From Aplectana chamaeleonis (Eukaryota; Nematoda; Chromadorea; Rhabditida; Cosmocercidae), in the NCBI GenBank assembly GCA_029168955.1, contig JAPDOI010000155.1:1302001-1366000 (forward strand): a DNA stretch of 64,000 nucleotides, given 5' to 3'. Below are positions 1-64,000 of the stretch, piece after piece. The translations under genes were made by a program, and so were the position numbers. Positions within the stretch are counted from its first letter, which is position 1, and every line of letters starts with the position of its first letter. The notes under the pieces are model-generated. The model was not told the DNA's origin and did not search any database. It saw nothing but the letters and a program-made list of their open reading frames with translations.

Positions 1-184
1 TGCGCAGGCAGGTGAATGAATCAGTGTGTTGGGGGTGATGATTCTCCTACACATACAACCGAATGTTGTACAAGAAAACAAGCCGAAGTGCTGGCGACAA
101 GACAATTATTGGCGATGACTTATAGAATTCAAGGCTCGAACTTCAAATGTCAGATGGCTTCGAGAATGTCCGGTGAATCGTTGA

Positions 185-630
185 AGACACGGGACACCCA
201 GAAAAATGTTTCTTAGGTTTCATCTTTATCTTGGAGAGGGTCGAACTCCCATCACAATGGTATTTCTGAAATCGTCCAAGACCTCCTACGAACAAAGATA
301 TGGCTCCTTGAATATGCGTGTATATTGAAGGCAAACATTTGGTGGACGAGCTGTCTCAGACCTGTATTTCTCTTGATTTGAAGTCGCGACAGGAGAGCAA
401 AACAGGATGAGGACATAGATCGGAAAGGGATTGAAGAACGACGAGTCGGTTGAAATTCATCCACCCATCTATCCGCTATTGAGATCGACAGTCAGGAAGG
501 AGGCCGAGCCTGTGGTGGTGGCTGGAGGGGTCGGGCCCGTGGTGGTCAAATATATCTCGTTATACAGTAGGGGTCTTCTACCCAATTACACGAAAATCTC
601 AAAATTCATATCTGAGGGTGTACTGTGCCT
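185..630 (-). mobile_element. TTAA-MITE, family C (copy C-a)
   Basis: Non-autonomous element with ends resembling AGGCACAG and CTGTGCCT. It ends at 630 next to TTAA (631-634); the left end is worn (TTGA, then AGACACGGG). The interior matches the copies at 2433, 16054, 19192, 50817 and 61212, including a paired 'GGGCCCGACCCC'-like G+C segment and an AGCGAGATATAAGCGACCACC block. No coding capacity is evident. Confidence 0.8.
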
Positions 631-639
631 TTAAAGTTG

Positions 640-811
640 TGGTGTGGACTCACCGTGTTTGCAAGATTGCGAGGGTCTTGATGGTGCTATGGGCTTTTGC
701 TCGCACACGAAAGCGACTGATCAAAGTTCGATCCCTTATGTAAACATGACAGGTTCCTGTTGATGCCCCGTCTCATAATTGTGTTTGATTTTTCTGTGCC
801 TCACTGATTAC
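640..811. repeat. Dispersed repeat K, copy 1
   Basis: This stretch resembles 15320-15475: both contain a 'GATGGTG(C/T)TATGG' block, then 'CAGGTTCCTGTTGAT', 'TCATAATT' and 'CTGTGCCTCACT' in the same order. It is not coding. It may be the edge of a larger old element whose ends I could not define. Confidence 0.5.
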
Positions 812-815
812 TTAA

Positions 816-1143
816 AGGCACTGTCCACGATAACAACCGCCTTCGATTTTCTGCTGGAAAACGAAAGGCACTCAAATGGGTGGATTTGTTCAATCCGGGG
901 ATTATGGCGAATAATTATCATCACTTTACCATCGGTTGTTTTCTTCGAGTCGAATTTTCATTTTATTGCTTTGATCCGTGGCCGCTGAGGTTATTGGGTG
1001 GTGCGTGCGCCTTAAATCAAAGCCTAAGGTAGTGTAGAGCTTTTCTGGGCTTTTTTTCTGGCGTTTTTTACACACTTTTGATGCCTCCAAACTCTCGATA
1101 TCCGTTGAGTACTCAAAGAAGGTTTTTATCGAGAGCACTGCCT
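816..1143 (+). mobile_element. TTAA-MITE, family G
   Basis: Terminal inverted repeats (AGGCACTGTCCACGATAA at the left, matching the inverted ..TTTTATCGAGAGCACTGCCT at the right) flanked by TTAA on both sides (812-815 and 1144-1147). The right-hand TTAA is also the left flank of the next element at 1148. I saw no second copy of this interior in the window. Confidence 0.7.
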
Positions 1144-1147
1144 TTAA

Positions 1148-1556
1148 AGGCATCGTACGTGGAGAGAACCATGTTTAATGTTTTCCGGTTTTTGTATAGC
1201 GTTGCCTCTTTAGTAAACGGAAATGTCGAATAATCCCGTAAAAATCTTCATTCGAAAAAAAAATCAGTCTAAATACGCTTCAAAAGTGAATTTAAAGTAC
1301 GCATTAAAACCGTTTTTGAAGTTTTTCTGCATTCCCAGTTTGTACTATCACAATAGTTTTTCATGTTGTTTGATGGTCGCATCAACATTCTTTGTAAAGT
1401 TCTAGATGATCGATCCCACAGCAGTTTTCAGGTGGCGATAACTTTTGAGTGGCACAGTTCCAGAGCCTCAAGTTCCGTGGGTGATGTCAGCTATCCTGAA
1501 TAGTTAGTTTGTAGAGAAAAAAATCGAAATTAAGATTTCCAGCACGGACGATGCCT
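1148..1556 (+). mobile_element. TTAA-MITE, family B (copy B-a)
   Basis: Ends AGGCATCGTACGTGG and the inverted CCAGCACGGACGATGCCT. TTAA at the left, shared with the preceding element; ATGA (a worn TTAA) at the right. The same terminal type occurs at 52465-53051. Interior A+T-rich and non-coding. Confidence 0.6.
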
Positions 1557-1686
1557 ATGAATGAAATCATCACTTATCTGACATTTCTGCTGATGCGTCA
1601 TCGTCGAAGACTGGAAACTGCATGAAACCTAAATTTAGGTCAATTCTGTTCGGGATGAAAGCCTACTTGGGGTTCGGGGAGGCAGC

Positions 1687-2058
1687 AGAGTGTTTCACCG
1701 AATAATATCGATTTTCCAATTAACTCCTATATTTTCTCAGAGACGAGATGGTTTTAACTGCCCTTAGCATTAAACATTACGTGAGGAGGAAGGTTTCCAT
1801 AATTGATGAAAAAAGTAAATTTTTGCCCAATCACAGAATTGCTATAACCAATTATTCGATTATTCGAATATTCGAATAAAAACTCAATTACTTGGATGTG
1901 GCATGTTAATGAATAGACGAAACCCCACTTTTCATTAAATATGAGAGCCTTTAACTTACCCTAAGGTGTGATAACACACGCTGTTGAAATCACTATGATC
2001 ATGAAGAGAAAACTAGGTTTATTTCGGAAAAATCGATATTATTCGTTTGATATACTCT
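1687..2058 (+). mobile_element. MITE family F, copy F1 (unoccupied)
   Basis: A 372-base element with about 30-base inverted ends (AGAGTGTTTCACCGAATAAT at the left; the right end is the inverse of AGAGTATATCAAACGAATAA). The interior carries a TATTCGAATATTCGAATAA palindromic stretch. It is the inverted counterpart of F2 (23331-24253) and lacks the 548-base element found there, so it serves as the empty-site reference. Confidence 0.75.
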
Positions 2059-2104
2059 AGACGGCAGTAGAACGCGGCAGAGCGAAAATTGAATCAGCCT
2101 TCAA

Positions 2105-2428
2105 AAGCACAGTACACCATCAGACATAAATTTCGTGATTTCTACTTGATTGTGTAGTAGACCCCTACGGTATAACACGTGCTAAGTGCGAGATCTCAAT
2201 TCCCCCAAATAAGCGAGATATAGGCGACCACCACAGGCCCGACCTTCTTCGCTCACCACCACAGGCCCGACCCCCTTCCAGACTTTCGAACACGATAGCG
2301 GCTAGATAGATGGATAAATTCCCCTTGAAGTCTTCGTTCTTCAGCCTATCGCCGCACTGTCTCCTTATCGTGGCTCGCTATCGCGCAACGATTGTGAATG
2401 AAGAAAAATACAGAACTGAGGCAACTCG
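2105..2428 (+). mobile_element. TTAA-MITE family C, truncated (C-b)
   Basis: The left two thirds of a family C element, starting at a worn end (AAGCACAGTACACC). It stops at CAACTCG, where the opposite-strand copy C-c begins at TTAA 2429-2432. The remainder of C-b is not seen beyond C-c. Confidence 0.7.
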
Positions 2429-2432
2429 TTAA

Positions 2433-2915
2433 AGGCAAAGGACATCCAATGAAAAAAATTTAGATTCCATGCTTATCTTAGAGACAGTAACACGCTGATC
2501 ACAGTGGTATTTCTGGAATCGTCCAAAACCCCCTTTGAACAGAGTTATGGCTCTTCAAAGATGCCTAGATTTTGAGGGTGAAAAACTGGTGGACGAGTTG
2601 TCTCAGGCCTGTATTTCTCTTCAATCGCAATCATTGCGTGAGAGAAAGCCAGGAGAAGGAGACAGTCCGGCACTGGACTGAAGAACGACGATTTGTTGGA
2701 ATTTATCCATCCATCCAGCCGCTATCGAGTTCGAAAATCTGTTACGGGGTGGGGCCTGTGGTGGTGAGCGAAGGGGGTTGGGCCTGTGGTGGTCGCTTAT
2801 ATCTCGCCGATTAGGAGGAAATGAGTTCTGGCATTTGGCACGTGTTACACAGGAGGGGTCTTCTACAGAATTACAAGAAAATCTCAAAATTCATGCCTGA
2901 GGGTGTACTGTGCCT
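2433..2915 (-). mobile_element. TTAA-MITE family C (C-c)
   Basis: A full-length copy of 483 bases, TTAA on both sides (2429-2432 and 2916-2919). Ends AGGCAAAGGACATCC and GGGTGTACTGTGCCT. It directly abuts C-b on the left and family A element A-a on the right, each junction being one TTAA. Confidence 0.8.
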
Positions 2916-2919
2916 TTAA

Positions 2920-3404
2920 AGGCACTGTTCACGATAAAAATCGCTCTTCTGTTTTTCCGCCTTTCTTGAGAACGGTCCCATGCTGATTCCAATGATGTTT
3001 CTGGAACCGTAGAAGACCTTCTGGGAACGCAAATTTGGTCCCTCAAAAATTGAGCTAGGGAAGCATGGTGGACGAGTTGTCCGAGGCGTGTAACCTCCGC
3101 CCCTTGCAGCCGATGTATGCGAGCTGACCTGAATAAAGAGAGAAGCTGACAATGAAGGAAATAACGGGGCTATTGATCGGAAATCATCTCTCATCTCACG
3201 ATTTCGAGTTTTTATTCGTTCACGTCGGAGGGCGGGCATTGCGCTTTTGGGTGTGCCTTGCACTCGAAGTGGCAACTTCGGGCTCTTTTGGAGGTCTTCC
3301 TGGCTCGTTTTCAAGCGTTCTTTCAACGTCAACGTTACGGCGTGTCCCTCCTCTACCCATCCCTAGTGGAATTTGAAATACATTTTCTATCGTGAGCACT
3401 GTCT
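2920..3404 (+). mobile_element. TTAA-MITE family A (A-a)
   Basis: 485 bases with ends AGGCACTGTTCACGATAAAA and inverse ..TATCGTGAGCACTGTCT. Left TTAA shared with C-c, right TTGA. The interior block (GAGTTGTCCGAGG, CAGCCGATGTATGCGAGCTG, GATCGGAAA) recurs at 38200, 38850, 51306, 51975 and, inverted, 59145. Short open frames on both strands are by-products of the repeat. Confidence 0.8.
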
Positions 3405-3411
3405 TTGAGCC

Positions 3412-3567
3412 AATTTTAGATCCTCAAAATATACGCATCTTAAAGGAGCCGGAACTCTGTTCGTATGGTGTCTTGCACGATTTTAGAGATACCGCTGTGA
3501 TCAGTGTTCGACTCTCTCCAAGATCAGCATGAAAACTCAAAAATAATTCTCTGGCTGTTCTGTGCCT
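3412..3567 (+). mobile_element. TTAA-MITE family C, right-end fragment (C-d)
   Basis: Matches the last third of family C (CCTCAAAATA.., GAGATACC.CTGTGATCAG, ending CTGTGCCT) and ends at a worn TTAA (TTCA, 3568-3571). The next element starts immediately after. Confidence 0.65.
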
Positions 3568-3571
3568 TTCA

Positions 3572-4013
3572 AGGCAGTGTTCACGATAAGATATGGTTGT
3601 CGAATTTTCCTTGGTGAAGTCATCTCTTGGTTTAGTATAGTACGACCAATGCTAAAAAACCACAGAGAAAGAATAGGAATGGAAAATTGACGAATAAACA
3701 TCATGGATTTGGGTGAAAACTTCGTGATACTAAAGACTCTTAAAAAATATAGGGCCGATACACATGCTGGCACGTTGGAACCTTTTGCAAAAAAAGAGTT
3801 CGAAATTTCGGTGCCTGTCCCTTTGGTGAAAAGAATGCAGGGCAATTGTTATATCACGTGGGCGGGGTGACCCGATGGGTTTGGTGGACCACGAGATTTT
3901 CAACCACTTCCTGGCAGTTTTTCGTCGTAATTCCGTACCGATTTTTCTTAGAGGGACTTAAAGCTCACGTTTTTGCAGAGCAACAGGCAACGGCTTCATT
4001 GTGATCACTGCTT
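3572..4013 (+). mobile_element. TTAA-MITE family E
   Basis: Ends AGGCAGTGTTCACGATAAG and inverse ..TTGTGATCACTGCTT, flanked by TTCA and TTGA (worn TTAA). Its right half, from a GTGGGCGGGGTGACCC-like block through TTTTTCGTCGTA, recurs in the chimeric element at 12460-12925. Confidence 0.6.
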
Positions 4014-4522
4014 TTGAGCTGGGGCGGCAGGATGTTTGGAAACACCACGTATTTCGTCTACAAAACTGATTTTCACTTACCAAAAAGCTCTTCGGAGGCT
4101 TGGGTGAATTGCATTTGATCCCTCAAACACCTAGATTAGCACAAAGGCAGTGACCACAGCGAAAAAAGTTGTTTGCTGCAAAAACGTAAGCTTTGGACCC
4201 ATTCAAGGATGGTACGTAGGAAGGAAGGATCAACGAAAAAGAAAAGGAAAAACGAAAAAGTCGAGTGGATTAGCCGGAGCGTTGCGTAGTTACCGATCTG
4301 TTCCGAATTCGCCACTTCTCAAAAGTTAACTTGTTCGAAAAGCTAAATTTACTGCTGTTTTTGCAGTTTTCTGGTGACGTGTCCAGTGCTGTCTTCATGA
4401 AATAAAAGGAGCCTCCCGGGAAGGTTTTTGAAACCAGCCGATGTATGCAGCGGACGGATTTTTGACATATCTTGGAGGCTCCCGTATTTTCATGAATACG
4501 GACACACAAAAGTCTTGACAGG
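4014..4522. other. No recognisable gene
   Basis: Contains one isolated AAAGGCAGTGACCAC near 4143, which looks like a lone MITE end, and a purine-rich AAAAGGAAAAACGAAAAAG tract near 4240. I see no exon-like reading frame. Confidence 0.4.
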
Positions 4523-4670
4523 TAACATCGGCAAGGATCCTGAAGAGACTTTGCGTTCCCCTTGGAGGTTGGCGCAAACTCGGTGCACCTATGTTATAGC
4601 GTATGGCACCGAACTTGCGCCAACCTTCAACAGTGAACGCGAAGTCTCTTCAGGATCAATGCCGACGTTA
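4523..4670. mobile_element. 148-base hairpin (fold-back) element, copy 1
   Basis: An almost perfect inverted repeat. The left arm begins TAACATCGGCAAGGATCCTG and the right arm is its inverse, ending CCGACGTTA. The arms meet around a short loop after AACTCGGTGCACC. The same element is at 15047-15195 inside another MITE, which shows mobility; a decayed relative is near 49867. A transcript would fold into one long stem. Confidence 0.8.
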
Positions 4671-5332
4671 TCTAAAATTGGAGCAGTTCGGAAACAACGC
4701 TATTCACCCTGATCAGCCAACCCATTGGATCAGCCCGCCCACAAAAATTATTATCTCACACAATGGTGCGGACTTTTCCAAGGAGAATAGACCTGATTCA
4801 GTTGTTACCTCTTGGTTGAAATGTTCTCCGAAGAGGTGGCTCTGCTTCTAACATCTCCACCGAGTGGCAACAACTGTAAAATCGCCAGGTAGATATGATA
4901 GCAAAGCACGCGAAAGAAAGACGAAAAAAATATTTTTTCATGAGGCGTCCAAGATCGTTCGTGGTCCCATTCTGGATTGTCCGTGGTTCCGTCTGTTTGA
5001 TCTGCAAGAAGATGGGGTCGACTGCAACCCTCCTGCGCAGATTCAGAACTCTGAGGTATGAAATTCAAAAACTAGTAGCGAAATAACAACAGTGAACAGC
5101 AATAGAGGAACGCCGCGTAATTGCTTGCTAAGCCAGAAAGGTGTCGAACACATAAAACAGGGAGGCCCGATTCCCCCAGGGGAAATTAGATAGTAGTAGT
5201 GATTTTTGGCGCTCCGTTCTGCCCATGCCTACCCAAGCCGCTCACTGCACCAGTAAACAGTTTTTGGCGAGAGATGGTGCTCACTATACTTTGACCGAAT
5301 CGAATGATTCGAAAAATCATTCGATTGAAAAA
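4671..5332. other. No recognisable gene
   Basis: Short open frames overlap on both strands at 4800-5070 but show no family motif and no convincing splice borders. Nothing else is identified. Confidence 0.3.
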
Positions 5333-5870
5333 GTCGACTTCGAATTATTCGAAAAGTCGATTATTCGAAAAAGGCAAATTCTCGAATTATTCGGAAAGTC
5401 GAATATTCGAAAAGTTCAAAATCCCGAATTATTCGAAAAGTCGAATATTCGAAAACGTCAAAATTCCGAATTGTTCGAAAAGTCGGATATTCGAAAATTT
5501 CAAAATCCCGAATTATTCGGAAAGTCGAATATTCGAAAAGTTCAAAATCCTGAATTATTCGAAAAGTCGAATATTCGAAAACGTCAAAATTCCGAATTGT
5601 TCGAAAAGTCGGATATTCGAAAATTTCAAAATCCCGAATTAATCGGAAAGTCGAATATTCGAAAAGTTCAAAATCCCGAATTATTCGAAAAGTCGAATAT
5701 TCGAAAACGTCAAAATTCCGAATTGTTCGAAAAGTCGGATATTCGAAAATTTCAAAATCCCGAATTATTCGGAAAGTCGAATATTCGAAAAGTTCAAAAT
5801 CCTGAATTATTCGAAAAGTCGAATATTCGAAAATTTACGAAAACATTCGATTGAATTCGATAGTCGACTT
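5333..5870 (+). repeat. 42-base minisatellite with a 126-base higher-order unit
   Basis: About 12-13 monomers of 42 bases, each carrying GTCGAATATTCGAAAA after a GAATTATTCG.AAA block. Three monomer variants (..AAAGTTC.., ..AAACGTC.., ..AAATTTC..) alternate in fixed order, giving a 126-base higher-order period repeated about three times. Because 42 is divisible by three and lacks stops, long open frames appear in two phases (up to 209 codons). I treat these as incidental, not as a protein gene. Confidence 0.85.
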
Positions 5871-6036
5871 TTTCGAATAAATAGATTTTTCAAAACATTC
5901 CATTGACCCACGAGCAGGTTGTGCGCCAAGGATGCACACTGACGCAAATCGTAGATGTGTTTCGAATTCAAGGTGGAGCGAAACTATCAATGATGACTCA
6001 CTCATAAGGCACGCGACTCGAAAGGAGTCCTCACCA

Positions 6037-6652
6037 TTAGGGGTCGTTTATACTTCCGCCGCGGCGCGGCGAGATGCAATACAGCCGCATCGATCAAGCG
6101 GCGCCGCTTAGTGGCCCCGCGAGGCGTTTAGAGTTTTTCTGCTCGAAATCTTCCAACGGCGCCGCACGCGGCCGCCGCCTGGGTGCTGCCGCGCCGCCCG
6201 GGGAGAGGAGGCGGCGCGGCGGCCGCGTGCGATCCTCTTTAACATCACATGCTTTTTTGCTGATATTTGATTTACATTCTCAATTTGGTTCCTCTGATTG
6301 ATCGCTAAATTTTCTTCCGAGGTCCTGGAAGTTGTTCAGGGTAGGCTGGGTTGTGAGTTCTTTTTTTTTGCTCTTAAAATAATTTTTCTATAGAAAAAAA
6401 TTCTCAGAAGACTCTATCTGCTTTCGAGTGCGGTGTTATGATACAAAAGATTATAAATGTTCCTTTTGCAGAAGAAATCACTCTTGCAATCGACCTTGTG
6501 TTATCTCAGAGCTACTCCAGGCAGTGTTTAGCGTAATTCTGTGACTTCGCCGCGTCAGTTCGTCGCAGCTCGATTATACATAATAGTGACGCGATTTTCA
6601 CGCGGAGCAGCGCGCCGCGCCGCTCCGCGGCGGAAGTATAAACGACCCCTAA
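6037..6652. mobile_element. G+C-rich inverted-repeat element with TA flanks
   Basis: A 28-base perfect terminal inverted repeat begins TTAGGGGTCGTTTATACTTC and continues CGCCGCGG; the inverse ends at 6652. Reading TA as the duplicated target, the element proper is GGGGTCGTTTATAC..GTATAAACGACCCC, a Tc1/mariner-style TA target. Sub-terminal regions are extremely G+C-rich (GGCGCGGCGAG), unlike the A+T-rich centre. No transposase frame. Confidence 0.75.
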
Positions 6653-6824
6653 GGCGGCGTTCAGAGCTGATTCGCGGCGCGACGCGACGCTATAATTAGG
6701 GCTTCGGCATAGTGACAAAGGTGCGAGCGAGCGAGGGATTGGGGGCGTGTGCTTGGAAATTCCGCGGCGGAGTCGCCGGTAACCCCAGAGTGTGATTCCG
6801 ATTAGAGCGCGGATGCAATTTAGA

Positions 6825-7370
6825 GACTTTAATTTCTGAAAGTTTAGCTTCCTGGCAAACGTAACGATTTGGCAATGCCAATAAGAAGTCAAAAAAAGTT
6901 TCAAAAATATGTTGAAATATCTCAAAAATGATTTGGTGTAAAGTAACCTGGAGTAATGAAAAAGTCAGAAAATGAAGTGAAATAACCAGAAATATGATTT
7001 GGTGGTCCATCATTTCACAAGCTTCTCCGTTGAACTTATCAAAACGAAAGCAAGCACGATATGGAATGCAGCGTCCCGTTCACCTAGCTCTACCTAGGCT
7101 GATTCCCTTATTAGAGCTTTCGAGAATGGCTAATGTTTCCGTTGCGCGCTTGATTTTGTTTTGATAAGTTTAACGGAGAAGCTTGTCAAATGATCGACCA
7201 CCAAATCGCATTTTTGGTTATTTGACTTTCCTGACTTTTTTATTACTTAAGCCTATTTGACGCCAAATCATTTTTTGAGATATTTCAACATATTTTTAAC
7301 ACTTTTTTGACTTCTTAATGGCATTGCCAAATCGTTACTTTTGCCAGAAAGCTAAAATTTCAGAAGTTTC
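6825..7370. mobile_element. Large fold-back element, arms about 225 bases
   Basis: 6825-7055 is the imperfect inverse of 7148-7370. Shared blocks include AAGCTTCTCCGTT(G)AACTTATC, TTTGGTGGTCCATCATTT, GAAATATCTCAAAAA and GGCAATGCCA. About 95 bases separate the arms. Open frames on the minus strand (6512-7013) run through this repeat and are not credible genes. Confidence 0.75.
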
Positions 7371-8277
7371 ACATAATTTTCCCGAAGGTTCCCTTTCTGA
7401 CTTCAATTTCGCTCCACGATTTCCATTTTGGAATGGTGAAACAGCTAACTGACGATATTGTCGTATGAGTACAATTTTTGAAGCCTATGACCCACAACCA
7501 TAAAATACCACTCACTGCCGCATTTCGCGCAACAGGTGAAAAATGGATATTATTGGTAATTAATATTCGATCGGTGGAGATGCGGAACGACCGCGTCAGG
7601 CGAAAGCCAACCGATTAAGTCAAGACAATATTCGATCTTGCATGATGAGAAGAATTTCCCGAACAAGTAACTTAGAGCCATCAACAATCAAAAATCATTG
7701 CGACATTTTGTGCAACGGGCTAGAAATCGATATTATTGATTTGTATTTATCGATAATGACTGACGAACAAAGTTTCTCAACCAAGAAAACCAATCCCATC
7801 AAGAGTCACCACTCCTCGCCGCAATTTGTGCAAAAAGCGCGAAAATGGATAATATCGATTATCGATCGATGACGTGTCATGAGAACGAACTCTGACGAGT
7901 TCAGGACTTACCTCCGACGACATGTGTTCATTGGGTGCAGATCCACCCCCTGACCCCGGTCTCCACAGCCGTAGCATGCCCGAGCAGTTTTCGTGCTCCA
8001 CGGCTAATTTAGTATGTTTACCCACTATTTCGAGGTACCCTTCAAAGTTAAGATATCAGGTTCAAATTGGAATAGGAGCGACCTGCATCTATTTCCAGAC
8101 TCCTGTTCAAAAATGAGCTTCCTAGCTCAATTTCAAGTGTACCAACAAGGTCGTGAACGCCGCCTGAAAAAAAAGATCAACAGAGAATTCTTGCGGTTTT
8201 TCAAAATTTTCTCAAATCCTAGGGAACCATTCTAAACCACTTTCAAGCAGTATAACCTACATTTTGCGTTCTTTTCA
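7371..8277. other. No gene seen; degenerate 150-base repeat
   Basis: Three loosely similar units near 7520, 7690 and 7815 each have a 'CGCA.TTTGTGCAA' block, then 'GAAAATGGATAATATCGAT'-like sequence, spaced about 130-160 bases. They look like a decayed tandem repeat. The rest holds nothing I recognise. The 5' leader of the retrotransposon starting by 8278 may extend into it. Confidence 0.4.
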
Positions 8278-10169
8278 ATGCAATTCAGAGCTAATTTCTC
8301 CCTTCACCCTGAACCTAGATTTCGAAAAACGGGTTGCGCGCGCGGCCAGTTGAAAACCAAACCAGCGCGCACCACAATTCCATCATTTTGGTGCTGCCGA
8401 GATATCGTACGTTCATGCCGTGGCAGTGTGGAGGAAACAAGACCACCTCCGTGCAAACCGACGTCAATCCCTCCGCGGAGAGGGTATCTGTCATGGAAGA
8501 GGTGCTGGCTGGTCGCAGTTCTCCTACAGATTCTGCTACAAAGGGCCGGTGTCGAGGGGAATCCAGGACCCGCTCAGAAGTACACATGCGCCACATGAAG
8601 CAAGGATGTCACCTGGAATCGAAAAAGTGTCCAATGCTTTGGATGTCAGAGGTGAGTGCATCTCTCCTGTTCGGGCATCAGTTCTGTGAGGCTTCACGTT
8701 CCTTCATTCCGTTGTGTTCAGTGCTCTGCCCTCAGCAACTCTGATTCCTCATTCTCCAACCGCCCCCTCTCTATTGTACATATCAACCTCAACGGCCTTC
8801 GAGCCAAGCTGTCTGAACTCTCTCTTTTCGCACGTACTCATCATCCTGATATCATTATGGCTCAGGAAACCAAGCTGTCTCTTTCCGCTACCGCTCGACA
8901 CCCTAAAATTCCTGGCTATACTGCTTATCATGCTCCAAGGTCATCTCTCGGTGGAGGAGTTTCTACTTTTGTATTATCAAATCTACCCTCTCATATCATA
9001 CCAAACACCCCTCGGACGGTACTCTTGAGTACCTACTTATCCACCTCCCTCTTAAAACACCTATATCTCGTTTTAATATCTATATTTCTCCTACCACGTC
9101 CTGTCCCCAATCTTACGACCCCACTCCTTCACTCAAGCAGCTGTACGACTTCTTCCTTTCACCCTCTGTTGTCTTCGCAGGTGATTTCAATGCTCATACA
9201 TTCTGCTCCTCGCTCGACACTGACGCTAGAGGAAAAGACGTCGAAGAATGGGCGAAGGAGTGCGATCCGGTCATCCTCAACGATGATCAGCCCACTCGAC
9301 TCCCGGCCAACGACCGATCCTCTAGATCAGACATCTCTCCTGTATCTTCTAATCTCTCTAGCGCCTGCTCTTGGTCGACCGCTACAACTCTGTCCAGTGA
9401 TCATATCCCCGTTTTTGTCCATGTCGATCTCTCTAACTCTCTTGCTCCTTATTCAGGTATCCGTCGAAGGTCTTATCTTAATCTTTGCCTTGCAGACTGG
9501 CGCTTGTTCTCAGGGAGATGGCACTTCGCCATGTGGCTGACTACCCATGGAATGGAAGCGTGCACCAGAAAGAACGTCACTTTACCGACACGATTCGCAA
9601 GGCCATGAAAGCCGCCATTCCGGAGGGCCGAGTTAAGACCTCCTTCCCCAATGTCACCAGGGAAATCTTGGAGAAGATAAGAACAAGGGATGCAAAGAGA
9701 GTGGCAGATCACCTGGATCCGACCAATGCTGAGCTGGATAGCGAGATTAAGCGAGATCTGGACAAGAACAGGAAGGAGAGTTGGGAGAAATTCACGGAGA
9801 AGATGTATTTCAAGAGTGACGAAGCATCAACTCGAAAAGTATCAAAGAAGATCTCGGACAAGAGCACCTCCACCAACTACTCCACGATCGAGTTCGAGAA
9901 TGGAGTTTTCAAATCGGGGAAGGAGGCTGCAACTGCTCTCGGAAAAATGTTTTTTCATAACTCAGGCTGAGAGAAGGAAACAGAATCGAGTGACTGTAAG
10001 AGAGCTCTGTAAGTTGCCACTCATGAATGAAGCAGAAGCAGTGACGCCCGCGCAGATTGAAAAGGTGGTAAAAGAGATGCGCAACTCGAAGGCTGTAGGG
10101 CCGGATGGCATTAGTCCAGCGGTCTTGAAGAAACTGCCGAGTGAGATTATGCCAATCCTGTATACTTAA
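8278..10169 (+). pseudogene. Non-LTR retrotransposon ORF (Ingi/Jockey-like), broken
   Basis: Remnant of a retrotransposon polyprotein. In order: an N-terminal leader ending in a 2A-like GVEGNPGP (8548-8571); a PHD-like zinc finger (C-x2-C, CFGCQ, VHLSC and FRCVQC elements, 8580-8730); an AP-type endonuclease, first in one frame (IVHINLNGLRAKL, IIMAQETKLS, from about 8770), then after a frameshift near 9100-9180 in another (GDFNAH, VILNDDQPTR, SDIS, LSSDHIPVFVHVDL); a second shift near 9500 leads to a linker (9500-9960); a third shift leads to the start of reverse transcriptase (SKAVGPDGISPAVLKKL), where homology stops at about 10165. Two in-frame TGA codons (8596 and 8653) break the zinc finger. 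The catalytic RT core is missing, so the copy is dead and 3'-truncated. NPGP plus zinc finger plus endonuclease points to the Ingi-related or a Jockey-group clade; the exact clade is inferred. Confidence 0.8.
8548..8571 (+). other. 2A-like ribosome-skipping motif in retrotransposon
   Basis: Encodes GVEGNPGP immediately before the zinc finger and after a hydrophobic VAVLLQILLQRA stretch. In known 2A sequences the ribosome skips the bond between the last G and P of NPGP. Here it would release a short leader from the endonuclease/RT polyprotein. 2A-like motifs near the N-terminus are known from trypanosomatid L1Tc/ingi and some CR1-like elements. Whether this copy functions is unknown. Confidence 0.6.
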
Positions 10170-10399
10170 TAATTAATTTACTATACTCAATGTTATGTTA
10201 CATACTTAATATACTATACTATACTTATACGTATATACATAATAATTCGTATTTTTTCTGATATAGCCTACCGTCTCGTAAATATATAGAATGATTTGCT
10301 TCCCTATTCGACAGTTTAGTTCAGTCGCAAAAGAAAGATAGAATATGCTAGCTGAAGAAATTTAGCTTTTTTTCTGGAAAGTAGTGGGAATGACAAAAT
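10170..10399. other. A+T-rich segment without genes
   Basis: Very A+T-rich, with TATACTTATACGTATATAC-like runs, lying just where retrotransposon homology ends and before the minisatellite. No reading frame or element ends recognised. Confidence 0.4.
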
Positions 10400-10720
10400 A
10401 TTTTTTTGACTTACTCGAAAAGTCGAATGAAAAAAAAATCGAAAAATCATTCGACAGTCGATTGAAAAAGTCGACTTTTTATTCGAAAAGTCGAATATTC
10501 GAAAAGTTCAAAATCCCGAATTATTCGAAAAGTCGAATATTCGAAAAGTTCAAATTCCCGAATTATTCGAAAAGTCGAATATTCGAAAAGTTCAAAATCC
10601 CGAATTATTCGAAAAGTCGAATATTCGAAAACTTCAAAATCCCGAATTATTCGAAAAGTCGAATATTCGAAAACTCCAAAATTCCGAATTATTCGAAAAG
10701 TCGAATATTCGAAAAAAATC
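10400..10720 (+). repeat. TCGAATATTCGA minisatellite, second array
   Basis: About six monomers of the same 42-base unit as at 5333-5870 (GAATTATTCGAAAAGTCG, AATATTCGAAAA, then GTTCAAAATCCC or close variants). It lacks the regular three-variant order of the first array. Open in frames on both strands; not treated as coding. Confidence 0.85.
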
Positions 10721-11014
10721 TGAAAATGTAAAAGTATAGTGCTCACAGCTGACAATAAGTGAACTGTGAAAAGTCGTTGACCACTTGTAGTTGGCAGTTC
10801 ATTTCGAACACCTTGGAGTCGTTCAGAACATGCCTTGAAAACTGCGCGTAAGGTTTTCTTGAACTTATTCTTTCAGAGTCTTGTGGGAGTAATCGGCTTA
10901 CAAGGGAAGTAGTGCTGAACCATCCGGCTGTTTGCAATGAAATCTATTCTAACTTAGAGGCAGCATACACGCTCGTAAACGTGATTGAGATAATTACGCA
11001 CATTTAATGGTATG

Positions 11015-11364
11015 GCTCAGAACACAATGCCTACGCATTTTGATGGGTCAAAAACGACCCCCAATTCCGCCAGAAGAGTAAGAAGTTGGCCCGCCACGTA
11101 TTTCTCCCCCCCCCCCGCGATTGCCGTCCTCCCAAGCAGGGGTGCGAGACCATTCTCACAGTCGGCGACGTTTGTGGGCGATACAATAAGTACAATAATG
11201 AACCACATAGGGGAGGACGGTGGAAATGACCCAGCTCCCTTGTTTTGGAGGAGGACGCAAAAACAGGGGCGAAGAAACACGGGGCTGGGCCAACTTCTTA
11301 CTCATGTAGCGGCATTGTGGATAGTTTTCGACGCTTCAAAATGCGTAGGCGTAGTGTTCTGAGC
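11015..11364. mobile_element. 350-base MITE with 80-base inverted ends
   Basis: Left end GCTCAGAACACAATGCCTAC and the inverse at the right (..GTAGGCGTAGTGTTCTGAGC) match through CGCATTTTGA and again at GAGTAAGAAGTTGGCCC. The centre contains a poly-C run. The overlapping 116- and 87-codon open frames on opposite strands result from the palindromic structure. Confidence 0.8.
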
Positions 11365-11391
11365 ACGGTCAAGCAATGTTTGATATATTTT

Positions 11392-11541
11392 GTCAAGCAG
11401 TGATGTAGCATATTTTGATTTTGCCAAGGTGTTTGATCGTGCAGATCATGGTAAATTGATTCACAAAATCACTCAGCTGAAATTTCATCCCCTGGTCATA
11501 GCGTGGATGAAGGGTTACCTAAAGAAACGAAGCTTTCAGTA
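11392..11541 (+). pseudogene. CR1-type reverse transcriptase fragment
   Basis: About 48 codons read SDVAYFDFAKVFDR, then ADHGKLIHKIT, FHPLVIAWMKGYLKKRSFQ, then a stop. This is motif A and the following segment of the CR1 RT encoded at 19790-21199 (there DVVYFDFAKAFDRVDH.. and FHPLIIEWLRGYLEKRSFQ). It is an isolated piece beside a MITE, with no adjoining RT motifs. The first catalytic Asp context (YFDFAK) is still present. Confidence 0.85.
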
Positions 11542-11689
11542 GCCTCGCTTGGAGCGATATCTGGTTGCGTTTACAGCCGCGGTTGTCGTCCAGGAAGTTC
11601 TCAGAATTGTTCTTATCCGTAGATATTTTTCTTTCCTGCCTCTTTACAAAAAAAGTTCTGAGAAGGATACGTTATTTGACACATACTAT

Positions 11690-11850
11690 AAGCAAAAATG
11701 TCAATCCTGACCCGAACCGTAACAAGGATACCCTCCCGACATGGTTCGCCATCCGGATGAGAGTCGTGGCTGCGTTTCGACCCTCGGCTGCTGCCCGGGC
11801 GCTGACGTCACAATCGAGAGGAGCTGGTACCGCTCCGAGCGAAACCCTGT
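11690..11850 (+). repeat. Fragment of inverted-repeat element T
   Basis: Shares blocks with 56090-56480: AAGGATACC(C/A)TCCC..CATGGT, CCTCGGC.GCTG.CCGGGCG, GCGTCA.AAT and CGCTC(G)GAGCGA. It appears to be a partial copy of the 950-base element at 55675-56625. No coding evidence. Confidence 0.5.
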
Positions 11851-11944
11851 GATCGGAAAAAAAGAACTCTGTGAACAAAAAAAAACATCTGAGCAAAATC
11901 GAGGAAGATCTGAAAACTATTGCAAAGCTAGTTCACTCGAATAA

Positions 11945-12459
11945 TTCTGCAGGCGCGGACTAAAGAAACCTTCCAAGTTACAGAGAACGGTTGAGGGCGT
12001 TTCATCTAGTTCACTTTAGACTAAAACGTGTTGCTAATGACCTGGCATTTCGCGTCTGAATTTAAAGCGAGCTATCAGTCTTAAAGCAAGCAAGTTCTGC
12101 ATTTTCACACCTTGTAATGCCAGAGTGGCAGGAAACGATTTCATCATGGAGGAATTCGCAGAAGAAGTTTCTCATTGCTGCACAACTCTTTCTAATTTCA
12201 TGTTTCTACTAAAATGCCCCTCGCTCGCATTACCAGGAGGAACATCAAAAGCACCGATCCTAACCTGAATAGGAACTATCTACTAAATAATGACTGGTAT
12301 GGCTCCATAAATTAAATGAATAGTTAGGATGGAAAATAAGAGCTCTCTCCCAGTCATTGACTACTGTATTGAGACATAGGTTCCTCTTAAACGTTTAGCT
12401 TTTGGGCTACCAGTACTGCCACCGTACATTGTCAAGAAATGAATGGACGTGGCACATGA
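11945..12459. other. No recognisable feature
   Basis: No long frame, element end or repeat partner was recognised in this stretch. Confidence 0.3.
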
Positions 12460-12925
12460 AGGCAGTGTTCGCGATAAAAGTCGTTTTTCGGTTCTTCCGC
12501 CTATCTTGAAAACAGTCCCATGCTGAATTCAATGATGTCCCTAGAATCGTGCAAGACCCCCAAGAAACGGAGTTAGGGCCCCTCTAGATTCAGCAAGGGA
12601 AGCATTGTGGACGAGTTGTCCGAGGCTTGTAACTCCCGTTTTTTGCAGCCGATGTATGCTAGCTGACCTGAGTAAAGAGAGAAGTTGAGAATGAAGTGAA
12701 GAACGGGGCTTTCAATCGGAAACCATCCCTCATCTAACCACTAGTTCAGGACAAGTGCTATACGACGTGGGCGGAGTGGCCCAAGGGGTTGGCTGGCCCA
12801 CGAGCTTCTCACCCAATTACCAGCCGTTTTTCGTCGTACTCCCGTTCTTAATCTTCTCAGAGGGACCCAAAGCTTACGTCCTAGCCAAAAAAAAACGTGC
12901 AACTTTTTCTTCGTGAACACTGCCT
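12460..12925 (+). mobile_element. Chimeric TTAA-MITE (family A left half, family E right half)
   Basis: Left end AGGCAGTGTTCGCGATAAAA after a worn TTAA (ATGA); right end GAACACTGCCT before TTAA 12926-12929. The left 270 bases follow family A through GAACGGGGCTTTCAATCGGA. After about 12740 the sequence follows the right half of family E (GACGTGGGCGGAGTGGCCC.., TTTTTCGTCGTACTCCCGT). This is a recombinant of two MITE lines that share only their ends. Confidence 0.65.
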
Positions 12926-13033
12926 TTAACAAAGCTAAACGGATAAACGGATAATTGAAATACATTTAAATGGACGAGTGAAGGATTCACAAACGAAACA
13001 AGTAACAACCTAAATGAAATAAAAACTGTAGAA

Positions 13034-13607
13034 GTACTCAGACAGTCGGTGGTACTCGGACGCCGACCTCTAGTTGTCGTGTCCGGTGAGCGCACCTTGG
13101 AGTGAGCGGGATAAGAGACGCAGATCGGTAGCTCCCCTAGCGAGACGGCTATGTCGATTTTCCCGGACGCAGACCAACAACCATCATACGACCAACACGA
13201 GAGTACATGTTGAAGGATTAGTGCAAACCCGCGCTGTATGCGGAACGCGTGGGGGTTAGGTGGTCGGCCGATTAATGGTCGTTAAAGGGCAAAGCAAAGT
13301 CTTGATATTGCCGAGGTGACCCAAAAAGGAAGGGAGGCGTGGGGAACTGAAGCCTCCTAGGCAATTTTTTTTAGGAAACAGGCCTTAAGGCTTGTTTCCT
13401 AACAACTTTAGCGCTTCCTCACGAAGCATCACGAAAAACCGACGGCCTACAACAGCGTGAAGGGGCGCTCACCGCCAAAATTTGGTAGAGGTCGGCGTCC
13501 GAGAAGGCTCTGTGGCCGGTGAGCGCCCGTCCTCCAGGCCAGACGTCGCTGTGGGAGCGTCCGAGCTCCGCATCGCGGCGTCCGAGTACCACCGACTATC
13601 TGAGTAG
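13034..13607. mobile_element. Inverted-repeat element O with internal hairpin
   Basis: TACTCAGACAGTCGGTGGTA near the left end pairs with the inverse near 13576-13606 (CGTCCGAGTACCACCGACTA..), about 31 bases with few mismatches. Inside, 13371-13402 forms a compact hairpin: TTAGGAAACAGGCC, loop TTAA, then the near-perfect inverse. The mixture of interior sequence is non-coding. Confidence 0.65.
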
Positions 13608-14498
13608 GATACAAAGTTTCCCACCGTTTGAAACTTGTGAGTTCGTGGCTATAAAAGAAACCACACAGAGGAATCCCTCTGTGATAAAAAGCACTATGAG
13701 TATGTCGAACCTCCAACGCCGATGTCGGACCCCGAAATGTCGAACGTCCCGATGTCCGCTGTCCTCAGGCGATTATCGGCCCCAAGCCCTTTGACAGTTC
13801 GACTCGTGTTCTCAACGTGAGAGTCGGCTTCTGTTGCTGTCCGGGCCATTGCTGTTGCTGTACGAGCTGCCTCGGTCCCCCCCCCCCGAACAGCAGCGGC
13901 AGTGGCACGGAGATTGCGAGATTCAGCCGAACTGTCAAGCGGCTCCTATTCCTGTTCGGCGCTGTTCGGGGTCCAGCATCTTCTGAGTCGAGTGATCAAA
14001 CGTCTCTATGGCGGCCGTCGTGGTGTCGAACGCCCGATGTCGAATGCGGTCCGGACATGGAACACTGGTGGCCCTCACGGCAATCAGCGCGAAATTTCAT
14101 GCTCATTTGTTTATTTTAGGTTTGAGAAAGGCGAAGAGCAGCAACACTCACTCTCTATCGCTATAACCTTGTAAAGCATAGTGTATAAGATCCAGGGACA
14201 GAGACTTGGATCAGTTTCGTGCGTAAGAGTAAAGACTCCACAGATACATGTCATGCTAGCTCTATAGCCAGAAGAAAACACGCCTGCTTTTCTAACTCGC
14301 TAAGATAACAAAAAGGTTTTTCTGTAAGAACTGAGAGGAAAGGCTCTCTCGCTGCTGAATAAATGCGCAGACAGATGAGTTATTCAGTATGGTGGTATGA
14401 ATCCTAACCCATACATCCGAATGTGGAATTTCCTTTGGAAAGATACCGTTGTCCATTTTGGCTTTTCTGGGAACGATTATGCAAAAGAGTAAGCCTAA
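13608..14498. other. No gene; G+C-rich then ordinary sequence
   Basis: 13700-14060 is G+C-rich with repeated GATGTCG/ATGTCGAACG words and a poly-C run near 13878; long frames here (to 100 codons) lack motifs. 14100-14498 shows nothing recognisable. Confidence 0.35.
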
Positions 14499-15225
14499 AG
14501 GCAGTAGTAACGATGAAAAAAGCTGTTGAGAAGACCACGAAAATCAGCTTGATCCACAAACGGCTAGAAGACCACGGGATTCAAGCAGCAAGAAACGGGC
14601 TATAATTAGATTCACATAACAGGATTCTTATTTGCCAATTCGTGCACAGGCGCAAAACTTTGCCCAAAAAGATTGGAGTATCATGTCGAGGAATTGTCAG
14701 AATTCATTGACCTTCACACAGAAAATAAATGCAAATCTAACCAATAAAACAGTTGAACAATGGGAACAAGCCTTTCATTCATTGTTTAACTCGACCAAAA
14801 CACAAATGCTTGAGCAGGTCAGTCCGGAGGCCTACTCGAGCGTCTGATTGATGAAATTTCGATTTCAAGCCAATCGATGCTCTTGATACTAGAGATCATC
14901 GATGCTGATGATGTGGAACGGGCTCGTCCACTGTCAAAAAACCGGAAAGTTAGGGCTGCTAATTTGATCCGAAATTGGGGTTTTTTTCGCAAATTTTTTA
15001 AAGGTTCTACTACTCTGAATTCAAAAAAAGGTTCAGACGAGAAAAGTAACATCGGCATGGATCGTGAAGAGACTTCGCGTTCACTGTTGAAGGTTGGCGC
15101 AAACTCGGTGCTATGTGCTATAACATAGGTGCACCGAGTTTGCGTCAACCTTCAACAGTGAACGAGAAGTCTCTTCACGATCCATGCCGACGTTAGACAA
15201 GCATATTTTATCGCGACCACTGCCT
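14499..15225 (+). mobile_element. TTAA-MITE family D, old copy D3
   Basis: Diverged relative of the 548-base elements at 23433 and 29744 (shared: ends AGGCAGTAGTAACGATGAAA.. and ..TATTTTATCGCGACCACTGCCT, internal GAT(C/G)ATCGATGC.GATGATGTGGA and GGGCTCGTCCAC). Flanks are CTAA on both sides, a matching pair that differs from the usual TTAA. It contains the hairpin element at 15047-15195. Confidence 0.75.
15047..15195. mobile_element. 149-base hairpin element, copy 2 (nested in D3)
   Basis: 64-base arms, nearly perfect: the left starts TAACATCGGCATGGATCGTG and the right is its inverse ending CCGACGTTA, separated by a loop of about 21 bases. Same family as 4523-4670. Because D1 and D2 lack it, it must have inserted into D3 later. 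Confidence 0.85.
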
Positions 15226-15319
15226 CTAACTGCTGGCGACAAAAGAAAATAGCGATGACTTGGATCCGACGTTGAACTGTCAGGTGGCTCCAAGGCGCTA
15301 AATCTTGGAGAATGTCACA

Positions 15320-15475
15320 GTACTTTCTAGATATCAAGAATTTGATGGTGTTATGGCTAATTTGCTCACAGAGAGAAACGAGGATCCAGGTCTGATCTTG
15401 CAGGTTCCTGTTGATACTACGTGTCATAATTATATGCCAGGATTGATGTTCCTGTGCCTCACTTGTTACCGCTTG
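15320..15475. repeat. Dispersed repeat K, copy 2
   Basis: Counterpart of 640-811, with the same ordered blocks (GATGGTGTTATGG, CAGGTTCCTGTTGAT, TCATAATTA, CTGTGCCTCACTTG). Confidence 0.5.
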
Positions 15476-16053
15476 AGAATCTCTACTGATCTAGCATTTT
15501 CATCGTTACCAAAGACCGTTTGAAGTCCGCATTCAGGTGATTCCTATGTTCTACCTTCACTTGGGGTTAGGGAAGGAAAGGCAGCAGAGCTGCGCAGACC
15601 GTATAGCTGGAGCGGCTGGGCATCATGTCTCCATGACTGCTTTTCATCACTGTCAGAATTTATCGCACACGGTTCGGCGTGAGGTGCGATGTATCACAGA
15701 GTGAGGGGGGGTCTGACCCATCGACGTCCGGTGGGGGTCGGACCTTCGACCAACCAAGAACCGAGATGGCCTTATATCAGCGGTGGGGAGGGGTTTTGAA
15801 ATCAGTACCGCTAGTAAAATATAAGGGCAAAGTGAGATCACAATAAGAGGTCAAAATAATACTGGAGATCAAACTGAGGGGGCAAAATGAGACAGATCAA
15901 AAAAGAAACTGAAGTGTGAGAAATAACTGCGTGAAACAAATGAGGCAGGAGATGAAATGGAGATGTGAAAAGGATGCAGGGACTTAGAAGAAGAGGTGAC
16001 AATAACTGCTGAAGAAAGCATTCAAGGCAATTGAAGACAGTAGCATTCGTGAA

Positions 16054-16534
16054 AGGCACAGTACACCCTCAGATGTGAATTTTGAGATTTTCATGTATTT
16101 GTGTAGAAGACCCTTCCTGTACAACACGTGCCAAATGCGAGATCTCAATCCCTCTAAATAAGCGAGATATAAGCGACCACAACGGGCCCGATCCCCTGCA
16201 GCCACCATCACAGACCCGACCCACTTTCTGATTTTTGATCTCAATAGCGGCTAGATGGATGGATGATTTTCAACCGAGTCGTCGTTCTTCACTCCCTTTC
16301 GGAACTCGTCGTCCTGCTTTGCTCTCGTGCCGCGACTGCGAATCAAGAGAAATACAGGCCTGAGACAACTCTTACACCAAATTTTCACCCTCAAAATACA
16401 GGCATTTTCAAGGAGCAGTATCACCGTGCGTAGGGGGCCTTGGAAGATTTCAAAGATACCATTGCGATCAGAGTGCGACCCTTTCCAAGATAAGGTTATA
16501 CCCTGAAAAATTATTTCTTTGGTGTCCTGCGCCT
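16054..16534 (+). mobile_element. TTAA-MITE family C (C-g), nested in L1
   Basis: Full-length copy: AGGCACAGTACACCCTCAG at the left, GTGTCCTGCGCCT at the right. Flanks TGAA (worn) and TTAA. The uninterrupted L2 copy shows the joined site in inverted form near 62810-62820 (GTAA-like). Confidence 0.8.
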
Positions 16535-16911
16535 TTAATGATTCCGACATGGAAGCGGAGTCGTGGCCAGGTAAAGTGTGGGTCGCCAAAGCGCTTCTGT
16601 ATATGTCAGCAAAAGTGGTGTTGAGAATTCCTTGTCATCGAAGTCATTACAAGCGGACCATCCTGTCCACGAAATCACACAGATGTTCTGGAAATTCATA
16701 CCTTATATTCATATTCAGGCTATTTTGCAACTTCCTCCACGAACTTGACTAGTTAGGCAATTTCGAAGGTGCGATATTAAGATTAAGCAACATAAGATTT
16801 TTTTAAGCCCCGAGGGCACATAGGTGCAGTTTCGGGCATGTGAACTGCATTTGAATTGTGGCTGTCCGGATGTGAAAACGTACCCAAAATTTCATGAACA
16901 CAGCTCGAAAC

Positions 16912-17066
16912 GGCACAGGGGCTTTCTACACACCGAGGGGGAAGTTGTCTCGCGTTTGGCTGCTCTAGTTCCACTCGGGACCAATTCGCTTGAATTTAGT
17001 AGCGTAAAGTTTCGAACTGCAAAAACGGGACAACTCGTCCCTCAGTGTGTAGAGAGCCCCTATCCC
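16912..17066. mobile_element. 155-base MITE M1 with 9-base target duplication
   Basis: Ends GGCACAGGGGC.. and ..GCCCCTATCCC, with longer inverted blocks (CTACACACCGAGGG against its inverse). It is flanked by GCTCGAAAC and GCTTGAAAC, a 9-base duplication with one change. The homologous L2 site (62345-62355) has no insertion. A 9-base duplication is typical of Mutator-like elements. Same length as 54777-54931. Confidence 0.85.
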
Positions 17067-17092
17067 GCTTGAAACTGAAGAGCGCTACATAA

Positions 17093-18032
17093 GGTGGTGT
17101 CCTTGAAAAACGTCCAAGCTCCTTATAGTGTTGAAATATTTACAAGTATTTATCGAAATTCTAACTAAAGATTTTCGCGTTGCTGCAACAGGCGGAAAAC
17201 CTAATCCCGAACCCAAGTAACAAATTTAGTTTTTCTAGCGTGTTCTAAACGGGCTTCGAAGACACATTCTTAGGTGTGATACACTGGATTGTATCACATT
17301 TAAAATGGCTCATCAAAGACCGCTTTTTTTACAGGCCAAAAGACCAAATTAGATACTCCGGTCTAGGACTGGGTTTTTAATAGTGAATGATAGGTTGGTA
17401 TCCTCTGCGCGTTAATATCCATAACGGATTTTGTTTTAAACTCATTAACGTGTGACATTATCATTACAAGGTCTAATTGACGTTAATGTTATGTATAATA
17501 GCTGCCACAATGAGGAATTTAAGCAAGCCATTCACAGATTAGATCAATTTTCAAATGAAATTAGAATAACAAGCGAACAGTATCTCTATAATTCCGAATG
17601 TGTCTGCTATCAGACTTCAGCGGGCTCAATTAAAATAACTCTCAAAACGTCATTTAATTGCCAGTTGGAACTGTGAGAAAAACCCCTCATTGGCACTTTA
17701 AACAGAGCAATAGCCAATTTCGACTGAACGATAATTGGATGAAAGTGAGTAAGTCCATATGATCCGATTAAAGTTGGCTATTCGCAAGTATGTATGCATG
17801 TACGAACACATGAGGGTTCAGGGAGAGGAATTCAGAGTTACATTAGCGACTCAGCAATGTCCAACTGTAATGAGAAACGGGGAGCTTTTTTGTCGCAATG
17901 AGGAAAGTTTGACACTCCAATGACAAAGGGAACCATTTCAGCATTGTGCGAGAGCAGTCGTGGTGCGTCAAGGGTCCCAGGCGTTATACTAGAGTTTGAG
18001 TACCCTTCGTAGTTTGCAAATATCTATGTTAA
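17093..18032. other. No recognised gene
   Basis: A frame at 17452-17676 (74 codons) is open but motif-free. Near 17703-17790 an AATAGCCAA.. sequence is matched by an inverted TTGGCTATT, a short stem or worn element. Nothing else is supported. Confidence 0.35.
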
Positions 18033-18516
18033 AGGCAGCGTTCATGATGATTTTCGTTCCCTAGTTTTCCACTCAAAACAATGCGTTGGCTACCAAGTGT
18101 TACCGAAATTACGAAGAAGCGGCGAGAAATGCACTGAAACGTCTTATTTCAGTGACATTATGCTTTGGCTTGGACCAGTTGTCCGGTTGGCTGAACATGT
18201 TCACGGTTGTCGTTACCTGTGAAAAATGGGGCTAATCAAAAACGTGAGAATATTTTAGGCTAAACAGTATTAGTTAGGGACCAAAGGAAAAAACGGGACA
18301 ACACAAAATAGAGAATTGCAAGAGACTGGTCCACAAAAAAATTTCATTGTCACAACAAACAGTTTCATTGAGAGTAAAGAAGCGGGTGAGAGTAAAGGAT
18401 TTCGTGCCAATCTAGTGCGTAATTCTCGGTTTCTTCGTCATTTGAGTTCTACTCGGGGACCAAACAATCGATTTAGCGATTAACCTCAAAATCGGAGATT
18501 ATCATGAACACTGCTT
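18033..18516. mobile_element. TTAA-MITE, further interior type (N)
   Basis: Ends AGGCAGCGTTCATGATGA and inverse ..ATTATCATGAACACTGCTT, with TTAA on both sides (18029-18032 and 18517-18520). 484 bases, interior not matched elsewhere in the window. Confidence 0.7.
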
Positions 18517-18548
18517 TTAAGGCACCATCACCTCATCACCTCACTTAA

Positions 18549-19008
18549 AGGCACCCTGAGACATTATTTTTGTGATTCTTATTTGGTTGTGTAGCAAACT
18601 CCTCTTGTATAACACGTGTCAAGTGCGAGATCTCAATTCCTCCAAATAAGAGAGATATAAGATACCACCACGGGCTCGACCCCCTTCGCTGATCACCACG
18701 GGACACATACCCTAGCAGAATTTCGAACTCAATAGCGGCTAGATGGATAAATGAATTCCCAACGAGTCTTTGTCTGCAGTCCATTGCCATACTGTCTCCA
18801 TATCCTGACTCGCTTTCGCGCAGAGGAATGCAGGCCTGAGACAACTCGCCCACAGATTTTTTACCCTCAAAATAAAGGCATATTGAAGAAGCCATAATTC
18901 TGTTCATAGGGTATCTTGGACGATTTCAGAGATACCAGTGTGATCAGCGTGTTACTCTCTTCAAGATCTGCAAAAACTGAGGAATATTTTCCTGGGTGTT
19001 CTGGGCCA
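18549..19008 (+). mobile_element. TTAA-MITE family C, diverged (C-e)
   Basis: Starts after TTAA 18545-18548; the left end is worn and the right end is near CTGGGTGTTCTGGGCCA. Interior family C landmarks are retained (TATAACACGTG.CAAGTGCGAGATCTC, GCGGCTAGATGGAT, GAGACAACTCG). The minus-strand 120-codon frame is a by-product. Confidence 0.7.
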
Positions 19009-19653
19009 TTGACATAAACGTTAATTAACTCCATTGCTTCCTGATAATCTTGTTTTTTAGAGGTTGTTCATATGTACTTCTTAAAGTTTCGAAGCATAGT
19101 AAAGCAATAATAGTCATTGAAAACAGAATGGGACGCCGAATGTATGAGGGCTGTAGTAAACCCCGTCTGAATCGAGATAAGGTGGTCTTAAAGGCACAGG
19201 ACACCCAAAGAACTAATTTTCAGATTTCATGCTTCTCTTAGAGAAAGCCACACGCTGATCACAGTGGTATCTCTGAAATCGTCGAAGACCCCCTTTGGAC
19301 AGAGTTATGGCTCTTCAAAGATGCCTAGATTTTGAGGGTTGAAAATTGGTGGACGAGTTGTCTCAGACCTGTATTTCTCTTCATTCGCAATTGTTGCGTG
19401 AGAGAAAGCCAGGATAAGGAGACAGTCCGGTAATGGACTGAAGAACGACGACTTGTTAGAATTCATCCATCCATCGAGCCGCTATCGAGTTCGAAAATCT
19501 GAGAGGGGGTCGGGCCTGTAGTGGTGAGCGAAGGGGGCCGGGCCTGTGGTGGTCGCTTATATCTCGCTTATTTGGAGGAATTGAGATCTGCCTTTAGGCA
19601 CGTGTTATACAGGAGGGGTCTTCTACACAATTACATGAAAATCTCAAATTCCA

Positions 19654-22010
19654 TACTTGTTTATTTATTAAATACGATGCATAAGGCATACGTGAGAAAC
19701 ACAAACACAGCTGGTTAATAGTGTACAGATTGAGCGCAGATATGAATCGCTGATACAACGTGATCTCCATCCCATCACCGAACTTCCCGTTAAAAACACA
19801 GTAACTTCTTTCTCGCAATACGTTTGAATGATCTCACTCCAGATCGAACGGCAGGTATCCCTTCTCTAAATGAACCAGAGAGCGATCCAGCCCTGCACGT
19901 AAACGAGCAGGACCTTAGTGTACTTTTTGGGATTACATATGAAATTTTCTCTGTACCACCTCTGGTTCTAGAATGAATTATACGGTAAAAATTAGAAACG
20001 TCTACTCTCATAACACCTGATAACATTTTAGCGACAGTGACGACATCACAAACCTTCCGCCGAGATTCTAACGTGTGTGGCAACAACTCCCTGTTCCGGT
20101 TCTTTGAATTGGGTATGCTACTGTACGGCAACTGGAAAGCCCTTGCAAATAATTTGCGTGTGAAATTCTCTTGGGTTCTCTCTAGCAAAGAAATGTCTTT
20201 CTTTTTATGTGGAGCAAAAACCGATGACCCACTCTCCATAATTGGCCTTATGTAAGTTTTATATGCTCTTACAAGAACATCTTTATCGCAGGTAGAAAGT
20301 GCTTTAAAGATGAGGAAAGTGCGCGAAAATGCCTTGTTGCTCAGATGTTTATAATGATTCATAAAATCCAGTTTACTATCATAGAGAAACCCTAAGTCTC
20401 TTACCGATCCCACTGAATTCAAAGCTTGATCAGCAAGTTTATAAAAACTTGGGAAGCTAGGAACTCCAATTCTCATGTAAATAGTTTTTTCAGGGGCTAA
20501 AGGTAGCTCCCAACTGAGTGACCAGCTGTAAATCTGGTCTAAAGCTGCTTGCATCTTAATATGGTCATCAGGACTTTCAATCATTGTATAAATCTTGACA
20601 TCATCTGCAAATTGTTTGCATCTGACTCCGCATCTCTCTAAAATTGTAGGGAGCTCAGCAGAGTACAATGCAAACAGGATTGGAGACAGTACTCCGCCCT
20701 GTGGCACTCCGCTGCTTGCTTCTCTGGCCGTTGAGAAGCATGAACCTATTCTCACCTGGAAACTTCTTTTCTCAAGGTAACCCCTCAACCACTCTATAAT
20801 CAGGGGATGGAATTTCAGTTTGGTGATTTTGTGAGTCAATTTACAATGATCTACACGATCGAAAGCCTTGGCAAAATCAAAATATACTACATCACAGCCC
20901 TTCTTAGCATACATGTACTCAGTCCAGTCATTGACACACTTCAGAAGATTTGTTTCCACAGATTTATCTGGCATGAATCCATGCTGATTCGGGGGAATGA
21001 TAGAGTTCCTCTCCAAATGTGACATGATATGTTTTTTCAATACCTTTTCGAAAATTCTACGCAAGTGGGAGGTTATACTCACTGGCCTATAATTTCCTGC
21101 CGAATTGGCGGGCTCTTTTTTCAGGAGGGGAGTTACGAAAGAATGTTTCCATCTTAACGGAATTTCCGAATAACACAATGATTGGTTCAACAAATACACG
21201 ATGGACTCAGCAATGATATGCCCAATACTTTCAGAAAAACAGCCGGTACATAATCTGGAGTTAATGAAAATGAACAGGGTAATTTGTTGATGAGCTCAAA
21301 TATTGTAATACCTTCAAACCATGGAAAAGTGTTCACTTCAAAATTAACTTCAGGATCAAACGGTGGTAAAATATCATCACTCACATTATACACCTCTCCG
21401 AATTTATCTGCTAAGAGATCTGCTTTATCCTGATCTAAAGTTGCCACTTCTCCTCCTTTTTTCAGGCTGGGGATCGTGGTTGTAGGTTTAAGTTTCTTCT
21501 TCAAGAATTTGTAAAATCCTTTCTTGTTGTTACTCTCGATAATTTTCTTCTCGACACTTTTGTTGTATTTTTTGAGCCGACTTGTGAATTTACTTGAGAA
21601 AGCATGAAATTTCTCCCAATCACTATCAAGATTTGTGGTGATAGCTACCTTAAATAAACAACCTCTATGGTCTAACATGTTTTGAAGATAAGATGGAAGA
21701 AAGGACCGAGTGGCACACACTCGTTTCATAGGGACGAATAAGTCGATGCTGTGATGTAATATATCCAAAAACATCTCATATTTGGCGTTGACTGTTTGTA
21801 CTGTTTCGAATGACTGTCTCCAATCCACAGATAGGAGGTAGTCTGAAAGTCCACCAACATCGCAGCCTCTGAAGCACCGATAGAACGCCACTTCAGACTC
21901 AGGAAAGGAACATGATAAATGAAAAGCAAGACTGTTATGATCACTAGAACCAACAGGTGGATTGAGGTTAACATTTTTTACCAGTTGTTCATCATTTGCT
22001 AATACCAAAT
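19654..22010 (-). mobile_element. CR1-type retrotransposon CR1-1, 5'-truncated
   Basis: Inserted in C-f. The element's 3' end (low coordinates) is A+T-rich with an AATAAATAAACAAG tail next to the MITE. The 5' end is cut inside the endonuclease, the usual result of incomplete target-primed reverse transcription. Sequence at both junctions reads CAAAT(T)C.ATA-like, a possible short target duplication. Confidence 0.8.
19790..22010 (-). pseudogene. CR1-1 ORF2: endonuclease C-terminus and reverse transcriptase
   Basis: Read on the minus strand from about 22010. The endonuclease end comes first (LVLANDEQL, GSSDHNSLAFHL with the SDH motif), then a linker (KKYNKSVEKKIIES..), then RT. A frameshift near 21200-21230 moves the reading into the next frame (ending 19790). 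RT blocks are intact after the shift: FVTPLLKKEP/NYRPVSITS, DVVYFDFAKAFDRVDH (motif A), GVPQGGVLSPILFALYSAEL (motif B), KQFADDVKIYT (catalytic FADD, motif C), WELPLAPEKT and RDLGF. The C-terminal tail ends IARKKLLCF. No ORF1 or N-terminal endonuclease is present, so it is not autonomous. FADD, motif order and tail place it in the CR1/L2/Jockey group; CR1 is my best assignment. Confidence 0.88.
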
Positions 22011-22038
22011 CATATCTGAGGGTGTACTGTGCCTTTGA

Positions 22039-23330
22039 GCGGTCGTCCAAAGAAATACTAAAATGGTCTGTAAGGTCATCTTAATTATATGATGAAGGAT
22101 GCAAATCTCATCTGAGAACGCACCATTCAGATGACTAACAGTGTTAGGATCATCCTAACCTGTTCAGATCACCTTATTTGCGCGGTCATAGAGCAGCGAG
22201 AGAGCGTGCATTTCCGGAGGCGCTCGTCTTAATTTCAAGAGGAGCCCCGGAGCGCCTCTTGTTTTCCAGATGAGTTTGGTGCAGTTTGACGTCGTTTTGA
22301 CGCACTGCTACGGACAAAGGGTGCGAGGTAGACGTGAAAACTCCTTACGACGCGCGCGGTGAAATTCTTCAAATGGTTTTGGTGTTTCATCCATTTCTTC
22401 GCCTGACATTTGACAGTAACTCCTTTTTGACTCCAGAAGTGTAGATTGCTCTGAATCGTACATGCGCGAGTTTTGACTGCTCGACGAAAAAGTTTTGATA
22501 AATTGGTATTTCAATCATATCTGAAGGGTCGAAAAAACAAAACTGAATTCTAAGAGTTTGAAATTACAAATTTCGAAGTACCTTGAAATGAGTGTTTGAT
22601 GAAGTGAAAAAGTGAATATGTTCAAAAGAGGTAACTTTCGAATACATTCGAAAGCCCATCGTTTGAATTCTCAAATTTCAAAAATCGGCTTTCGAACGTT
22701 CAGTCGAACACTGGACTTTGCAGAAACCTAATCATTATGTCAAAATCGGCTTAGTCAAACGTACAATCCACTAACGGTCGAAATCTCTCGGCCTGCCGCG
22801 AATCCACAGCACTCGTCTTCGTGGTGGGACCAGTTTTGCTTTTTGGACCACGTGAATTCTCGGAAGATACTCTAGTTTTTTTTTTTGAGATCAGTCTCTA
22901 GTTAGTGAGGATAGCTGTGCAATGTAGGTCTGTTGTGTTAAATAATCCTCCTTGAATATAAAAGTGTCGTCGATCACTAGTCGAGAGATAGCTGCGGCGC
23001 AGCGATTTAATGTGATATCAAATGATCGATGTTCATCACTATCATTACCTCCTCGCTTGCGTGCGTGCCACGTGTGTTCGTCGCGGCGATCTCTCAACCA
23101 TTGATCGATAATACATACTCTGTTTCGAATAACAAGTGATGTATGTACTAGTCATTTAACCTGTTTTTATTGGTTTTCAAATGTTCACGCCCCGTGTTAT
23201 TGAAAATTGTATGGTTCGCGGCTTGTTGTTTGACGTTATTGACGATCTCCTGTCACAGAAAAATCACTTTTTCAGTAAGAGTTCTACGCAGAATGGCAAC
23301 GGCGAAACGCAATATCTGGGCCTACTTATT
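22039..23330. other. No recognised gene
   Basis: Small inverted words occur (GGAGGCGCTC..GGAGCGCCTC near 22216-22258; CGAAAGCC..GGCTTTCG near 22651-22695). A polyT run lies near 22877. I saw no convincing exon, element end or repeat partner. Confidence 0.35.
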
Positions 23331-24253
23331 AGAGTATATCAAACGAATAATATCGATTTTTCCGAATAAATCTAGTTTTCTCGTCATGGTCGGAATGGTT
23401 TCAACAGCGCTTTTTATCACGCATTAGGTTAAAGGCAGTGGTCACGATGAAAAACGTTATCGAAAAAACTACAAAAATCAACTTAGATCAAAAACAGCTG
23501 AAAAACTATGAAGGTAGCGCGGTGAAAAACGGTCGACAAATAGAGTTTCTAGGGCCCAAAGAAGCTAGTTCGTGCACACGTGCACAGCGATGACGAAACA
23601 GATCGCAGTCTCATGCCGAGCAGTCAAAAATCATCGACATTCAGAGGACGAAATAAATACAAATTTAACGAATAAAAGAGGTTGAATAATGAAAGAATCA
23701 CTTCAGTCAATGTTTTTGACTAGATACACACATAAATTCGAAGCTTCATTGATTGACATTCAATTTCAAGCTAGCTGATGTTCTTGATATAAGAGGTCAT
23801 CGATGCCGATGATGTGGAGAGGGCTCGTCCACCATCAAAAGACAAGAAAGTTCAGGTTTCAAATTCGGCCCAAAACAGTGGTTTTTTCGCGATTTTTTCT
23901 TATAGGTCCTACTACCCGAGACCCAGGAAAGGATTTAGAGAGAAAAAGACGACAAGCATATTTGATCGCGACCACTGCCTTTAAGTGAAAGGTTCTCATA
24001 TTTGATGGAAACGTGAGGTTTCGTCTATTCGTTAACATGCCACAGCCAATTAATTAAGTTTTTATTCGAATATTCGAATAATCGAATAAATGGTTACAGC
24101 AATTCTGTGATTGGACAGAAAGTCACTTTTTCATGAATTATGGAAACCTTGCCCCTCACGTAATGTTCGATACCAAGGGCAGTTAAAACCATTCCGTCTC
24201 TGAGAAAATATAAGAGTTAATTGAAAAATCGATTTTATTCGGTGAAACACTCT
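23331..24253 (-). mobile_element. MITE family F, copy F2, occupied by D1
   Basis: Inverted copy of 1687-2058. Net length without the inserted element and one TTAA is about 371 bases, equal to F1 (372). Ends AGAGTATATCAAACGAATAA and ..CGGTGAAACACTCT. Confidence 0.8.
23433..23980 (+). mobile_element. TTAA-MITE family D, copy D1 (548 bases)
   Basis: Ends AGGCAGTGGTCACGATGAAA and inverse ..ATCGCGACCACTGCCT; TTAA at 23429-23432 and 23981-23984. Nearly identical to D2 (29744-30291) and exactly the same length, so both moved recently. F1 supplies the empty site. Confidence 0.9.
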
Positions 24254-24639
24254 ACTACTTATACGGCCGTCAGCCAACCAACAAGAACGCCACCTGTGAG
24301 TTTTCAGCTTATATGGAAGCGGATCCCTCGAAAAGCTTGAAAAACACTCATTCATAAGCATGATGGTAAAATGATATTAGGTTGAAGCGAGAAATTCCCA
24401 CCACTTGGCTTTAACGATATTTAAAGCTTTCTGCGTTGGTCCTTCGGCCAAGTGCGATATGATCGATCGAAAGCACAAATTCTTGTCTATCTAGCGCTGC
24501 CTTCCACTTGGGCCAAGGCTTGATCATTGGCGAAATATATGCTATATTTCAGTAATGATCTTCTGTACTATGCATCTTTGCGTGCTTTTTACGTTGAGAT
24601 AAACGACCAAACCTGCCAGAGTTGACAGGATATTTGATC

Positions 24640-24965
24640 CATCTTATAGCGGTGGCCCCGGTCATAGTTGGATGAGCCGACGCATCCAGCCCGGTCGATA
24701 CACACGGACATTCAAAATGGGATGCAAAAATCACCCGGTGTATCCCTCCGACACCCACCCCCAACACCCGCCAACACCAGCCCGGTCGATACGTATGAAC
24801 AAAATGGTGGGGTGAGGCTGGGAAAATCACCCGGTGTTTCCCTCTGACACCCACCAACACCTACCCGGTCTATACATATGGTTGAAATGATGGGGTGAGG
24901 TTGAGAAAATTACCCGGCGAATCCGACGCGGTCGATATCCATGCAATACGTGGATGACGGGGGAT
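24640..24965 (+). repeat. Degenerate tandem repeat, about 89 bases
   Basis: CCCGGTC(G/T)ATACAYAYG recurs near 24688, 24778 and 24867 with a worn fourth at about 24926. Each unit continues AAAATGG..GGGG..AAAATCACCCGGTG then CCCTCYGACACCCAC. A related segment flanks the M2 element at 54660-54960. Confidence 0.7.
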
Positions 24966-25254
24966 GAGGAAAACGCCGGGTATTCGGCCGATGATAAAAC
25001 ATATCACTAGAAAGCTATCGACACTGCTACTGCGTTTCTGTTCTTTACTTCTTTTATTTCTCTAAACAGGTGCAATACTGTTGGTCGCGTAGTCATCGTC
25101 ATCACTTCCACTTCCGGTGGAATCTAGTCGGATACACCGATGTACGAAACGGTAGAACGGCGACGCCGACTGCAAAGTCCCTTCAACTATGCGAGCTCTT
25201 GGTGCGCAACGCCGCGTCACTTTCAAATCAACTTGCATTGGCTCATTGAATATT

Positions 25255-26500
25255 CTCTGAGAGTTTTGGCCGAGAAATAGCCGCGTAATAGCCGCGAAAT
25301 GCCTGCTGGCCGCGTAATAGCCGCGAAATAGCCGCTAAATAATGCTGGCCGTGAAATAGCCGCAAAATAGTTCTCGCCGCGAAATAGCCGTGAAATAGCC
25401 GCCAAATATGTGGTGTGCTTAAATCCAGTTCAGTTTAGTTTAGTTGAGCTTAGTTGATTTATGTGCGGCCTATGCGATGGCGAAGTTTCTAGTGCTGCTG
25501 AGCCGTGCTCTACTCCGGAATGCTACGGGTATAATCGAGTTTCTTGATCACCTTTACTGCATTCCCTTACAAGAGCGTATTCTTGTAGGCATACCGGGCG
25601 AAGATCAACCATTGCAGAAAAAAGCTTTATAGCCACATACGACGTAATGAGTCAGCCGAAATAACTCTTCGATACATATATATTTGATGGGGTTTCAAGC
25701 ATCATGGATCTATTCACAATGGGACGCTGATAACTTCGGATGATAGCAGGATATTGGCGTATTTTATAGTATGCACGCCTCATATTTCTCTTATTCTCTC
25801 CTCTGACTACCAGAATGTTTGTTCTCAGTGGAGCATGGAGTTATCTGTCGAATTCGGCATACATGTAGTGAAGAATCAAGCCATTGTCCATATCGATGGT
25901 TTGACATGCAGTTCCCAGAGAAGGTACGGACCCTACGATTACTTTCGGTGCAAAACTAGTTAAAGGGGGCCAGTCGAAAAAAATGAAATTATTCATGCAT
26001 GAAAATGAAAATTTCTGCTGATACCAGATGCCTGATAGCGTTCAGGGAAACTCCCATGGAAAGTTTTCCCGGACTACTTCGATTTCTGAAAGTGGTATCA
26101 TTCATGTTTTAATTAAACCCTGAGCCTCCCCCCCTAACCAGTTTTGCACCTCACTTCCTACATTTTATCATGTTCACATCCGTTTACATCTGATCAAAAC
26201 CGTAGATTATCGAATGAGATCTGCAAGCCATGAACATCGACGAAACGTGAAAATGAGAAAATCCACAGCCTGGTTTTTTCCGTTTCCGATTTCTGTTTCC
26301 TGCGTTTTGACCACTTTTGTTCCGTTTCCAAAAATTATTAAAAAATTTTCGCACAGCCCTAGCCTTGATGGATATAAGCCCTGTGTTGCGGTTCAACAAA
26401 CAGAACGCAAAGAGACCTCAATATTGTCTTTGACGTCTTCTTACGGAACACATGAGAACAGTTATGATTGACGGTATCGTTGTCTGTAACTGTGAATGAA
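25255..26500 (+). mobile_element. Element H, copy H1
   Basis: Begins CTCTGAGAGTTTTGGCCGAG, then a string of GCCGCGAAATAGCC words. A body from TGTGGTGTGCTTAAATCCAG follows, through conserved blocks (ATTTATGTGCGGCCTATGCG, CATACCGGGCGAAGATCAAC) to GACGGTATCGTTGTCTGTAA near 26471. Repeated as H2 (direct) and H3 (inverted). Frames of 60-85 codons recur in the copies (for example 25754-25963 and its H3 counterpart 33218-33427), but copies of DNA also copy frames; no protein family is recognised. Confidence 0.7.
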
Positions 26501-27353
26501 TGTACTTTGAGATTTTTTGCCGAGGAATAGCCGCGAATTGCCTGCTGGCCGCGTAATAGCCGGGAAATAGCCGCCAAATAACGTCGGCCGCGATATACCC
26601 GCGAAATAGACACGAAATAGCCGCCGAAAAGCCACTAAATAATGCTGGCCGCGAAATAGCCGCCAAATAATTCTCGCCGCGAAACAACCGCGAAATAGCC
26701 GCCAAATATGTGGTCTGCTTGGAGCTTGGTTGAGCTTATTTTATTTATGTGCGGTCTATGCGATGCCGAATTTCCTAATGCTGCTGAGCCGTGCCCTACT
26801 CCAGAATACTACGGGTAAAATTGAGTTTCTTGATCACCCATTATTACTGCATACCCTTACATGGTCGTATCCTTGTAGGCATACCGGGCGAAGATCAACC
26901 ATTGCAGAAAGAGGCTTTATAGCCACATACGACGTAATGAGTCAGCCGAAATAACTCTTCGATACATAATTTGATGGGGTTTCAAGCATCATGGATCTAT
27001 TCACAATGGAACGCTCATAAGCTCGGATGATAGCAGGATATCGGCGTATTTTTTAGTATGCACGCCTCATGTTTCTACTATTCTGTCCTCTGACTACCAG
27101 AATGTTTCTTTTCAGTGGAACATCTGTCGAATTTGGCATGCATATAGTGAGGTTTCAAGCCATTTTGAATATTGATGGCTTCACATTCAGTTCCCAGACA
27201 AGGTACGGAATGACTTCTTTTCTACGATTACTTATATATATTTATTACATGAACGGGGTCATGTCATCATAAGAAAAATAAATGAGAAAAAAAGGATAAA
27301 TTGGAATATACTCAGTAACAACCACTAAATGACATCCACTATAGTCAACAGCC

Positions 27354-30300
27354 TCACGTCGGATTTAGGTAGCAGTCAACAGTGTTTTTGAATACCCGTA
27401 AGTTGTGAGAAACAGGCAATCTCTTGCTCAATTTTAAGAAATCTGAGCCGGCTCTAACAGAAAAAAGTGTGACCGGCTCCTTAACCTAGCTCTTGGAATT
27501 ACGAGTTTCTGAGAACCTCCTCTGGTTATAGAGCTTCTCAAGGACCAAAAGTCGCTCAATTTAAGACCACAATTACCATGCATTATTTTATGGAACATAA
27601 TCAAATCAAATTTCAGTCTCCTGTACGCCAGTGAGCGCAAGTTGAAGATACGATTCCTTTCATGGGAAGGAGGAATCCGGTCATACGAAAAACCTTGTGT
27701 CCTTATCAACAGTTTTCTAGTAAAATTATTCTGGACACGCTCGAGCCTTGCTACGACCTGTTTCTTGTATGGGCTGAAAATCACTGTTCCATATTCGAGC
27801 AGCGTCCTCATATATGTCCTAATTGCTCTGAGAAGCGCGGTACTGTTATTTGTGGAAAGAGCCCTGAATAAGTTGTATACAGCCCTCGTAGCTTTCCCCG
27901 CAATGCGTTCACAATGCACATCAAAACTGAGACCTCTGGTAACAAAAAAACCAAGATCTTTGATCTGTTCAACCTTCTCAATTTGTTCACCTTCAATTGC
28001 ATAATGTATTTCGTTGTTATTTGAACCAAGATGCAGGAGTTTGGTTTTCTCTTTAGATAGTGGTAGGCCCCAGTCATTAGCCCACTTATGTACCGAATCA
28101 ATCGTTTGTTGTACTGCACGAAAATCTTCAACGTTTAAGACTGGCTTATACAGCTTGAGATCATCGGCAAAGGAACAATATTTAACATTGTTAGAAGTAA
28201 CGAGGGTGGGTAGTTCATAAGCGTAAATGTTAAAAAGAACCGGCGAAAGAACCCCACCTTGAGGAACACCGCTAAATGCCTGCCTAGGGCTGGACAGGGT
28301 TGAATTAATTCGCACACTAAAAGAACGACCTGAGAGGAAAGATTGTATCCACGCGACTATTCTTGGATTAATACCGATGAGATTTAATTTGAGCACCAGT
28401 TTTTCATGGGAAACACGGTCGAAAGCTTTGGAGAAATCTAGATAAACAACGTCTACCGGATGACCTTCTTCGAGGGAAATGGTCCAGTCATTGATGGATT
28501 GAAGCATTGCTGTGACCGTCGATTTCCCTTTCTGAAAACCATGCTGGTAGGGCGATATAATTGTGTGTTTCTCAAGATGGGCCTCTATTCTTTTTTTGAG
28601 GATTTTTTCGAATACTCTGGCTAGTATTGATGTTAAACTTATTGGACGATAGTTCTCAGGAGAAGTATATGAAGGTTTTTTCGGTATAGGTGTGACAATC
28701 GCCGTTTTCCACCTTGAAGGCACTTCTGATCTCATGAAGCTGAGGTTAAATATGTGCTCCAGGGGGCCTGCAATGATATGAGCAACTGATTTGAAAAAGA
28801 GGAGCGGGATGCCATCCGGAGTTTCCGAGAACGAAGACAGCCATTTTGATAGCAAAGTATAGATTTCTTCTGCAAAACACCAAGCCGAGTCTTCCATAAG
28901 AGGGAAAAGAGGCTCTCCCGATATATTACTGACCCCATCCGCGTCTTGTTTGTATACTTTCTCGAAAACGTTAGCAAATAGCTCATTCTTTCAATATCAT
29001 TTCCGATTGATTTGCCGTTTTCCGAAAGAATAAGACCTATCTTATGATTATGTTTCAGCTTAGTATTGAGAAATTTGAAAAAAGCATTTTTGTTTTGGGA
29101 CTCAATAATCTTTTTTTCGATAGACTTGTTATATTTCTTCAGCTTTTTGTCGAATACTCTATTCTGCTCTCTGAAGTCACTCCACTTTTCAAAGAGTTGG
29201 AGGCAACTGCGGTATCCCATGCCTGCGATTTTTTGAGGAATAGTCTTTTGAGATAGAAGGGCAGATTGACTTGATGGGGTGGGATCTTTTGGAGTGGCAC
29301 AAACATATCAATGCAGTGGTTCAGAATTGACAGAAACATTTCATAATTTTCATCTACGGACGAAACGTTCAGAAAAGAGCCAAGCCAATCGACCTTATGC
29401 AGATAAGAACAGATAGCATCATAGTCGGCGGTCCCGAAGTTGCGTTTCAAAACATAATTGATTTCTGGTTTGGTTAACATTAGGTTAAAACGTACACAAG
29501 AATGATCACTAGAACCCATTGGGGACTCTATTTCTATGTTTTCGACAGCGTTCAACTCGGTGCTCAGAACAAGATCCAAGATGTTGTTTCCCAGAGTACA
29601 TTTACGAACATATTGGAATAGTTTATGATTTTCACAGGCAGCGAAGTGTTTATCTCCAGAGACCCAGTCAATGTCGGGCATATTGACATCTCCCACTATG
29701 AGGCAGCTTCGGTCACAAGAAATCAGATCACTGAGTGTTTTAAAGGCAGTGGTCACGATGAAAAACGTTATCTAAAAAACTACAAAAATCGGCTTAGATC
29801 AAAAACAGCTGAAAAACTATGAAGGTAGCGCGGTGAAAAACGGTCTACAAATAGAGTTTCTATAGCCCAAAGAAGGTAGTTCGTGCACACGTGCACAGCG
29901 ATGACGAAACAGATCGCAGTCTCATGCCGAGCAGTCAAAAATCATCGACATTCAGAGGACGAAATAAATGCAAATTTAACGAATAAAAACAGTTGAATAA
30001 TGAAAGCATCACTTCAGTCAATGTTTTTGACTAGATGTGTACATAAATTCGAAGGTTCATTGATTGACATTCAATTTCAATCTAGCTGATGTTCTTGACA
30101 TAAGAGGTCATCGATGCCGATGATGTGGAGAGGGCTCGTCCACCATCAAAAGGCAAGAAAGTTCAGGTTTCGAATTCGGCCCAAAACAGTGGTTTTTTCG
30201 CGATTTTTTCTTATAGGTCCTACTACTCGAGACCCAGGAAAGGATTTGGAGAGAAAAAGACGACAAGCATATTTGATCGCGACCACTGCCTTTAACCAAA

Positions 30301-30668
30301 GTAAATGTGTTGCGAGCAGGGCAAGATGGAGCTCTATATACAACTGTTATGCGAAAGACCTGTGATTCAAGGAACAAGTCGCAGCAAATCAACTCATAAG
30401 CGCCAGAAATGGATTCTTTGAAAACCAATGATGGAGACAAGATTTTTTTAACTACTAAAGCGACTCCTCCTCCTTTTTTACGTAGACGGTCACATCGTAG
30501 TATATCGTATTGTGCACAAATTTCACCTAAGAGAGGTTCCGTATCAATAGTTGAGTTACACCAAGTTTCTGTGAGAGCGACTACGTCGAAATCAAAATTT
30601 TTAAGCATGAAAACTAGAGCATTTCTGTTGCTTACCACAGAACGGATATTAGAGAGAAGACAAGTCAT
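27354..30668 (-). pseudogene. CR1-2 ORF2: endonuclease plus reverse transcriptase, interrupted
   Basis: Starts ATG 29 bases after the ORF1 stop. Endonuclease: LLSNIRSVVSNRNAL, VVALTETWCN (catalytic E), VYRAPS, then MITE D2 (29744-30291), then VGDVNMPDIDW, NNILDLVLS and SSDHSCVRF. The phase is kept across D2 if D2 and one TTAA are discounted. Frameshifts lie near 29180 and 28890. RT: IVTPIPKK/NYRPISLTS, DVVYLDFSKAFDRVSH (motif A), GVPQGGVLSPVLFNIYAYEL (B), CSFADDLKLY (C, FADD), WGLPLSKEKTK. A last shift near 27450 puts the true tail (LSKRLPVSHNLRVFKNTVD..) in another frame, ending at 27354. It is similar to but clearly distinct from CR1-1. Confidence 0.88.
29744..30291 (+). mobile_element. TTAA-MITE family D, copy D2 (548 bases), inside CR1-2
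   Basis: TTAA at 29740-29743 and 30292-30295. Ends identical to D1, with only scattered differences inside. It interrupts the endonuclease between VYRAPS.. and the GD.N motif, so it is younger than CR1-2, which in turn is younger than H2. Confidence 0.92.
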
Positions 30669-30697
30669 ATTGGACTTACCATGTCTCCGACGATCGG

Positions 30698-31573
30698 CTA
30701 GCAGTTTGACTGGTGAGGTGATACAACAGGTACAGGCCCAGAATTTGAGGCAGCAGGAACATCATGTGACTGTTGCGAAACATTGGCAGGTTGGGTCGGC
30801 GTAGAAAATGATTGCGAAACAGTTACAGTAGAAGGAGGCTCAGAATGTGGGTACATCTTATTACGCTGTGCACGTCGTGCCACTCTCTCAGCATAAGCTC
30901 GATCCCTTTCCTCCCTGTTTAGGGAGTGTCTTATGAAGACCTTAGGGATAGAGTAATGCTTGAGGCTAGGAGCACGATTTACAGCAAGTTCAGCGAAATA
31001 AGAAGTGGGAAGAACAACTTTCAGTAAATTACGAGATTTGTGATTAGGTGGCACCATACGATAAACAGATACGGGCACACACTCAACACCCAGGTAATCT
31101 AGTACTTGACGATCGGATACATAATCATTAAAAGCACGGGTAGTAGAATATTGTGAATAAACCTCAGGAAGACCAACAATGACAATGGAGCGTTTGCGCT
31201 CAAATTCCTCAAGCAGATCATTTGGAACAGTAAGTGGAGACGAAGTTATATTAGTAATGGGTTTATCTGGTGCTAGAGAGTTAGGAACAACGGATGAAAC
31301 TTTAAGGGCAGACTTAAGTTGATCATTCTCAGCTCTCAGCGTGGCGATCTCACTCTCCAACTCACGGTTGCGGCAGATGACGGAGTTCAGTTTGTTTCGA
31401 TCCTCCAGCAGAATAGCGATTACAGACCGTAGATGTACAGGAAGAGTCTGGTCATTCAGTAGCAGCCTGACGTCGCGGTCGAATGAGTCGGTTTGCTCGC
31501 ACGGCAAAGTGTCCAGACGTAACTGGATAACACGATGTTCGTCAGAAGGAACAGCAACAAGTGGGGTATCCAT
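30698..31573 (-). CDS. CR1-2 ORF1 protein (retrotransposon RNA-binding-type)
   Basis: A single open frame of 291 codons from ATG at 31573 to TAG at 30698. Residues about 50-95 form a likely coiled coil (LLEDRNKLNSVICRNREL.., EIATLRAENDQLK). A segment KRSIVIVGLPE .. VLDYLGVECVPVSVYRM .. SRNLLKVVLP .. PKVFIRHSLNREERDRAYAE follows, the pattern of ORF1 proteins from nematode CR1-like elements (nucleic-acid-binding domain after a coiled coil). The C-terminus is Ser/Thr/Pro-rich. ORF1 proteins of this class coat element RNA and help target-primed reverse transcription. The frame is intact although ORF2 is broken. Start chosen as the first ATG after upstream stops; ORF2 begins 29 bases beyond the stop, which suggests reinitiation. 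Confidence 0.8.
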   Translation of the reverse strand: MDTPLVAVPSDEHRVIQLRLDTLPCEQTDSFDRDVRLLLNDQTLPVHLRSVIAILLEDRNKLNSVICRNRELESEIATLRAENDQLKSALKVSSVVPNSLAPDKPITNITSSPLTVPNDLLEEFERKRSIVIVGLPEVYSQYSTTRAFNDYVSDRQVLDYLGVECVPVSVYRMVPPNHKSRNLLKVVLPTSYFAELAVNRAPSLKHYSIPKVFIRHSLNREERDRAYAERVARRAQRNKMYPHSEPPSTVTVSQSFSTPTQPANVSQQSHDVPAASNSGPVPVVSPHQSNC

Positions 31574-32332
31574 GCAAATAGAAGTAGGCCGGAATATCAG
31601 TTTTCAAACAACTTTAGACGACGGTATTCAGTATGCGAAAAGGGCTGATGAGTTGAGGATAATAGGTCGTTCACGGCAGACTAATCGATATGTCGACCGC
31701 TCGCCATGAGAGCGCAGGCGAGAAAGACTTCATGTACAAAACTAGTTAAGGGGAGGGTGGCACTCGAAAAACGATTAAATGATTCGTGCATGAAAATGAA
31801 AATTTCTGCTGATATGAGATGCCTGATAGCGTTTTAAGTCATTGTTTTCATGGGAACTCCCATGGAAAGTTTTCACGGACTACTTCGATTTCGGAAAGTG
31901 GTGTCATTCATTTTTTAATTGAACCCAGAGTGCCCCCCCCCATCTAGTTTCGCACCTTACTTCCTACATTTTATCATGTTCACATCTGATCAAAACCGTT
32001 GGCTATCGAATGAGATCTGCAATCCATGAGCAGCGACGAAACGTGTAGATGAGAAAATCCACAATCTTCTTGATCTTTTCCGTTTCCTGCGTTTCGAACA
32101 TTTTTCTTCCGTTTCCAAAAATTATGGAAAAGATTTTCGCACAGCCCTAGCTCTTATGGATATAAGCCCTGTGTTGCGGTTCAACCACAAATGTCTTCTG
32201 ATATCTGGCTTTATTCGTGAGTTTTGGGAAACAGACGCAAAGAGACATCAATATTGTCTTTTGACTTCTTTTTGCGGAACACATGACGACAGCTATGATT
32301 GACGGTATCGATGTCTGTAACTGTGACTGAAG

Positions 32333-32688
32333 GTAAGACCGGCATAAGAAGCTCGCCGCCTCATTTCCAGATTGGTGGCTGCGTGAAGTTGCCGGGAAAT
32401 GAGCAATAGCCCACCGGGCTCCGCAGCGGCTCCTGGTGGGCTATTTCTCGGATATTTCGCGGCTATTTTGCGGATAACGTAGTCGCGGCCGAGCATCAGC
32501 CGCGAAACAGCCGAGAAATGACCGAGAATTAGCCGCGAAGTAGCCGAGAAATAGCTCACCAGGCTCCGCAGCGGCTCCTGGAGGGCTATTCCTCGGCTAT
32601 TTCTCGGCTACTTCCCGGCAACTGGTGCTCTCTACTAAGCCACCAATCTGGAAATGAGGCGGCGAACTTCTATTGCCGGTCTTACCTT
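32333..32688. repeat. 356-base palindrome at the centre of the H2/H3 inverted repeat
   Basis: GTAAGACCGGCATAAGAAGC at the left is the inverse of ..TTCTATTGCCGGTCTTAC at the right; CGCCTCATTTCCAGATTGGT pairs likewise. The interior is built of GCCGAGAAATAGCCG words and the GGCTCCGCAGCGGCTCCTGG block, seen twice. The same words form the tandem repeat at 33926-34323. Confidence 0.8.
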
Positions 32689-33934
32689 CATTCACAGTTA
32701 CAGACAACGATACCGTCAATCATAACTGTATCATGTGTTCCGTAAGAAGACGTCCAAAGACAATATTGAGGTCTCTTTGCGTTCTGTTTGTTGAACCGCA
32801 ACACAGGTGTGCGAAAATTTTTTTTATAATTTTTGGAAACGTAACAAAAATGGTCAAAACGCAGGAAACGGAAATCGGAAAATGAAAAGACCAGGCTGTG
32901 GATTTTCTCATTTCCACGTTTCGCCGATGTTCATGGTCTGCAGATCTCATTCGATAGCCTACCGTTTTAATCAGATGTAAATAGATGTGAACATGATAAA
33001 GTGTAGGAAATGAGGTGCAAAACTAGTTGGGGAGGGGGAGGCTCATGGTTTAATTAAAACATGAATGATACCACTTTCAGAAATCGAAGTAGTCCGGGAA
33101 AACTTTCCATGGGAGTTTCCCTGAAAACACCTACTTATAACGCTATCAGGCATCTGGTATCAGAAGAAATTTTCATTTTCATGCATGAATAATTTCATTT
33201 TTTTCGACTGGCCCCCTTTAACTAGTTTTGCACCGAAAGTAATCGTAGGGTCCGTACCTTGTCTGGGAACTGCATGTGAAACCATCTATATGGACAATGG
33301 CTTGATTCTTCACTACATGTATGCCGAATTCGACAGATAACTCCATGCTCCACTGAGAACAAACATTCTGGTAGTCAGAGGAGAGAATAAGAGAAATATG
33401 AGGCGTGCATACTATAAAATACGCCAATATCCTGCTATCATCCGAAGTTATCAGCGTCCCATTGTGAATAGATCCATGATGCTTGAAACCCCATCAAATT
33501 ATGTATCGAAGAGTTATTTCGGCTGACTCATTACGTCGTATGTGGCTATAAAGCACTTTTCTGCAATGGTTGATCTTCGCCCGGTATGCCTACAAGAATA
33601 CGCCCATGTAAGGGGATGCAGTAATAATGGGTGATCAAGAAACTCGATTTTACCCGTAGTATTCCGGAGTAGGGCATGGCTCAGCAGCATTAGAAAGTTC
33701 GCCATCGCATAGGCCGCACATAAATCAACTAAGCTAAACTGAACTGGATTCAAGCACACCACATATTTGGCGGCTATTTCACGGCTATTTCGCGGCGAGA
33801 ACTATTTTGCGGCTATTATGCGGCCAGCATTATTTAGCGGCTATTTCGCGGTTATATCGCGGCCAGCTTCATTTGGCGGCTATTTCCCGACTATTACGCG
33901 GCCAGCAGGAATTTCTCGGCTAAAACTCTCAGAG
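32689..33934 (-). mobile_element. Element H, copy H3 (inverted)
   Basis: An uninterrupted inverted copy of H1: TTCATTCACAGTTACAGACA at the left to TCGGCTAAAACTCTCAGAG at the right, which matches the H1 start in reverse. It faces H2 across the 356-base palindrome, giving arms of over 1.2 kb. Confidence 0.8.
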
Positions 33935-34323
33935 GGAGCCGCTGCGGAGCCTAGTGGGCTATTTCGTGGCTATATCTCGGCCAAAACTCTCAGAGTAAGA
34001 CTGGCAATAGAAGTTCGCCGCCTCATTTTTTTGGTGGCTTAGTAGAGATCACCAGTTGCCGGGAAGTAGCCGAGAAATAGCCGCGAAATAGCTCACCAGG
34101 AGCCGCTGCGGAGCCTGGTGGACTGTTTCGCGGCTATATCTCGGCTAAAACTCTCAGAGTAAGACCGGCAATAGAAGTTCGCCGCCTCATTTTTTTGGTG
34201 GCTTAGTAGAGATTACCAGTTGCCGGGAAGTAGCCGAGAAATAGCCGCGAAATAGCTCACCAGGAGCCGCTGCGGAGCCTGGTGGGCTGTTTCTCGGCTA
34301 TATCTCGGCCAAACCTCTCAGAG
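33926..34323. repeat. 164-base tandem repeat
   Basis: CTCTCAGAG recurs at 33926, 33987, 34151 and 34315. The last two intervals are both 164 bases and nearly identical (AAGAC.GGCAATAGAAGTTC, TTGCCGGGAAGTAGCCGAG, GGAGCCGCTGCGGAGCCTGG); the first interval is a 61-base partial unit. Confidence 0.85.
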
Positions 34324-34740
34324 TTAATGGTATACATTCAGTGGAAAAAAGCGTTCATCCTATGTGTCGATTTTCAACTGCATCTCCTTACTCAGCCGAT
34401 ATTTCACATTTGGCTCACGGACCAATGCGTGATCATTCATATCAAGGAAGTTATTCTTGGCTGATTTAAACACGCAACGGTATGGTCCATGTTCAGATGT
34501 TAGGAACCAGGGTCGTCAGGAAACATCCGTTTTTAGGCTTCGTTTTTCGCCGTCCCGCCATTTTCGCGTATCCGTTTTCCGTTTCCGATATCTCTGGCCA
34601 AAGTAGACAGCGCGCGCATTTGTGGATCAGTTTGTGCTTACAGGAATGCCATACCCTAGTTTGTCTGAACCACTATTATCAGAAATTGAACGTGGATTTT
34701 ATTCCGTCCAAGTATGAAAGTGCTGCTTTATTTCTTCCAT
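34324..34740. other. No recognised gene
   Basis: Sequence between the tandem repeat and the mariner leader. It includes TTTCCGTTTCCG-like words that also occur in element H. Not coding as far as I can see. Confidence 0.35.
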
Positions 34741-34851
34741 CTGACCTTGCAAGTAGATTTGAGAGCTACCAGGCCGTCCAATAATTCCTGTCCAAAAATT
34801 TTCAAAATTCTATTATTTTCCTTAGGAGTGTTATAATATCAGGCAAGTGTA

Positions 34852-34898
34852 AGAACCTTCTAGAAGGTTCTCCAAAGTTCTACGCTAGGGGTATATAA
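34852..34898 (+). promoter_or_regulatory. Heat-shock-element-like array and TATA box upstream of mariner
   Basis: 34852-34871 reads AGAAC CTTCT AGAAG GTTCT, four perfect alternating nGAAn/nTTCn units. A weak unit (CCAAA) and a fifth good one (GTTCT, to 34881) follow. TATATAA lies at 34892-34898, about 38 bases before the transposase ATG. This is the classical HSF-binding layout. Function is inferred. Confidence 0.6.
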
Positions 34899-34936
34899 GG
34901 CGCAGTAGCCGCGTCTAGCTACCAGTACAAGCTAAA

Positions 34937-35930
34937 ATGGACCAAGGTTGAATTCGTACGTTCGTGTACTACGATTGGCTGCTGGTCAACGACACGGGCA
35001 CCGCGGTCGCCAACATCTGCAGAGCGTGCAAGCAGGATGCCGTGTCCCAACGCGCAATCAGCCGCTGGTTCAATCGTTTCGAGAGCGGCGACACGAGGCT
35101 CGAGAACAGGGAGCACAGCGGGAGGCTTTCTACGGTGGATGAAGACGAAGTCCGTCGCTGTATCAATTAGAAGCCGTAAGCCACCACCCGTGAACTGGCA
35201 ACGACGCTCGGCTGCAGCAAGTCCACCATCCACAATCGACTCAACTTACTCGGTTACCACAAAGTTCTGGTCCGTTGGATCCCCCACCGTCTGACGGACG
35301 CCAACAAGCAGAGCCGCGTGGCCGTCTGCCAGTCCCTCCTTCGTCCGCATCGCAGGGAGCTTCTCGAGGACCTGGTCACTGGTAATGAGAGCTGGGTCCT
35401 CTACGACAACGTCGCCCGTCGTGCCGTCTGGATCCCGCCGACGACGCCGAAAGCCGACCTGCACCCGCTGAAGATCATGCTCTGCTGCTGGTGGGCCACC
35501 AAGGGCATGCTGTACTTCGAGCTGCTCCCGCAAGGCAGGACGGTCACCGCCTCCATCTACACCGATCAGCTCGAGAAACGAGCCGCCGCCATCCGAAAAA
35601 AGCGTCCCCGACGGGCTTTGGTTCACCTGCTGCACGACAACGCGCGCCCCTACGTGGCGAAGGAGACCCAGCAGAAGTTGACGACGCTCGGCTGGGAGGC
35701 GGTTGCCCATCCGGCGTATTTCCCGGACCTCGCCCCCTCCGACTACCACTTGTTCCGCCCCCTGAAGCATCATTTTGCCGTAAGAAATTCACCAACTACG
35801 ACATCCTCAAATCCGACATCGCGGACTTCTTTGAGTCGCAGCCCCCGGAGTTCTGGGCGAAGGGCATCGGCGACCTGCCCAACCGATGGGCCACTGTTGT
35901 GGTTAACTGTGGTGATTATATTGTTGATTA
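34937..35930 (+). pseudogene. mariner-family transposase, inactivated
   Basis: A cut-and-paste transposase of the mariner (DD34D) family, about 330 codons, near normal length. The N-terminal helix-turn-helix region includes AISRWFNRFESGDTRLENRE and a second helix pair near TTRELATTLGCSKSTIHNRL; WIPHRLT is the linker. Catalytic region: VTGNESWVLYDN (the expected first Asp is Asn, codon AAT at 35384), LLHDNARPY (Asp at 35636), HPAYFPDLAPSDYHLF (Asp at 35741, 34 residues later). Defects: TGA four codons after the ATG, TAG at 35168, TAA at 35177 and a one-base-type frameshift near 35780; the end (PPEFWAKGI..LPNRW..YIVD) is in another frame. The body is visibly richer in G+C than its surroundings. 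I could not find a matching pair of terminal repeats. Confidence 0.92.
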
Positions 35931-35933
35931 GTC

Positions 35934-37012
35934 CGGTGATTCATTAGATAGGTGTTGTGCAGGCGATGCCGCGCCCCAGCACCTAGGGTCCTACGTTTCG
36001 GGGAGAGATAAGGCTGACCCGCACTGGATCACGCTTTTCGTTTGTCACTCACGTTAGGATCCAGTTGATAACATCCTCTACAGAGGTTTTATTGTCACTC
36101 AGATGGATACAGCGTTGCCGAATATACAGTGTGTTTGAATGAGACTGAACAACCATGCGACCGGCGAGCGTGGAGGGCGGCTGACCCTTTCTCGTGCGTG
36201 TTTAAACGGCTGCCCCCCGCCCCCCCCCCGTCGGCTGTCAGCCACTGCCGGACCTGCCCCAAGACAATGGCTGGAGAAGGCCCACCGTCGTTTCGCAAGC
36301 CCTTCCGAGAGCGGCGTACGCGACGGCAGCCTGCCACGCACGTCGGCCGCATCTCATTTGAACACACTTCAACAAAATTTAATAAACAAACTAAATATTC
36401 CGGAGGAGTAACGGTGGCTAAACACTACAACGAATACTCAGCCGATCATACCTCATTGATTTTTTTTTGTGGAAAATGCCAGGAACAAATCTTTCGTGTT
36501 CAATGTGACCACTTAGGAGATAAATGCGCTGGGGTAAAGGGTCTTCATGTCTTGACCTCGCGGTAAACACAATATCCGACACGATGACCCTTTGCCCCGG
36601 TTACTACAAGCTGCGTGCTACGACAGCAGTTGTCCGCTATAGCAGACCGAAATTTCGTTTCGATAAGGAGAGTATGCTACCGCGTGACCAAGTTGGGGCG
36701 TAGGATTAAATGTGTTTTGTAATAGACAGCAATATCTTCAATTACGCATAGGAAATCTCCTTTTGCGGAATCTCATTTTTTCAAATCTGCTTAGTGTTTC
36801 ACAACTTTCTGTGATACCTGTACTTGTAGTATGTTTCTTGTTTGTATACGATGTTTGCTTCTTGGGGAAAACGGCAGAACGCCACAAAGTGGTTGCAAAG
36901 CACTCAAGAGTTAGCAGCAAGAACTAGAACAAACACAGCTTGGCTGGCCATTCCCTGTATTATTTTCGTTCCGATTTTTTTCTGTTAAGAGATCCTTGAG
37001 TTTTAATTCTTC
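35934..37012. other. No firm gene; G+C-rich then A+T-rich sequence
   Basis: 36150-36340 is G+C-rich with a poly-C run near 36216-36229. Frames there (to 145 codons) overlap on both strands and carry no motif. 36700-36930 has a hydrophobic 71-codon frame of unknown meaning. Mariner's 3' end should lie soon after 35934 but is not recognised. Confidence 0.35.
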
Positions 37013-37020
37013 TTTTCTAG

Positions 37021-37096
37021 AACTTGTGCTCGACTCCACTGTATCGGTTCACGAAGAACTGGACAACGCTGCAGATGAAAACCTAGCTGACTTCAG
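37021..37096 (+). other. Candidate internal exon, unknown gene
   Basis: 76 bases bounded by TTTTCTAG on the left and a GTAGTG donor on the right. One frame is fully open and reads ELVLDSTVSVHEELDNAAD, then ENLADF: acidic and gene-like in composition. In-frame stops lie directly outside. I do not recognise the protein. No partner exons were found. Confidence 0.3.
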
Positions 37097-37254
37097 GTAG
37101 TGAGGCTCTTTCGCTTGCTGTTCGATTCTAGTTTAACTGCCAATTCTAAGCTTCTAAGTTTCCCGGATGCGCACCGACGCTGAGCAGAGTGCATTCGTCA
37201 CCAGTATGGCAGGGGGGCCGATGCAGTGGCTCCCGATGCTGTTTCGCACGCTCC

Positions 37255-37915
37255 AAAAGCGCTATGAGTTCCAAGTCGTTTACTTCTCTCGATTTAACCC
37301 ATTCACGACCACGCCTAATTTTGGGTGTCTGCACGTTCGGACCGCGTGCAATATTGCGTCACCGTATAACGTGTCCCACCGGTGGGACACGCGGGCTTGA
37401 ATAGCGTCCCACTGGTAATTCCTTTTTCTTTATTGTGTCCATTATGAAGTTATCAACGATGGTCGGGCAGTGTCAGAATTTGAGCTTCCGAGACGCTCTC
37501 GTTATCGAGAAACAAATACTCAAAACCCAAACGGGGTCGACTGAGCTACAACGCTTTCAGAAAACTAAACGAGTTTCAAACGATAGGTTTGTACAAAACA
37601 ACCTAAAAGCTACCAATAGAAGGAAAAAGAAATCACTACGTGCTTCTTAAGCTGTTTTACAGCAGTTTTTTGCTCTACTTCAGCCCACCTGAATTTAGAA
37701 AGTTCTGAATATGTTGTTGCATTTGACCTACTGATGGACCACGAGGTTTTTATTTAGGTCTTGGGTAGGTCAAGACACTGATCACATGTAGGTTCGAAAG
37801 TAGTTTCTTGTGGCGGAGAAATCGATTTTTGAAAAGGGTGTCCCACCGGTGGGACACGTGGTCGTGAATGGGTTGAAATCACTAATTCTGTAAACGACAA
37901 CGGCTTTGAAAACCA
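37255..37915. mobile_element. Inverted-repeat element Q with twin palindromes
   Basis: 37265-37320 (CAAGTCGTTTAC.., TTTAACCCATTCACGACCAC) is the imperfect inverse of 37855-37915. Near each arm lies the same perfect 20-base palindrome GTGTCCCACCGGTGGGACAC (37371-37390 and 37838-37857). Confidence 0.6.
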
Positions 37916-38199
37916 CAATTTCAGGAGACACGCGTGATTGTATACGCTTGAGGTACAGGACGGTTATTTTCCGTAGATTCTTCCAGATGTAAGTCGCGTT
38001 TGTGAGCCTTACAATTTGGAACATAAATCAGGTGAATATTAGAGACACGGCTCAGTTGACGATGAAACCTACCACATGTAAAAGGGGAAGACTTCTTAAA
38101 ATTCTAAAGAAGGAGGCTGGGCAAGAGCTAAGGAGTGGCTAGAAGCCTGGAAATTTTTTCCATGATTGATTTCTACAGCTTATTTTTGCAAACCATTAA

Positions 38200-38833
38200 A
38201 GGCAGTGTTCAAAAATCGCTTTTTTCTGTTTTACCGCCTATCATGAAAACGGTCCCAAGTTAATTCCAATGATGTCTCTGAGCCGGCATACACCATTGAA
38301 TGTGCACGCTCACACTCAACAAAAACGTGCACAACTTCAGGCAGACAGAGTGATAGAGTGTACAGGCGGTGAGAGGGCGAAACATCCCGCACGCAAAATG
38401 CACGCGCCCATTTTAGGTGTATGCCGGCTCTGGAATTTCAGAAGACCTTCTGGGAACAGAGTTAAGATCCCTCAAAAGTTGAGCTAGGGATGCATAGTGG
38501 ACAAGTTGTCCGAGGCTTGTAACTTCCGTCTTTTGCAGCCGATGTATGCGAGCTGACCAGAGAAGAGAGGGAAGTTGAGAATGAAGGGTAGAACGGGGCT
38601 ATTGATCGGAAACCATCGCTCATCTCACGATCTCGAGTTTAATATGTTGACGTCGGAGGGCGGTCTTTGCGCCTCTAGGGTTTGCGTTGCGCTCAAAGTG
38701 GCACCTTCGGGCTCTTTTTGGGCTCACCCTGGCTTGTTTTCATGCGTTCTTTCAACGTAAACGATACAGAGCGCCCCTCCACTACCCGTTCCTAGTAGAA
38801 ACTGAAACTCATTTTTTATCGTAAACACTTCCT
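38200..38833 (+). mobile_element. TTAA-MITE family A (A-d), with nested element
   Basis: Left TTAA 38196-38199, end AGGCAGTGTTC; right end CGTAAACACTTCCT before TCAA. Family A interior is recognisable throughout except for a 149-base insertion at 38281-38429. Confidence 0.8.
38281..38429. mobile_element. 149-base MITE with CTG target duplication
   Basis: Perfect 14-base inverted ends AGCCGGCATACACC and GGTGTATGCCGGCT, flanked by CTG at 38278-38280 and 38430-38432. Other family A copies read GTCTCTG(G/A)AATCG without interruption here, so the insertion is certain. Superfamily not assigned. Confidence 0.85.
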
Positions 38834-38849
38834 TCAAAGTTCAAGCAAA

Positions 38850-39300
38850 AAATTGTTTGAAAACGGTCCCATGCTGATTCCAATGATGTCTTTAGAATCG
38901 TACAAGACCTTCTGAGAACAGAGGTAAGCTCCCTCAAAAATTGAGCTAGGGAAGCAAGGTTGACGAGTTGTCCGAGGCTTGTAACTTCCGTCATTTGCAG
39001 CAGATGCATACGAGCTGAACTGAGTAAAGAGAGAAGATGAGATGGAAGAGGAAAACAGGGCTATTGACCGGAAACCACATCTCACTCCACATCTCACGAT
39101 ATCGAGCATTCATTTGTTCACGTCGGTGGGCGTGCCTTGCGCTTTTGGGGTTCGCCTTGCGCTCCAAGTGGTTACTTCGGGCTCCTTTGGAGCTCTTCCT
39201 GGCTCGTTTTTATGCGTTCTTTGGATTTCAACGTTACAGTGTGCACCTCCACTACCTACTACTAGTGGAAACTGAAACACATTTTTCATCGTGAAGACCT
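38850..39300 (+). mobile_element. TTAA-MITE family A, left end missing (A-e)
   Basis: Follows family A from GAAAACGGTCCCATGCTGAT to a worn right end (TCATCGTGAAGACCT), then TTAA 39301-39304. It adjoins A-d head to tail. Confidence 0.75.
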
Positions 39301-39304
39301 TTAA

Positions 39305-40465
39305 GGGTAACCCTCTCTCGCTTACATCGAGCCGGGCGGAGTGATCGTAGCGCAATAAAACAGTGGTGAAATTCGGGCAAGGTCGTTCTCCACTCACTGC
39401 TGCCAGCTCGAAAGGAGCGATAAAAGCTTTGTTATTCGAGTTTTATGCAGAGATTGCCGCAAATTTCAATCTTTGGGCTGTGGCAGAGCAAGTTGTGGAG
39501 GTATCTGAACCACTCTGGCTTATTTGACCTGAATTCTGCTTTTTATCTTATTAGTTCCGCACCGTTGTAACTTGTTCTGCATCGAGCGAAAATACTGGCT
39601 TCGTATAAGGCAAGTACTAGTGATCAGAATCCTGCGAACATAGACAAGCAGGATCTTTGAATGAAGACTCTCGAGATATCGACGATCTCACATTTTTTCG
39701 TATGTTCGTAATGTGCAGTTCATGTGTGCAATCTTTTTTGAAGTAATATGTATTCTGTTTTCCTATCATTGTTGGAGATGCAGGTTGATATGGTTCAAAC
39801 TGGAGTCAGGGTTGTGGCCATACTTGTTGACGAGTTGCTTGTTGTTCATTTGTTAAGCTCCTGTGATAATCGCAAAGATTCTAGACACTCCTCAGACTTG
39901 GGTTCCGCCATCCAGATCTGCATTTGTCCTTGCTGTAAAGTAGCCAGATGTCCAAAGGATTTTCTTTTTCACATGATTGAAAATCCGTATTCACTTAGAT
40001 TTCTTGTCGTTGTGACTACTCGCAGCAATGAGAGTAAAAATAATGATTATCCACAACCACCCTTATCATCGCTCCCTTATCTTAAAACGTGTGCTGACCC
40101 GCAAATACCACTCATTCTATTGATGGCATACGTGGATATCTGAGAAAGCGGCGGAGTGAGTTCGAGAGTTTTCTGGTACAGCTCTGGTGCCGTGCAGTTG
40201 TGGTCCTGTTATTAAGCACGCGACGGTCCTAATACTATTGAAGGCTGCAAAGTTGCTACTTCTAGCGACGTCCGCTACTGTGCTCCTACTACTATCGACG
40301 GCCGTTACTGTCCTTCCATTATCGACGGCTGCTACTCTGCAACTACTGTCAGCTGCTACGTGTTGCTCTGGGCTACCATACATACTACTATCTTATTGCG
40401 GTTATTGTTAATATACTATCGACGGCTGCTCCTGTAGTGAGGGTACTCTAGCACAAGTTGAAGAA
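39305..40465. other. No firm gene
   Basis: A 131-codon open frame (39748-40143) contains CICPCCKVARCPKDF but no family I know. 40230-40430 is a loose repeat of CTACT..ATCGACGGC.GCTACTG words. Confidence 0.3.
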
Positions 40466-40669
40466 ATGGTCAAGACACGCAATCCAGTGAAGAAAACAAT
40501 TGAAGGAACTTCTGTGGCGGATGCGCCGCTGGTCTTTGCTGCTTGTCAAGGTGCACCGAATAGCATACATGAGGTTAACCTCTTTCTTGAAAATGATTCT
40601 ACAAGAAAAGTAGGTGAAGAGGCGAACAACAAAAACGAAGACAAGAAGAAAGAAAATGATTGGAAATGA
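40466..40669 (+). CDS. Small open frame, 67 codons, unknown
   Basis: ATG-initiated; begins MVKTRNPVKKTIEGTSVADA and ends in a charged tail rich in N, E, D and K (NNKNEDKKKENDW). Codon use is even and gene-like, unlike the repeat-derived frames nearby. No motif, no signal peptide, no visible splice partners. It could be one exon or a chance frame. Confidence 0.2.
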   Translation: MVKTRNPVKKTIEGTSVADAPLVFAACQGAPNSIHEVNLFLENDSTRKVGEEANNKNEDKKKENDWK

Positions 40670-41059
40670 GGGTCCGGAAAAAAACGCGAAACATCAAAAT
40701 CAAGAGTACTTATCAAAGGGTTTTTTTACAACCCTGAAAAAAGAGGAAAAGGAAAATCGTGATTGAGTAAATATACGTATTCCAAGAGAGCCAATGAAAC
40801 ACAATCAAGGACTTATGTAAGGTGGACATTTTCGCCACAAGAGATGTCCGAAATGAATCACGCACTTTTCGACGATTAGTGAAATCCCGAATGAAGTTAT
40901 TCGAGTTTTATCATTCATCAAAAATGGCTATCTGTGTTTTCTCTAAAGTGTTTTATTGTCGTCCTAGTTTTTTTTCGGCATATCATACATTTTATACTAA
41001 ATGCATTATAACTGCTCTATTATGATACCATCTACACCAGGATTTTATTCTGAAATTGT

Positions 41060-41290
41060 TCAATACTGCATGTTATATGCAATCCTTTCGTGTACTGCCA
41101 TGATTTCCTGGCCACTCTTCCGAGCTTGTGTCATCATGTAGTGAACAGTTGATACATGTTTGACGTGTTTGAACAAAAGTGCACATTGAGCGGCTTTGAC
41201 AAGACTTCGCAATCCAGACTGGCTACGAACGAGCGAAATGACGTGGAGATCAAGGAGCCGTTCCATTTGTGCTGCTTCTACGTATCGCAT
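41060..41290 (-). CDS. Candidate 3'-terminal exon with poly(A) signal, unknown protein
   Basis: 76 codons read on the minus strand: MRYVEAAQMERLLDLHVISL, a helical middle (RSLVKAAQCALLFKHVKHV) and MMTQARKSGQEIMAVHERIA near the end. After the stop comes ACAATTTCAG, then AATAAA, a canonical poly(A) signal. The frame stays open a few codons upstream (..NLPSG) to a stop. No strong acceptor is seen there, so the start is uncertain. Composition is gene-like and no copy exists elsewhere in the window. Function unknown. Confidence 0.35.
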   Translation of the reverse strand: MRYVEAAQMERLLDLHVISLVRSQSGLRSLVKAAQCALLFKHVKHVSTVHYMMTQARKSGQEIMAVHERIAYNMQY

Positions 41291-41299
41291 TCCAGAAGG

Positions 41300-42640
41300 T
41301 AAGTTTCTTATCCGTTTTCAATTGCCTCATAGTCGTATTTTGATGTCCTGCGCATAAAAATCTCGCATTTTTCTAAGGTAATATCCGATTCAAAACTGCG
41401 TACGCATTCATATGAGAATAGTGAAAAAAGAGCTGATTCCTTCAAGCAAAAACCCTTCCGAATCAAGACCCCTTTGATGACCATGCAATCGTAAAATTTT
41501 TAATGGTATTCAGACACGACTGTTATGACACGATTGTTTCGCAGTCTGAGGGTATTCGTAACGAAGAGGTGGATAGTACATATAAGTCAAGAAGCGAGGG
41601 CCATGATGGTTGTAGAGCGACAGCAATACTAAAAAATGTAGATTAGAGACCGCAAAAATATCTGGTTCACCATCGGAAAAATCAAGAAGGCAAAAAGGAT
41701 TTCAAGATAAGATACAACACTTGCATATTATACATTCTACAGATAAAAATATAACTGCCCGGCCAAAACGGTAATGTTGAGGGGGTCACTTTATACGCGC
41801 CTAACACGTTCCTCCGCTCGAGCATTTTAGCCATACAGTTCTCACTATTATCAGCATTTCACGTTACAAGAGCGGATAACAAAGAAAATAATGAGATGAT
41901 AGTATTCGAATAATCCAAAACAAAACCGGCTTGCTAGTTTACCACTGTATTTCTGGGACTATTCAATTAAACGTTCATCTTATGAGAGTATTATTTTGAC
42001 TATGAGCATTCAATCGTTAAAGTCGACTCGGGATTCCGAGAAGAATCATTTCGCAAATCGTCAAAGATTATATCTGAAAAATAAACTTATTCGGGATTTC
42101 CAAAATCTGAAACTATTACTCTCTTTTCCTCTTCATTTAATGGGCTTCATTGTTTGAAAATGTGTCAAATGTCATTTCCCACACACGTACTATCGTTTTT
42201 ATTAGGTTCTGCCGGAGTGCCAAATCGTGCACAAGGTTTGAATGCGGCCACAGAAGACGCACACGAGTCGACGCGCAAAACTTGGCGTAGCTAGAGAGGT
42301 GTGGGGATTTTCTCATTTCAACGCTCAGGGGCCTTAATGTTTTTTTTGCTTCCGATGGCCGTCTAAAATTTGCCCTGCTATTCAGTTTCCTTTGAGTTTC
42401 CTCCCACATTTTCCCTGCATAAACCGGTTAGATTATAAATAGATGATAATACATTCAAGGTCAGCACTTTTTTCGCCAAAAGGGTTCGGTAAATATGTTA
42501 TCTGGTTTTTTAGGCGCTATGGCGACGGGGGAGGGGGGGGGGGTACTTAGCAATTGCACTTAGCCTTTACTACAGTTTTACTACTTCAGTTTTCTGATCA
42601 GCCGCCGTTCCATATTGGTTTCTTGAAAGATTTTCTGCTG
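41300..42640. other. No recognised gene
   Basis: Ordinary-looking A+T-rich sequence with no repeat partner in the window and no convincing exon. It ends with a poly-G run near 42526-42542. Confidence 0.35.
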
Positions 42641-42799
42641 TTTCAGCTGTTGTTTTCTGTTTTTTAATATTTTCAGCTGTGCAACGACAAAGGCACAGCT
42701 CATCGATTAGAGCGTGGGAGTTTCCCGCCAACATTTCCGGCAGCATTTCATCAATCACGGCCGCTAGTCGGGAAATGCCCGAACGTCCCCGTGCATTCG

Positions 42800-42932
42800 A
42801 TTCTTTGAATCCCGCGAGCTCCGAACAACCAGCCTGGAGAAGCAACAAGGGTTCTGGCAAGGAGGGTCACTTTCGATGATAAATCTGCCGTGAAAGAATA
42901 CGTGGCCGAGAAGCCTCGTTTCAAGTTTACAG
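42800..42932 (+). other. Candidate exon with an RVTF motif
   Basis: The frame ending at 42932 reads ATRVLARRVTFDDKSAVKEY then VAEKPRFKF and runs to ACAG|GTGTGC, a usable donor. RVTF matches the RVxF motif used by many protein phosphatase 1 regulators, and the following acidic residues fit. Upstream the frame is open to a TGA at about 42797. A strong acceptor (ATATTTTCAG, 42667-42676) precedes a longer open stretch in another frame. Exon borders are therefore unsure, and the PP1 link is only a suggestion. Confidence 0.3.
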
Positions 42933-44985
42933 GTGTGCTCCTATCTTTACGAAAAAAAGTGCTGGTCATTTCACCGTCGGCTGAAATAGTTCGGTGGCGC
43001 TGCACCTACATATCTCACAGTGATGATTTGAGGATCGAACATCCGGCTTGATCTAGGAACACATGGAAACATCCCGGGCAAAGTTGAAGAGGAGTCCGCC
43101 AACCGTGATCCTCTAGTAGGAGACATTCGAGCGGGCAGGACGAAAGGTTTTCAGGGATTCTCTGATCTTCGTTTGGATCACTGTGTAAATATTAATTCTT
43201 ATTTGCCTTTTTTTGTTTCGTTTGTTCTTCGCCTCATGGGGAATCGACGTTCTTTGGACATTTTTCGAAAAATTGATGGCTTTTAAGAAGTATTATTGGA
43301 ACTTCGAAAATCCGGTGGATTACAAAACTTTGGCGAATTTGCGTGAATTTACAGTGAAGGCGAAATGAAATTGAACATGCGGCGTTTCCCTATCGCACCC
43401 GTCGGTTAACTCCTTATCGCTGAGGACATACAGCTATGATTTTCGATTTTTCAGGCACCATCTGCTGCTCGGTACCAGATTCATCGCTTCCATGTTCTGA
43501 TAGGTTACATCACCTTATCAAACGTGACTGAAGCCTCATGTTTTCGATCAATATCCTGTGCCCTACAACAAAAAATCTTCTGTTTTTTTTTTCGGGAAAT
43601 GGTGGTCCCCAACATCGCGACTATGAACACTCCGGTTTCACTAGTGCAGCATCCAGCTCTTAGACGGCATTCAGGTTTTCAAGGGTCGCGCGATGGACTC
43701 TAAGTGTGGATGCTGGCCGATCACACGCCATTGGTCGCGTAGGCAATTTCGTGTAAGCAAGTGACATATTTTTTTTTATAAAAGGTAGCAACAGTTTTTC
43801 GTGTTTGTTCAAGTGCAAGTGGTCTTAACTATGCTTACTTGATTGCCTTAATTGTTGAATTTGGTTGCTTAACGAATAATCATGGCCTTAATTGTTGAAT
43901 TTGGTTGAATGATGAAAGAAACCAGCAAAGAGCTTGCCCTCGCGCGACATCCACCGCAGTTGAAAAGTTGGTCGGAACAGCGTGAAGCCTTCCAGTTAAG
44001 GATCTCATTATCCTGTGCGAGAATCCTCATGATTGATCTAGATTCCCAAACTCGCCACAAAGAAAACAGTAAAATCAAGACCCCTCCAAAAAATTCCTGA
44101 CGCGGTTGTAACGATTCCGATAATTTCAGGTTTTTCGTGCGATCGAGGTGGTCTCAGGGTTTAATCGCAAGACATACATCAAAATCGGACGACTTGACAA
44201 GCGAAAGACGCCATCCTGTCTGCACACACCTGCCGGTTACAGCGCTTGTTTTTTTCCTCTGAGTGAATACTCTTCTCCTCCAGTTCACATATGGAATTCC
44301 TGATTTTTTTTGACCGGTCCTCGCCAGGTGCACTTATTAATCTCTGGAGATTTGAAGAGGAAACCTGCTTCAAAACAGGAAGGTGGAGCTTGCTCAATAA
44401 TATTCCCCCGCGAACTCGCTAAAAGACATCTTCAGTAGCATTGGTACGCTGAGGCCGGACTTGCTAGTTAGACCGTAGATACTTCGATGTATTCAAATAA
44501 TCCTTAACCCCAATAGCGTGATTCGCAAAGTGAAGGGTGCACGCACACAGTAACGCATATGATTGACGACGCTGATAAAATGGGCAGCGCAGGACTCGAC
44601 GTTTCCAGATTTTCTTCCATCTCTTCCCAATTTCACCATATTTCTTGCTGTAGCAGTTATTTCACTTTCTCTCAATTCCCTCGCCTTTATAATTCTGCCT
44701 TTCCCACGGTGCGCTTCTCAAAACAAAGTTATCACAGGAAAAATCGATGACGCAACCTGATACGCGTTTAAATGTTTTGAAACGGTTCCAATCGTCTTTT
44801 TCTGCACTAAGAAGCTCATTGTGAGTTCAAGTATCCATCGTTGAAGAGAATAAAAAACTTTTGAAAACCAAAGTCTGGACCAAAACTGTGTAGCCAGATT
44901 ATGAGAATTTTGGGATAATTGCGATATTGTTTACAGTTCACCTCCGCACTGCCGTTCAGTCCGCAAAGTGCACGCTGATTGCGAA
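42933..44985. other. No firm gene
   Basis: One short stretch near 43455-43500 follows a TTTTTCAG acceptor-like site (APSAARYQIHRFHVL), and several 60-70-codon frames exist; none has a recognised motif. A direct repeat of GCCTTAATTGTTGAATTTGG is seen at about 43847 and 43884. Confidence 0.3.
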
Positions 44986-44989
44986 ATCG

Positions 44990-45705
44990 TGCTGCGGAAA
45001 AACCTGGCAAAAATGCGTCCGATGCATGTAACATTTTTCAACGAAGATGTTTTTGGATTCTGAAAACGCCATAATATTCGCAGCTGTGGTTCCTACATAA
45101 TAATATACATTCTGTATCGAAGTTCCCAAAAATCGCTTTGTTTTCGAGTAAAATTGTTTTTGCGGTCGTTTCACAAAAACGTCGAGCGCTGCAAGTGCGG
45201 CGAAACTTTGAGTAGTAATTGTACAATAAATAGAAGATCAATCTCTATGTTTTCTTCGTGAAATAGATGAAGGTGGGGCTACCTCGAGAACTGTGCAAAT
45301 TGAAATTCCGAAATCCTCCATTTATCGGTCTGGGGCTTTCGCAACAAAAGTTCAACTTTTCAGGAAGCTGTTTAATGAAGGATTTCAAAAATTCAATCTG
45401 CACAGATCTCGAGTTGGCCCCACTTTCATCTAACTGACTAAGAAAACATAGAGATTGCTCTTCTATTACTTGTACAATGACTACTTGAAGTTTTGCCGCG
45501 CGCGACGCTTTTGTAAAACGGCCGCAAAAACAATTTTACTCGAAAACAAAGCAATTTTCTGGAACTTTGACCTACAACGCACATTATTATGTAGGAATTT
45601 GAGCTGTGAATATGATCGCGCTTTCAGAATTCAAAAAGGTCTCCGTTCAAAAAAGTTACATGCATCGAACGCTTTTTTTGCCAAGTTCGGCAAATGCTTC
45701 CTGTT
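44990..45705. mobile_element. Large fold-back element, arms about 340 bases
   Basis: 44990-45320 pairs with 45390-45705. Inverted matches include AACATAGAGATTG, AAAACAATTTTACTCGAAAA, CTACATAATAAT and ATGCATGTAAC/GTTACATGCAT. The centre of about 70 bases contains AAAGTTCAACTTT. Similar peptides on opposite strands (CENTRE-outward, sharing KTILLENKAIF) reflect the arms, not genes. Confidence 0.75.
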
Positions 45706-47799
45706 TTTACAAAATTTAGCGCGGGTATTGAACCTACAAACCAGAGCTTCAATGTCAAGATTTCAAATGATATTGTGGTGGAAGCCTTGAGAAGAGAGAA
45801 GACTCTGATCCAAGGTGAATCAGATCAACTTATGACGACTAATGAGCAGCGAAGGAATTCTCAGAAAAAAAATTTGAAAAGTTTTTTAGAAGACATAATG
45901 TGAAATTATCTTGTTCACAGACCCGCAATTTTATGAAAAAAAGAAAGGAAGAGCAGTGCTTTTTCCAAGATCAAAGAGAAGCCTCCTCAAAAAAAATTGG
46001 CGCTGGAAGAAGTGAGAAGAACGAGGCAGAGTTCAGATAGCTGGATATGACTGACAATGAGACTGATCATAGTCTAGCGTGCTACCTCTATTAGAAGGTA
46101 GTTAACAAGGACTGGCCAAGGCGGACACCCTATGTCTTGTGAGCGATGAGGATGATTATTCAATGAGGACGATTATTCAGACAAAGGCTTTCTGTGACCT
46201 CAGGCATTTCTCGATAGGAGAAAACAATACAGACTGATACGGAGAGTTACCCGATCTGAAGTCATTTTTGAAGAATTTTGATTATTACAACACAGGGATC
46301 TTTCTGATCTCCCCGACGAAACCGAGTCGTTGGCTGATATCAAACCGCCATTCACTCCAACCAGGCCGTACAGAAAGGCTTCCTCCAACCTATGGAGTGA
46401 GTTTGAGTCCAGCAATTAACTCGAAAATATTTTCTATGCCATTGATGCGAATTCCAATCGGAAGGTCAAAGTTTCGGCTGCTATGAGCAGGATAGTGTTC
46501 AAAGAATTAAAAGTTTCAAAATGTCAACAATGATGAGAATATTCCGGGACACCATGTGAATGTAAAGATGGACTACTGTGATAAAAACCCCGGATGGAGT
46601 GTTGTTTAACCCATGCCCTAGGCTGTAGCCAAGTCTTGAGCAGAGGTGTGAGGAAATCCGCGTATGAAAAGGTGTAGTTTCTGATTGTCATGACTGGGTG
46701 TTTCTGTTTTTTTTTGTACTGATAGCTTGTTAGTGTCGTGATTTCCTGTTGTTGCATTCCTCCCAACTGAGGTTTCGTAATTCTAATAACACCAGGTCGA
46801 TAGCCAAAGTTACATTCATCAAGTCTGGGTAAAAATCGTTTTTGAACGGGTTTACAGGTGACGAAAATAATGGTACGACGCTCCAACCGCTTGGATCAGC
46901 AACTTTTCATTCAGTTCATGGAATAAGCCACAGCGGCGGACGGCATCACATATTCAGGGAAGAGTTCGCGCGACGCAACAACCTGGGAAAAGGTGGAATC
47001 TTCGTTTCACTTTTCTGAAAGCGTTTTCTCGTTTTTTCCTAATTATTTCTTCCCTGATTAGGAAAGTTTAATATTGACAGTCCCCATTGATATTGATGTT
47101 ACAGCAAAGATTTAGGCAACGATCCAATGATTGACTCGAGAAGAGACTCCGGGAGCGGTCCAATGATTGCCTCGCCAGGATTCTGAATGGGCGAGAGCTT
47201 GGGAATCACCATTAGGATTTTCCGTTTTTACAATTACAAATGATGATTGTTTGTGTTGAATTTTGTTTGCAATCTGAATTTGGTTTACTATAGATGTGGA
47301 AGGAGACAGGTTCTTTCCGAGTTCAAATGTAATCGCCTTGCAATGTAATTGTTGTGCATCTTCTTTAGGTTTACTGGACCAAGTCTATCTTTTTTCAGAA
47401 CTTTCGTCATGGAAGAACCTGAGAGAAGACACTGACAGAGCGAGTGTTGGAAAGATTTTTTGGGGTTGAACTCGAATGCTGTTCCATTCTTGAGCTCTTA
47501 GCCAGTAATACTTTGCCGCGAGAGGATGATGTTAGGAGTTTAGTAACAATTTGAGACATTCCACCTGTTTGGATGTTTCAAAACGGAGCGAAACTCCGCC
47601 GTTCCAACCAAAAAAAAATGAAACAGGAATCTCAAGAATGTTATTGTAGGCAATGCTCTTTGATAGGTATGGTCCTCCCGTTTTCACCGGGAATCGAAAA
47701 ATCTGTACAAAAACGACCACGAATTAGCAACGTCCGGATTTTTCGCTGGCACTTCACCTATCGTTTGAATTTTGTCCATTTCACGACTGTCTGCTCCGA
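45706..47799. other. No firm gene
   Basis: The longest frame is 46524-46886 on the minus strand (120 codons; contains CNFGYRPGVIRITKPQLGG). It has no ATG at its beginning and no known motif. Nothing else recognised. Confidence 0.3.
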
Positions 47800-49700
47800 T
47801 ATAAACAGCACACTTCCCGCAGTACCACTTGCCCGTAACCCCTCCCTCGGAAGGCCAACAGATCGGTAGCGGGCAGTCGGCAGCGAACAAACATTCTGCG
47901 GCCCTTCTGCCACAACCTTACGGCTAATCGGCTGACGAACAGAAGACAATCTGAGAGCAGTTCGCTGCAAATTAAAGAAAACACCTTTCAGGTAAAGATC
48001 TGTTGTAACAAGTTATCGAAAATCTCCTTCGAGGCTCTCCATCTTGAACTGCTCTTGACAAGTAAGAAGTAAGCTTCCACAGGTATGCTCACTACACTTA
48101 CTGGCTCTTGCAGTCTCTTAATTCGCTGATGTCGACGGACACCTGCCCAGAACCAGCGCCGCACACAGCGAGGGTTTTGTAAAGAGTATGAACGCGGCGT
48201 TCTCTGTTCAGCAATTGTTCACTGGCTCCACTCTAGTGAGTGGTGCATTCTCTGCCAGCGCGTAGCTAGATGCCTCACTTGGATACCGGAGATGCCCAGG
48301 TTTTCGGAGGCATCTAGTCTAATTTTGACCCGAGATTTTACGTAAATTACGGAAAGTTTAGCCTCAGTTGGTGAAATTTTAGCTACAGCGCCCGCATATT
48401 ATACGCAAATTCTCGTTACAGCATTCGGCCCATCGACCTTCCCCACGGCCTGCAGCATCTCAATGGTAGAAATTTTCCTCACCATGGTCTCCCAGAGAGC
48501 GACACCGGGTCACCCTCCTCGGCCAACCACAGAGTGTCGAGTAATCACTCAGTAAGATGACTGGACCAACACTGTTTGAACGGAATCCCTGCGTTCCGCG
48601 TAGCCAGCGAGGGTTTAAGATTGCATTTCAACAATGGCTGTCGCGAAATCCGTAGATTCTCGCTACAAAATTATAGCGAGAATACACGGGTTTAGCGACA
48701 GAGAAATCAATGTATGTAATTTAGCCTTCGTTTTTACGTAGATTGCGCGTAGAATTTGCACCCTTGTACCGTCGACACAAGAATATGCTGGTTTTAACTA
48801 TTGTAGCTAAAACCCGTAAAATCTTGCTAAGTGGAATGGGGCGGCGTTACAGGCCGCGCCCTCGGAGGCATCTAGCTATTCGTTGGCAGAGTTGATGATA
48901 TCAAAGTGGAAAACGATGAGTGGGTGTTGGATGAACCCCAGGATAAGCCGACTGCCAACCGACACTCCGCGGGGAGACGGGAGAGCCTCTCTTTCTACGC
49001 GGGTAGTAATCTCTCCTCAGATAAAAACAGCCCACTTCCCGCCTACCAAGTGGGCTAGTCCACTTCGCGCGGCCCCTATTTTTTGGGCGTAGCACAGCGC
49101 CCCACTTCCACCGAAGAGAGAGGCTTTCCCGTCTTCCCGCGGGGTGTCGGCGGGCAGTCAGATATTCGTGGGGTTATCGGACACTCACTCATCGATTCCC
49201 GCTTTGATCTCATCATTGCACAACTCACTAGAGTGGAGCCAGTGAACGATTACTGAGCAGAGAACATCGTGTTCAGACTCTTTCCAAAACCCTTGATGTG
49301 TGCGACTCTGGTTTTGGGCAAGTGAGCCACTGTCCGTTAATGGCATCTGCGAGTGGAAAGACTGCAAGAACCAGTGAGTGTAGGGTGCTTCAGAGTAGAA
49401 GCTCACTCCTTACTTGTCACCAGCAGTTTAAGAAGTGCCCACACGGGAATTTTCGAAACTTTGTTCTAACAGACCTCTCCTTAAAGGGGATTTTAATGTG
49501 CCGCAAACTGCTTTTAGACTGTCTTCTGTCAGTCATCAGATTAGCTGTAAGGTGGTGGCAGAAGGGCCGCAGAGTGCTTGTTCACCGTGTTCGGGCGGTC
49601 AACGAAATGGCGCTGCCGACTGCCCGTTACCGATCTATTGGCCTGCCGCGGGACTGGTTACGGGACGTCGGCCTGTGGTACCGCGGGAAGTGTGCTGTCT
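47800..49700. mobile_element. Giant inverted repeat with nested inverted repeats
   Basis: 47800-48300 pairs imperfectly with 48860-49700. Paired blocks: CACTTCCCGC(A)GTACCAC near both outer ends, GCCGCAGA.TG/TTCTGCGGCCC, CACTCTAGTGAGT/ACTCACTAGAGTG, and CTCTGCCA.CG..TAGCTAGATG. The right arm carries an extra fold-back element (48895-49195). A further fragment of the inner sequence lies at 49730-49810. Frames of 90-144 codons here are repeat by-products. Confidence 0.65.
48895..49195. mobile_element. Fold-back element nested in the giant repeat
   Basis: CGATGAGTGGGTGTTGGAT at the left pairs with the inverse ..CACTCACTCATCG at the right; GGGAGACGGGAGAGCCTCTC pairs with GAGAGGCTTTCCCGTCTTCC. 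Arms about 80 bases around a 130-base centre. Confidence 0.7.
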
Positions 49701-49866
49701 GTATCTGAGTGGGGCGTTGTGCCACGCACGCGAAATCGGGGCCGCGCGAAGTCGACTAGCCCAACTTGGTCGGCGGGAAGTGGGCCGTTTTTATCTGAGG
49801 GGCCTCATTACCGGGCGGTTTGTACCTACGGTCGACACGGATCGCACTGACACTTCGCATTCCTTA

Positions 49867-49960
49867 TGAAGCGTTGGCGCAAACTCGGTGCACGCATGAC
49901 AGAATTCGCATCAACACACAACAAGGAGCGCAAAGTATCAGTACCATCCCTGCCAACTGT
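49867..49960. repeat. Decayed copy of the 148-base hairpin element
   Basis: TTGGCGCAAACTCGGTGCAC matches the arm tip of 4523-4670 exactly; the following bases follow the other arm only loosely. Confidence 0.45.
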
Positions 49961-50714
49961 ACAGTGCGTTCCGTGGCTTGCTGCCTAGAATTAGCAGCCC
50001 TCAATCGCCTGGCGGCTGATGCGTGGAGTCGCGTGCGCCAGTTAATTAATCGGTTGTTGACAGCTTATTGGCCTTACAACTCCATTCATATTTCACCTGT
50101 TTTTTTTTATTGAAACAGTTTTTTGCTTTTTCTCTGGGCTACTCTCCTTTTTTCCATCATTTTTCGTTTTCCATAAACAAACGTATTTACAAATGCTCAT
50201 TTTTATGTACTATCCGGTTTGTTAAGAGTGGTTCTGCTTGAATTTTTTCTTTTCAAGAAAACCGTACGAAGCGTCAAAATTGCAGCATTTTAGCTTTCTT
50301 TTGCACTCTTACTTTCTTTTCTGTTTCACTATTACTCTAATTTTTCAACTCCCAAAATAGAAGCAGCTTTCGAGGTGGCGGAAAAACCTGACATGTTATA
50401 AATCCATAGCGAAAAAAAAACAAACGTCTGAATTCGAGATTTTACGGACGCCTCAAGATCCATTAACGTGTTGACTTGGATGACTGGCGTCTTCAAAGAA
50501 GACCTATTGCAACTCGGAATTCTCAAAGTCGCACCATTCGAATACGATCCAATATTCGGCCCTCAAAAAATGGCGCCATTCAAATATTTCCTCGAAATTT
50601 GGACGTCAAAAAAGGCCATTCGAATCTATTCGATATTCGAAGCCTACTTTTTCAAAAAAAAAAGATTCGAATTTGAATAGTTTCAAAGACATCTGCCCCG
50701 TCGTTGCTATCTAA
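49961..50714. other. No gene; minisatellite-like relic
   Basis: 50530-50690 contains ATTCGAATACGATCCAATAT, CATTCGAATCTATTCGATAT and similar words, a worn relative of the TCGAATATTCGA family. The rest is T-rich and unassigned. Confidence 0.4.
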
Positions 50715-51688
50715 AGGCAGTGTCACGATAGAAATCGTTTCTGTGTTTCCCCTCCTATCTTGAAAACGGCCTCATGCTGATTCCGATGATGTCTCTGAAA
50801 TCGCACAAAACCTTAAAGGCACAGTACACCCTCAGATATGAATTTTGAGATTTTCTTGTAATTGTGTAGAAGACCCCTGCTGTATAACACGTGCCAAGTG
50901 CGAGAACTCAATTCCTCTAAATAAGCGAGATATAAGCGACCACCACGGGCCCGACCCCCTCCGGCCACCACCACAGGCCCGGCCCCCTTTCCGATTTTCA
51001 ATCTCAATAGCGGCTAGATGGATGGATGATTCTCAACCAAGTCGTCGTTCTTCACTCCCTTTCCGACCTATCTCCTCATCCTGTTTTGCTCTCGTGCCGC
51101 GGCTGCGAATCAAGAGAAATACAGGCCTAAGACAACTCGTCCACCAAATTTTTGCCCTCAAAATACAAGCATTTTCGAGGAGCCATATCTCCATTCGTAG
51201 GGGGTGTTGGACGATTTTAGAGATACTATTGTTATCAGAGTGTGACCCTCTCCACGATTAGGGTAAAACATAAAAAATAATTTTCTGGGTGTCCTGTGCC
51301 TTTAAAGGATTGGAGTTACGGTCCCTTAAAGATTGAGCAAAGGAAACATGGTGAAGGAGTTGTCCGAGGCTTGTAACTTCCGTCTTTTGCAGCCGATGTA
51401 TGCGAGCTGACCTGAGTTAAGAAATAAGTTGAGAATGAAGGGAAGAACGGGGTTGATGTTTCCAAATAATCGCTCATTTCACGATCTCGAGCATTCCTTT
51501 GTTCACGCCGGTGGGCGTGTGTTACGCTTTTGGGGTTTGCCTTGCGCTCGAAGTGGCAACTTCGGGCTCTTTTGGAGCTTTTCCTGGCTCGTTTTTATGC
51601 GTTATTCTGACGTCAACGTTACAGTGTGCCCCTCCACTACCCATTACTAGTGGAAACTGTAACACATTTTTTATCGTGAACACTGCCT
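50715..51688 (+). mobile_element. TTAA-MITE family A (A-b), split by C-h
   Basis: Left part 50715-50812 (AGGCAGTGTCACGAT.., after CTAA) and right part 51306-51688 (to CACTGCCT before TTAA). Family C element C-h sits between them with TTAA on both sides. The interior GGTTGATGTTTCCAAAT is a variant shared only with A-c. Confidence 0.8.
50817..51301 (+). mobile_element. TTAA-MITE family C (C-h), nested in A-b
   Basis: 485 bases, AGGCACAGTACACCCTCAGA to GGGTGTCCTGTGCCT; TTAA 50813-50816 and 51302-51305. Confidence 0.85.
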
Positions 51689-51692
51689 TTAA

Positions 51693-51970
51693 GGTGTACG
51701 GCAGGTGACCGTGTGTTCCTTTTGGCTAGTCCGACCACATCAACAAATTTTGAAATCATTTGGCGTGCTCAATCTCGTTCCGATATATTCAAAATCACTT
51801 GGCGCCTCCTTGTATGCAGTAGAATTTAGGGGCTCGATTCATCAACGGATTTTAGCGCTGGTAGGCTGGGTAAGGGTAGCTTCCTACCCAAAGTCGCGCG
51901 AATGAAGCGTTTTACGAGACTTGCTACCCACAGTAGCCACCTGCCAAAGCCTACCCAGAGCGAAGCTCGA
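51693..51970 (+). repeat. 278-base repeat R, copy R1
   Basis: GGTGTACGGCAGGTGACC to CGAAGCTCG, the same length as R2 (53056-53333) and nearly identical. TTAA lies at its left and ATAA (worn) at its right. No inverted ends of its own. Confidence 0.85.
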
Positions 51971-51974
51971 ATAA

Positions 51975-52460
51975 AGGCAGTGTTCACGACAAAAATCGTT
52001 TCTCTATTTTCCCACCTATCTTGAAAACGGCCCCATGCTGAATGCAATGATGCCTCTGAAATCGTACAAGACTTTCTGGGAACATAGTTATGGTCCCTCA
52101 ATGTTTGAGCAGAGGAAACATGATGGACGAGTTGTCCGAGGCTTGTAACTTCCGTCTTTTGCAGCCGATGTATGCGAGCTGACCTGAGTAAAGAAAGAAG
52201 TTGAGAATGAAGGGAAGAACGGGGCTGATGTTTCCAAATCATCACTCATCTCACGATCTCGAGCATTCATTTGTTCACGTCGGTGGGCGTGCGTTGCGCT
52301 TTTGGGGTTTGCCTTGCGCTCGAAGTGGTAACCTCGGGCTCTTTTTAAGCTTTTCCTGGCTCGCTTTCATGCGTTATTCCGACGTCAAAGTTACAGTGTG
52401 CCCCTCCACTACCCATTACTAATGGAAACTGAAACACATTTTTTATCGTGAACACTGCCT
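51975..52460 (+). mobile_element. TTAA-MITE family A (A-c)
   Basis: A complete copy of 486 bases, AGGCAGTGTTCACGACAAAA to CGTGAACACTGCCT, between ATAA and TTAA. Closest to A-b (shared GCTGATGTTTCCAAATCA-like variant). Confidence 0.85.
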
Positions 52461-52464
52461 TTAA

Positions 52465-53051
52465 AGGCATCGTAAACGATGAAAACCATATTTGGGTTTT
52501 TGATGTTTTCGTGTTGTACTATCTCTATAGTGACTAACGGTAGCAAAACGCCCCCTCAAAAACGTCATTTTGAGAAAAACATTTTTAGAAAGTTCATAGC
52601 AAATTTGAATTTCGCGCCGGCATCAACTTGGGATAGTTGCGCAGAGAATGCAAGGAACAGTTTTAGGCTTCGTTCCTTGGCGCAGCGTTGGAAGCAATTC
52701 ACCGAGGATGCCGCTCAACTACGACTTCAGCGAAATTAAAATGGGCTACCCACCTGCTGCGTCCAGTGCTGCCGGCTGCTTTCGATCGATGCCGAATTCG
52801 AAATCGACTGGCGTGTGTATTGCGCCCTACGACGCGTCAAGGCACGCCCGCCGTCAGCAACCCAGTAACTCCTTGTAACAACGGATCGACCCCAGAGCCG
52901 GCCCCCCAAACCCAGGAAGCCATTTTGAGGTAAGCGAATCTTCACTCAGAGACGGTTTTGTAACTCCAAACTTTCTGAGTGACATTGTCATGGCCCACTA
53001 GTCCGAATGAACGCATAAACCCAAATTCGGTTTTCATCGTGGACGATGCCT
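52465..53051 (+). mobile_element. TTAA-MITE family B (B-b)
   Basis: Ends AGGCATCGTAAACGATGAAA and inverse ..TTTTCATCGTGGACGATGCCT; TTAA 52461-52464 and 53052-53055. It lies exactly between A-c and R2. Confidence 0.8.
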
Positions 53052-53055
53052 TTAA

Positions 53056-53333
53056 GGTGTACGGCAGGTGACCGTGTGTTCCTTTTGGCTAGTCCGACCA
53101 CATCAACAGATTTTGAAATCATTTGGCGTGCTCAATCTCGTTCCGATATATTCAAAATCGCTTGGCGCCTCCTTGTATGCAGCAGAATTCAGGGGCTCGA
53201 TACATCCACGGATTTTAGCGCTGGTAGGCTGGGTAGGGGTAGCTTCCTACCCAAAGTCGCGCGAATGAAGCGATTCACGAAACTTGCTACCCACAGTAGC
53301 CACCTGCCAAAGCCTACCCAAAGCGAAGCTCGG
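53056..53333 (+). repeat. 278-base repeat R, copy R2
   Basis: Near-identical to R1; TTAA on both sides (53052-53055 and 53334-53337). Confidence 0.85.
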
Positions 53334-53337
53334 TTAA

Positions 53338-54599
53338 GGCCCTACCAGCGGCGTCCTACCCTGCGAGATTTCGCGCTCTGCTTCTAAACTAACGCGCTCG
53401 TCCTTAATACAGCTGTTTTCAGGCTCCATGCATAAATGAGTTCGAGCATTATTACCCTTATTTGGTTAGCATGTTGTGTATACATCATCAATTTCCGCCG
53501 CCCTCAAGTGAATACCAATTATTTATAGTCAACGCTTGTTTCAGTAACACTTGTTGTCCATTTGTTAGCTTTCGCCTCTATTTTAGAACTCAATTTTTTG
53601 AAATACGCATTTAAATTAAATGTATGTTCTAAGAAGATACTGGATATGAAAAATATTCTTGCATTCCGCGGTTTCTATTTCACGCAGTGACTTTGAGACA
53701 CCCCACTTCGTAGTTGAAAACTACACGAAGTCTTCTAATCCACGATTTTTTTTTGCGGAATATCGACTGCTCTCTGAGAACAGCTCTTAATAGGCAATTA
53801 AAATTCAGTTGTATAGGGAATCTTTGTTAGTGTCAGATCGAAAAAGAAATGCGCTTTTGAAGGCCATATGACATTTTGCCAAAAAAGCTCATTTAGGAGT
53901 GGTCTTATAAAGAACGCAATTAATCTGCCGCGAACCTGATATCTAATATCTACGATTTTCCTTTTGTACAGAATATGGGTTCTCACAAGACTTTTGGGCA
54001 AGAAATGTTTTCATTTGGCCAAAGGATGAATGCCGGGACGGTAAAGGATGATCGTTAAACTCTGAAAAAAATATCAAAATAGAAATTGAAAACATCTAGA
54101 TAATGAGGTATAGAGGCATTTGCATGAGTACTAAAACAAACCAATAATCACACAATTCGGCCGCCACGTTTCTCATACTGCTGATTTGTGTTTGGTTCGT
54201 TTATATTTATACTGACACGCCCTTGTAAAATCTACCAAAATAGCAAAAAACAAGCCGTCGCCACGTTTCACATACTGCTGGTTTTTGCACGTGTTTCAAA
54301 CAGATATCTCTTTTTTCATGATTTTTATGTCTTTTGTGCTGCAGGTTTCGTGAGTTGCCAAACGTTCAAGATTATGGAAAGCAATTACGAGCGATGTGCA
54401 ATAGCCGCCTTTTCTAAAACGCGGCGGCGTCGTCACACATACTGCGCTTTCAGGCCTAAGTGGCTGGTAGCTCTAACCACGGTAGCATTGCGCCCATGAA
54501 TCAAAATATGGTGGTAAGGGTTGCAATCTCCCATGGGTAGCTCTACCACTGGGTAGCTCTAACAGCACTGCCGAGTTGATGAATCCGTCCCCAGAGTTC
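53338..54599. other. No recognised gene
   Basis: A+T-rich. Near 54150-54300 two similar stretches contain GCC(G/A)CCACGTTTC.CATACTGCTG. A 103-codon frame (54188-54499) has no motif. GGGTAGCTCTAACC-like words repeat near 54467-54560. Confidence 0.3.
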
Positions 54600-54659
54600 T
54601 CCGGTGACTGCCTCGGCTGTGAGTACGATAGGTGCTCTATTCATACCCGTTGATTACAT

Positions 54660-54960
54660 TAGGCCCCCATCATAGTCGGCAGATCGGCTGTAGCCAGCCC
54701 GGTCGATAAACATCTACATCACTCGAGTCGGGTGTAAATATCCACATTTGTGGCCGGACTGAGATGTGCCGCCCGTGGGACAGGGGCTCTCTACACACCG
54801 AGGGAGAAGCTGTCCCGATTTTGGCGGCTCTAATTCCACTCGGGACCACTTCGCTCGCGTTGAGTGGCGTGACGTTTCAAACTGCAAAAACCGGAAAACT
54901 CCTCCCTCGGTGTGTAGACAGACCCTGTCCCGCCGCCCGTAGCTGTCCAGGTCAATACGC
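54660..54960 (+). repeat. Relative of the 24640 repeat, host site of M2
   Basis: CCAGCCCGGTCGATAAACAT near 54693 and GTCCAGGTCAATACGCATGT near 54944 resemble the repeated unit at 24640-24965. M2 is inserted between. Confidence 0.5.
54777..54931. mobile_element. 155-base MITE M2 with perfect 9-base duplication
   Basis: Ends GGGACAGGGGCTC and inverse ..AGACCCTGTCCC, extended by CTACACACCGAGGGAG against its inverse. Flanked by GCCGCCCGT on both sides (54768-54776 and 54932-54940). Same length and interior as M1. Confidence 0.92.
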
Positions 54961-55249
54961 ATGTAATACATCGCTCACTCACAAGAAAAGTGTTCAGAGC
55001 GTTAAACGCATTTGCAAAAATTAAATGTATTGAGTATCTCTTGGGCATCCATAGTAGAACTGCGTAGTATCTCAACTCGGGCTGATGGGCCAAAGAAGTC
55101 ACAAGCGCAAGACGAACGTTCTCTGAACGTATTGTACCTTCCAAAACGCGCAGTATTTCAAAAATCTGGAAACGGACTTCATAGTCGTGTTTAGCGCCTA
55201 AAATAACCTCGCCCCCCGCCCCAGACAAAGTCTGGAGGGAAGCACATTT

Positions 55250-55455
55250 TTTAGCTTTCAACAGCATAAGTATACGAACAGCACTAAAGTCGATGAATTG
55301 GATGTTGAATAAAGCTTTTGAGTAAGGAAATCAGCTGTAAGGTAATCTGTAATGCCGGAAACGATCACATCATATTACAATCACTATCTTATTTTACTTC
55401 CAATAATGCGACAGACTCCATTTTTTTGCCTGTTGCATAAGTATACGAACACTTC
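55250..55455 (+). mobile_element. Element U, copy 1, with ATAAGTATACGAACA motifs
   Basis: GCATAAGTATACGAACA occurs at about 55265 and 55436 as direct repeats about 170 bases apart; the intervening sequence is matched in inverse at 57793-57990. In the second copy the motif is preceded by CAGTGCGTT when read inverted, reminiscent of mariner/Tc-type ends. Confidence 0.6.
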
Positions 55456-55674
55456 GAAAACATAACATTTTATCGCGATTTTAACCGCGAGACTTTGAGT
55501 TTGTAATGTGTTTCAAAAGCGCTATGCTAGTGGAAAAACTTGTCAACGTCCCACGTGATTCTCATTTCTAACCAAAGGAACAAGCCCAGGATCAGGCTGC
55601 GAGCGTTGCTGGACTCGGTGTCCGATATATTTCCCGGGCGCTTGGACCGTCAGCTGCGTGCATGCCAAACTTTT

Positions 55675-56625
55675 TGCGGTATCGTTGCTCATATGGCATC
55701 CATTGTCGCTCAGGAAGCCCTAGGGAGATAACTGTCCAAGGTGTACGACACATTGCTTGGCGGGCATCTAACACCATCTCAGGCAAACCATCGCTCCGAG
55801 CGGTGCCGGAGAGCTACTCGAGCGGCGCTGCCTCTCCGCTCCGAGCGAAAAAATTAGCCATCTCCCCGCGCCACAGCAGGCGCTCTCCGGGCCACAGCAG
55901 TATCGCTCGGAGCGATCTTCGGTCCCAACTGGCACTGCGGTCTCTGTTCGGGCGATTTTCAAAAATTTCCTAATTGCTATTTTTTCTTTATTTCCGCCTC
56001 TTCTGGAGAGGATTAAGCTTTTAAGAGGATAAGGTACCTGTTACAGCCTGCGGGCCAGGAGGTTAATCCTGCCACAGGCCGCAATAAGGATACCATCCCA
56101 GCATGGTCCGCAATGAGGAAGCCTTCCCACCGCGGGCCATGAGGGATCCCCTCGGCCGCCAAAAATTGTCATCCTGAGAGTGATCCGAGGTCACCTCTCA
56201 AGAGTGGCCTCGAAAGGCCAACTACCCGTCTACACGAGGCTAGCCGCCTTTTATACCCCGCAGGATTGGTTGTTCTTTGAGTGATAACGTGGCTCGCACG
56301 TTATCACTCAAGAACTAACCAATCCCGCGTCTCTCAATCTCTGGAGATGGCACCGCTGTGGCTCCGAGAGCGACCGAGGGGCGAACTGGCACCGGACAGG
56401 ACCGCGGTGCCAGTTGGCCCTCGGCCGCTGTCCGGGCGATGGCGTCATAATTGGGAGGAGTCGGTCCGCTCGGAGCGATGGTTTGCCTGAGATTGTGTTG
56501 GCCCCGACGACTCGTTTCGAAATGGCACTGAATGTTCCGGGATACACCAGCACACGTTCCATCCACCGTTCAGGCAGTATTGTGGGATCCGTTAGAAAGA
56601 AACTCCGTTGCTCATAGCATCGCCA
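55675..56625. mobile_element. Inverted-repeat element T (about 950 bases)
   Basis: CGTTGCTCATATGGCATC near 55683 pairs with the inverse GTTGCTCATAGCATCG near 56606; ATCTCAGGCAAACCATCGCT (55776) pairs with AGCGATGGTTTGCCTGAGAT (56476). Arms about 120 bases. The interior is rich in CGCTCCGAGCG-type palindromes; a partial copy is at 11690-11850. No transposase frame recognised. Confidence 0.65.
56264..56324. other. Long near-perfect hairpin
   Basis: GATTGGTTGTTCTTTGAGTG then ATAACGTG pairs with its inverse (CACGTTATCACTCAAGAACT then AACCAATC) around a GCTCG loop: 28-base arms with two or three mismatches. It lies inside element T but is not centred on it. Confidence 0.75.
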
Positions 56626-57077
56626 CAAGATTGCCCGTCTTCAGTTCGCACGGTCTTACAGGAACAGAGTGGGAAAAAATCATTTGAGCAGGCATTCCGC
56701 TTTCGAAGGCTCTGAATACAGATTGGCATTCTGGTTGTTTTCTGACAAAAAAAAAGTTAAATTGGTATGACCCTGGCGGCTCAAGACGTAACTGGAGAGA
56801 TCTCAACAACTAGCCGGCCTATGTCAGCCGACGATGTCCGGGGAAGGCAGCGTGATGGTGTAGACCAACCCAGCAGTTGTGGTGAGGTCGGCACGGCACT
56901 TGTTTCAAACAGGATGAACTCAGAAAAAAATAAGAAGTTCTGCACATTAGACTACTGACGTTTATTCGTTATTGATGACGTCAGCGGCTCAAGTGTGCCG
57001 AGGAGAACGCACCAATCCATGTCAGCCGCTCACAACAGGAGTGGTTCCGGACAAGTCAGGTTAACCACTTGCCTTAA

Positions 57078-57522
57078 AGGCACGGTTCTCGATAAAATCG
57101 GTTGCTGTGCTGTATCCATGGAATCGTAGATCTGGCCATCACAAAAGTGAAAATAAGTAAAAAATTGGGGAAAACGGCTCAGGAGCAAGTTATGGCTTGA
57201 TGTCCTCCACCGCCCCCAGTTATCGAGTTTTGGGTAAAGGCCTGCTTCGTCAACTTTTATTTTGCTCGTAAAGTTTTTTTCTGAACATTTCTGGAGACTA
57301 CTGATTACTTTAACAGCAAAATAAATGTCGTATAAGCAAGCTTTAATGAACATAGCGTTAACTAGGGGGCCGGCCGACACCGGTAATTAGCCGTTATTCT
57401 TTCTTTTTGAGCGTTTTTCCCGCGAATTTCTGGGTTTTTTCACTTATTTTTACTTTTGTGATCTCCAAATCTACTTTCTTATGAAGAGAGCTCAAAAGTT
57501 GTTTTTATGGTGAACCCTGCCT
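57078..57522. mobile_element. TTAA-MITE, further interior type (P)
   Basis: Ends AGGCACGGTTCTCGATAAAA and inverse ..TTTTTATGGTGAACCCTGCCT; TTAA at 57074-57077 and 57523-57526. Interior not seen elsewhere in the window. Confidence 0.65.
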
Positions 57523-57792
57523 TTAATCAGCCATAAGCCCCGACTCAAACCCCAAGAAAAAAACCTATCAGAGATCTGTTCTTCAAAGAAGGTTCAAGAT
57601 TGAGACACAGCACGACAAATCTGATGCTCTGAAGAAGGTCATTCTCAACGTGTAATGTGAACTCAATGAAAATGTTTTCAAGCGGCTCAACGGGAGCCTT
57701 TCAGACTCGCTTATCATACTGGTTCCACGCGGTGGGGCTGCAACTTCACACCTATATTTTTTCTTGTAATTTAATGACAGAGATTCAATAGC

Positions 57793-57990
57793 TTGGAATG
57801 TTTCTGAAGTGTTCGTATACTTATAGAACAAACAAAAAATGGAGTCTGCTGCAAATCGGCGTGCAATGGTAAGTTGATGCCATCCATCGTTTTTGGCATA
57901 GCAGATTGCAGGTAAACCACAATTCTTTCTCAAAACCTCCATTCAACACACGATCCATCAGTTTTGGAGGTGTTCGTATACTTATGCAAC
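57793..57990 (-). mobile_element. Element U, copy 2 (inverted)
   Basis: Inverse of 55250-55455, with TGTTCGTATACTTAT at about 57811 and 57971. The AAAAAATGGAGTCTG block and CATTCAACA..GATCCAT.. are shared with copy 1. Confidence 0.6.
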
Positions 57991-58001
57991 GCACTGAAGC
58001 A

Positions 58002-58143
58002 TTAGGCCTCTTACAGAGTTCGATCGCCGCGCGACGCGATGGGATGATAATCATGAGCATCGATCGAGATCGCGTCGCACGTCGATCTGTATTTAAAACA
58101 TGCCATCGCGTCGCACAGCGATCGAACTCTGAAAGAGGTCTTA
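58002..58143. mobile_element. Fold-back element with TTA flanks
   Basis: CTCTTACAGAGTTCGATCGC at the left pairs with GCGATCGAACTCTGAAAGAG at the right, continuing through CGCGACGCGATGG. TTA on both sides (58002-58004 and 58141-58143), as for PIF/Harbinger targets. Confidence 0.75.
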
Positions 58144-58199
58144 GGGTTATTTCACGCGACTACACTGCTCACATGGACCGTTTTCAGGTTGTCGATCGA

Positions 58200-58340
58200 A
58201 ATCATTCGAATATAATATTCGAATTGAATTTATTCGGATAAAGTCGAAACTCGGACCTCAAAAATAGGTCATCCGAATCTAATCGAAATTTAAACCTCAA
58301 AAAGGTGTCACTCGTATCTATTCGATATTCGCTGTTTCGT
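58200..58340. repeat. Worn TCGAATATTCGA-type repeat
   Basis: CATTCGAATATAATATTCGA, CATCCGAATCTAATCGAAAT and TATCTATTCGATATTCG resemble 50530-50690 in order. Confidence 0.5.
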
Positions 58341-58343
58341 CCA

Positions 58344-59144
58344 GAGACAACTGCATTATCAATGGTCCTCATTATTGATACAACTCGCGATGATCCGGTT
58401 ATAGCGCATAGTGTGGTGCTGCATTTACGACAAGAGGTAGGAATTCTAAACTCGTGCCGAATTATCGAACAATCTGAGTGTTAGAGGTCCCCATTCTACT
58501 CTGGAAGTTGGAATGCTGATAGGCTTCAACAAGAGAAATCACATCGCAATTGCTCGCCGTTAACTCATTTCATCACAGTCATAATTTTACCCGCAAGCAG
58601 GCGGGGATTCGTGTCATAGCAAAAAAAGATCTATGTGATCCCAGCCAGCTGTTCAACGGAATGAAATATACTACGATTGTTGCGTTGGATGTTCGTCAAG
58701 GCGACTTTCAGCGACCTGGACGACGCTGAAGGGTGGATTCGTGCAGCAGCCGATGTAGGATTCGTCCGAGTGATGTCATGCCGTGGGAAATTGCCTCGCA
58801 AATCGTCGCGAAGTAGACATCGCACTTCCCTTCGCGTTATGGTAGCCGGCAGAGCGACGCTGTAGGAGCAGTTGGACGACGACGACGGCCTGAAATACAG
58901 ACTTCAGCAACCAGAAGGAGGCGTTTCGGTCGAGAAGAATAAGATTTAGCACTAACTGGGGCAAAGAAATGAAACTTTGATGGCAAAGAAATTCATCAAA
59001 ATCTCCCTTGTCCAAATAATCGTGCATTTAAAACAAATTGGCGCATACGAGACCCCTCTGTCAGACGATCTGGTTTTATTGTGTCTAGCTATTCACGACC
59101 GGTACAGTCACGATAGCAAGTAACCGTCATTAAAAGTCACCTAA
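58344..59144. other. No recognised gene
   Basis: Frames at 58631-58865 overlap on both strands (shared CGACGCTGAAGG region) without motifs. Confidence 0.3.
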
Positions 59145-59630
59145 AGGCAGTGTCCACGATAAAAACTATGTCTGATTTTTTGGTGGAGATCGGCAGCTGC
59201 GGGGCCTAGCGCAACCCTAACGATGAAAAAACTAAGAAAAATGAGCTCGGAACGGTCCCCTACGGCCCCAAAGTTGGACACCCGTCAGTTCGTCACACCC
59301 CAGATGTACTTTCCAAGCCCACCGACGTGAACAAATGAATGCTCGAGATTGTGAGATGAGCGATGGTTTCCGATCAATAGCCCCGTTCTTCCCTTCATTC
59401 TCAACGTCCCTCTTTACTCAGGTCAGCTCGCATAAATCGGCTACAAAATACGGAAGTTTCAAGCCTCGGACAACTCGTCCACCATGATTCTCTAGCTCAA
59501 TTTTTGAGGGACCATAACTCCGTTCCTAGAAGGTCTTGTACGATTCCAAAAACACCATTGGAATCAGCATGGGATCGTCTTCAAGATAGGCGGTCAAGCA
59601 GAAAAACGATTCTTATCGTTAAAACTGCCT
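59145..59630 (-). mobile_element. TTAA-MITE family A (A-f)
   Basis: Inverted copy: AGGCAGTGTCCACGATAAAA to ..TTATCGTTAAAACTGCCT; CTAA at the left, TTAA 59631-59634 at the right. Inverted interior landmarks include GGTTTCCGATCAATAGCCCC and GGACAACTCGTCCACCATG. Confidence 0.8.
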
Positions 59631-60052
59631 TTAAAACACAAAACATAGGACCACAGGCTCTGAAATCATGGTACCTACGCACTCTTGAGGAGAGTATGAT
59701 TGCGGCGACAATGTTGGCGGCAGCTTGACGGTCATCGGCATCAGGGTGAATTCTGAAAAGAACTTTATGTGCTTATGGAAGCGGAAGCTCATTGTACGGA
59801 ACTATAAGTGATATAACTCATTTTGCATTAGGTCGTCGACGTTATTAACCAAGCTATGACTAGCGCAATTTCGGAGGAGATGCCGTAAATTTTCTATTTG
59901 TTTATTTCTGCACGATGTTTAAGACGATCGTATGACAAGGTAGAAAAAACATGATTCGTAACCAAGAGATAACTTAACACCGAATTGATGAAAAAATAAA
60001 CTTAAGAAATCTGAGACCAGGGCGGCATGCATGAACGCTGCTCAGAAAGACA

Positions 60053-60371
60053 GGGAGACGCTCCGCGTCCTATGCGCGCAGCGTCGAGCCACGGGACGGC
60101 CCCTAAGTGCAAGGCGTATATTAGTCTATCGCGGACGTAAAAGCACTTTCCACTGCAAACGCACATTTTTTGTCATCCCAGTCGAGTTTGCTCTCAAATA
60201 TGGAGTGCACGGGATGACAAAAAAAATGCCAGAGAGCGACTGGGATGACAAAAAATGTCGCCCAGGCGTAGAGTTCGCTCTAGAAAGTGCATTTATGTCC
60301 GCGACACACGCCATGCACTTGAAGCCGTCCCGTGGTTCGACGCTGCGCGCATAGGACGCCGAGCGGCTCCC
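60053..60371. mobile_element. Fold-back element, arms about 95 bases
   Basis: GCGTCCTATGCGCGCAGCGT at the left pairs with ACGCTGCGCGCATAGGACGC at the right; CCACGGGACGG, TCGCGGAC and GCACTTTC also pair. The centre holds GGGATGACAAAAAA-type repeats, three times. Not coding. Confidence 0.8.
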
Positions 60372-60488
60372 AAATCTTCTCAAGGCTCAACGCTTGAGGC
60401 ATTATAGGAAATCTAAAGGAATTTCATGAAACACGCGTGATTTTGTGGGTTTATTCTCCTGGAGATTTCATATAGACATTTTTCAGGT

Positions 60489-60589
60489 ATCATTCAATAC
60501 TGCCAAGCGTCGACACACCGACTCTGGACTCTTTGCACGTCGTCCCATCAAATGGCTTTTGATGCGAGCAAGGCATCAGAAGGCCAGGT
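60489..60589 (+). other. Candidate exon, unknown gene
   Basis: About 101 bases between an ideal ACATTTTTCAG acceptor and GGCCAG|GTTGGT. Two frames are open: one (VSFNTAKRRHTDSGLFARRP..) would need the donor; the other stays open past it to a stop near 60655 (..MAFDASKASEGQVGVNDG..), so this could also be a last exon. No family recognised. Confidence 0.3.
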
Positions 60590-60659
60590 TGGTGTGAACG
60601 ACGGAGCACCTTCAACTGATTCTACAGCAATGGAAGGAAGTAGTTTTCTCCGCTGAATC

Positions 60660-61207
60660 TATACCTCGTTCGTTTGTAGCACCAAAATCCAGTATTGCTT
60701 TTATCTCAAGAAGTCTTTCTAAAATTCCTGCCTGGATAGATGAGGAGGGCTAGCCTCCAAAATTTTTCATACGGCCTGTATTGTGATCGCCAACTGTTTT
60801 CCGAGAACGGCTGCTGATAGATCCATTGCAGAACCTAAGATGATAGATCTTTGATCACTATGTGACAAACTTCTACTTCTAGATAAGCTACCGTTCTGTG
60901 AAGTACAAAAATCCCCAAGTGAATATCGAAAACGACGAAGAAAGTGAATGAGTTCAAGTAGAGACAAAAAGTCGCAGATTGTGCTGATTGTCAAATAATC
61001 TGCCCCATCGATGTGTATTCGCGTTATGGTCCTGTAGCACACTTCATTATATCGACAATATGACCGAAAATATTATATTAGAAGATAAAATCGATAGCCG
61101 CAGTTAGAGCAAAGATATTTGGAAAAAAGCCGATGGGAATAGATTCATGACCGCTAATGTATCTACGGTTTCACTCAGCTTAATAAAGGTAGATCCCGTT
61201 CTAGCCG
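60660..61207. other. No recognised feature
   Basis: A 91-codon minus frame (60767-61042) without motif; nothing else. Confidence 0.3.
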
Positions 61208-61211
61208 TTAA

Positions 61212-61688
61212 AAGCACAGTACACCCTCAGATATGCATTTGGTGATTTTTAATTGATTGTGTAGCGGACCCTCTCTGTATGACACGTGCCAAATGCGAGA
61301 GCTCAATTCCTTCAAATAAACGAGATATAAGCGACCACCACACGCCCGACCTCCTCCGCTCACCACCACAGGCCCGGCCCCCTACCAGTTTTCCGAACTC
61401 GATAGCGGTTAAATGAATTTTCAACAAGTCATCGTTCTTCAGTTTATTGCTGGTCTACCTCCTCATCCTGTTTTACTATCGTGCAGCGATTGCGAATGAA
61501 GAGAAATACAGGCCTGAGACAACTCGTCCACGAAATTTTTGCCCTCAAAATGCAGGCATTTTCGAGGAGCCATATCTCCGTTCGTAGGGGGTCTTGGACG
61601 ATTTCAGAGACACCATTGTGATCAGAGGGTGGCTCTCTCCAAGATAAGCATGAAATCTGAAAAATAATTTTGTGAGTGTCCTGTGCCT
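61212..61688 (+). mobile_element. TTAA-MITE family C (C-i)
   Basis: AAGCACAGTACACCCTCAGA to ..GAGTGTCCTGTGCCT; TTAA 61208-61211 and 61689-61692. It abuts a CR1 fragment at its right. Confidence 0.85.
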
Positions 61689-61692
61689 TTAA

Positions 61693-62155
61693 GGTGACTG
61701 CTCTATACCTCGTTTTTGGCTTGCGATAGAATATTTTGATTTCACCCCTTCTGATCACAGAGTGATTCTGAGTATAAAATATCGAAACATCACTACTAGA
61801 GCTGCCATTCAATATTTTGTGCACCGTACAAGCATCAGAGACTTTCCTTCTGGTTTCTAGGGTTGGTGGCTTTGGGATTAAGGTTCTATTCTTTGAAAGT
61901 CTGGTGATTCTAGACGAAGCGTTTGAGAGTAAGTAGCCTTCTGCCCTCGAGTAAACCTTCCTTGAGAAACTGTTCTGTATTTTTTCTAGTCTGAGGATAT
62001 CCTTTTTCCTATCTGGATTAAATACTGTACATCAGCATTAAACCCGCGGTCTTATATAGGCTTTATACGCTATTTACAGAACTTGTCTGTCACTTGTGGT
62101 TAGCGCTTTCAGTATACGAAATGTGTCTAGCATTGCTGTTCTAGAATGTAACTTA
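61693..62155 (-). pseudogene. CR1-type ORF2 C-terminal fragment
   Basis: On the minus strand, pieces in more than one frame read DTFRILKALTTSDRQVL, AYKAYIRP, NPDRKKDILRLEKIQNSFSR, ETRRKVSDACTVHKILNG, and DVSIFYTQNHSVIRRG..KIFYRKPKTR. This is collinear with the CR1-1 tail (IFKALSTCDKDVLVRAYKTY.., RRKVCDVVTVAKMLSG, DVSNFYRIIHS). Only the region after the RT catalytic core remains, with stops and shifts. Element C-i directly follows its 3' side. Confidence 0.8.
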
Positions 62156-62329
62156 CCTTGAAGGCACAGTCCAACCTCAGAATCGTTTTCCAGTTCTCCT
62201 GCTTGCCCTCAAGCTTCGGCGCGAGGTTTGAAACAACCCAACTTTGGCTCGACCCCCCATGAATCGGGCGACTTGTATGTATTTGATAACAATGCCTGAC
62301 TTGGACAATTTTTAATGGACCCATACTAG

Positions 62330-63215
62330 TGTAGCGCTTTTCGGCACAAAGCTGCGTTCATGGAATTTTGAGTGCGTTTTCACATGCGAACAGTCGTTTT
62401 CTATATTTAGTTTTCGCGCCCGAAACATCACCTATGTGCCCGCAGGGCATAAAAATCCTATGCTTCAGGCGATACCGCACCTTGGAAATTGCCGAACAAA
62501 TCAATTTCGCAGAGGAAATTGCAAGAGATGTCACAATGAAAAGTGCTCTTCTGAAACAGTCAACTACCCGTTGTTTCTCAGCCTTGCGGAAATTTTTCCC
62601 TTTGGCGGGACCGAACCTGTATATCCTAAATCGCGAAAAATACATCTTAGATTACGAATTTCCAGAACATCCGTGTCATTTCATTGACAGGATAGTCGGC
62701 ATATAATGACCTCGATGACAGCGAATATTCAACACTACTGCTGCTGACATGTTCAGGAGCGATTGGGTGACAAACTTTACCTGGCCACGACTCCTCCTCC
62801 ATGTCGGAGTCATTTACTATGGCCATGCTATTGCCTATGACCTTGCATGCTTTCCCCACCAGTGAATTGTCACCCCTACTTGCAAGTTTCTGCCTCATTT
62901 CTACATCTTCATTTCATATCATACCTCAAATGTTTTGCGCAGCTGTTTTGTTCACTATGCAGATTCTTTCATGATCTCCAGTCTCATTTCGCCCTCTCAG
63001 TTTGATTTCCAGGTTCAGTTTGACCTCTCATTGTGAACTCATTTTGCCGTCGTTTTCTATACTAACGGTATGGCTCTCAAATTCCCTGCCCCCCACCCTG
63101 AGAGAAGTTAATCTTGGTTCTTCGTTGGTCGAAGATCCGACCCCTTGGCCACGGGACGTCAACGGGTCCGACCCCTCCCCCTCTTTTATACATCACGCCT
63201 CACGCCGAACCCTGC
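62330..63215 (-). mobile_element. Old repeat element L, copy L2 (uninterrupted)
   Basis: Inverted counterpart of L1 (15665-17092) without the two MITEs found there. Landmarks: AAAGCGCTACACTA (inverse, near 62330), CACCTATGTGCCC near 62428, CCGCACCTTGGAAATTGCC near 62475, CTGGCCACGACTCC near 62782, TTGGTCGAAGATCCGACCCC near 63125. Confidence 0.75.
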
Positions 63216-63220
63216 TTGCC

Positions 63221-63652
63221 CTTGAGAGAATATTGCGCTGATTACAACGGTGTTCTCACAAGTGTCCAGAACCCACTACTAGCGGAGCTATGACCTCCTA
63301 AAGAAGCACAAATTTGAATGGCGAGTTGAGTTTGAGTGGTATGGTGAACGAACTGTCCAAGGCTTGTATTTTCCGTCATTCGCAAACGTTACATGGAGGC
63401 GGCAAAGTAAGAGAAAAAAGTGGCTTTTCTTCGGAAACCGTTGCGCATCTAGGCACTGTTGCGCTCTGGAAGTCGGCAAAGTGGACGCGGCCACAAGACT
63501 TCCTGCTCTGGGCATGCCAGAAGGAGCTTCTGTCCTCATCTCGCCTAATCGGAGGAACTGAGAGCTTGCATTCGGCAGGTGTTATACAGGGAGGATCTAC
63601 CTAACAATTAAGTGAAAATCTCACATCTCGATCCTGAAATCCGGCTGTGCCT
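63221..63652 (-). mobile_element. TTAA-MITE family C, diverged (C-j)
   Basis: Ends GGCTGTGCCT before TTAA 63653-63656. Interior family C order is recognisable (GAACTGTCCAAGGCTTGTATTT, TTATACAGG.AGGATCTAC, AATCTCACAT). The left end is worn near 63221. Confidence 0.6.
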
Positions 63653-63656
63653 TTAA

Positions 63657-64000
63657 AGATTTTTGATTAGCAAAAGCAACCACAACTATACCAACAGTTT
63701 AATGGGATTTCAGAAAGACCCTGCTTGCTATCAACTCAGCTGTGTACCTTGTATTATATTTGCCTTGACTGAAAAATCAGGACTTGAAACCAAGCAAGCA
63801 AAGCTACATACTTGTTCCAGACTATCTCCGACGAGGGCTCATTTGCTCCCTGACAAATTGTCTCGTCAAAGTTATTCTCTGAGATAAGAAATCACTGCCT
63901 CCTCAAGCAAAATGATTAACAGCGAGTTGTAAAAGATAGGATGAATGGGGGACATATTCAAGCTCTCAGCTGCAATGATATCTTAAAACCATTTGTCAAA
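63657..64000. other. No recognised feature
   Basis: Window end. A 74-codon frame without motif; nothing else supported. Confidence 0.3.

Follow-up and report, generated by a model that had tools for sequence, protein, structure and literature searches.

Elements and their ends

The window, the whole 64,000-base stretch of DNA that we analysed, contains 23 elements with two recognisable ends and two truncated copies (E14 and E18), in line with the original prediction of more than 20 copies (Table 1). Together they occupy 13,290 of the 64,000 bases (20.8%), a figure that includes nested DNA as well as the 1-kb block in E26. Apart from the nested E04 and E19 and the insert-bearing E26, the elements are 328–727 bp long. 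They have the features of MITEs: they are short and repeated, have matched inverted ends, and show no transposase domain in that part of the overlapping open reading frames (ORFs) that was scanned.

Table 1. Elements paired in the window, with the 4-mers at their flanks.
Element	Description	Position	Strand	Flanks	Remarks
E01	alpha	185–630	-	TTGA/TTAA	87.0% to alpha consensus
E02	328 bp	816–1143	+	TTAA/TTAA
E03	AGGCATCG ends	1148–1556	+	TTAA/ATGA	TTAA 1144–1147 shared with E02
E04	alpha, split by E05 and E06	2105–3567 (pieces 2105–2429, 3412–3567)	+	TCAA/TTCA	empty-site comparison
E05	alpha, nested in E04	2433–2915	-	TTAA/TTAA
E06	beta, nested in E04	2920–3404	+	TTAA/TTGA	adjoins E05 over one TTAA
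E07	442 bp	3572–4013	+	TTCA/TTGA	adjoins E04; right half common to E09
E09	half-chimera	12460–12925	+	ATGA/TTAA
E10	E15-type (~66%)	14499–15225	+	CTAA/CTAA	palindrome 15047–15195
E11	alpha	16054–16534	+	TGAA/TTAA	within second copy of E26 1-kb block
E12	484 bp, TTCATGAT-type ends	18033–18516	+	TTAA/TTAA
E13	decayed alpha	18549–19008	+	TTAA/TTGA	82.8% to alpha consensus
E14	alpha, one end truncated	19192–19655	-
E15	548 bp	23433–23980	+	TTAA/TTAA	empty paralogue 1684–2059 (-)
E16	95.8% identical to E15	29744–30291	+	TTAA/TTAA
E17	beta	38200–38833	+	TTAA/TCAA	~150 bp internal insert from ~38280
E18	beta without left end	38857–39300	+
E19	beta, interrupted by E20	50715–51688	+	CTAA/TTAA
E20	alpha, inside E19	50817–51301	+	TTAA/TTAA
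E21	beta	51975–52460	+	ATAA/TTAA	92.4% to beta consensus
E22	AGGCATCG ends	52465–53051	+	TTAA/TTAA	at the TTAA closing E21
E23	445 bp	57078–57522	+	TTAA/TTAA
E24	beta relative	59145–59630	-	CTAA/TTAA (+ strand)
E25	alpha	61212–61688	+	TTAA/TTAA
E26	type P, alpha-like with 1-kb block	62162–63652	-	TTGA/TTAA (+ strand)
not a member	second, gapped copy of E26 1-kb block	15671–17147	+		outside alpha element

The end type that they have in common reads AGGCA(G/C)(T/A)GnnCAC and is placed at TTAA. Exact TTAA followed by AGGCA(G/C)(T/A)G occurs 18 times over the two strands, compared with none in each of 20 first-order Markov sequences, and with up to one mismatch there are 35 sites as against a mean of 1.0 in five mononucleotide shuffles; these controls rule out a chance origin of the pattern. 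Among the 36 matches to AGGCA(G/C)(T/A)G in the window, 18 follow TTAA, nine follow a one-step variant and nine follow neither, and some of the last nine are likely to be chance matches.

The elements begin with two purines at 45 of the 46 ends of the two-ended set (41 AG, 4 AA); the sole exception, TG, is the right end of E13, whose ends are decayed. When 36 ends of 18 elements were counted, AGGCA, the G at position 8 and CAC at positions 11–13 were conserved. In the same 18 elements the left and right ends of one element match at 11–19 of their first 20 bases. Agreement within elements is better than that between elements: the observed mean was reached by none of 20,000 permutations of 13 representatives, by 9 of 20,000 when the alpha group was left out (11 representatives) and by 1 of 20,000 with nine less related ones. 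The end is therefore not the single uniform one originally proposed; the shared AGGCA-type core holds, and it carries matched left-right subtypes. Such subtypes would fit the action of several related transposases as well as that of the one transposase suggested in the original prediction.

TTAA is exact at 29 of the 46 flanks, some of which are counted twice because abutting elements have one flank in common. It stands on both sides of 9 of the 23 elements and on at least one side of 20; the remaining flanks are TTGA (5), CTAA (4), ATGA, TCAA and TTCA (2 each), and TGAA and ATAA (1 each). Exact TTAA is missing from both flanks of three of the 23 elements (E04, E07 and E10), with CTAA at either side of E10; a strict requirement for TTAA may therefore be absent. 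Four pairs of elements abut, each across one common 4-mer. We do not regard this as a special arrangement: the window contains only 250 TTAA sites, many of which border elements, and by a rough reckoning some such pairs would arise even in the absence of a preference.

Target-site duplication

Duplication of TTAA is seen at five empty sites within the window. The best of these is the E22 site, which aligns at 222 of 229 bases with no gap, followed by the E15 site (194/220, against a paralogue) and the E20 site in comparison with E21 (187/218). The E11 site aligns at 232 of 301 bases and has a gap of 5 bases close to the junction, and the joint site of E05 and E06 at 190 of 260; both are old and noisy.

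A further case is provided by E16, which interrupts an RTE-like non-LTR retrotransposon on the minus strand within its endonuclease region. When one TTAA is kept at the E16 site, a 907-aa RTE relative aligns unbroken (residues 1–293, 44%, E 3e-83); when both are kept, the alignment breaks into two frames. The flanks, the empty sites and this reading frame together bear out the proposed choice of TTAA as target. The RTE reverse transcriptase has its nearest named relatives in Ancylostoma ceylanicum (59%, covering 87% of the query). The host is likely a nematode.

Interiors and shared halves

The right half of alpha is homologous to the left half of beta, with a score of 81 compared with a maximum of 17 in 300 dinucleotide shuffles. 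By half-by-half scores and sliding identity, E09 consists of a beta-type left half joined to an E07-type right half. E24 is about 90% identical to beta (84–96%) in the half with the beta left end and 60–70% (56–66%) in the other, although homology to beta extends into this second half as well (72% when aligned from its terminus). Similarity along the elements that share halves changes sharply; in the global sliding-identity alignments values of 46–64% amount to no detectable similarity, because shuffled control windows give 32–64%. Part of the unequal divergence of halves, above all between alpha and beta and in E24, could reflect a difference in rate instead of exchange. The two halves of E23 resemble each other (73% over ~170–190 bp), and the internal insert of E17 carries GAGCCGGCATACACC inverted repeats.

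Judged by these comparisons, alpha, beta, E09, E24, E26 and E07 are connected via shared halves. This, together with ends that match within rather than across elements in the permutations, argues against the alternative in the original prediction, that the interiors are unrelated sequences, each captured a single time between similar ends. Such an origin, which is compatible with any superfamily, would suit E02, E12, E22, E23 and the E15/E16/E10 group, whose bodies have no strong match to other types, but we consider it unlikely as a general account. The 'many unrelated interiors' of the original prediction thus describe some bodies, whereas several others are relatives, half-chimeras or copies with nested inserts.

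The 1-kb block of E26 is flanked by 11-bp direct repeats of GGGCAAGCAGG (63211–63221 and 62198–62208); alpha has a single counterpart of these repeats. The block also occurs a second time outside any alpha element, where E11 and a palindromic repeat near 16906–17076 interrupt it. This second copy begins at the same boundary as in E26; the other boundary is less exact, the second copy ending ~60 bases before the second direct repeat. From this arrangement E26 is likelier to be an alpha-like element that received a 1-kb insert than alpha is to have arisen from an E26-like element by deletion. We also considered E26 as an autonomous parent, and rejected this since it is composed of an alpha-like element and a block that is also present outside alpha elements.

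Transposase searches and probable superfamily

A Pfam scan of 70 window ORFs recognised no fitting transposase: neither a Kolobok DDD/E transposase with its C/DxxH motif nor a piggyBac DDD domain was found among them, and the hits above curated cut-offs were limited to a mariner fragment and domains of non-LTR retrotransposons. Because the 70 were selected, in a window that has 154 stop-to-stop ORFs of at least 85 aa, the absence of the transposase from the window, as originally proposed, is likely rather than proved. A single ORF each from alpha and beta, compared with a protein collection, gave 12 and 23 candidates respectively, none at E 1 or better. The exact end patterns had no match in viral and prokaryote contigs, and there were no Rfam matches at gathering scores. 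In literature text searches with four short end strings, no title among the matches listed concerned such transposon ends; the word Kolobok was absent among the matches listed in one search joining it with nematode terms, and so was PALTTAA, a Repbase name, among the matches listed for it.

The superfamily assignment is made from the target and the terminal bases. TTAA with 5'-RR and YY-3' termini is described as the mark of Kolobok, a superfamily reported from nematodes and told apart from piggyBac by its terminal feature (PMC9587614), and both the 4-bp TTAA duplication and, at 45 of 46 ends, these termini are found here. We therefore favour, with a probability of roughly 0.75, Kolobok-like non-autonomous elements in a nematode, whose diversity arose through exchange of halves and nested insertion.

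The original prediction assigned the elements to piggyBac, and mobilisation by a piggyBac transposase would account for the TTAA duplication, a piggyBac hallmark; a few piggyBac elements are also reported with one-step variants of TTAA, CTAA and TCAA among them (PMC10813416). However, the motifs given in that survey are CACTA, CCCTC, CCCTT and CCCAT, whereas none of the 46 ends here starts with C, and piggyBac is absent from the survey's 10 nematode genomes (PMC10813416). A piggyBac source is rejected on end sequence, and we regard this reading as very improbable.

Sola3 also targets TTAA. Another or an undescribed superfamily with this target could be the mover, given that a two-base terminal criterion is weak, that TTAA alone does not discriminate and that the scanned window ORFs yielded no transposase; against it, the combination of TTAA and purine-purine termini is published as characteristic of Kolobok, a superfamily reported from nematodes (PMC9587614), and we judge it improbable, though less so than piggyBac. 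The original prediction thus stands largely as an observation and partly as an interpretation, its superfamily and the relatedness of the interiors being corrected.

Proposed model of diversification and comparison with known systems

The ends, the target duplication, the nesting, the shared halves and the insert-bearing copies are seen directly in the window; for the Kolobok-like elements that we favour, we infer a Kolobok transposase, a mode of exchange and an order of events as follows. The AGGCA..G..CAC ends would be bound by a transposase with its gene elsewhere; this enzyme would cut and paste the DNA, and insertion at TTAA would duplicate those four bases. The group would have diversified by divergence into end subtypes with matching left and right ends, by exchange of whole halves, and by secondary insertion of other repeats. 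Halves might be exchanged via template switching in break repair, as described in animal Pack-TIRs (PMC8277862), or might be joined when abutting elements transpose as one unit and the sequence between them is later deleted. More tentatively, the set may form a modular MITE superfamily in which bodies of ~250–300 bp and 180–200 bp are recombined between lines, the two 20-bp ends of a unit remain, or come to be, matched to each other, and abutting pairs over one TTAA serve as the starting material, being moved together and shortened afterwards.

These findings add a dense set of Kolobok-like TTAA elements, probably from a nematode genome, and within 64 kb the shared halves, nested insertions and insert-bearing copies provide direct material on how MITE interiors change. 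If confirmed genome-wide, the breakpoints of half-chimeras and the abutting pairs would separate template switching from joint transposition with deletion.

A comparable case is that of the Anopheles gambiae P-MITEs, where several families are likewise described that have a common end type but differing interiors, and one with two unlike ends is explained by joint transposition of two neighbours; they differ in belonging to the P superfamily, with 8-bp duplications instead of TTAA (PMC1562414). piggyBac has the same TTAA target but CCC-like or CACTA end motifs (PMC10813416). The T2-MITEs of Xenopus, with 16 major subfamilies, are closer, being non-autonomous and TTAA-targeting with AGG... ends common to many subfamilies (PMC6004289). 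Their terminal AGGRR differs at the fourth base from the consensus AGGCA of the present elements, 35 of whose 36 counted ends have C there. The matched end subtypes and the sharing of halves are features reported for the present set. With the Kolobok superfamily the elements have in common the TTAA duplication, the purine-purine and pyrimidine-pyrimidine termini and, as reported, occurrence in nematodes (PMC9587614, PMC6004289), and they differ in being short, non-coding and known here without a transposase.

Inventory of TTAA-flanked elements

The exact sequence TTAA followed by AGGCA(G/C)(T/A)G occurs 18 times in the window (44% G+C) and in none of 20 Markov controls, and with up to one mismatch there are 35 occurrences against a mean of 1.0 in five shuffles. 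Pairing of the ends by self-comparison and alignment gave 23 two-ended and two truncated elements, which together cover 13,290 bases or 20.8% of the window (nested DNA included); some lie within others, and four pairs abut with one common 4-mer. RTE-like non-LTR retrotransposon genes are also present, and a scan of the window against Rfam at gathering scores gave no matches. The named sequences closest to the RTE reverse transcriptase come from a hookworm, Ancylostoma ceylanicum (59% identity, 87% query coverage), and a nematode is the most likely source of the window.

Coordinates of selected elements and other repeats in the window
Feature	Position	Description
E15	23433..23980 (+)	
E16	29744..30291 (+)	95.8% identical to E15; within RTE-like retrotransposon
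E26	62162..63652 (-)	1.5-kb element
1-kb repeat	62198-63221; 15671-17147	Inserted in E26 between 11-bp direct repeats; second locus
Repeat, 95% identical	51668-51967; 53031-53332	Beta or E22 end with same right flank
Palindromic repeat	16906-17076; 54777-54933	84% alike; one copy breaks into 1-kb block
Insert of E17	about 38280-38428	GAGCCGGCATACACC inverted repeats
42-bp repeat arrays (two)	5341-5833; 10479-10715	Flank RTE-like endonuclease region
Large inverted repeats	25267-27209; 31734-34324	Up to 99% complementary, either side of non-LTR retrotransposon gene; arrays of 11-bp GCCGCGAAATA-like units
Near-palindromes, 319-687 bp	6831-7368; 11015-11364; 45001-45687; 60053-60371	Possibly foldback-type elements
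Mariner-type transposase fragment	35180-35944	Pfam Transposase_1, E 5.5e-23

Duplication of the TTAA target

The original reading that these elements target TTAA is upheld. Among the 46 flanks of two-ended elements 29 are exactly TTAA, with TTAA on both sides in nine of the 23 elements and on at least one side in 20; the remaining flanks are mostly one base off, as decay would be expected to give. At E10 both flanks are CTAA, and this element may truly have inserted at a CTAA. For five insertions an empty version of the site is also present in the window, and when their flanks were joined through one copy of the 4-mer and aligned to it, identical columns numbered 222 of 229 without gaps for E22 (at the TTAA ending E21), 194 of 220 for E15, 187 of 218 for E20 (inside E19), 190 of 260 for the tandem pair E05 and E06 (inside E04), and 232 of 301 for E11, which is less clean because of a 5-base gap near the junction. 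The E22 site, the cleanest, is supplied by the 95% identical repeat, which suggests a tandem duplication of a beta-family element together with its flank. E16 breaks an RTE gene in the part that encodes the endonuclease; with one TTAA retained at the site, residues 1-293 of a 907-aa homologue align in a single frame (44%, E 3e-83), and with both copies retained the alignment splits into two frames. The five empty sites and the RTE frame thus show target duplication beyond inference from flanks.

Shared halves and insert-bearing copies

Consensus sequences were built for the two main families, alpha (eight copies) and beta (five copies). In opposite orientation about 280 bases of these align inward from the terminus with a score of 81 (maximum of 17 in 300 dinucleotide shuffles), indicating that alpha and beta have one ancient half in common. 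In terminus-first comparisons the left half of beta matches the right half of E24 (92%) and the left half of E09 (88%), the right halves of E07 and E09 match at 77%, the right half of beta and the left half of E24 at 72%, and the left half of alpha and the right half of E26 at 80% over 86 bases; further links are weaker (scores 16-27) and may partly be chance. Sliding identity in global alignments with beta is 84-96% for E24, dropping to 56-66% near position 300, and 74-96% for E09, dropping to 46-64% near 250-280; since the shuffled control gives 32-64%, the low values in that alignment are indistinguishable from unrelated sequence. The best reading of E09 is a half-chimera that combines beta with E07, and E24 looks like one of beta and a diverged beta relative, for which unequal rates of divergence of the two halves, instead of exchange, are also possible. 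Between E03 and E22 there is a weak link confined to one half (score 20 against a control maximum of 17, z 7.6); the other half gave none in the same comparison.

In E26, the type P of the original description, similarity to alpha extends over alpha positions 1-447 (score 109; 100 shuffles reach at most 31). After this part come a 1-kb block, flanked on each side by a copy of GGGCAAGCAGG, and then an alpha-like end. Duplications of 9-11 bp are typical of Mutator-like elements. The second copy of the block is gapped, lacks the surrounding alpha body and is broken by the alpha element E11. E17 is a beta element into which a different small element of about 150 bp has inserted, and E10 resembles E15 (about 66%) and contains a palindrome. 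The interiors had been described as unrelated; this does not hold for alpha and beta, E07, E09, E24, E26, E17 and E10, which are related or insert-bearing, and may stand for the bodies of E02, E12, E23 and E15/E16, for which comparison within the window gave no strong link to other types.

Left and right ends are matched

Left-right matches were scored out of 20 bases against 20,000 permutations. The mean own-end match is 16.3 against 13.9 permuted for 13 representatives (none of the permutations reaching the observed value), 16.55 against 14.95 for 11 representatives without the alpha group (9/20,000), and 16.6 against 14.0 for nine less related ones (1/20,000), figures that are not strict probabilities because the representatives are partly related. 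The ends of one element therefore resemble each other more than the ends of different elements do, and the right end of alpha agrees with its left end at 16 of 20 bases but with its homologue, the left end of beta, at only 12. The ends thus share one core and fall into several subtypes, matched left and right (CAGTG..CACGATAAAA, CACAG..CACCC and CATCG), so that of the single shared end originally proposed the core is retained and the uniformity is not. The subtypes are compatible with a single tolerant transposase as well as with a set of related ones.

Transposase and a possible mechanism

No transposase of the Kolobok or piggyBac kind was recognised among 70 window ORFs scanned against Pfam (E-value limits of 1, 0.5 and 0.01 in different batches); as 154 stop-to-stop ORFs in the window reach at least 85 aa, the absence of such an enzyme there, previously asserted outright, is likely rather than proved. 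The ends, target duplication, nesting, common halves, insert-bearing copies and four abutting pairs are all directly observed. A Kolobok-like transposase would act on the elements in trans, and halves could be exchanged either through template switching in repair or through joint transposition of neighbours and subsequent deletion, routes for which the accounts of P-MITEs of Anopheles (PMC1562414) and animal Pack-TIRs (PMC8277862) offer precedents. The abutting pairs are the material that joint transposition would need, and about four may be expected simply from the number of TTAA sites. The internal history of these MITEs is more informative than first supposed.

Comparison with Kolobok and piggyBac

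Purine-purine starts are present at 45 of 46 ends (41 AG, 4 AA), the one exception, TG, being at the right terminus of E13, a decayed element. Counted on 36 ends of 18 elements, which are not independent as several come from copies of one family, position 3 is G, 4 is C and 5 is A in 35 each, position 8 is G in 34, and positions 11-13 are C, A and C in 31, 29 and 30. Kolobok elements, according to Kojima and Bao (PMC9587614), make TTAA duplications and have 5'-RR and YY-3' termini, in contrast to piggyBac, and nematodes are listed there among the hosts. The piggyBac end motifs given in one survey are CACTA, CCCTC, CCCTT and CCCAT, and piggyBac is reported there as absent from the survey's 10 nematode genomes (PMC10813416). 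Because RR termini with TTAA fit Kolobok and are unlike these motifs, the ends argue for Kolobok and against the piggyBac-type transposase originally suggested, and we regard the set as a dense group of Kolobok-like MITEs. The T2-MITEs of Xenopus, described in PMC6004289 as presumed Kolobok members with TTAA, terminal AGGRR and 16 major subfamilies, differ from the AGGCA of the window elements at the fourth base.
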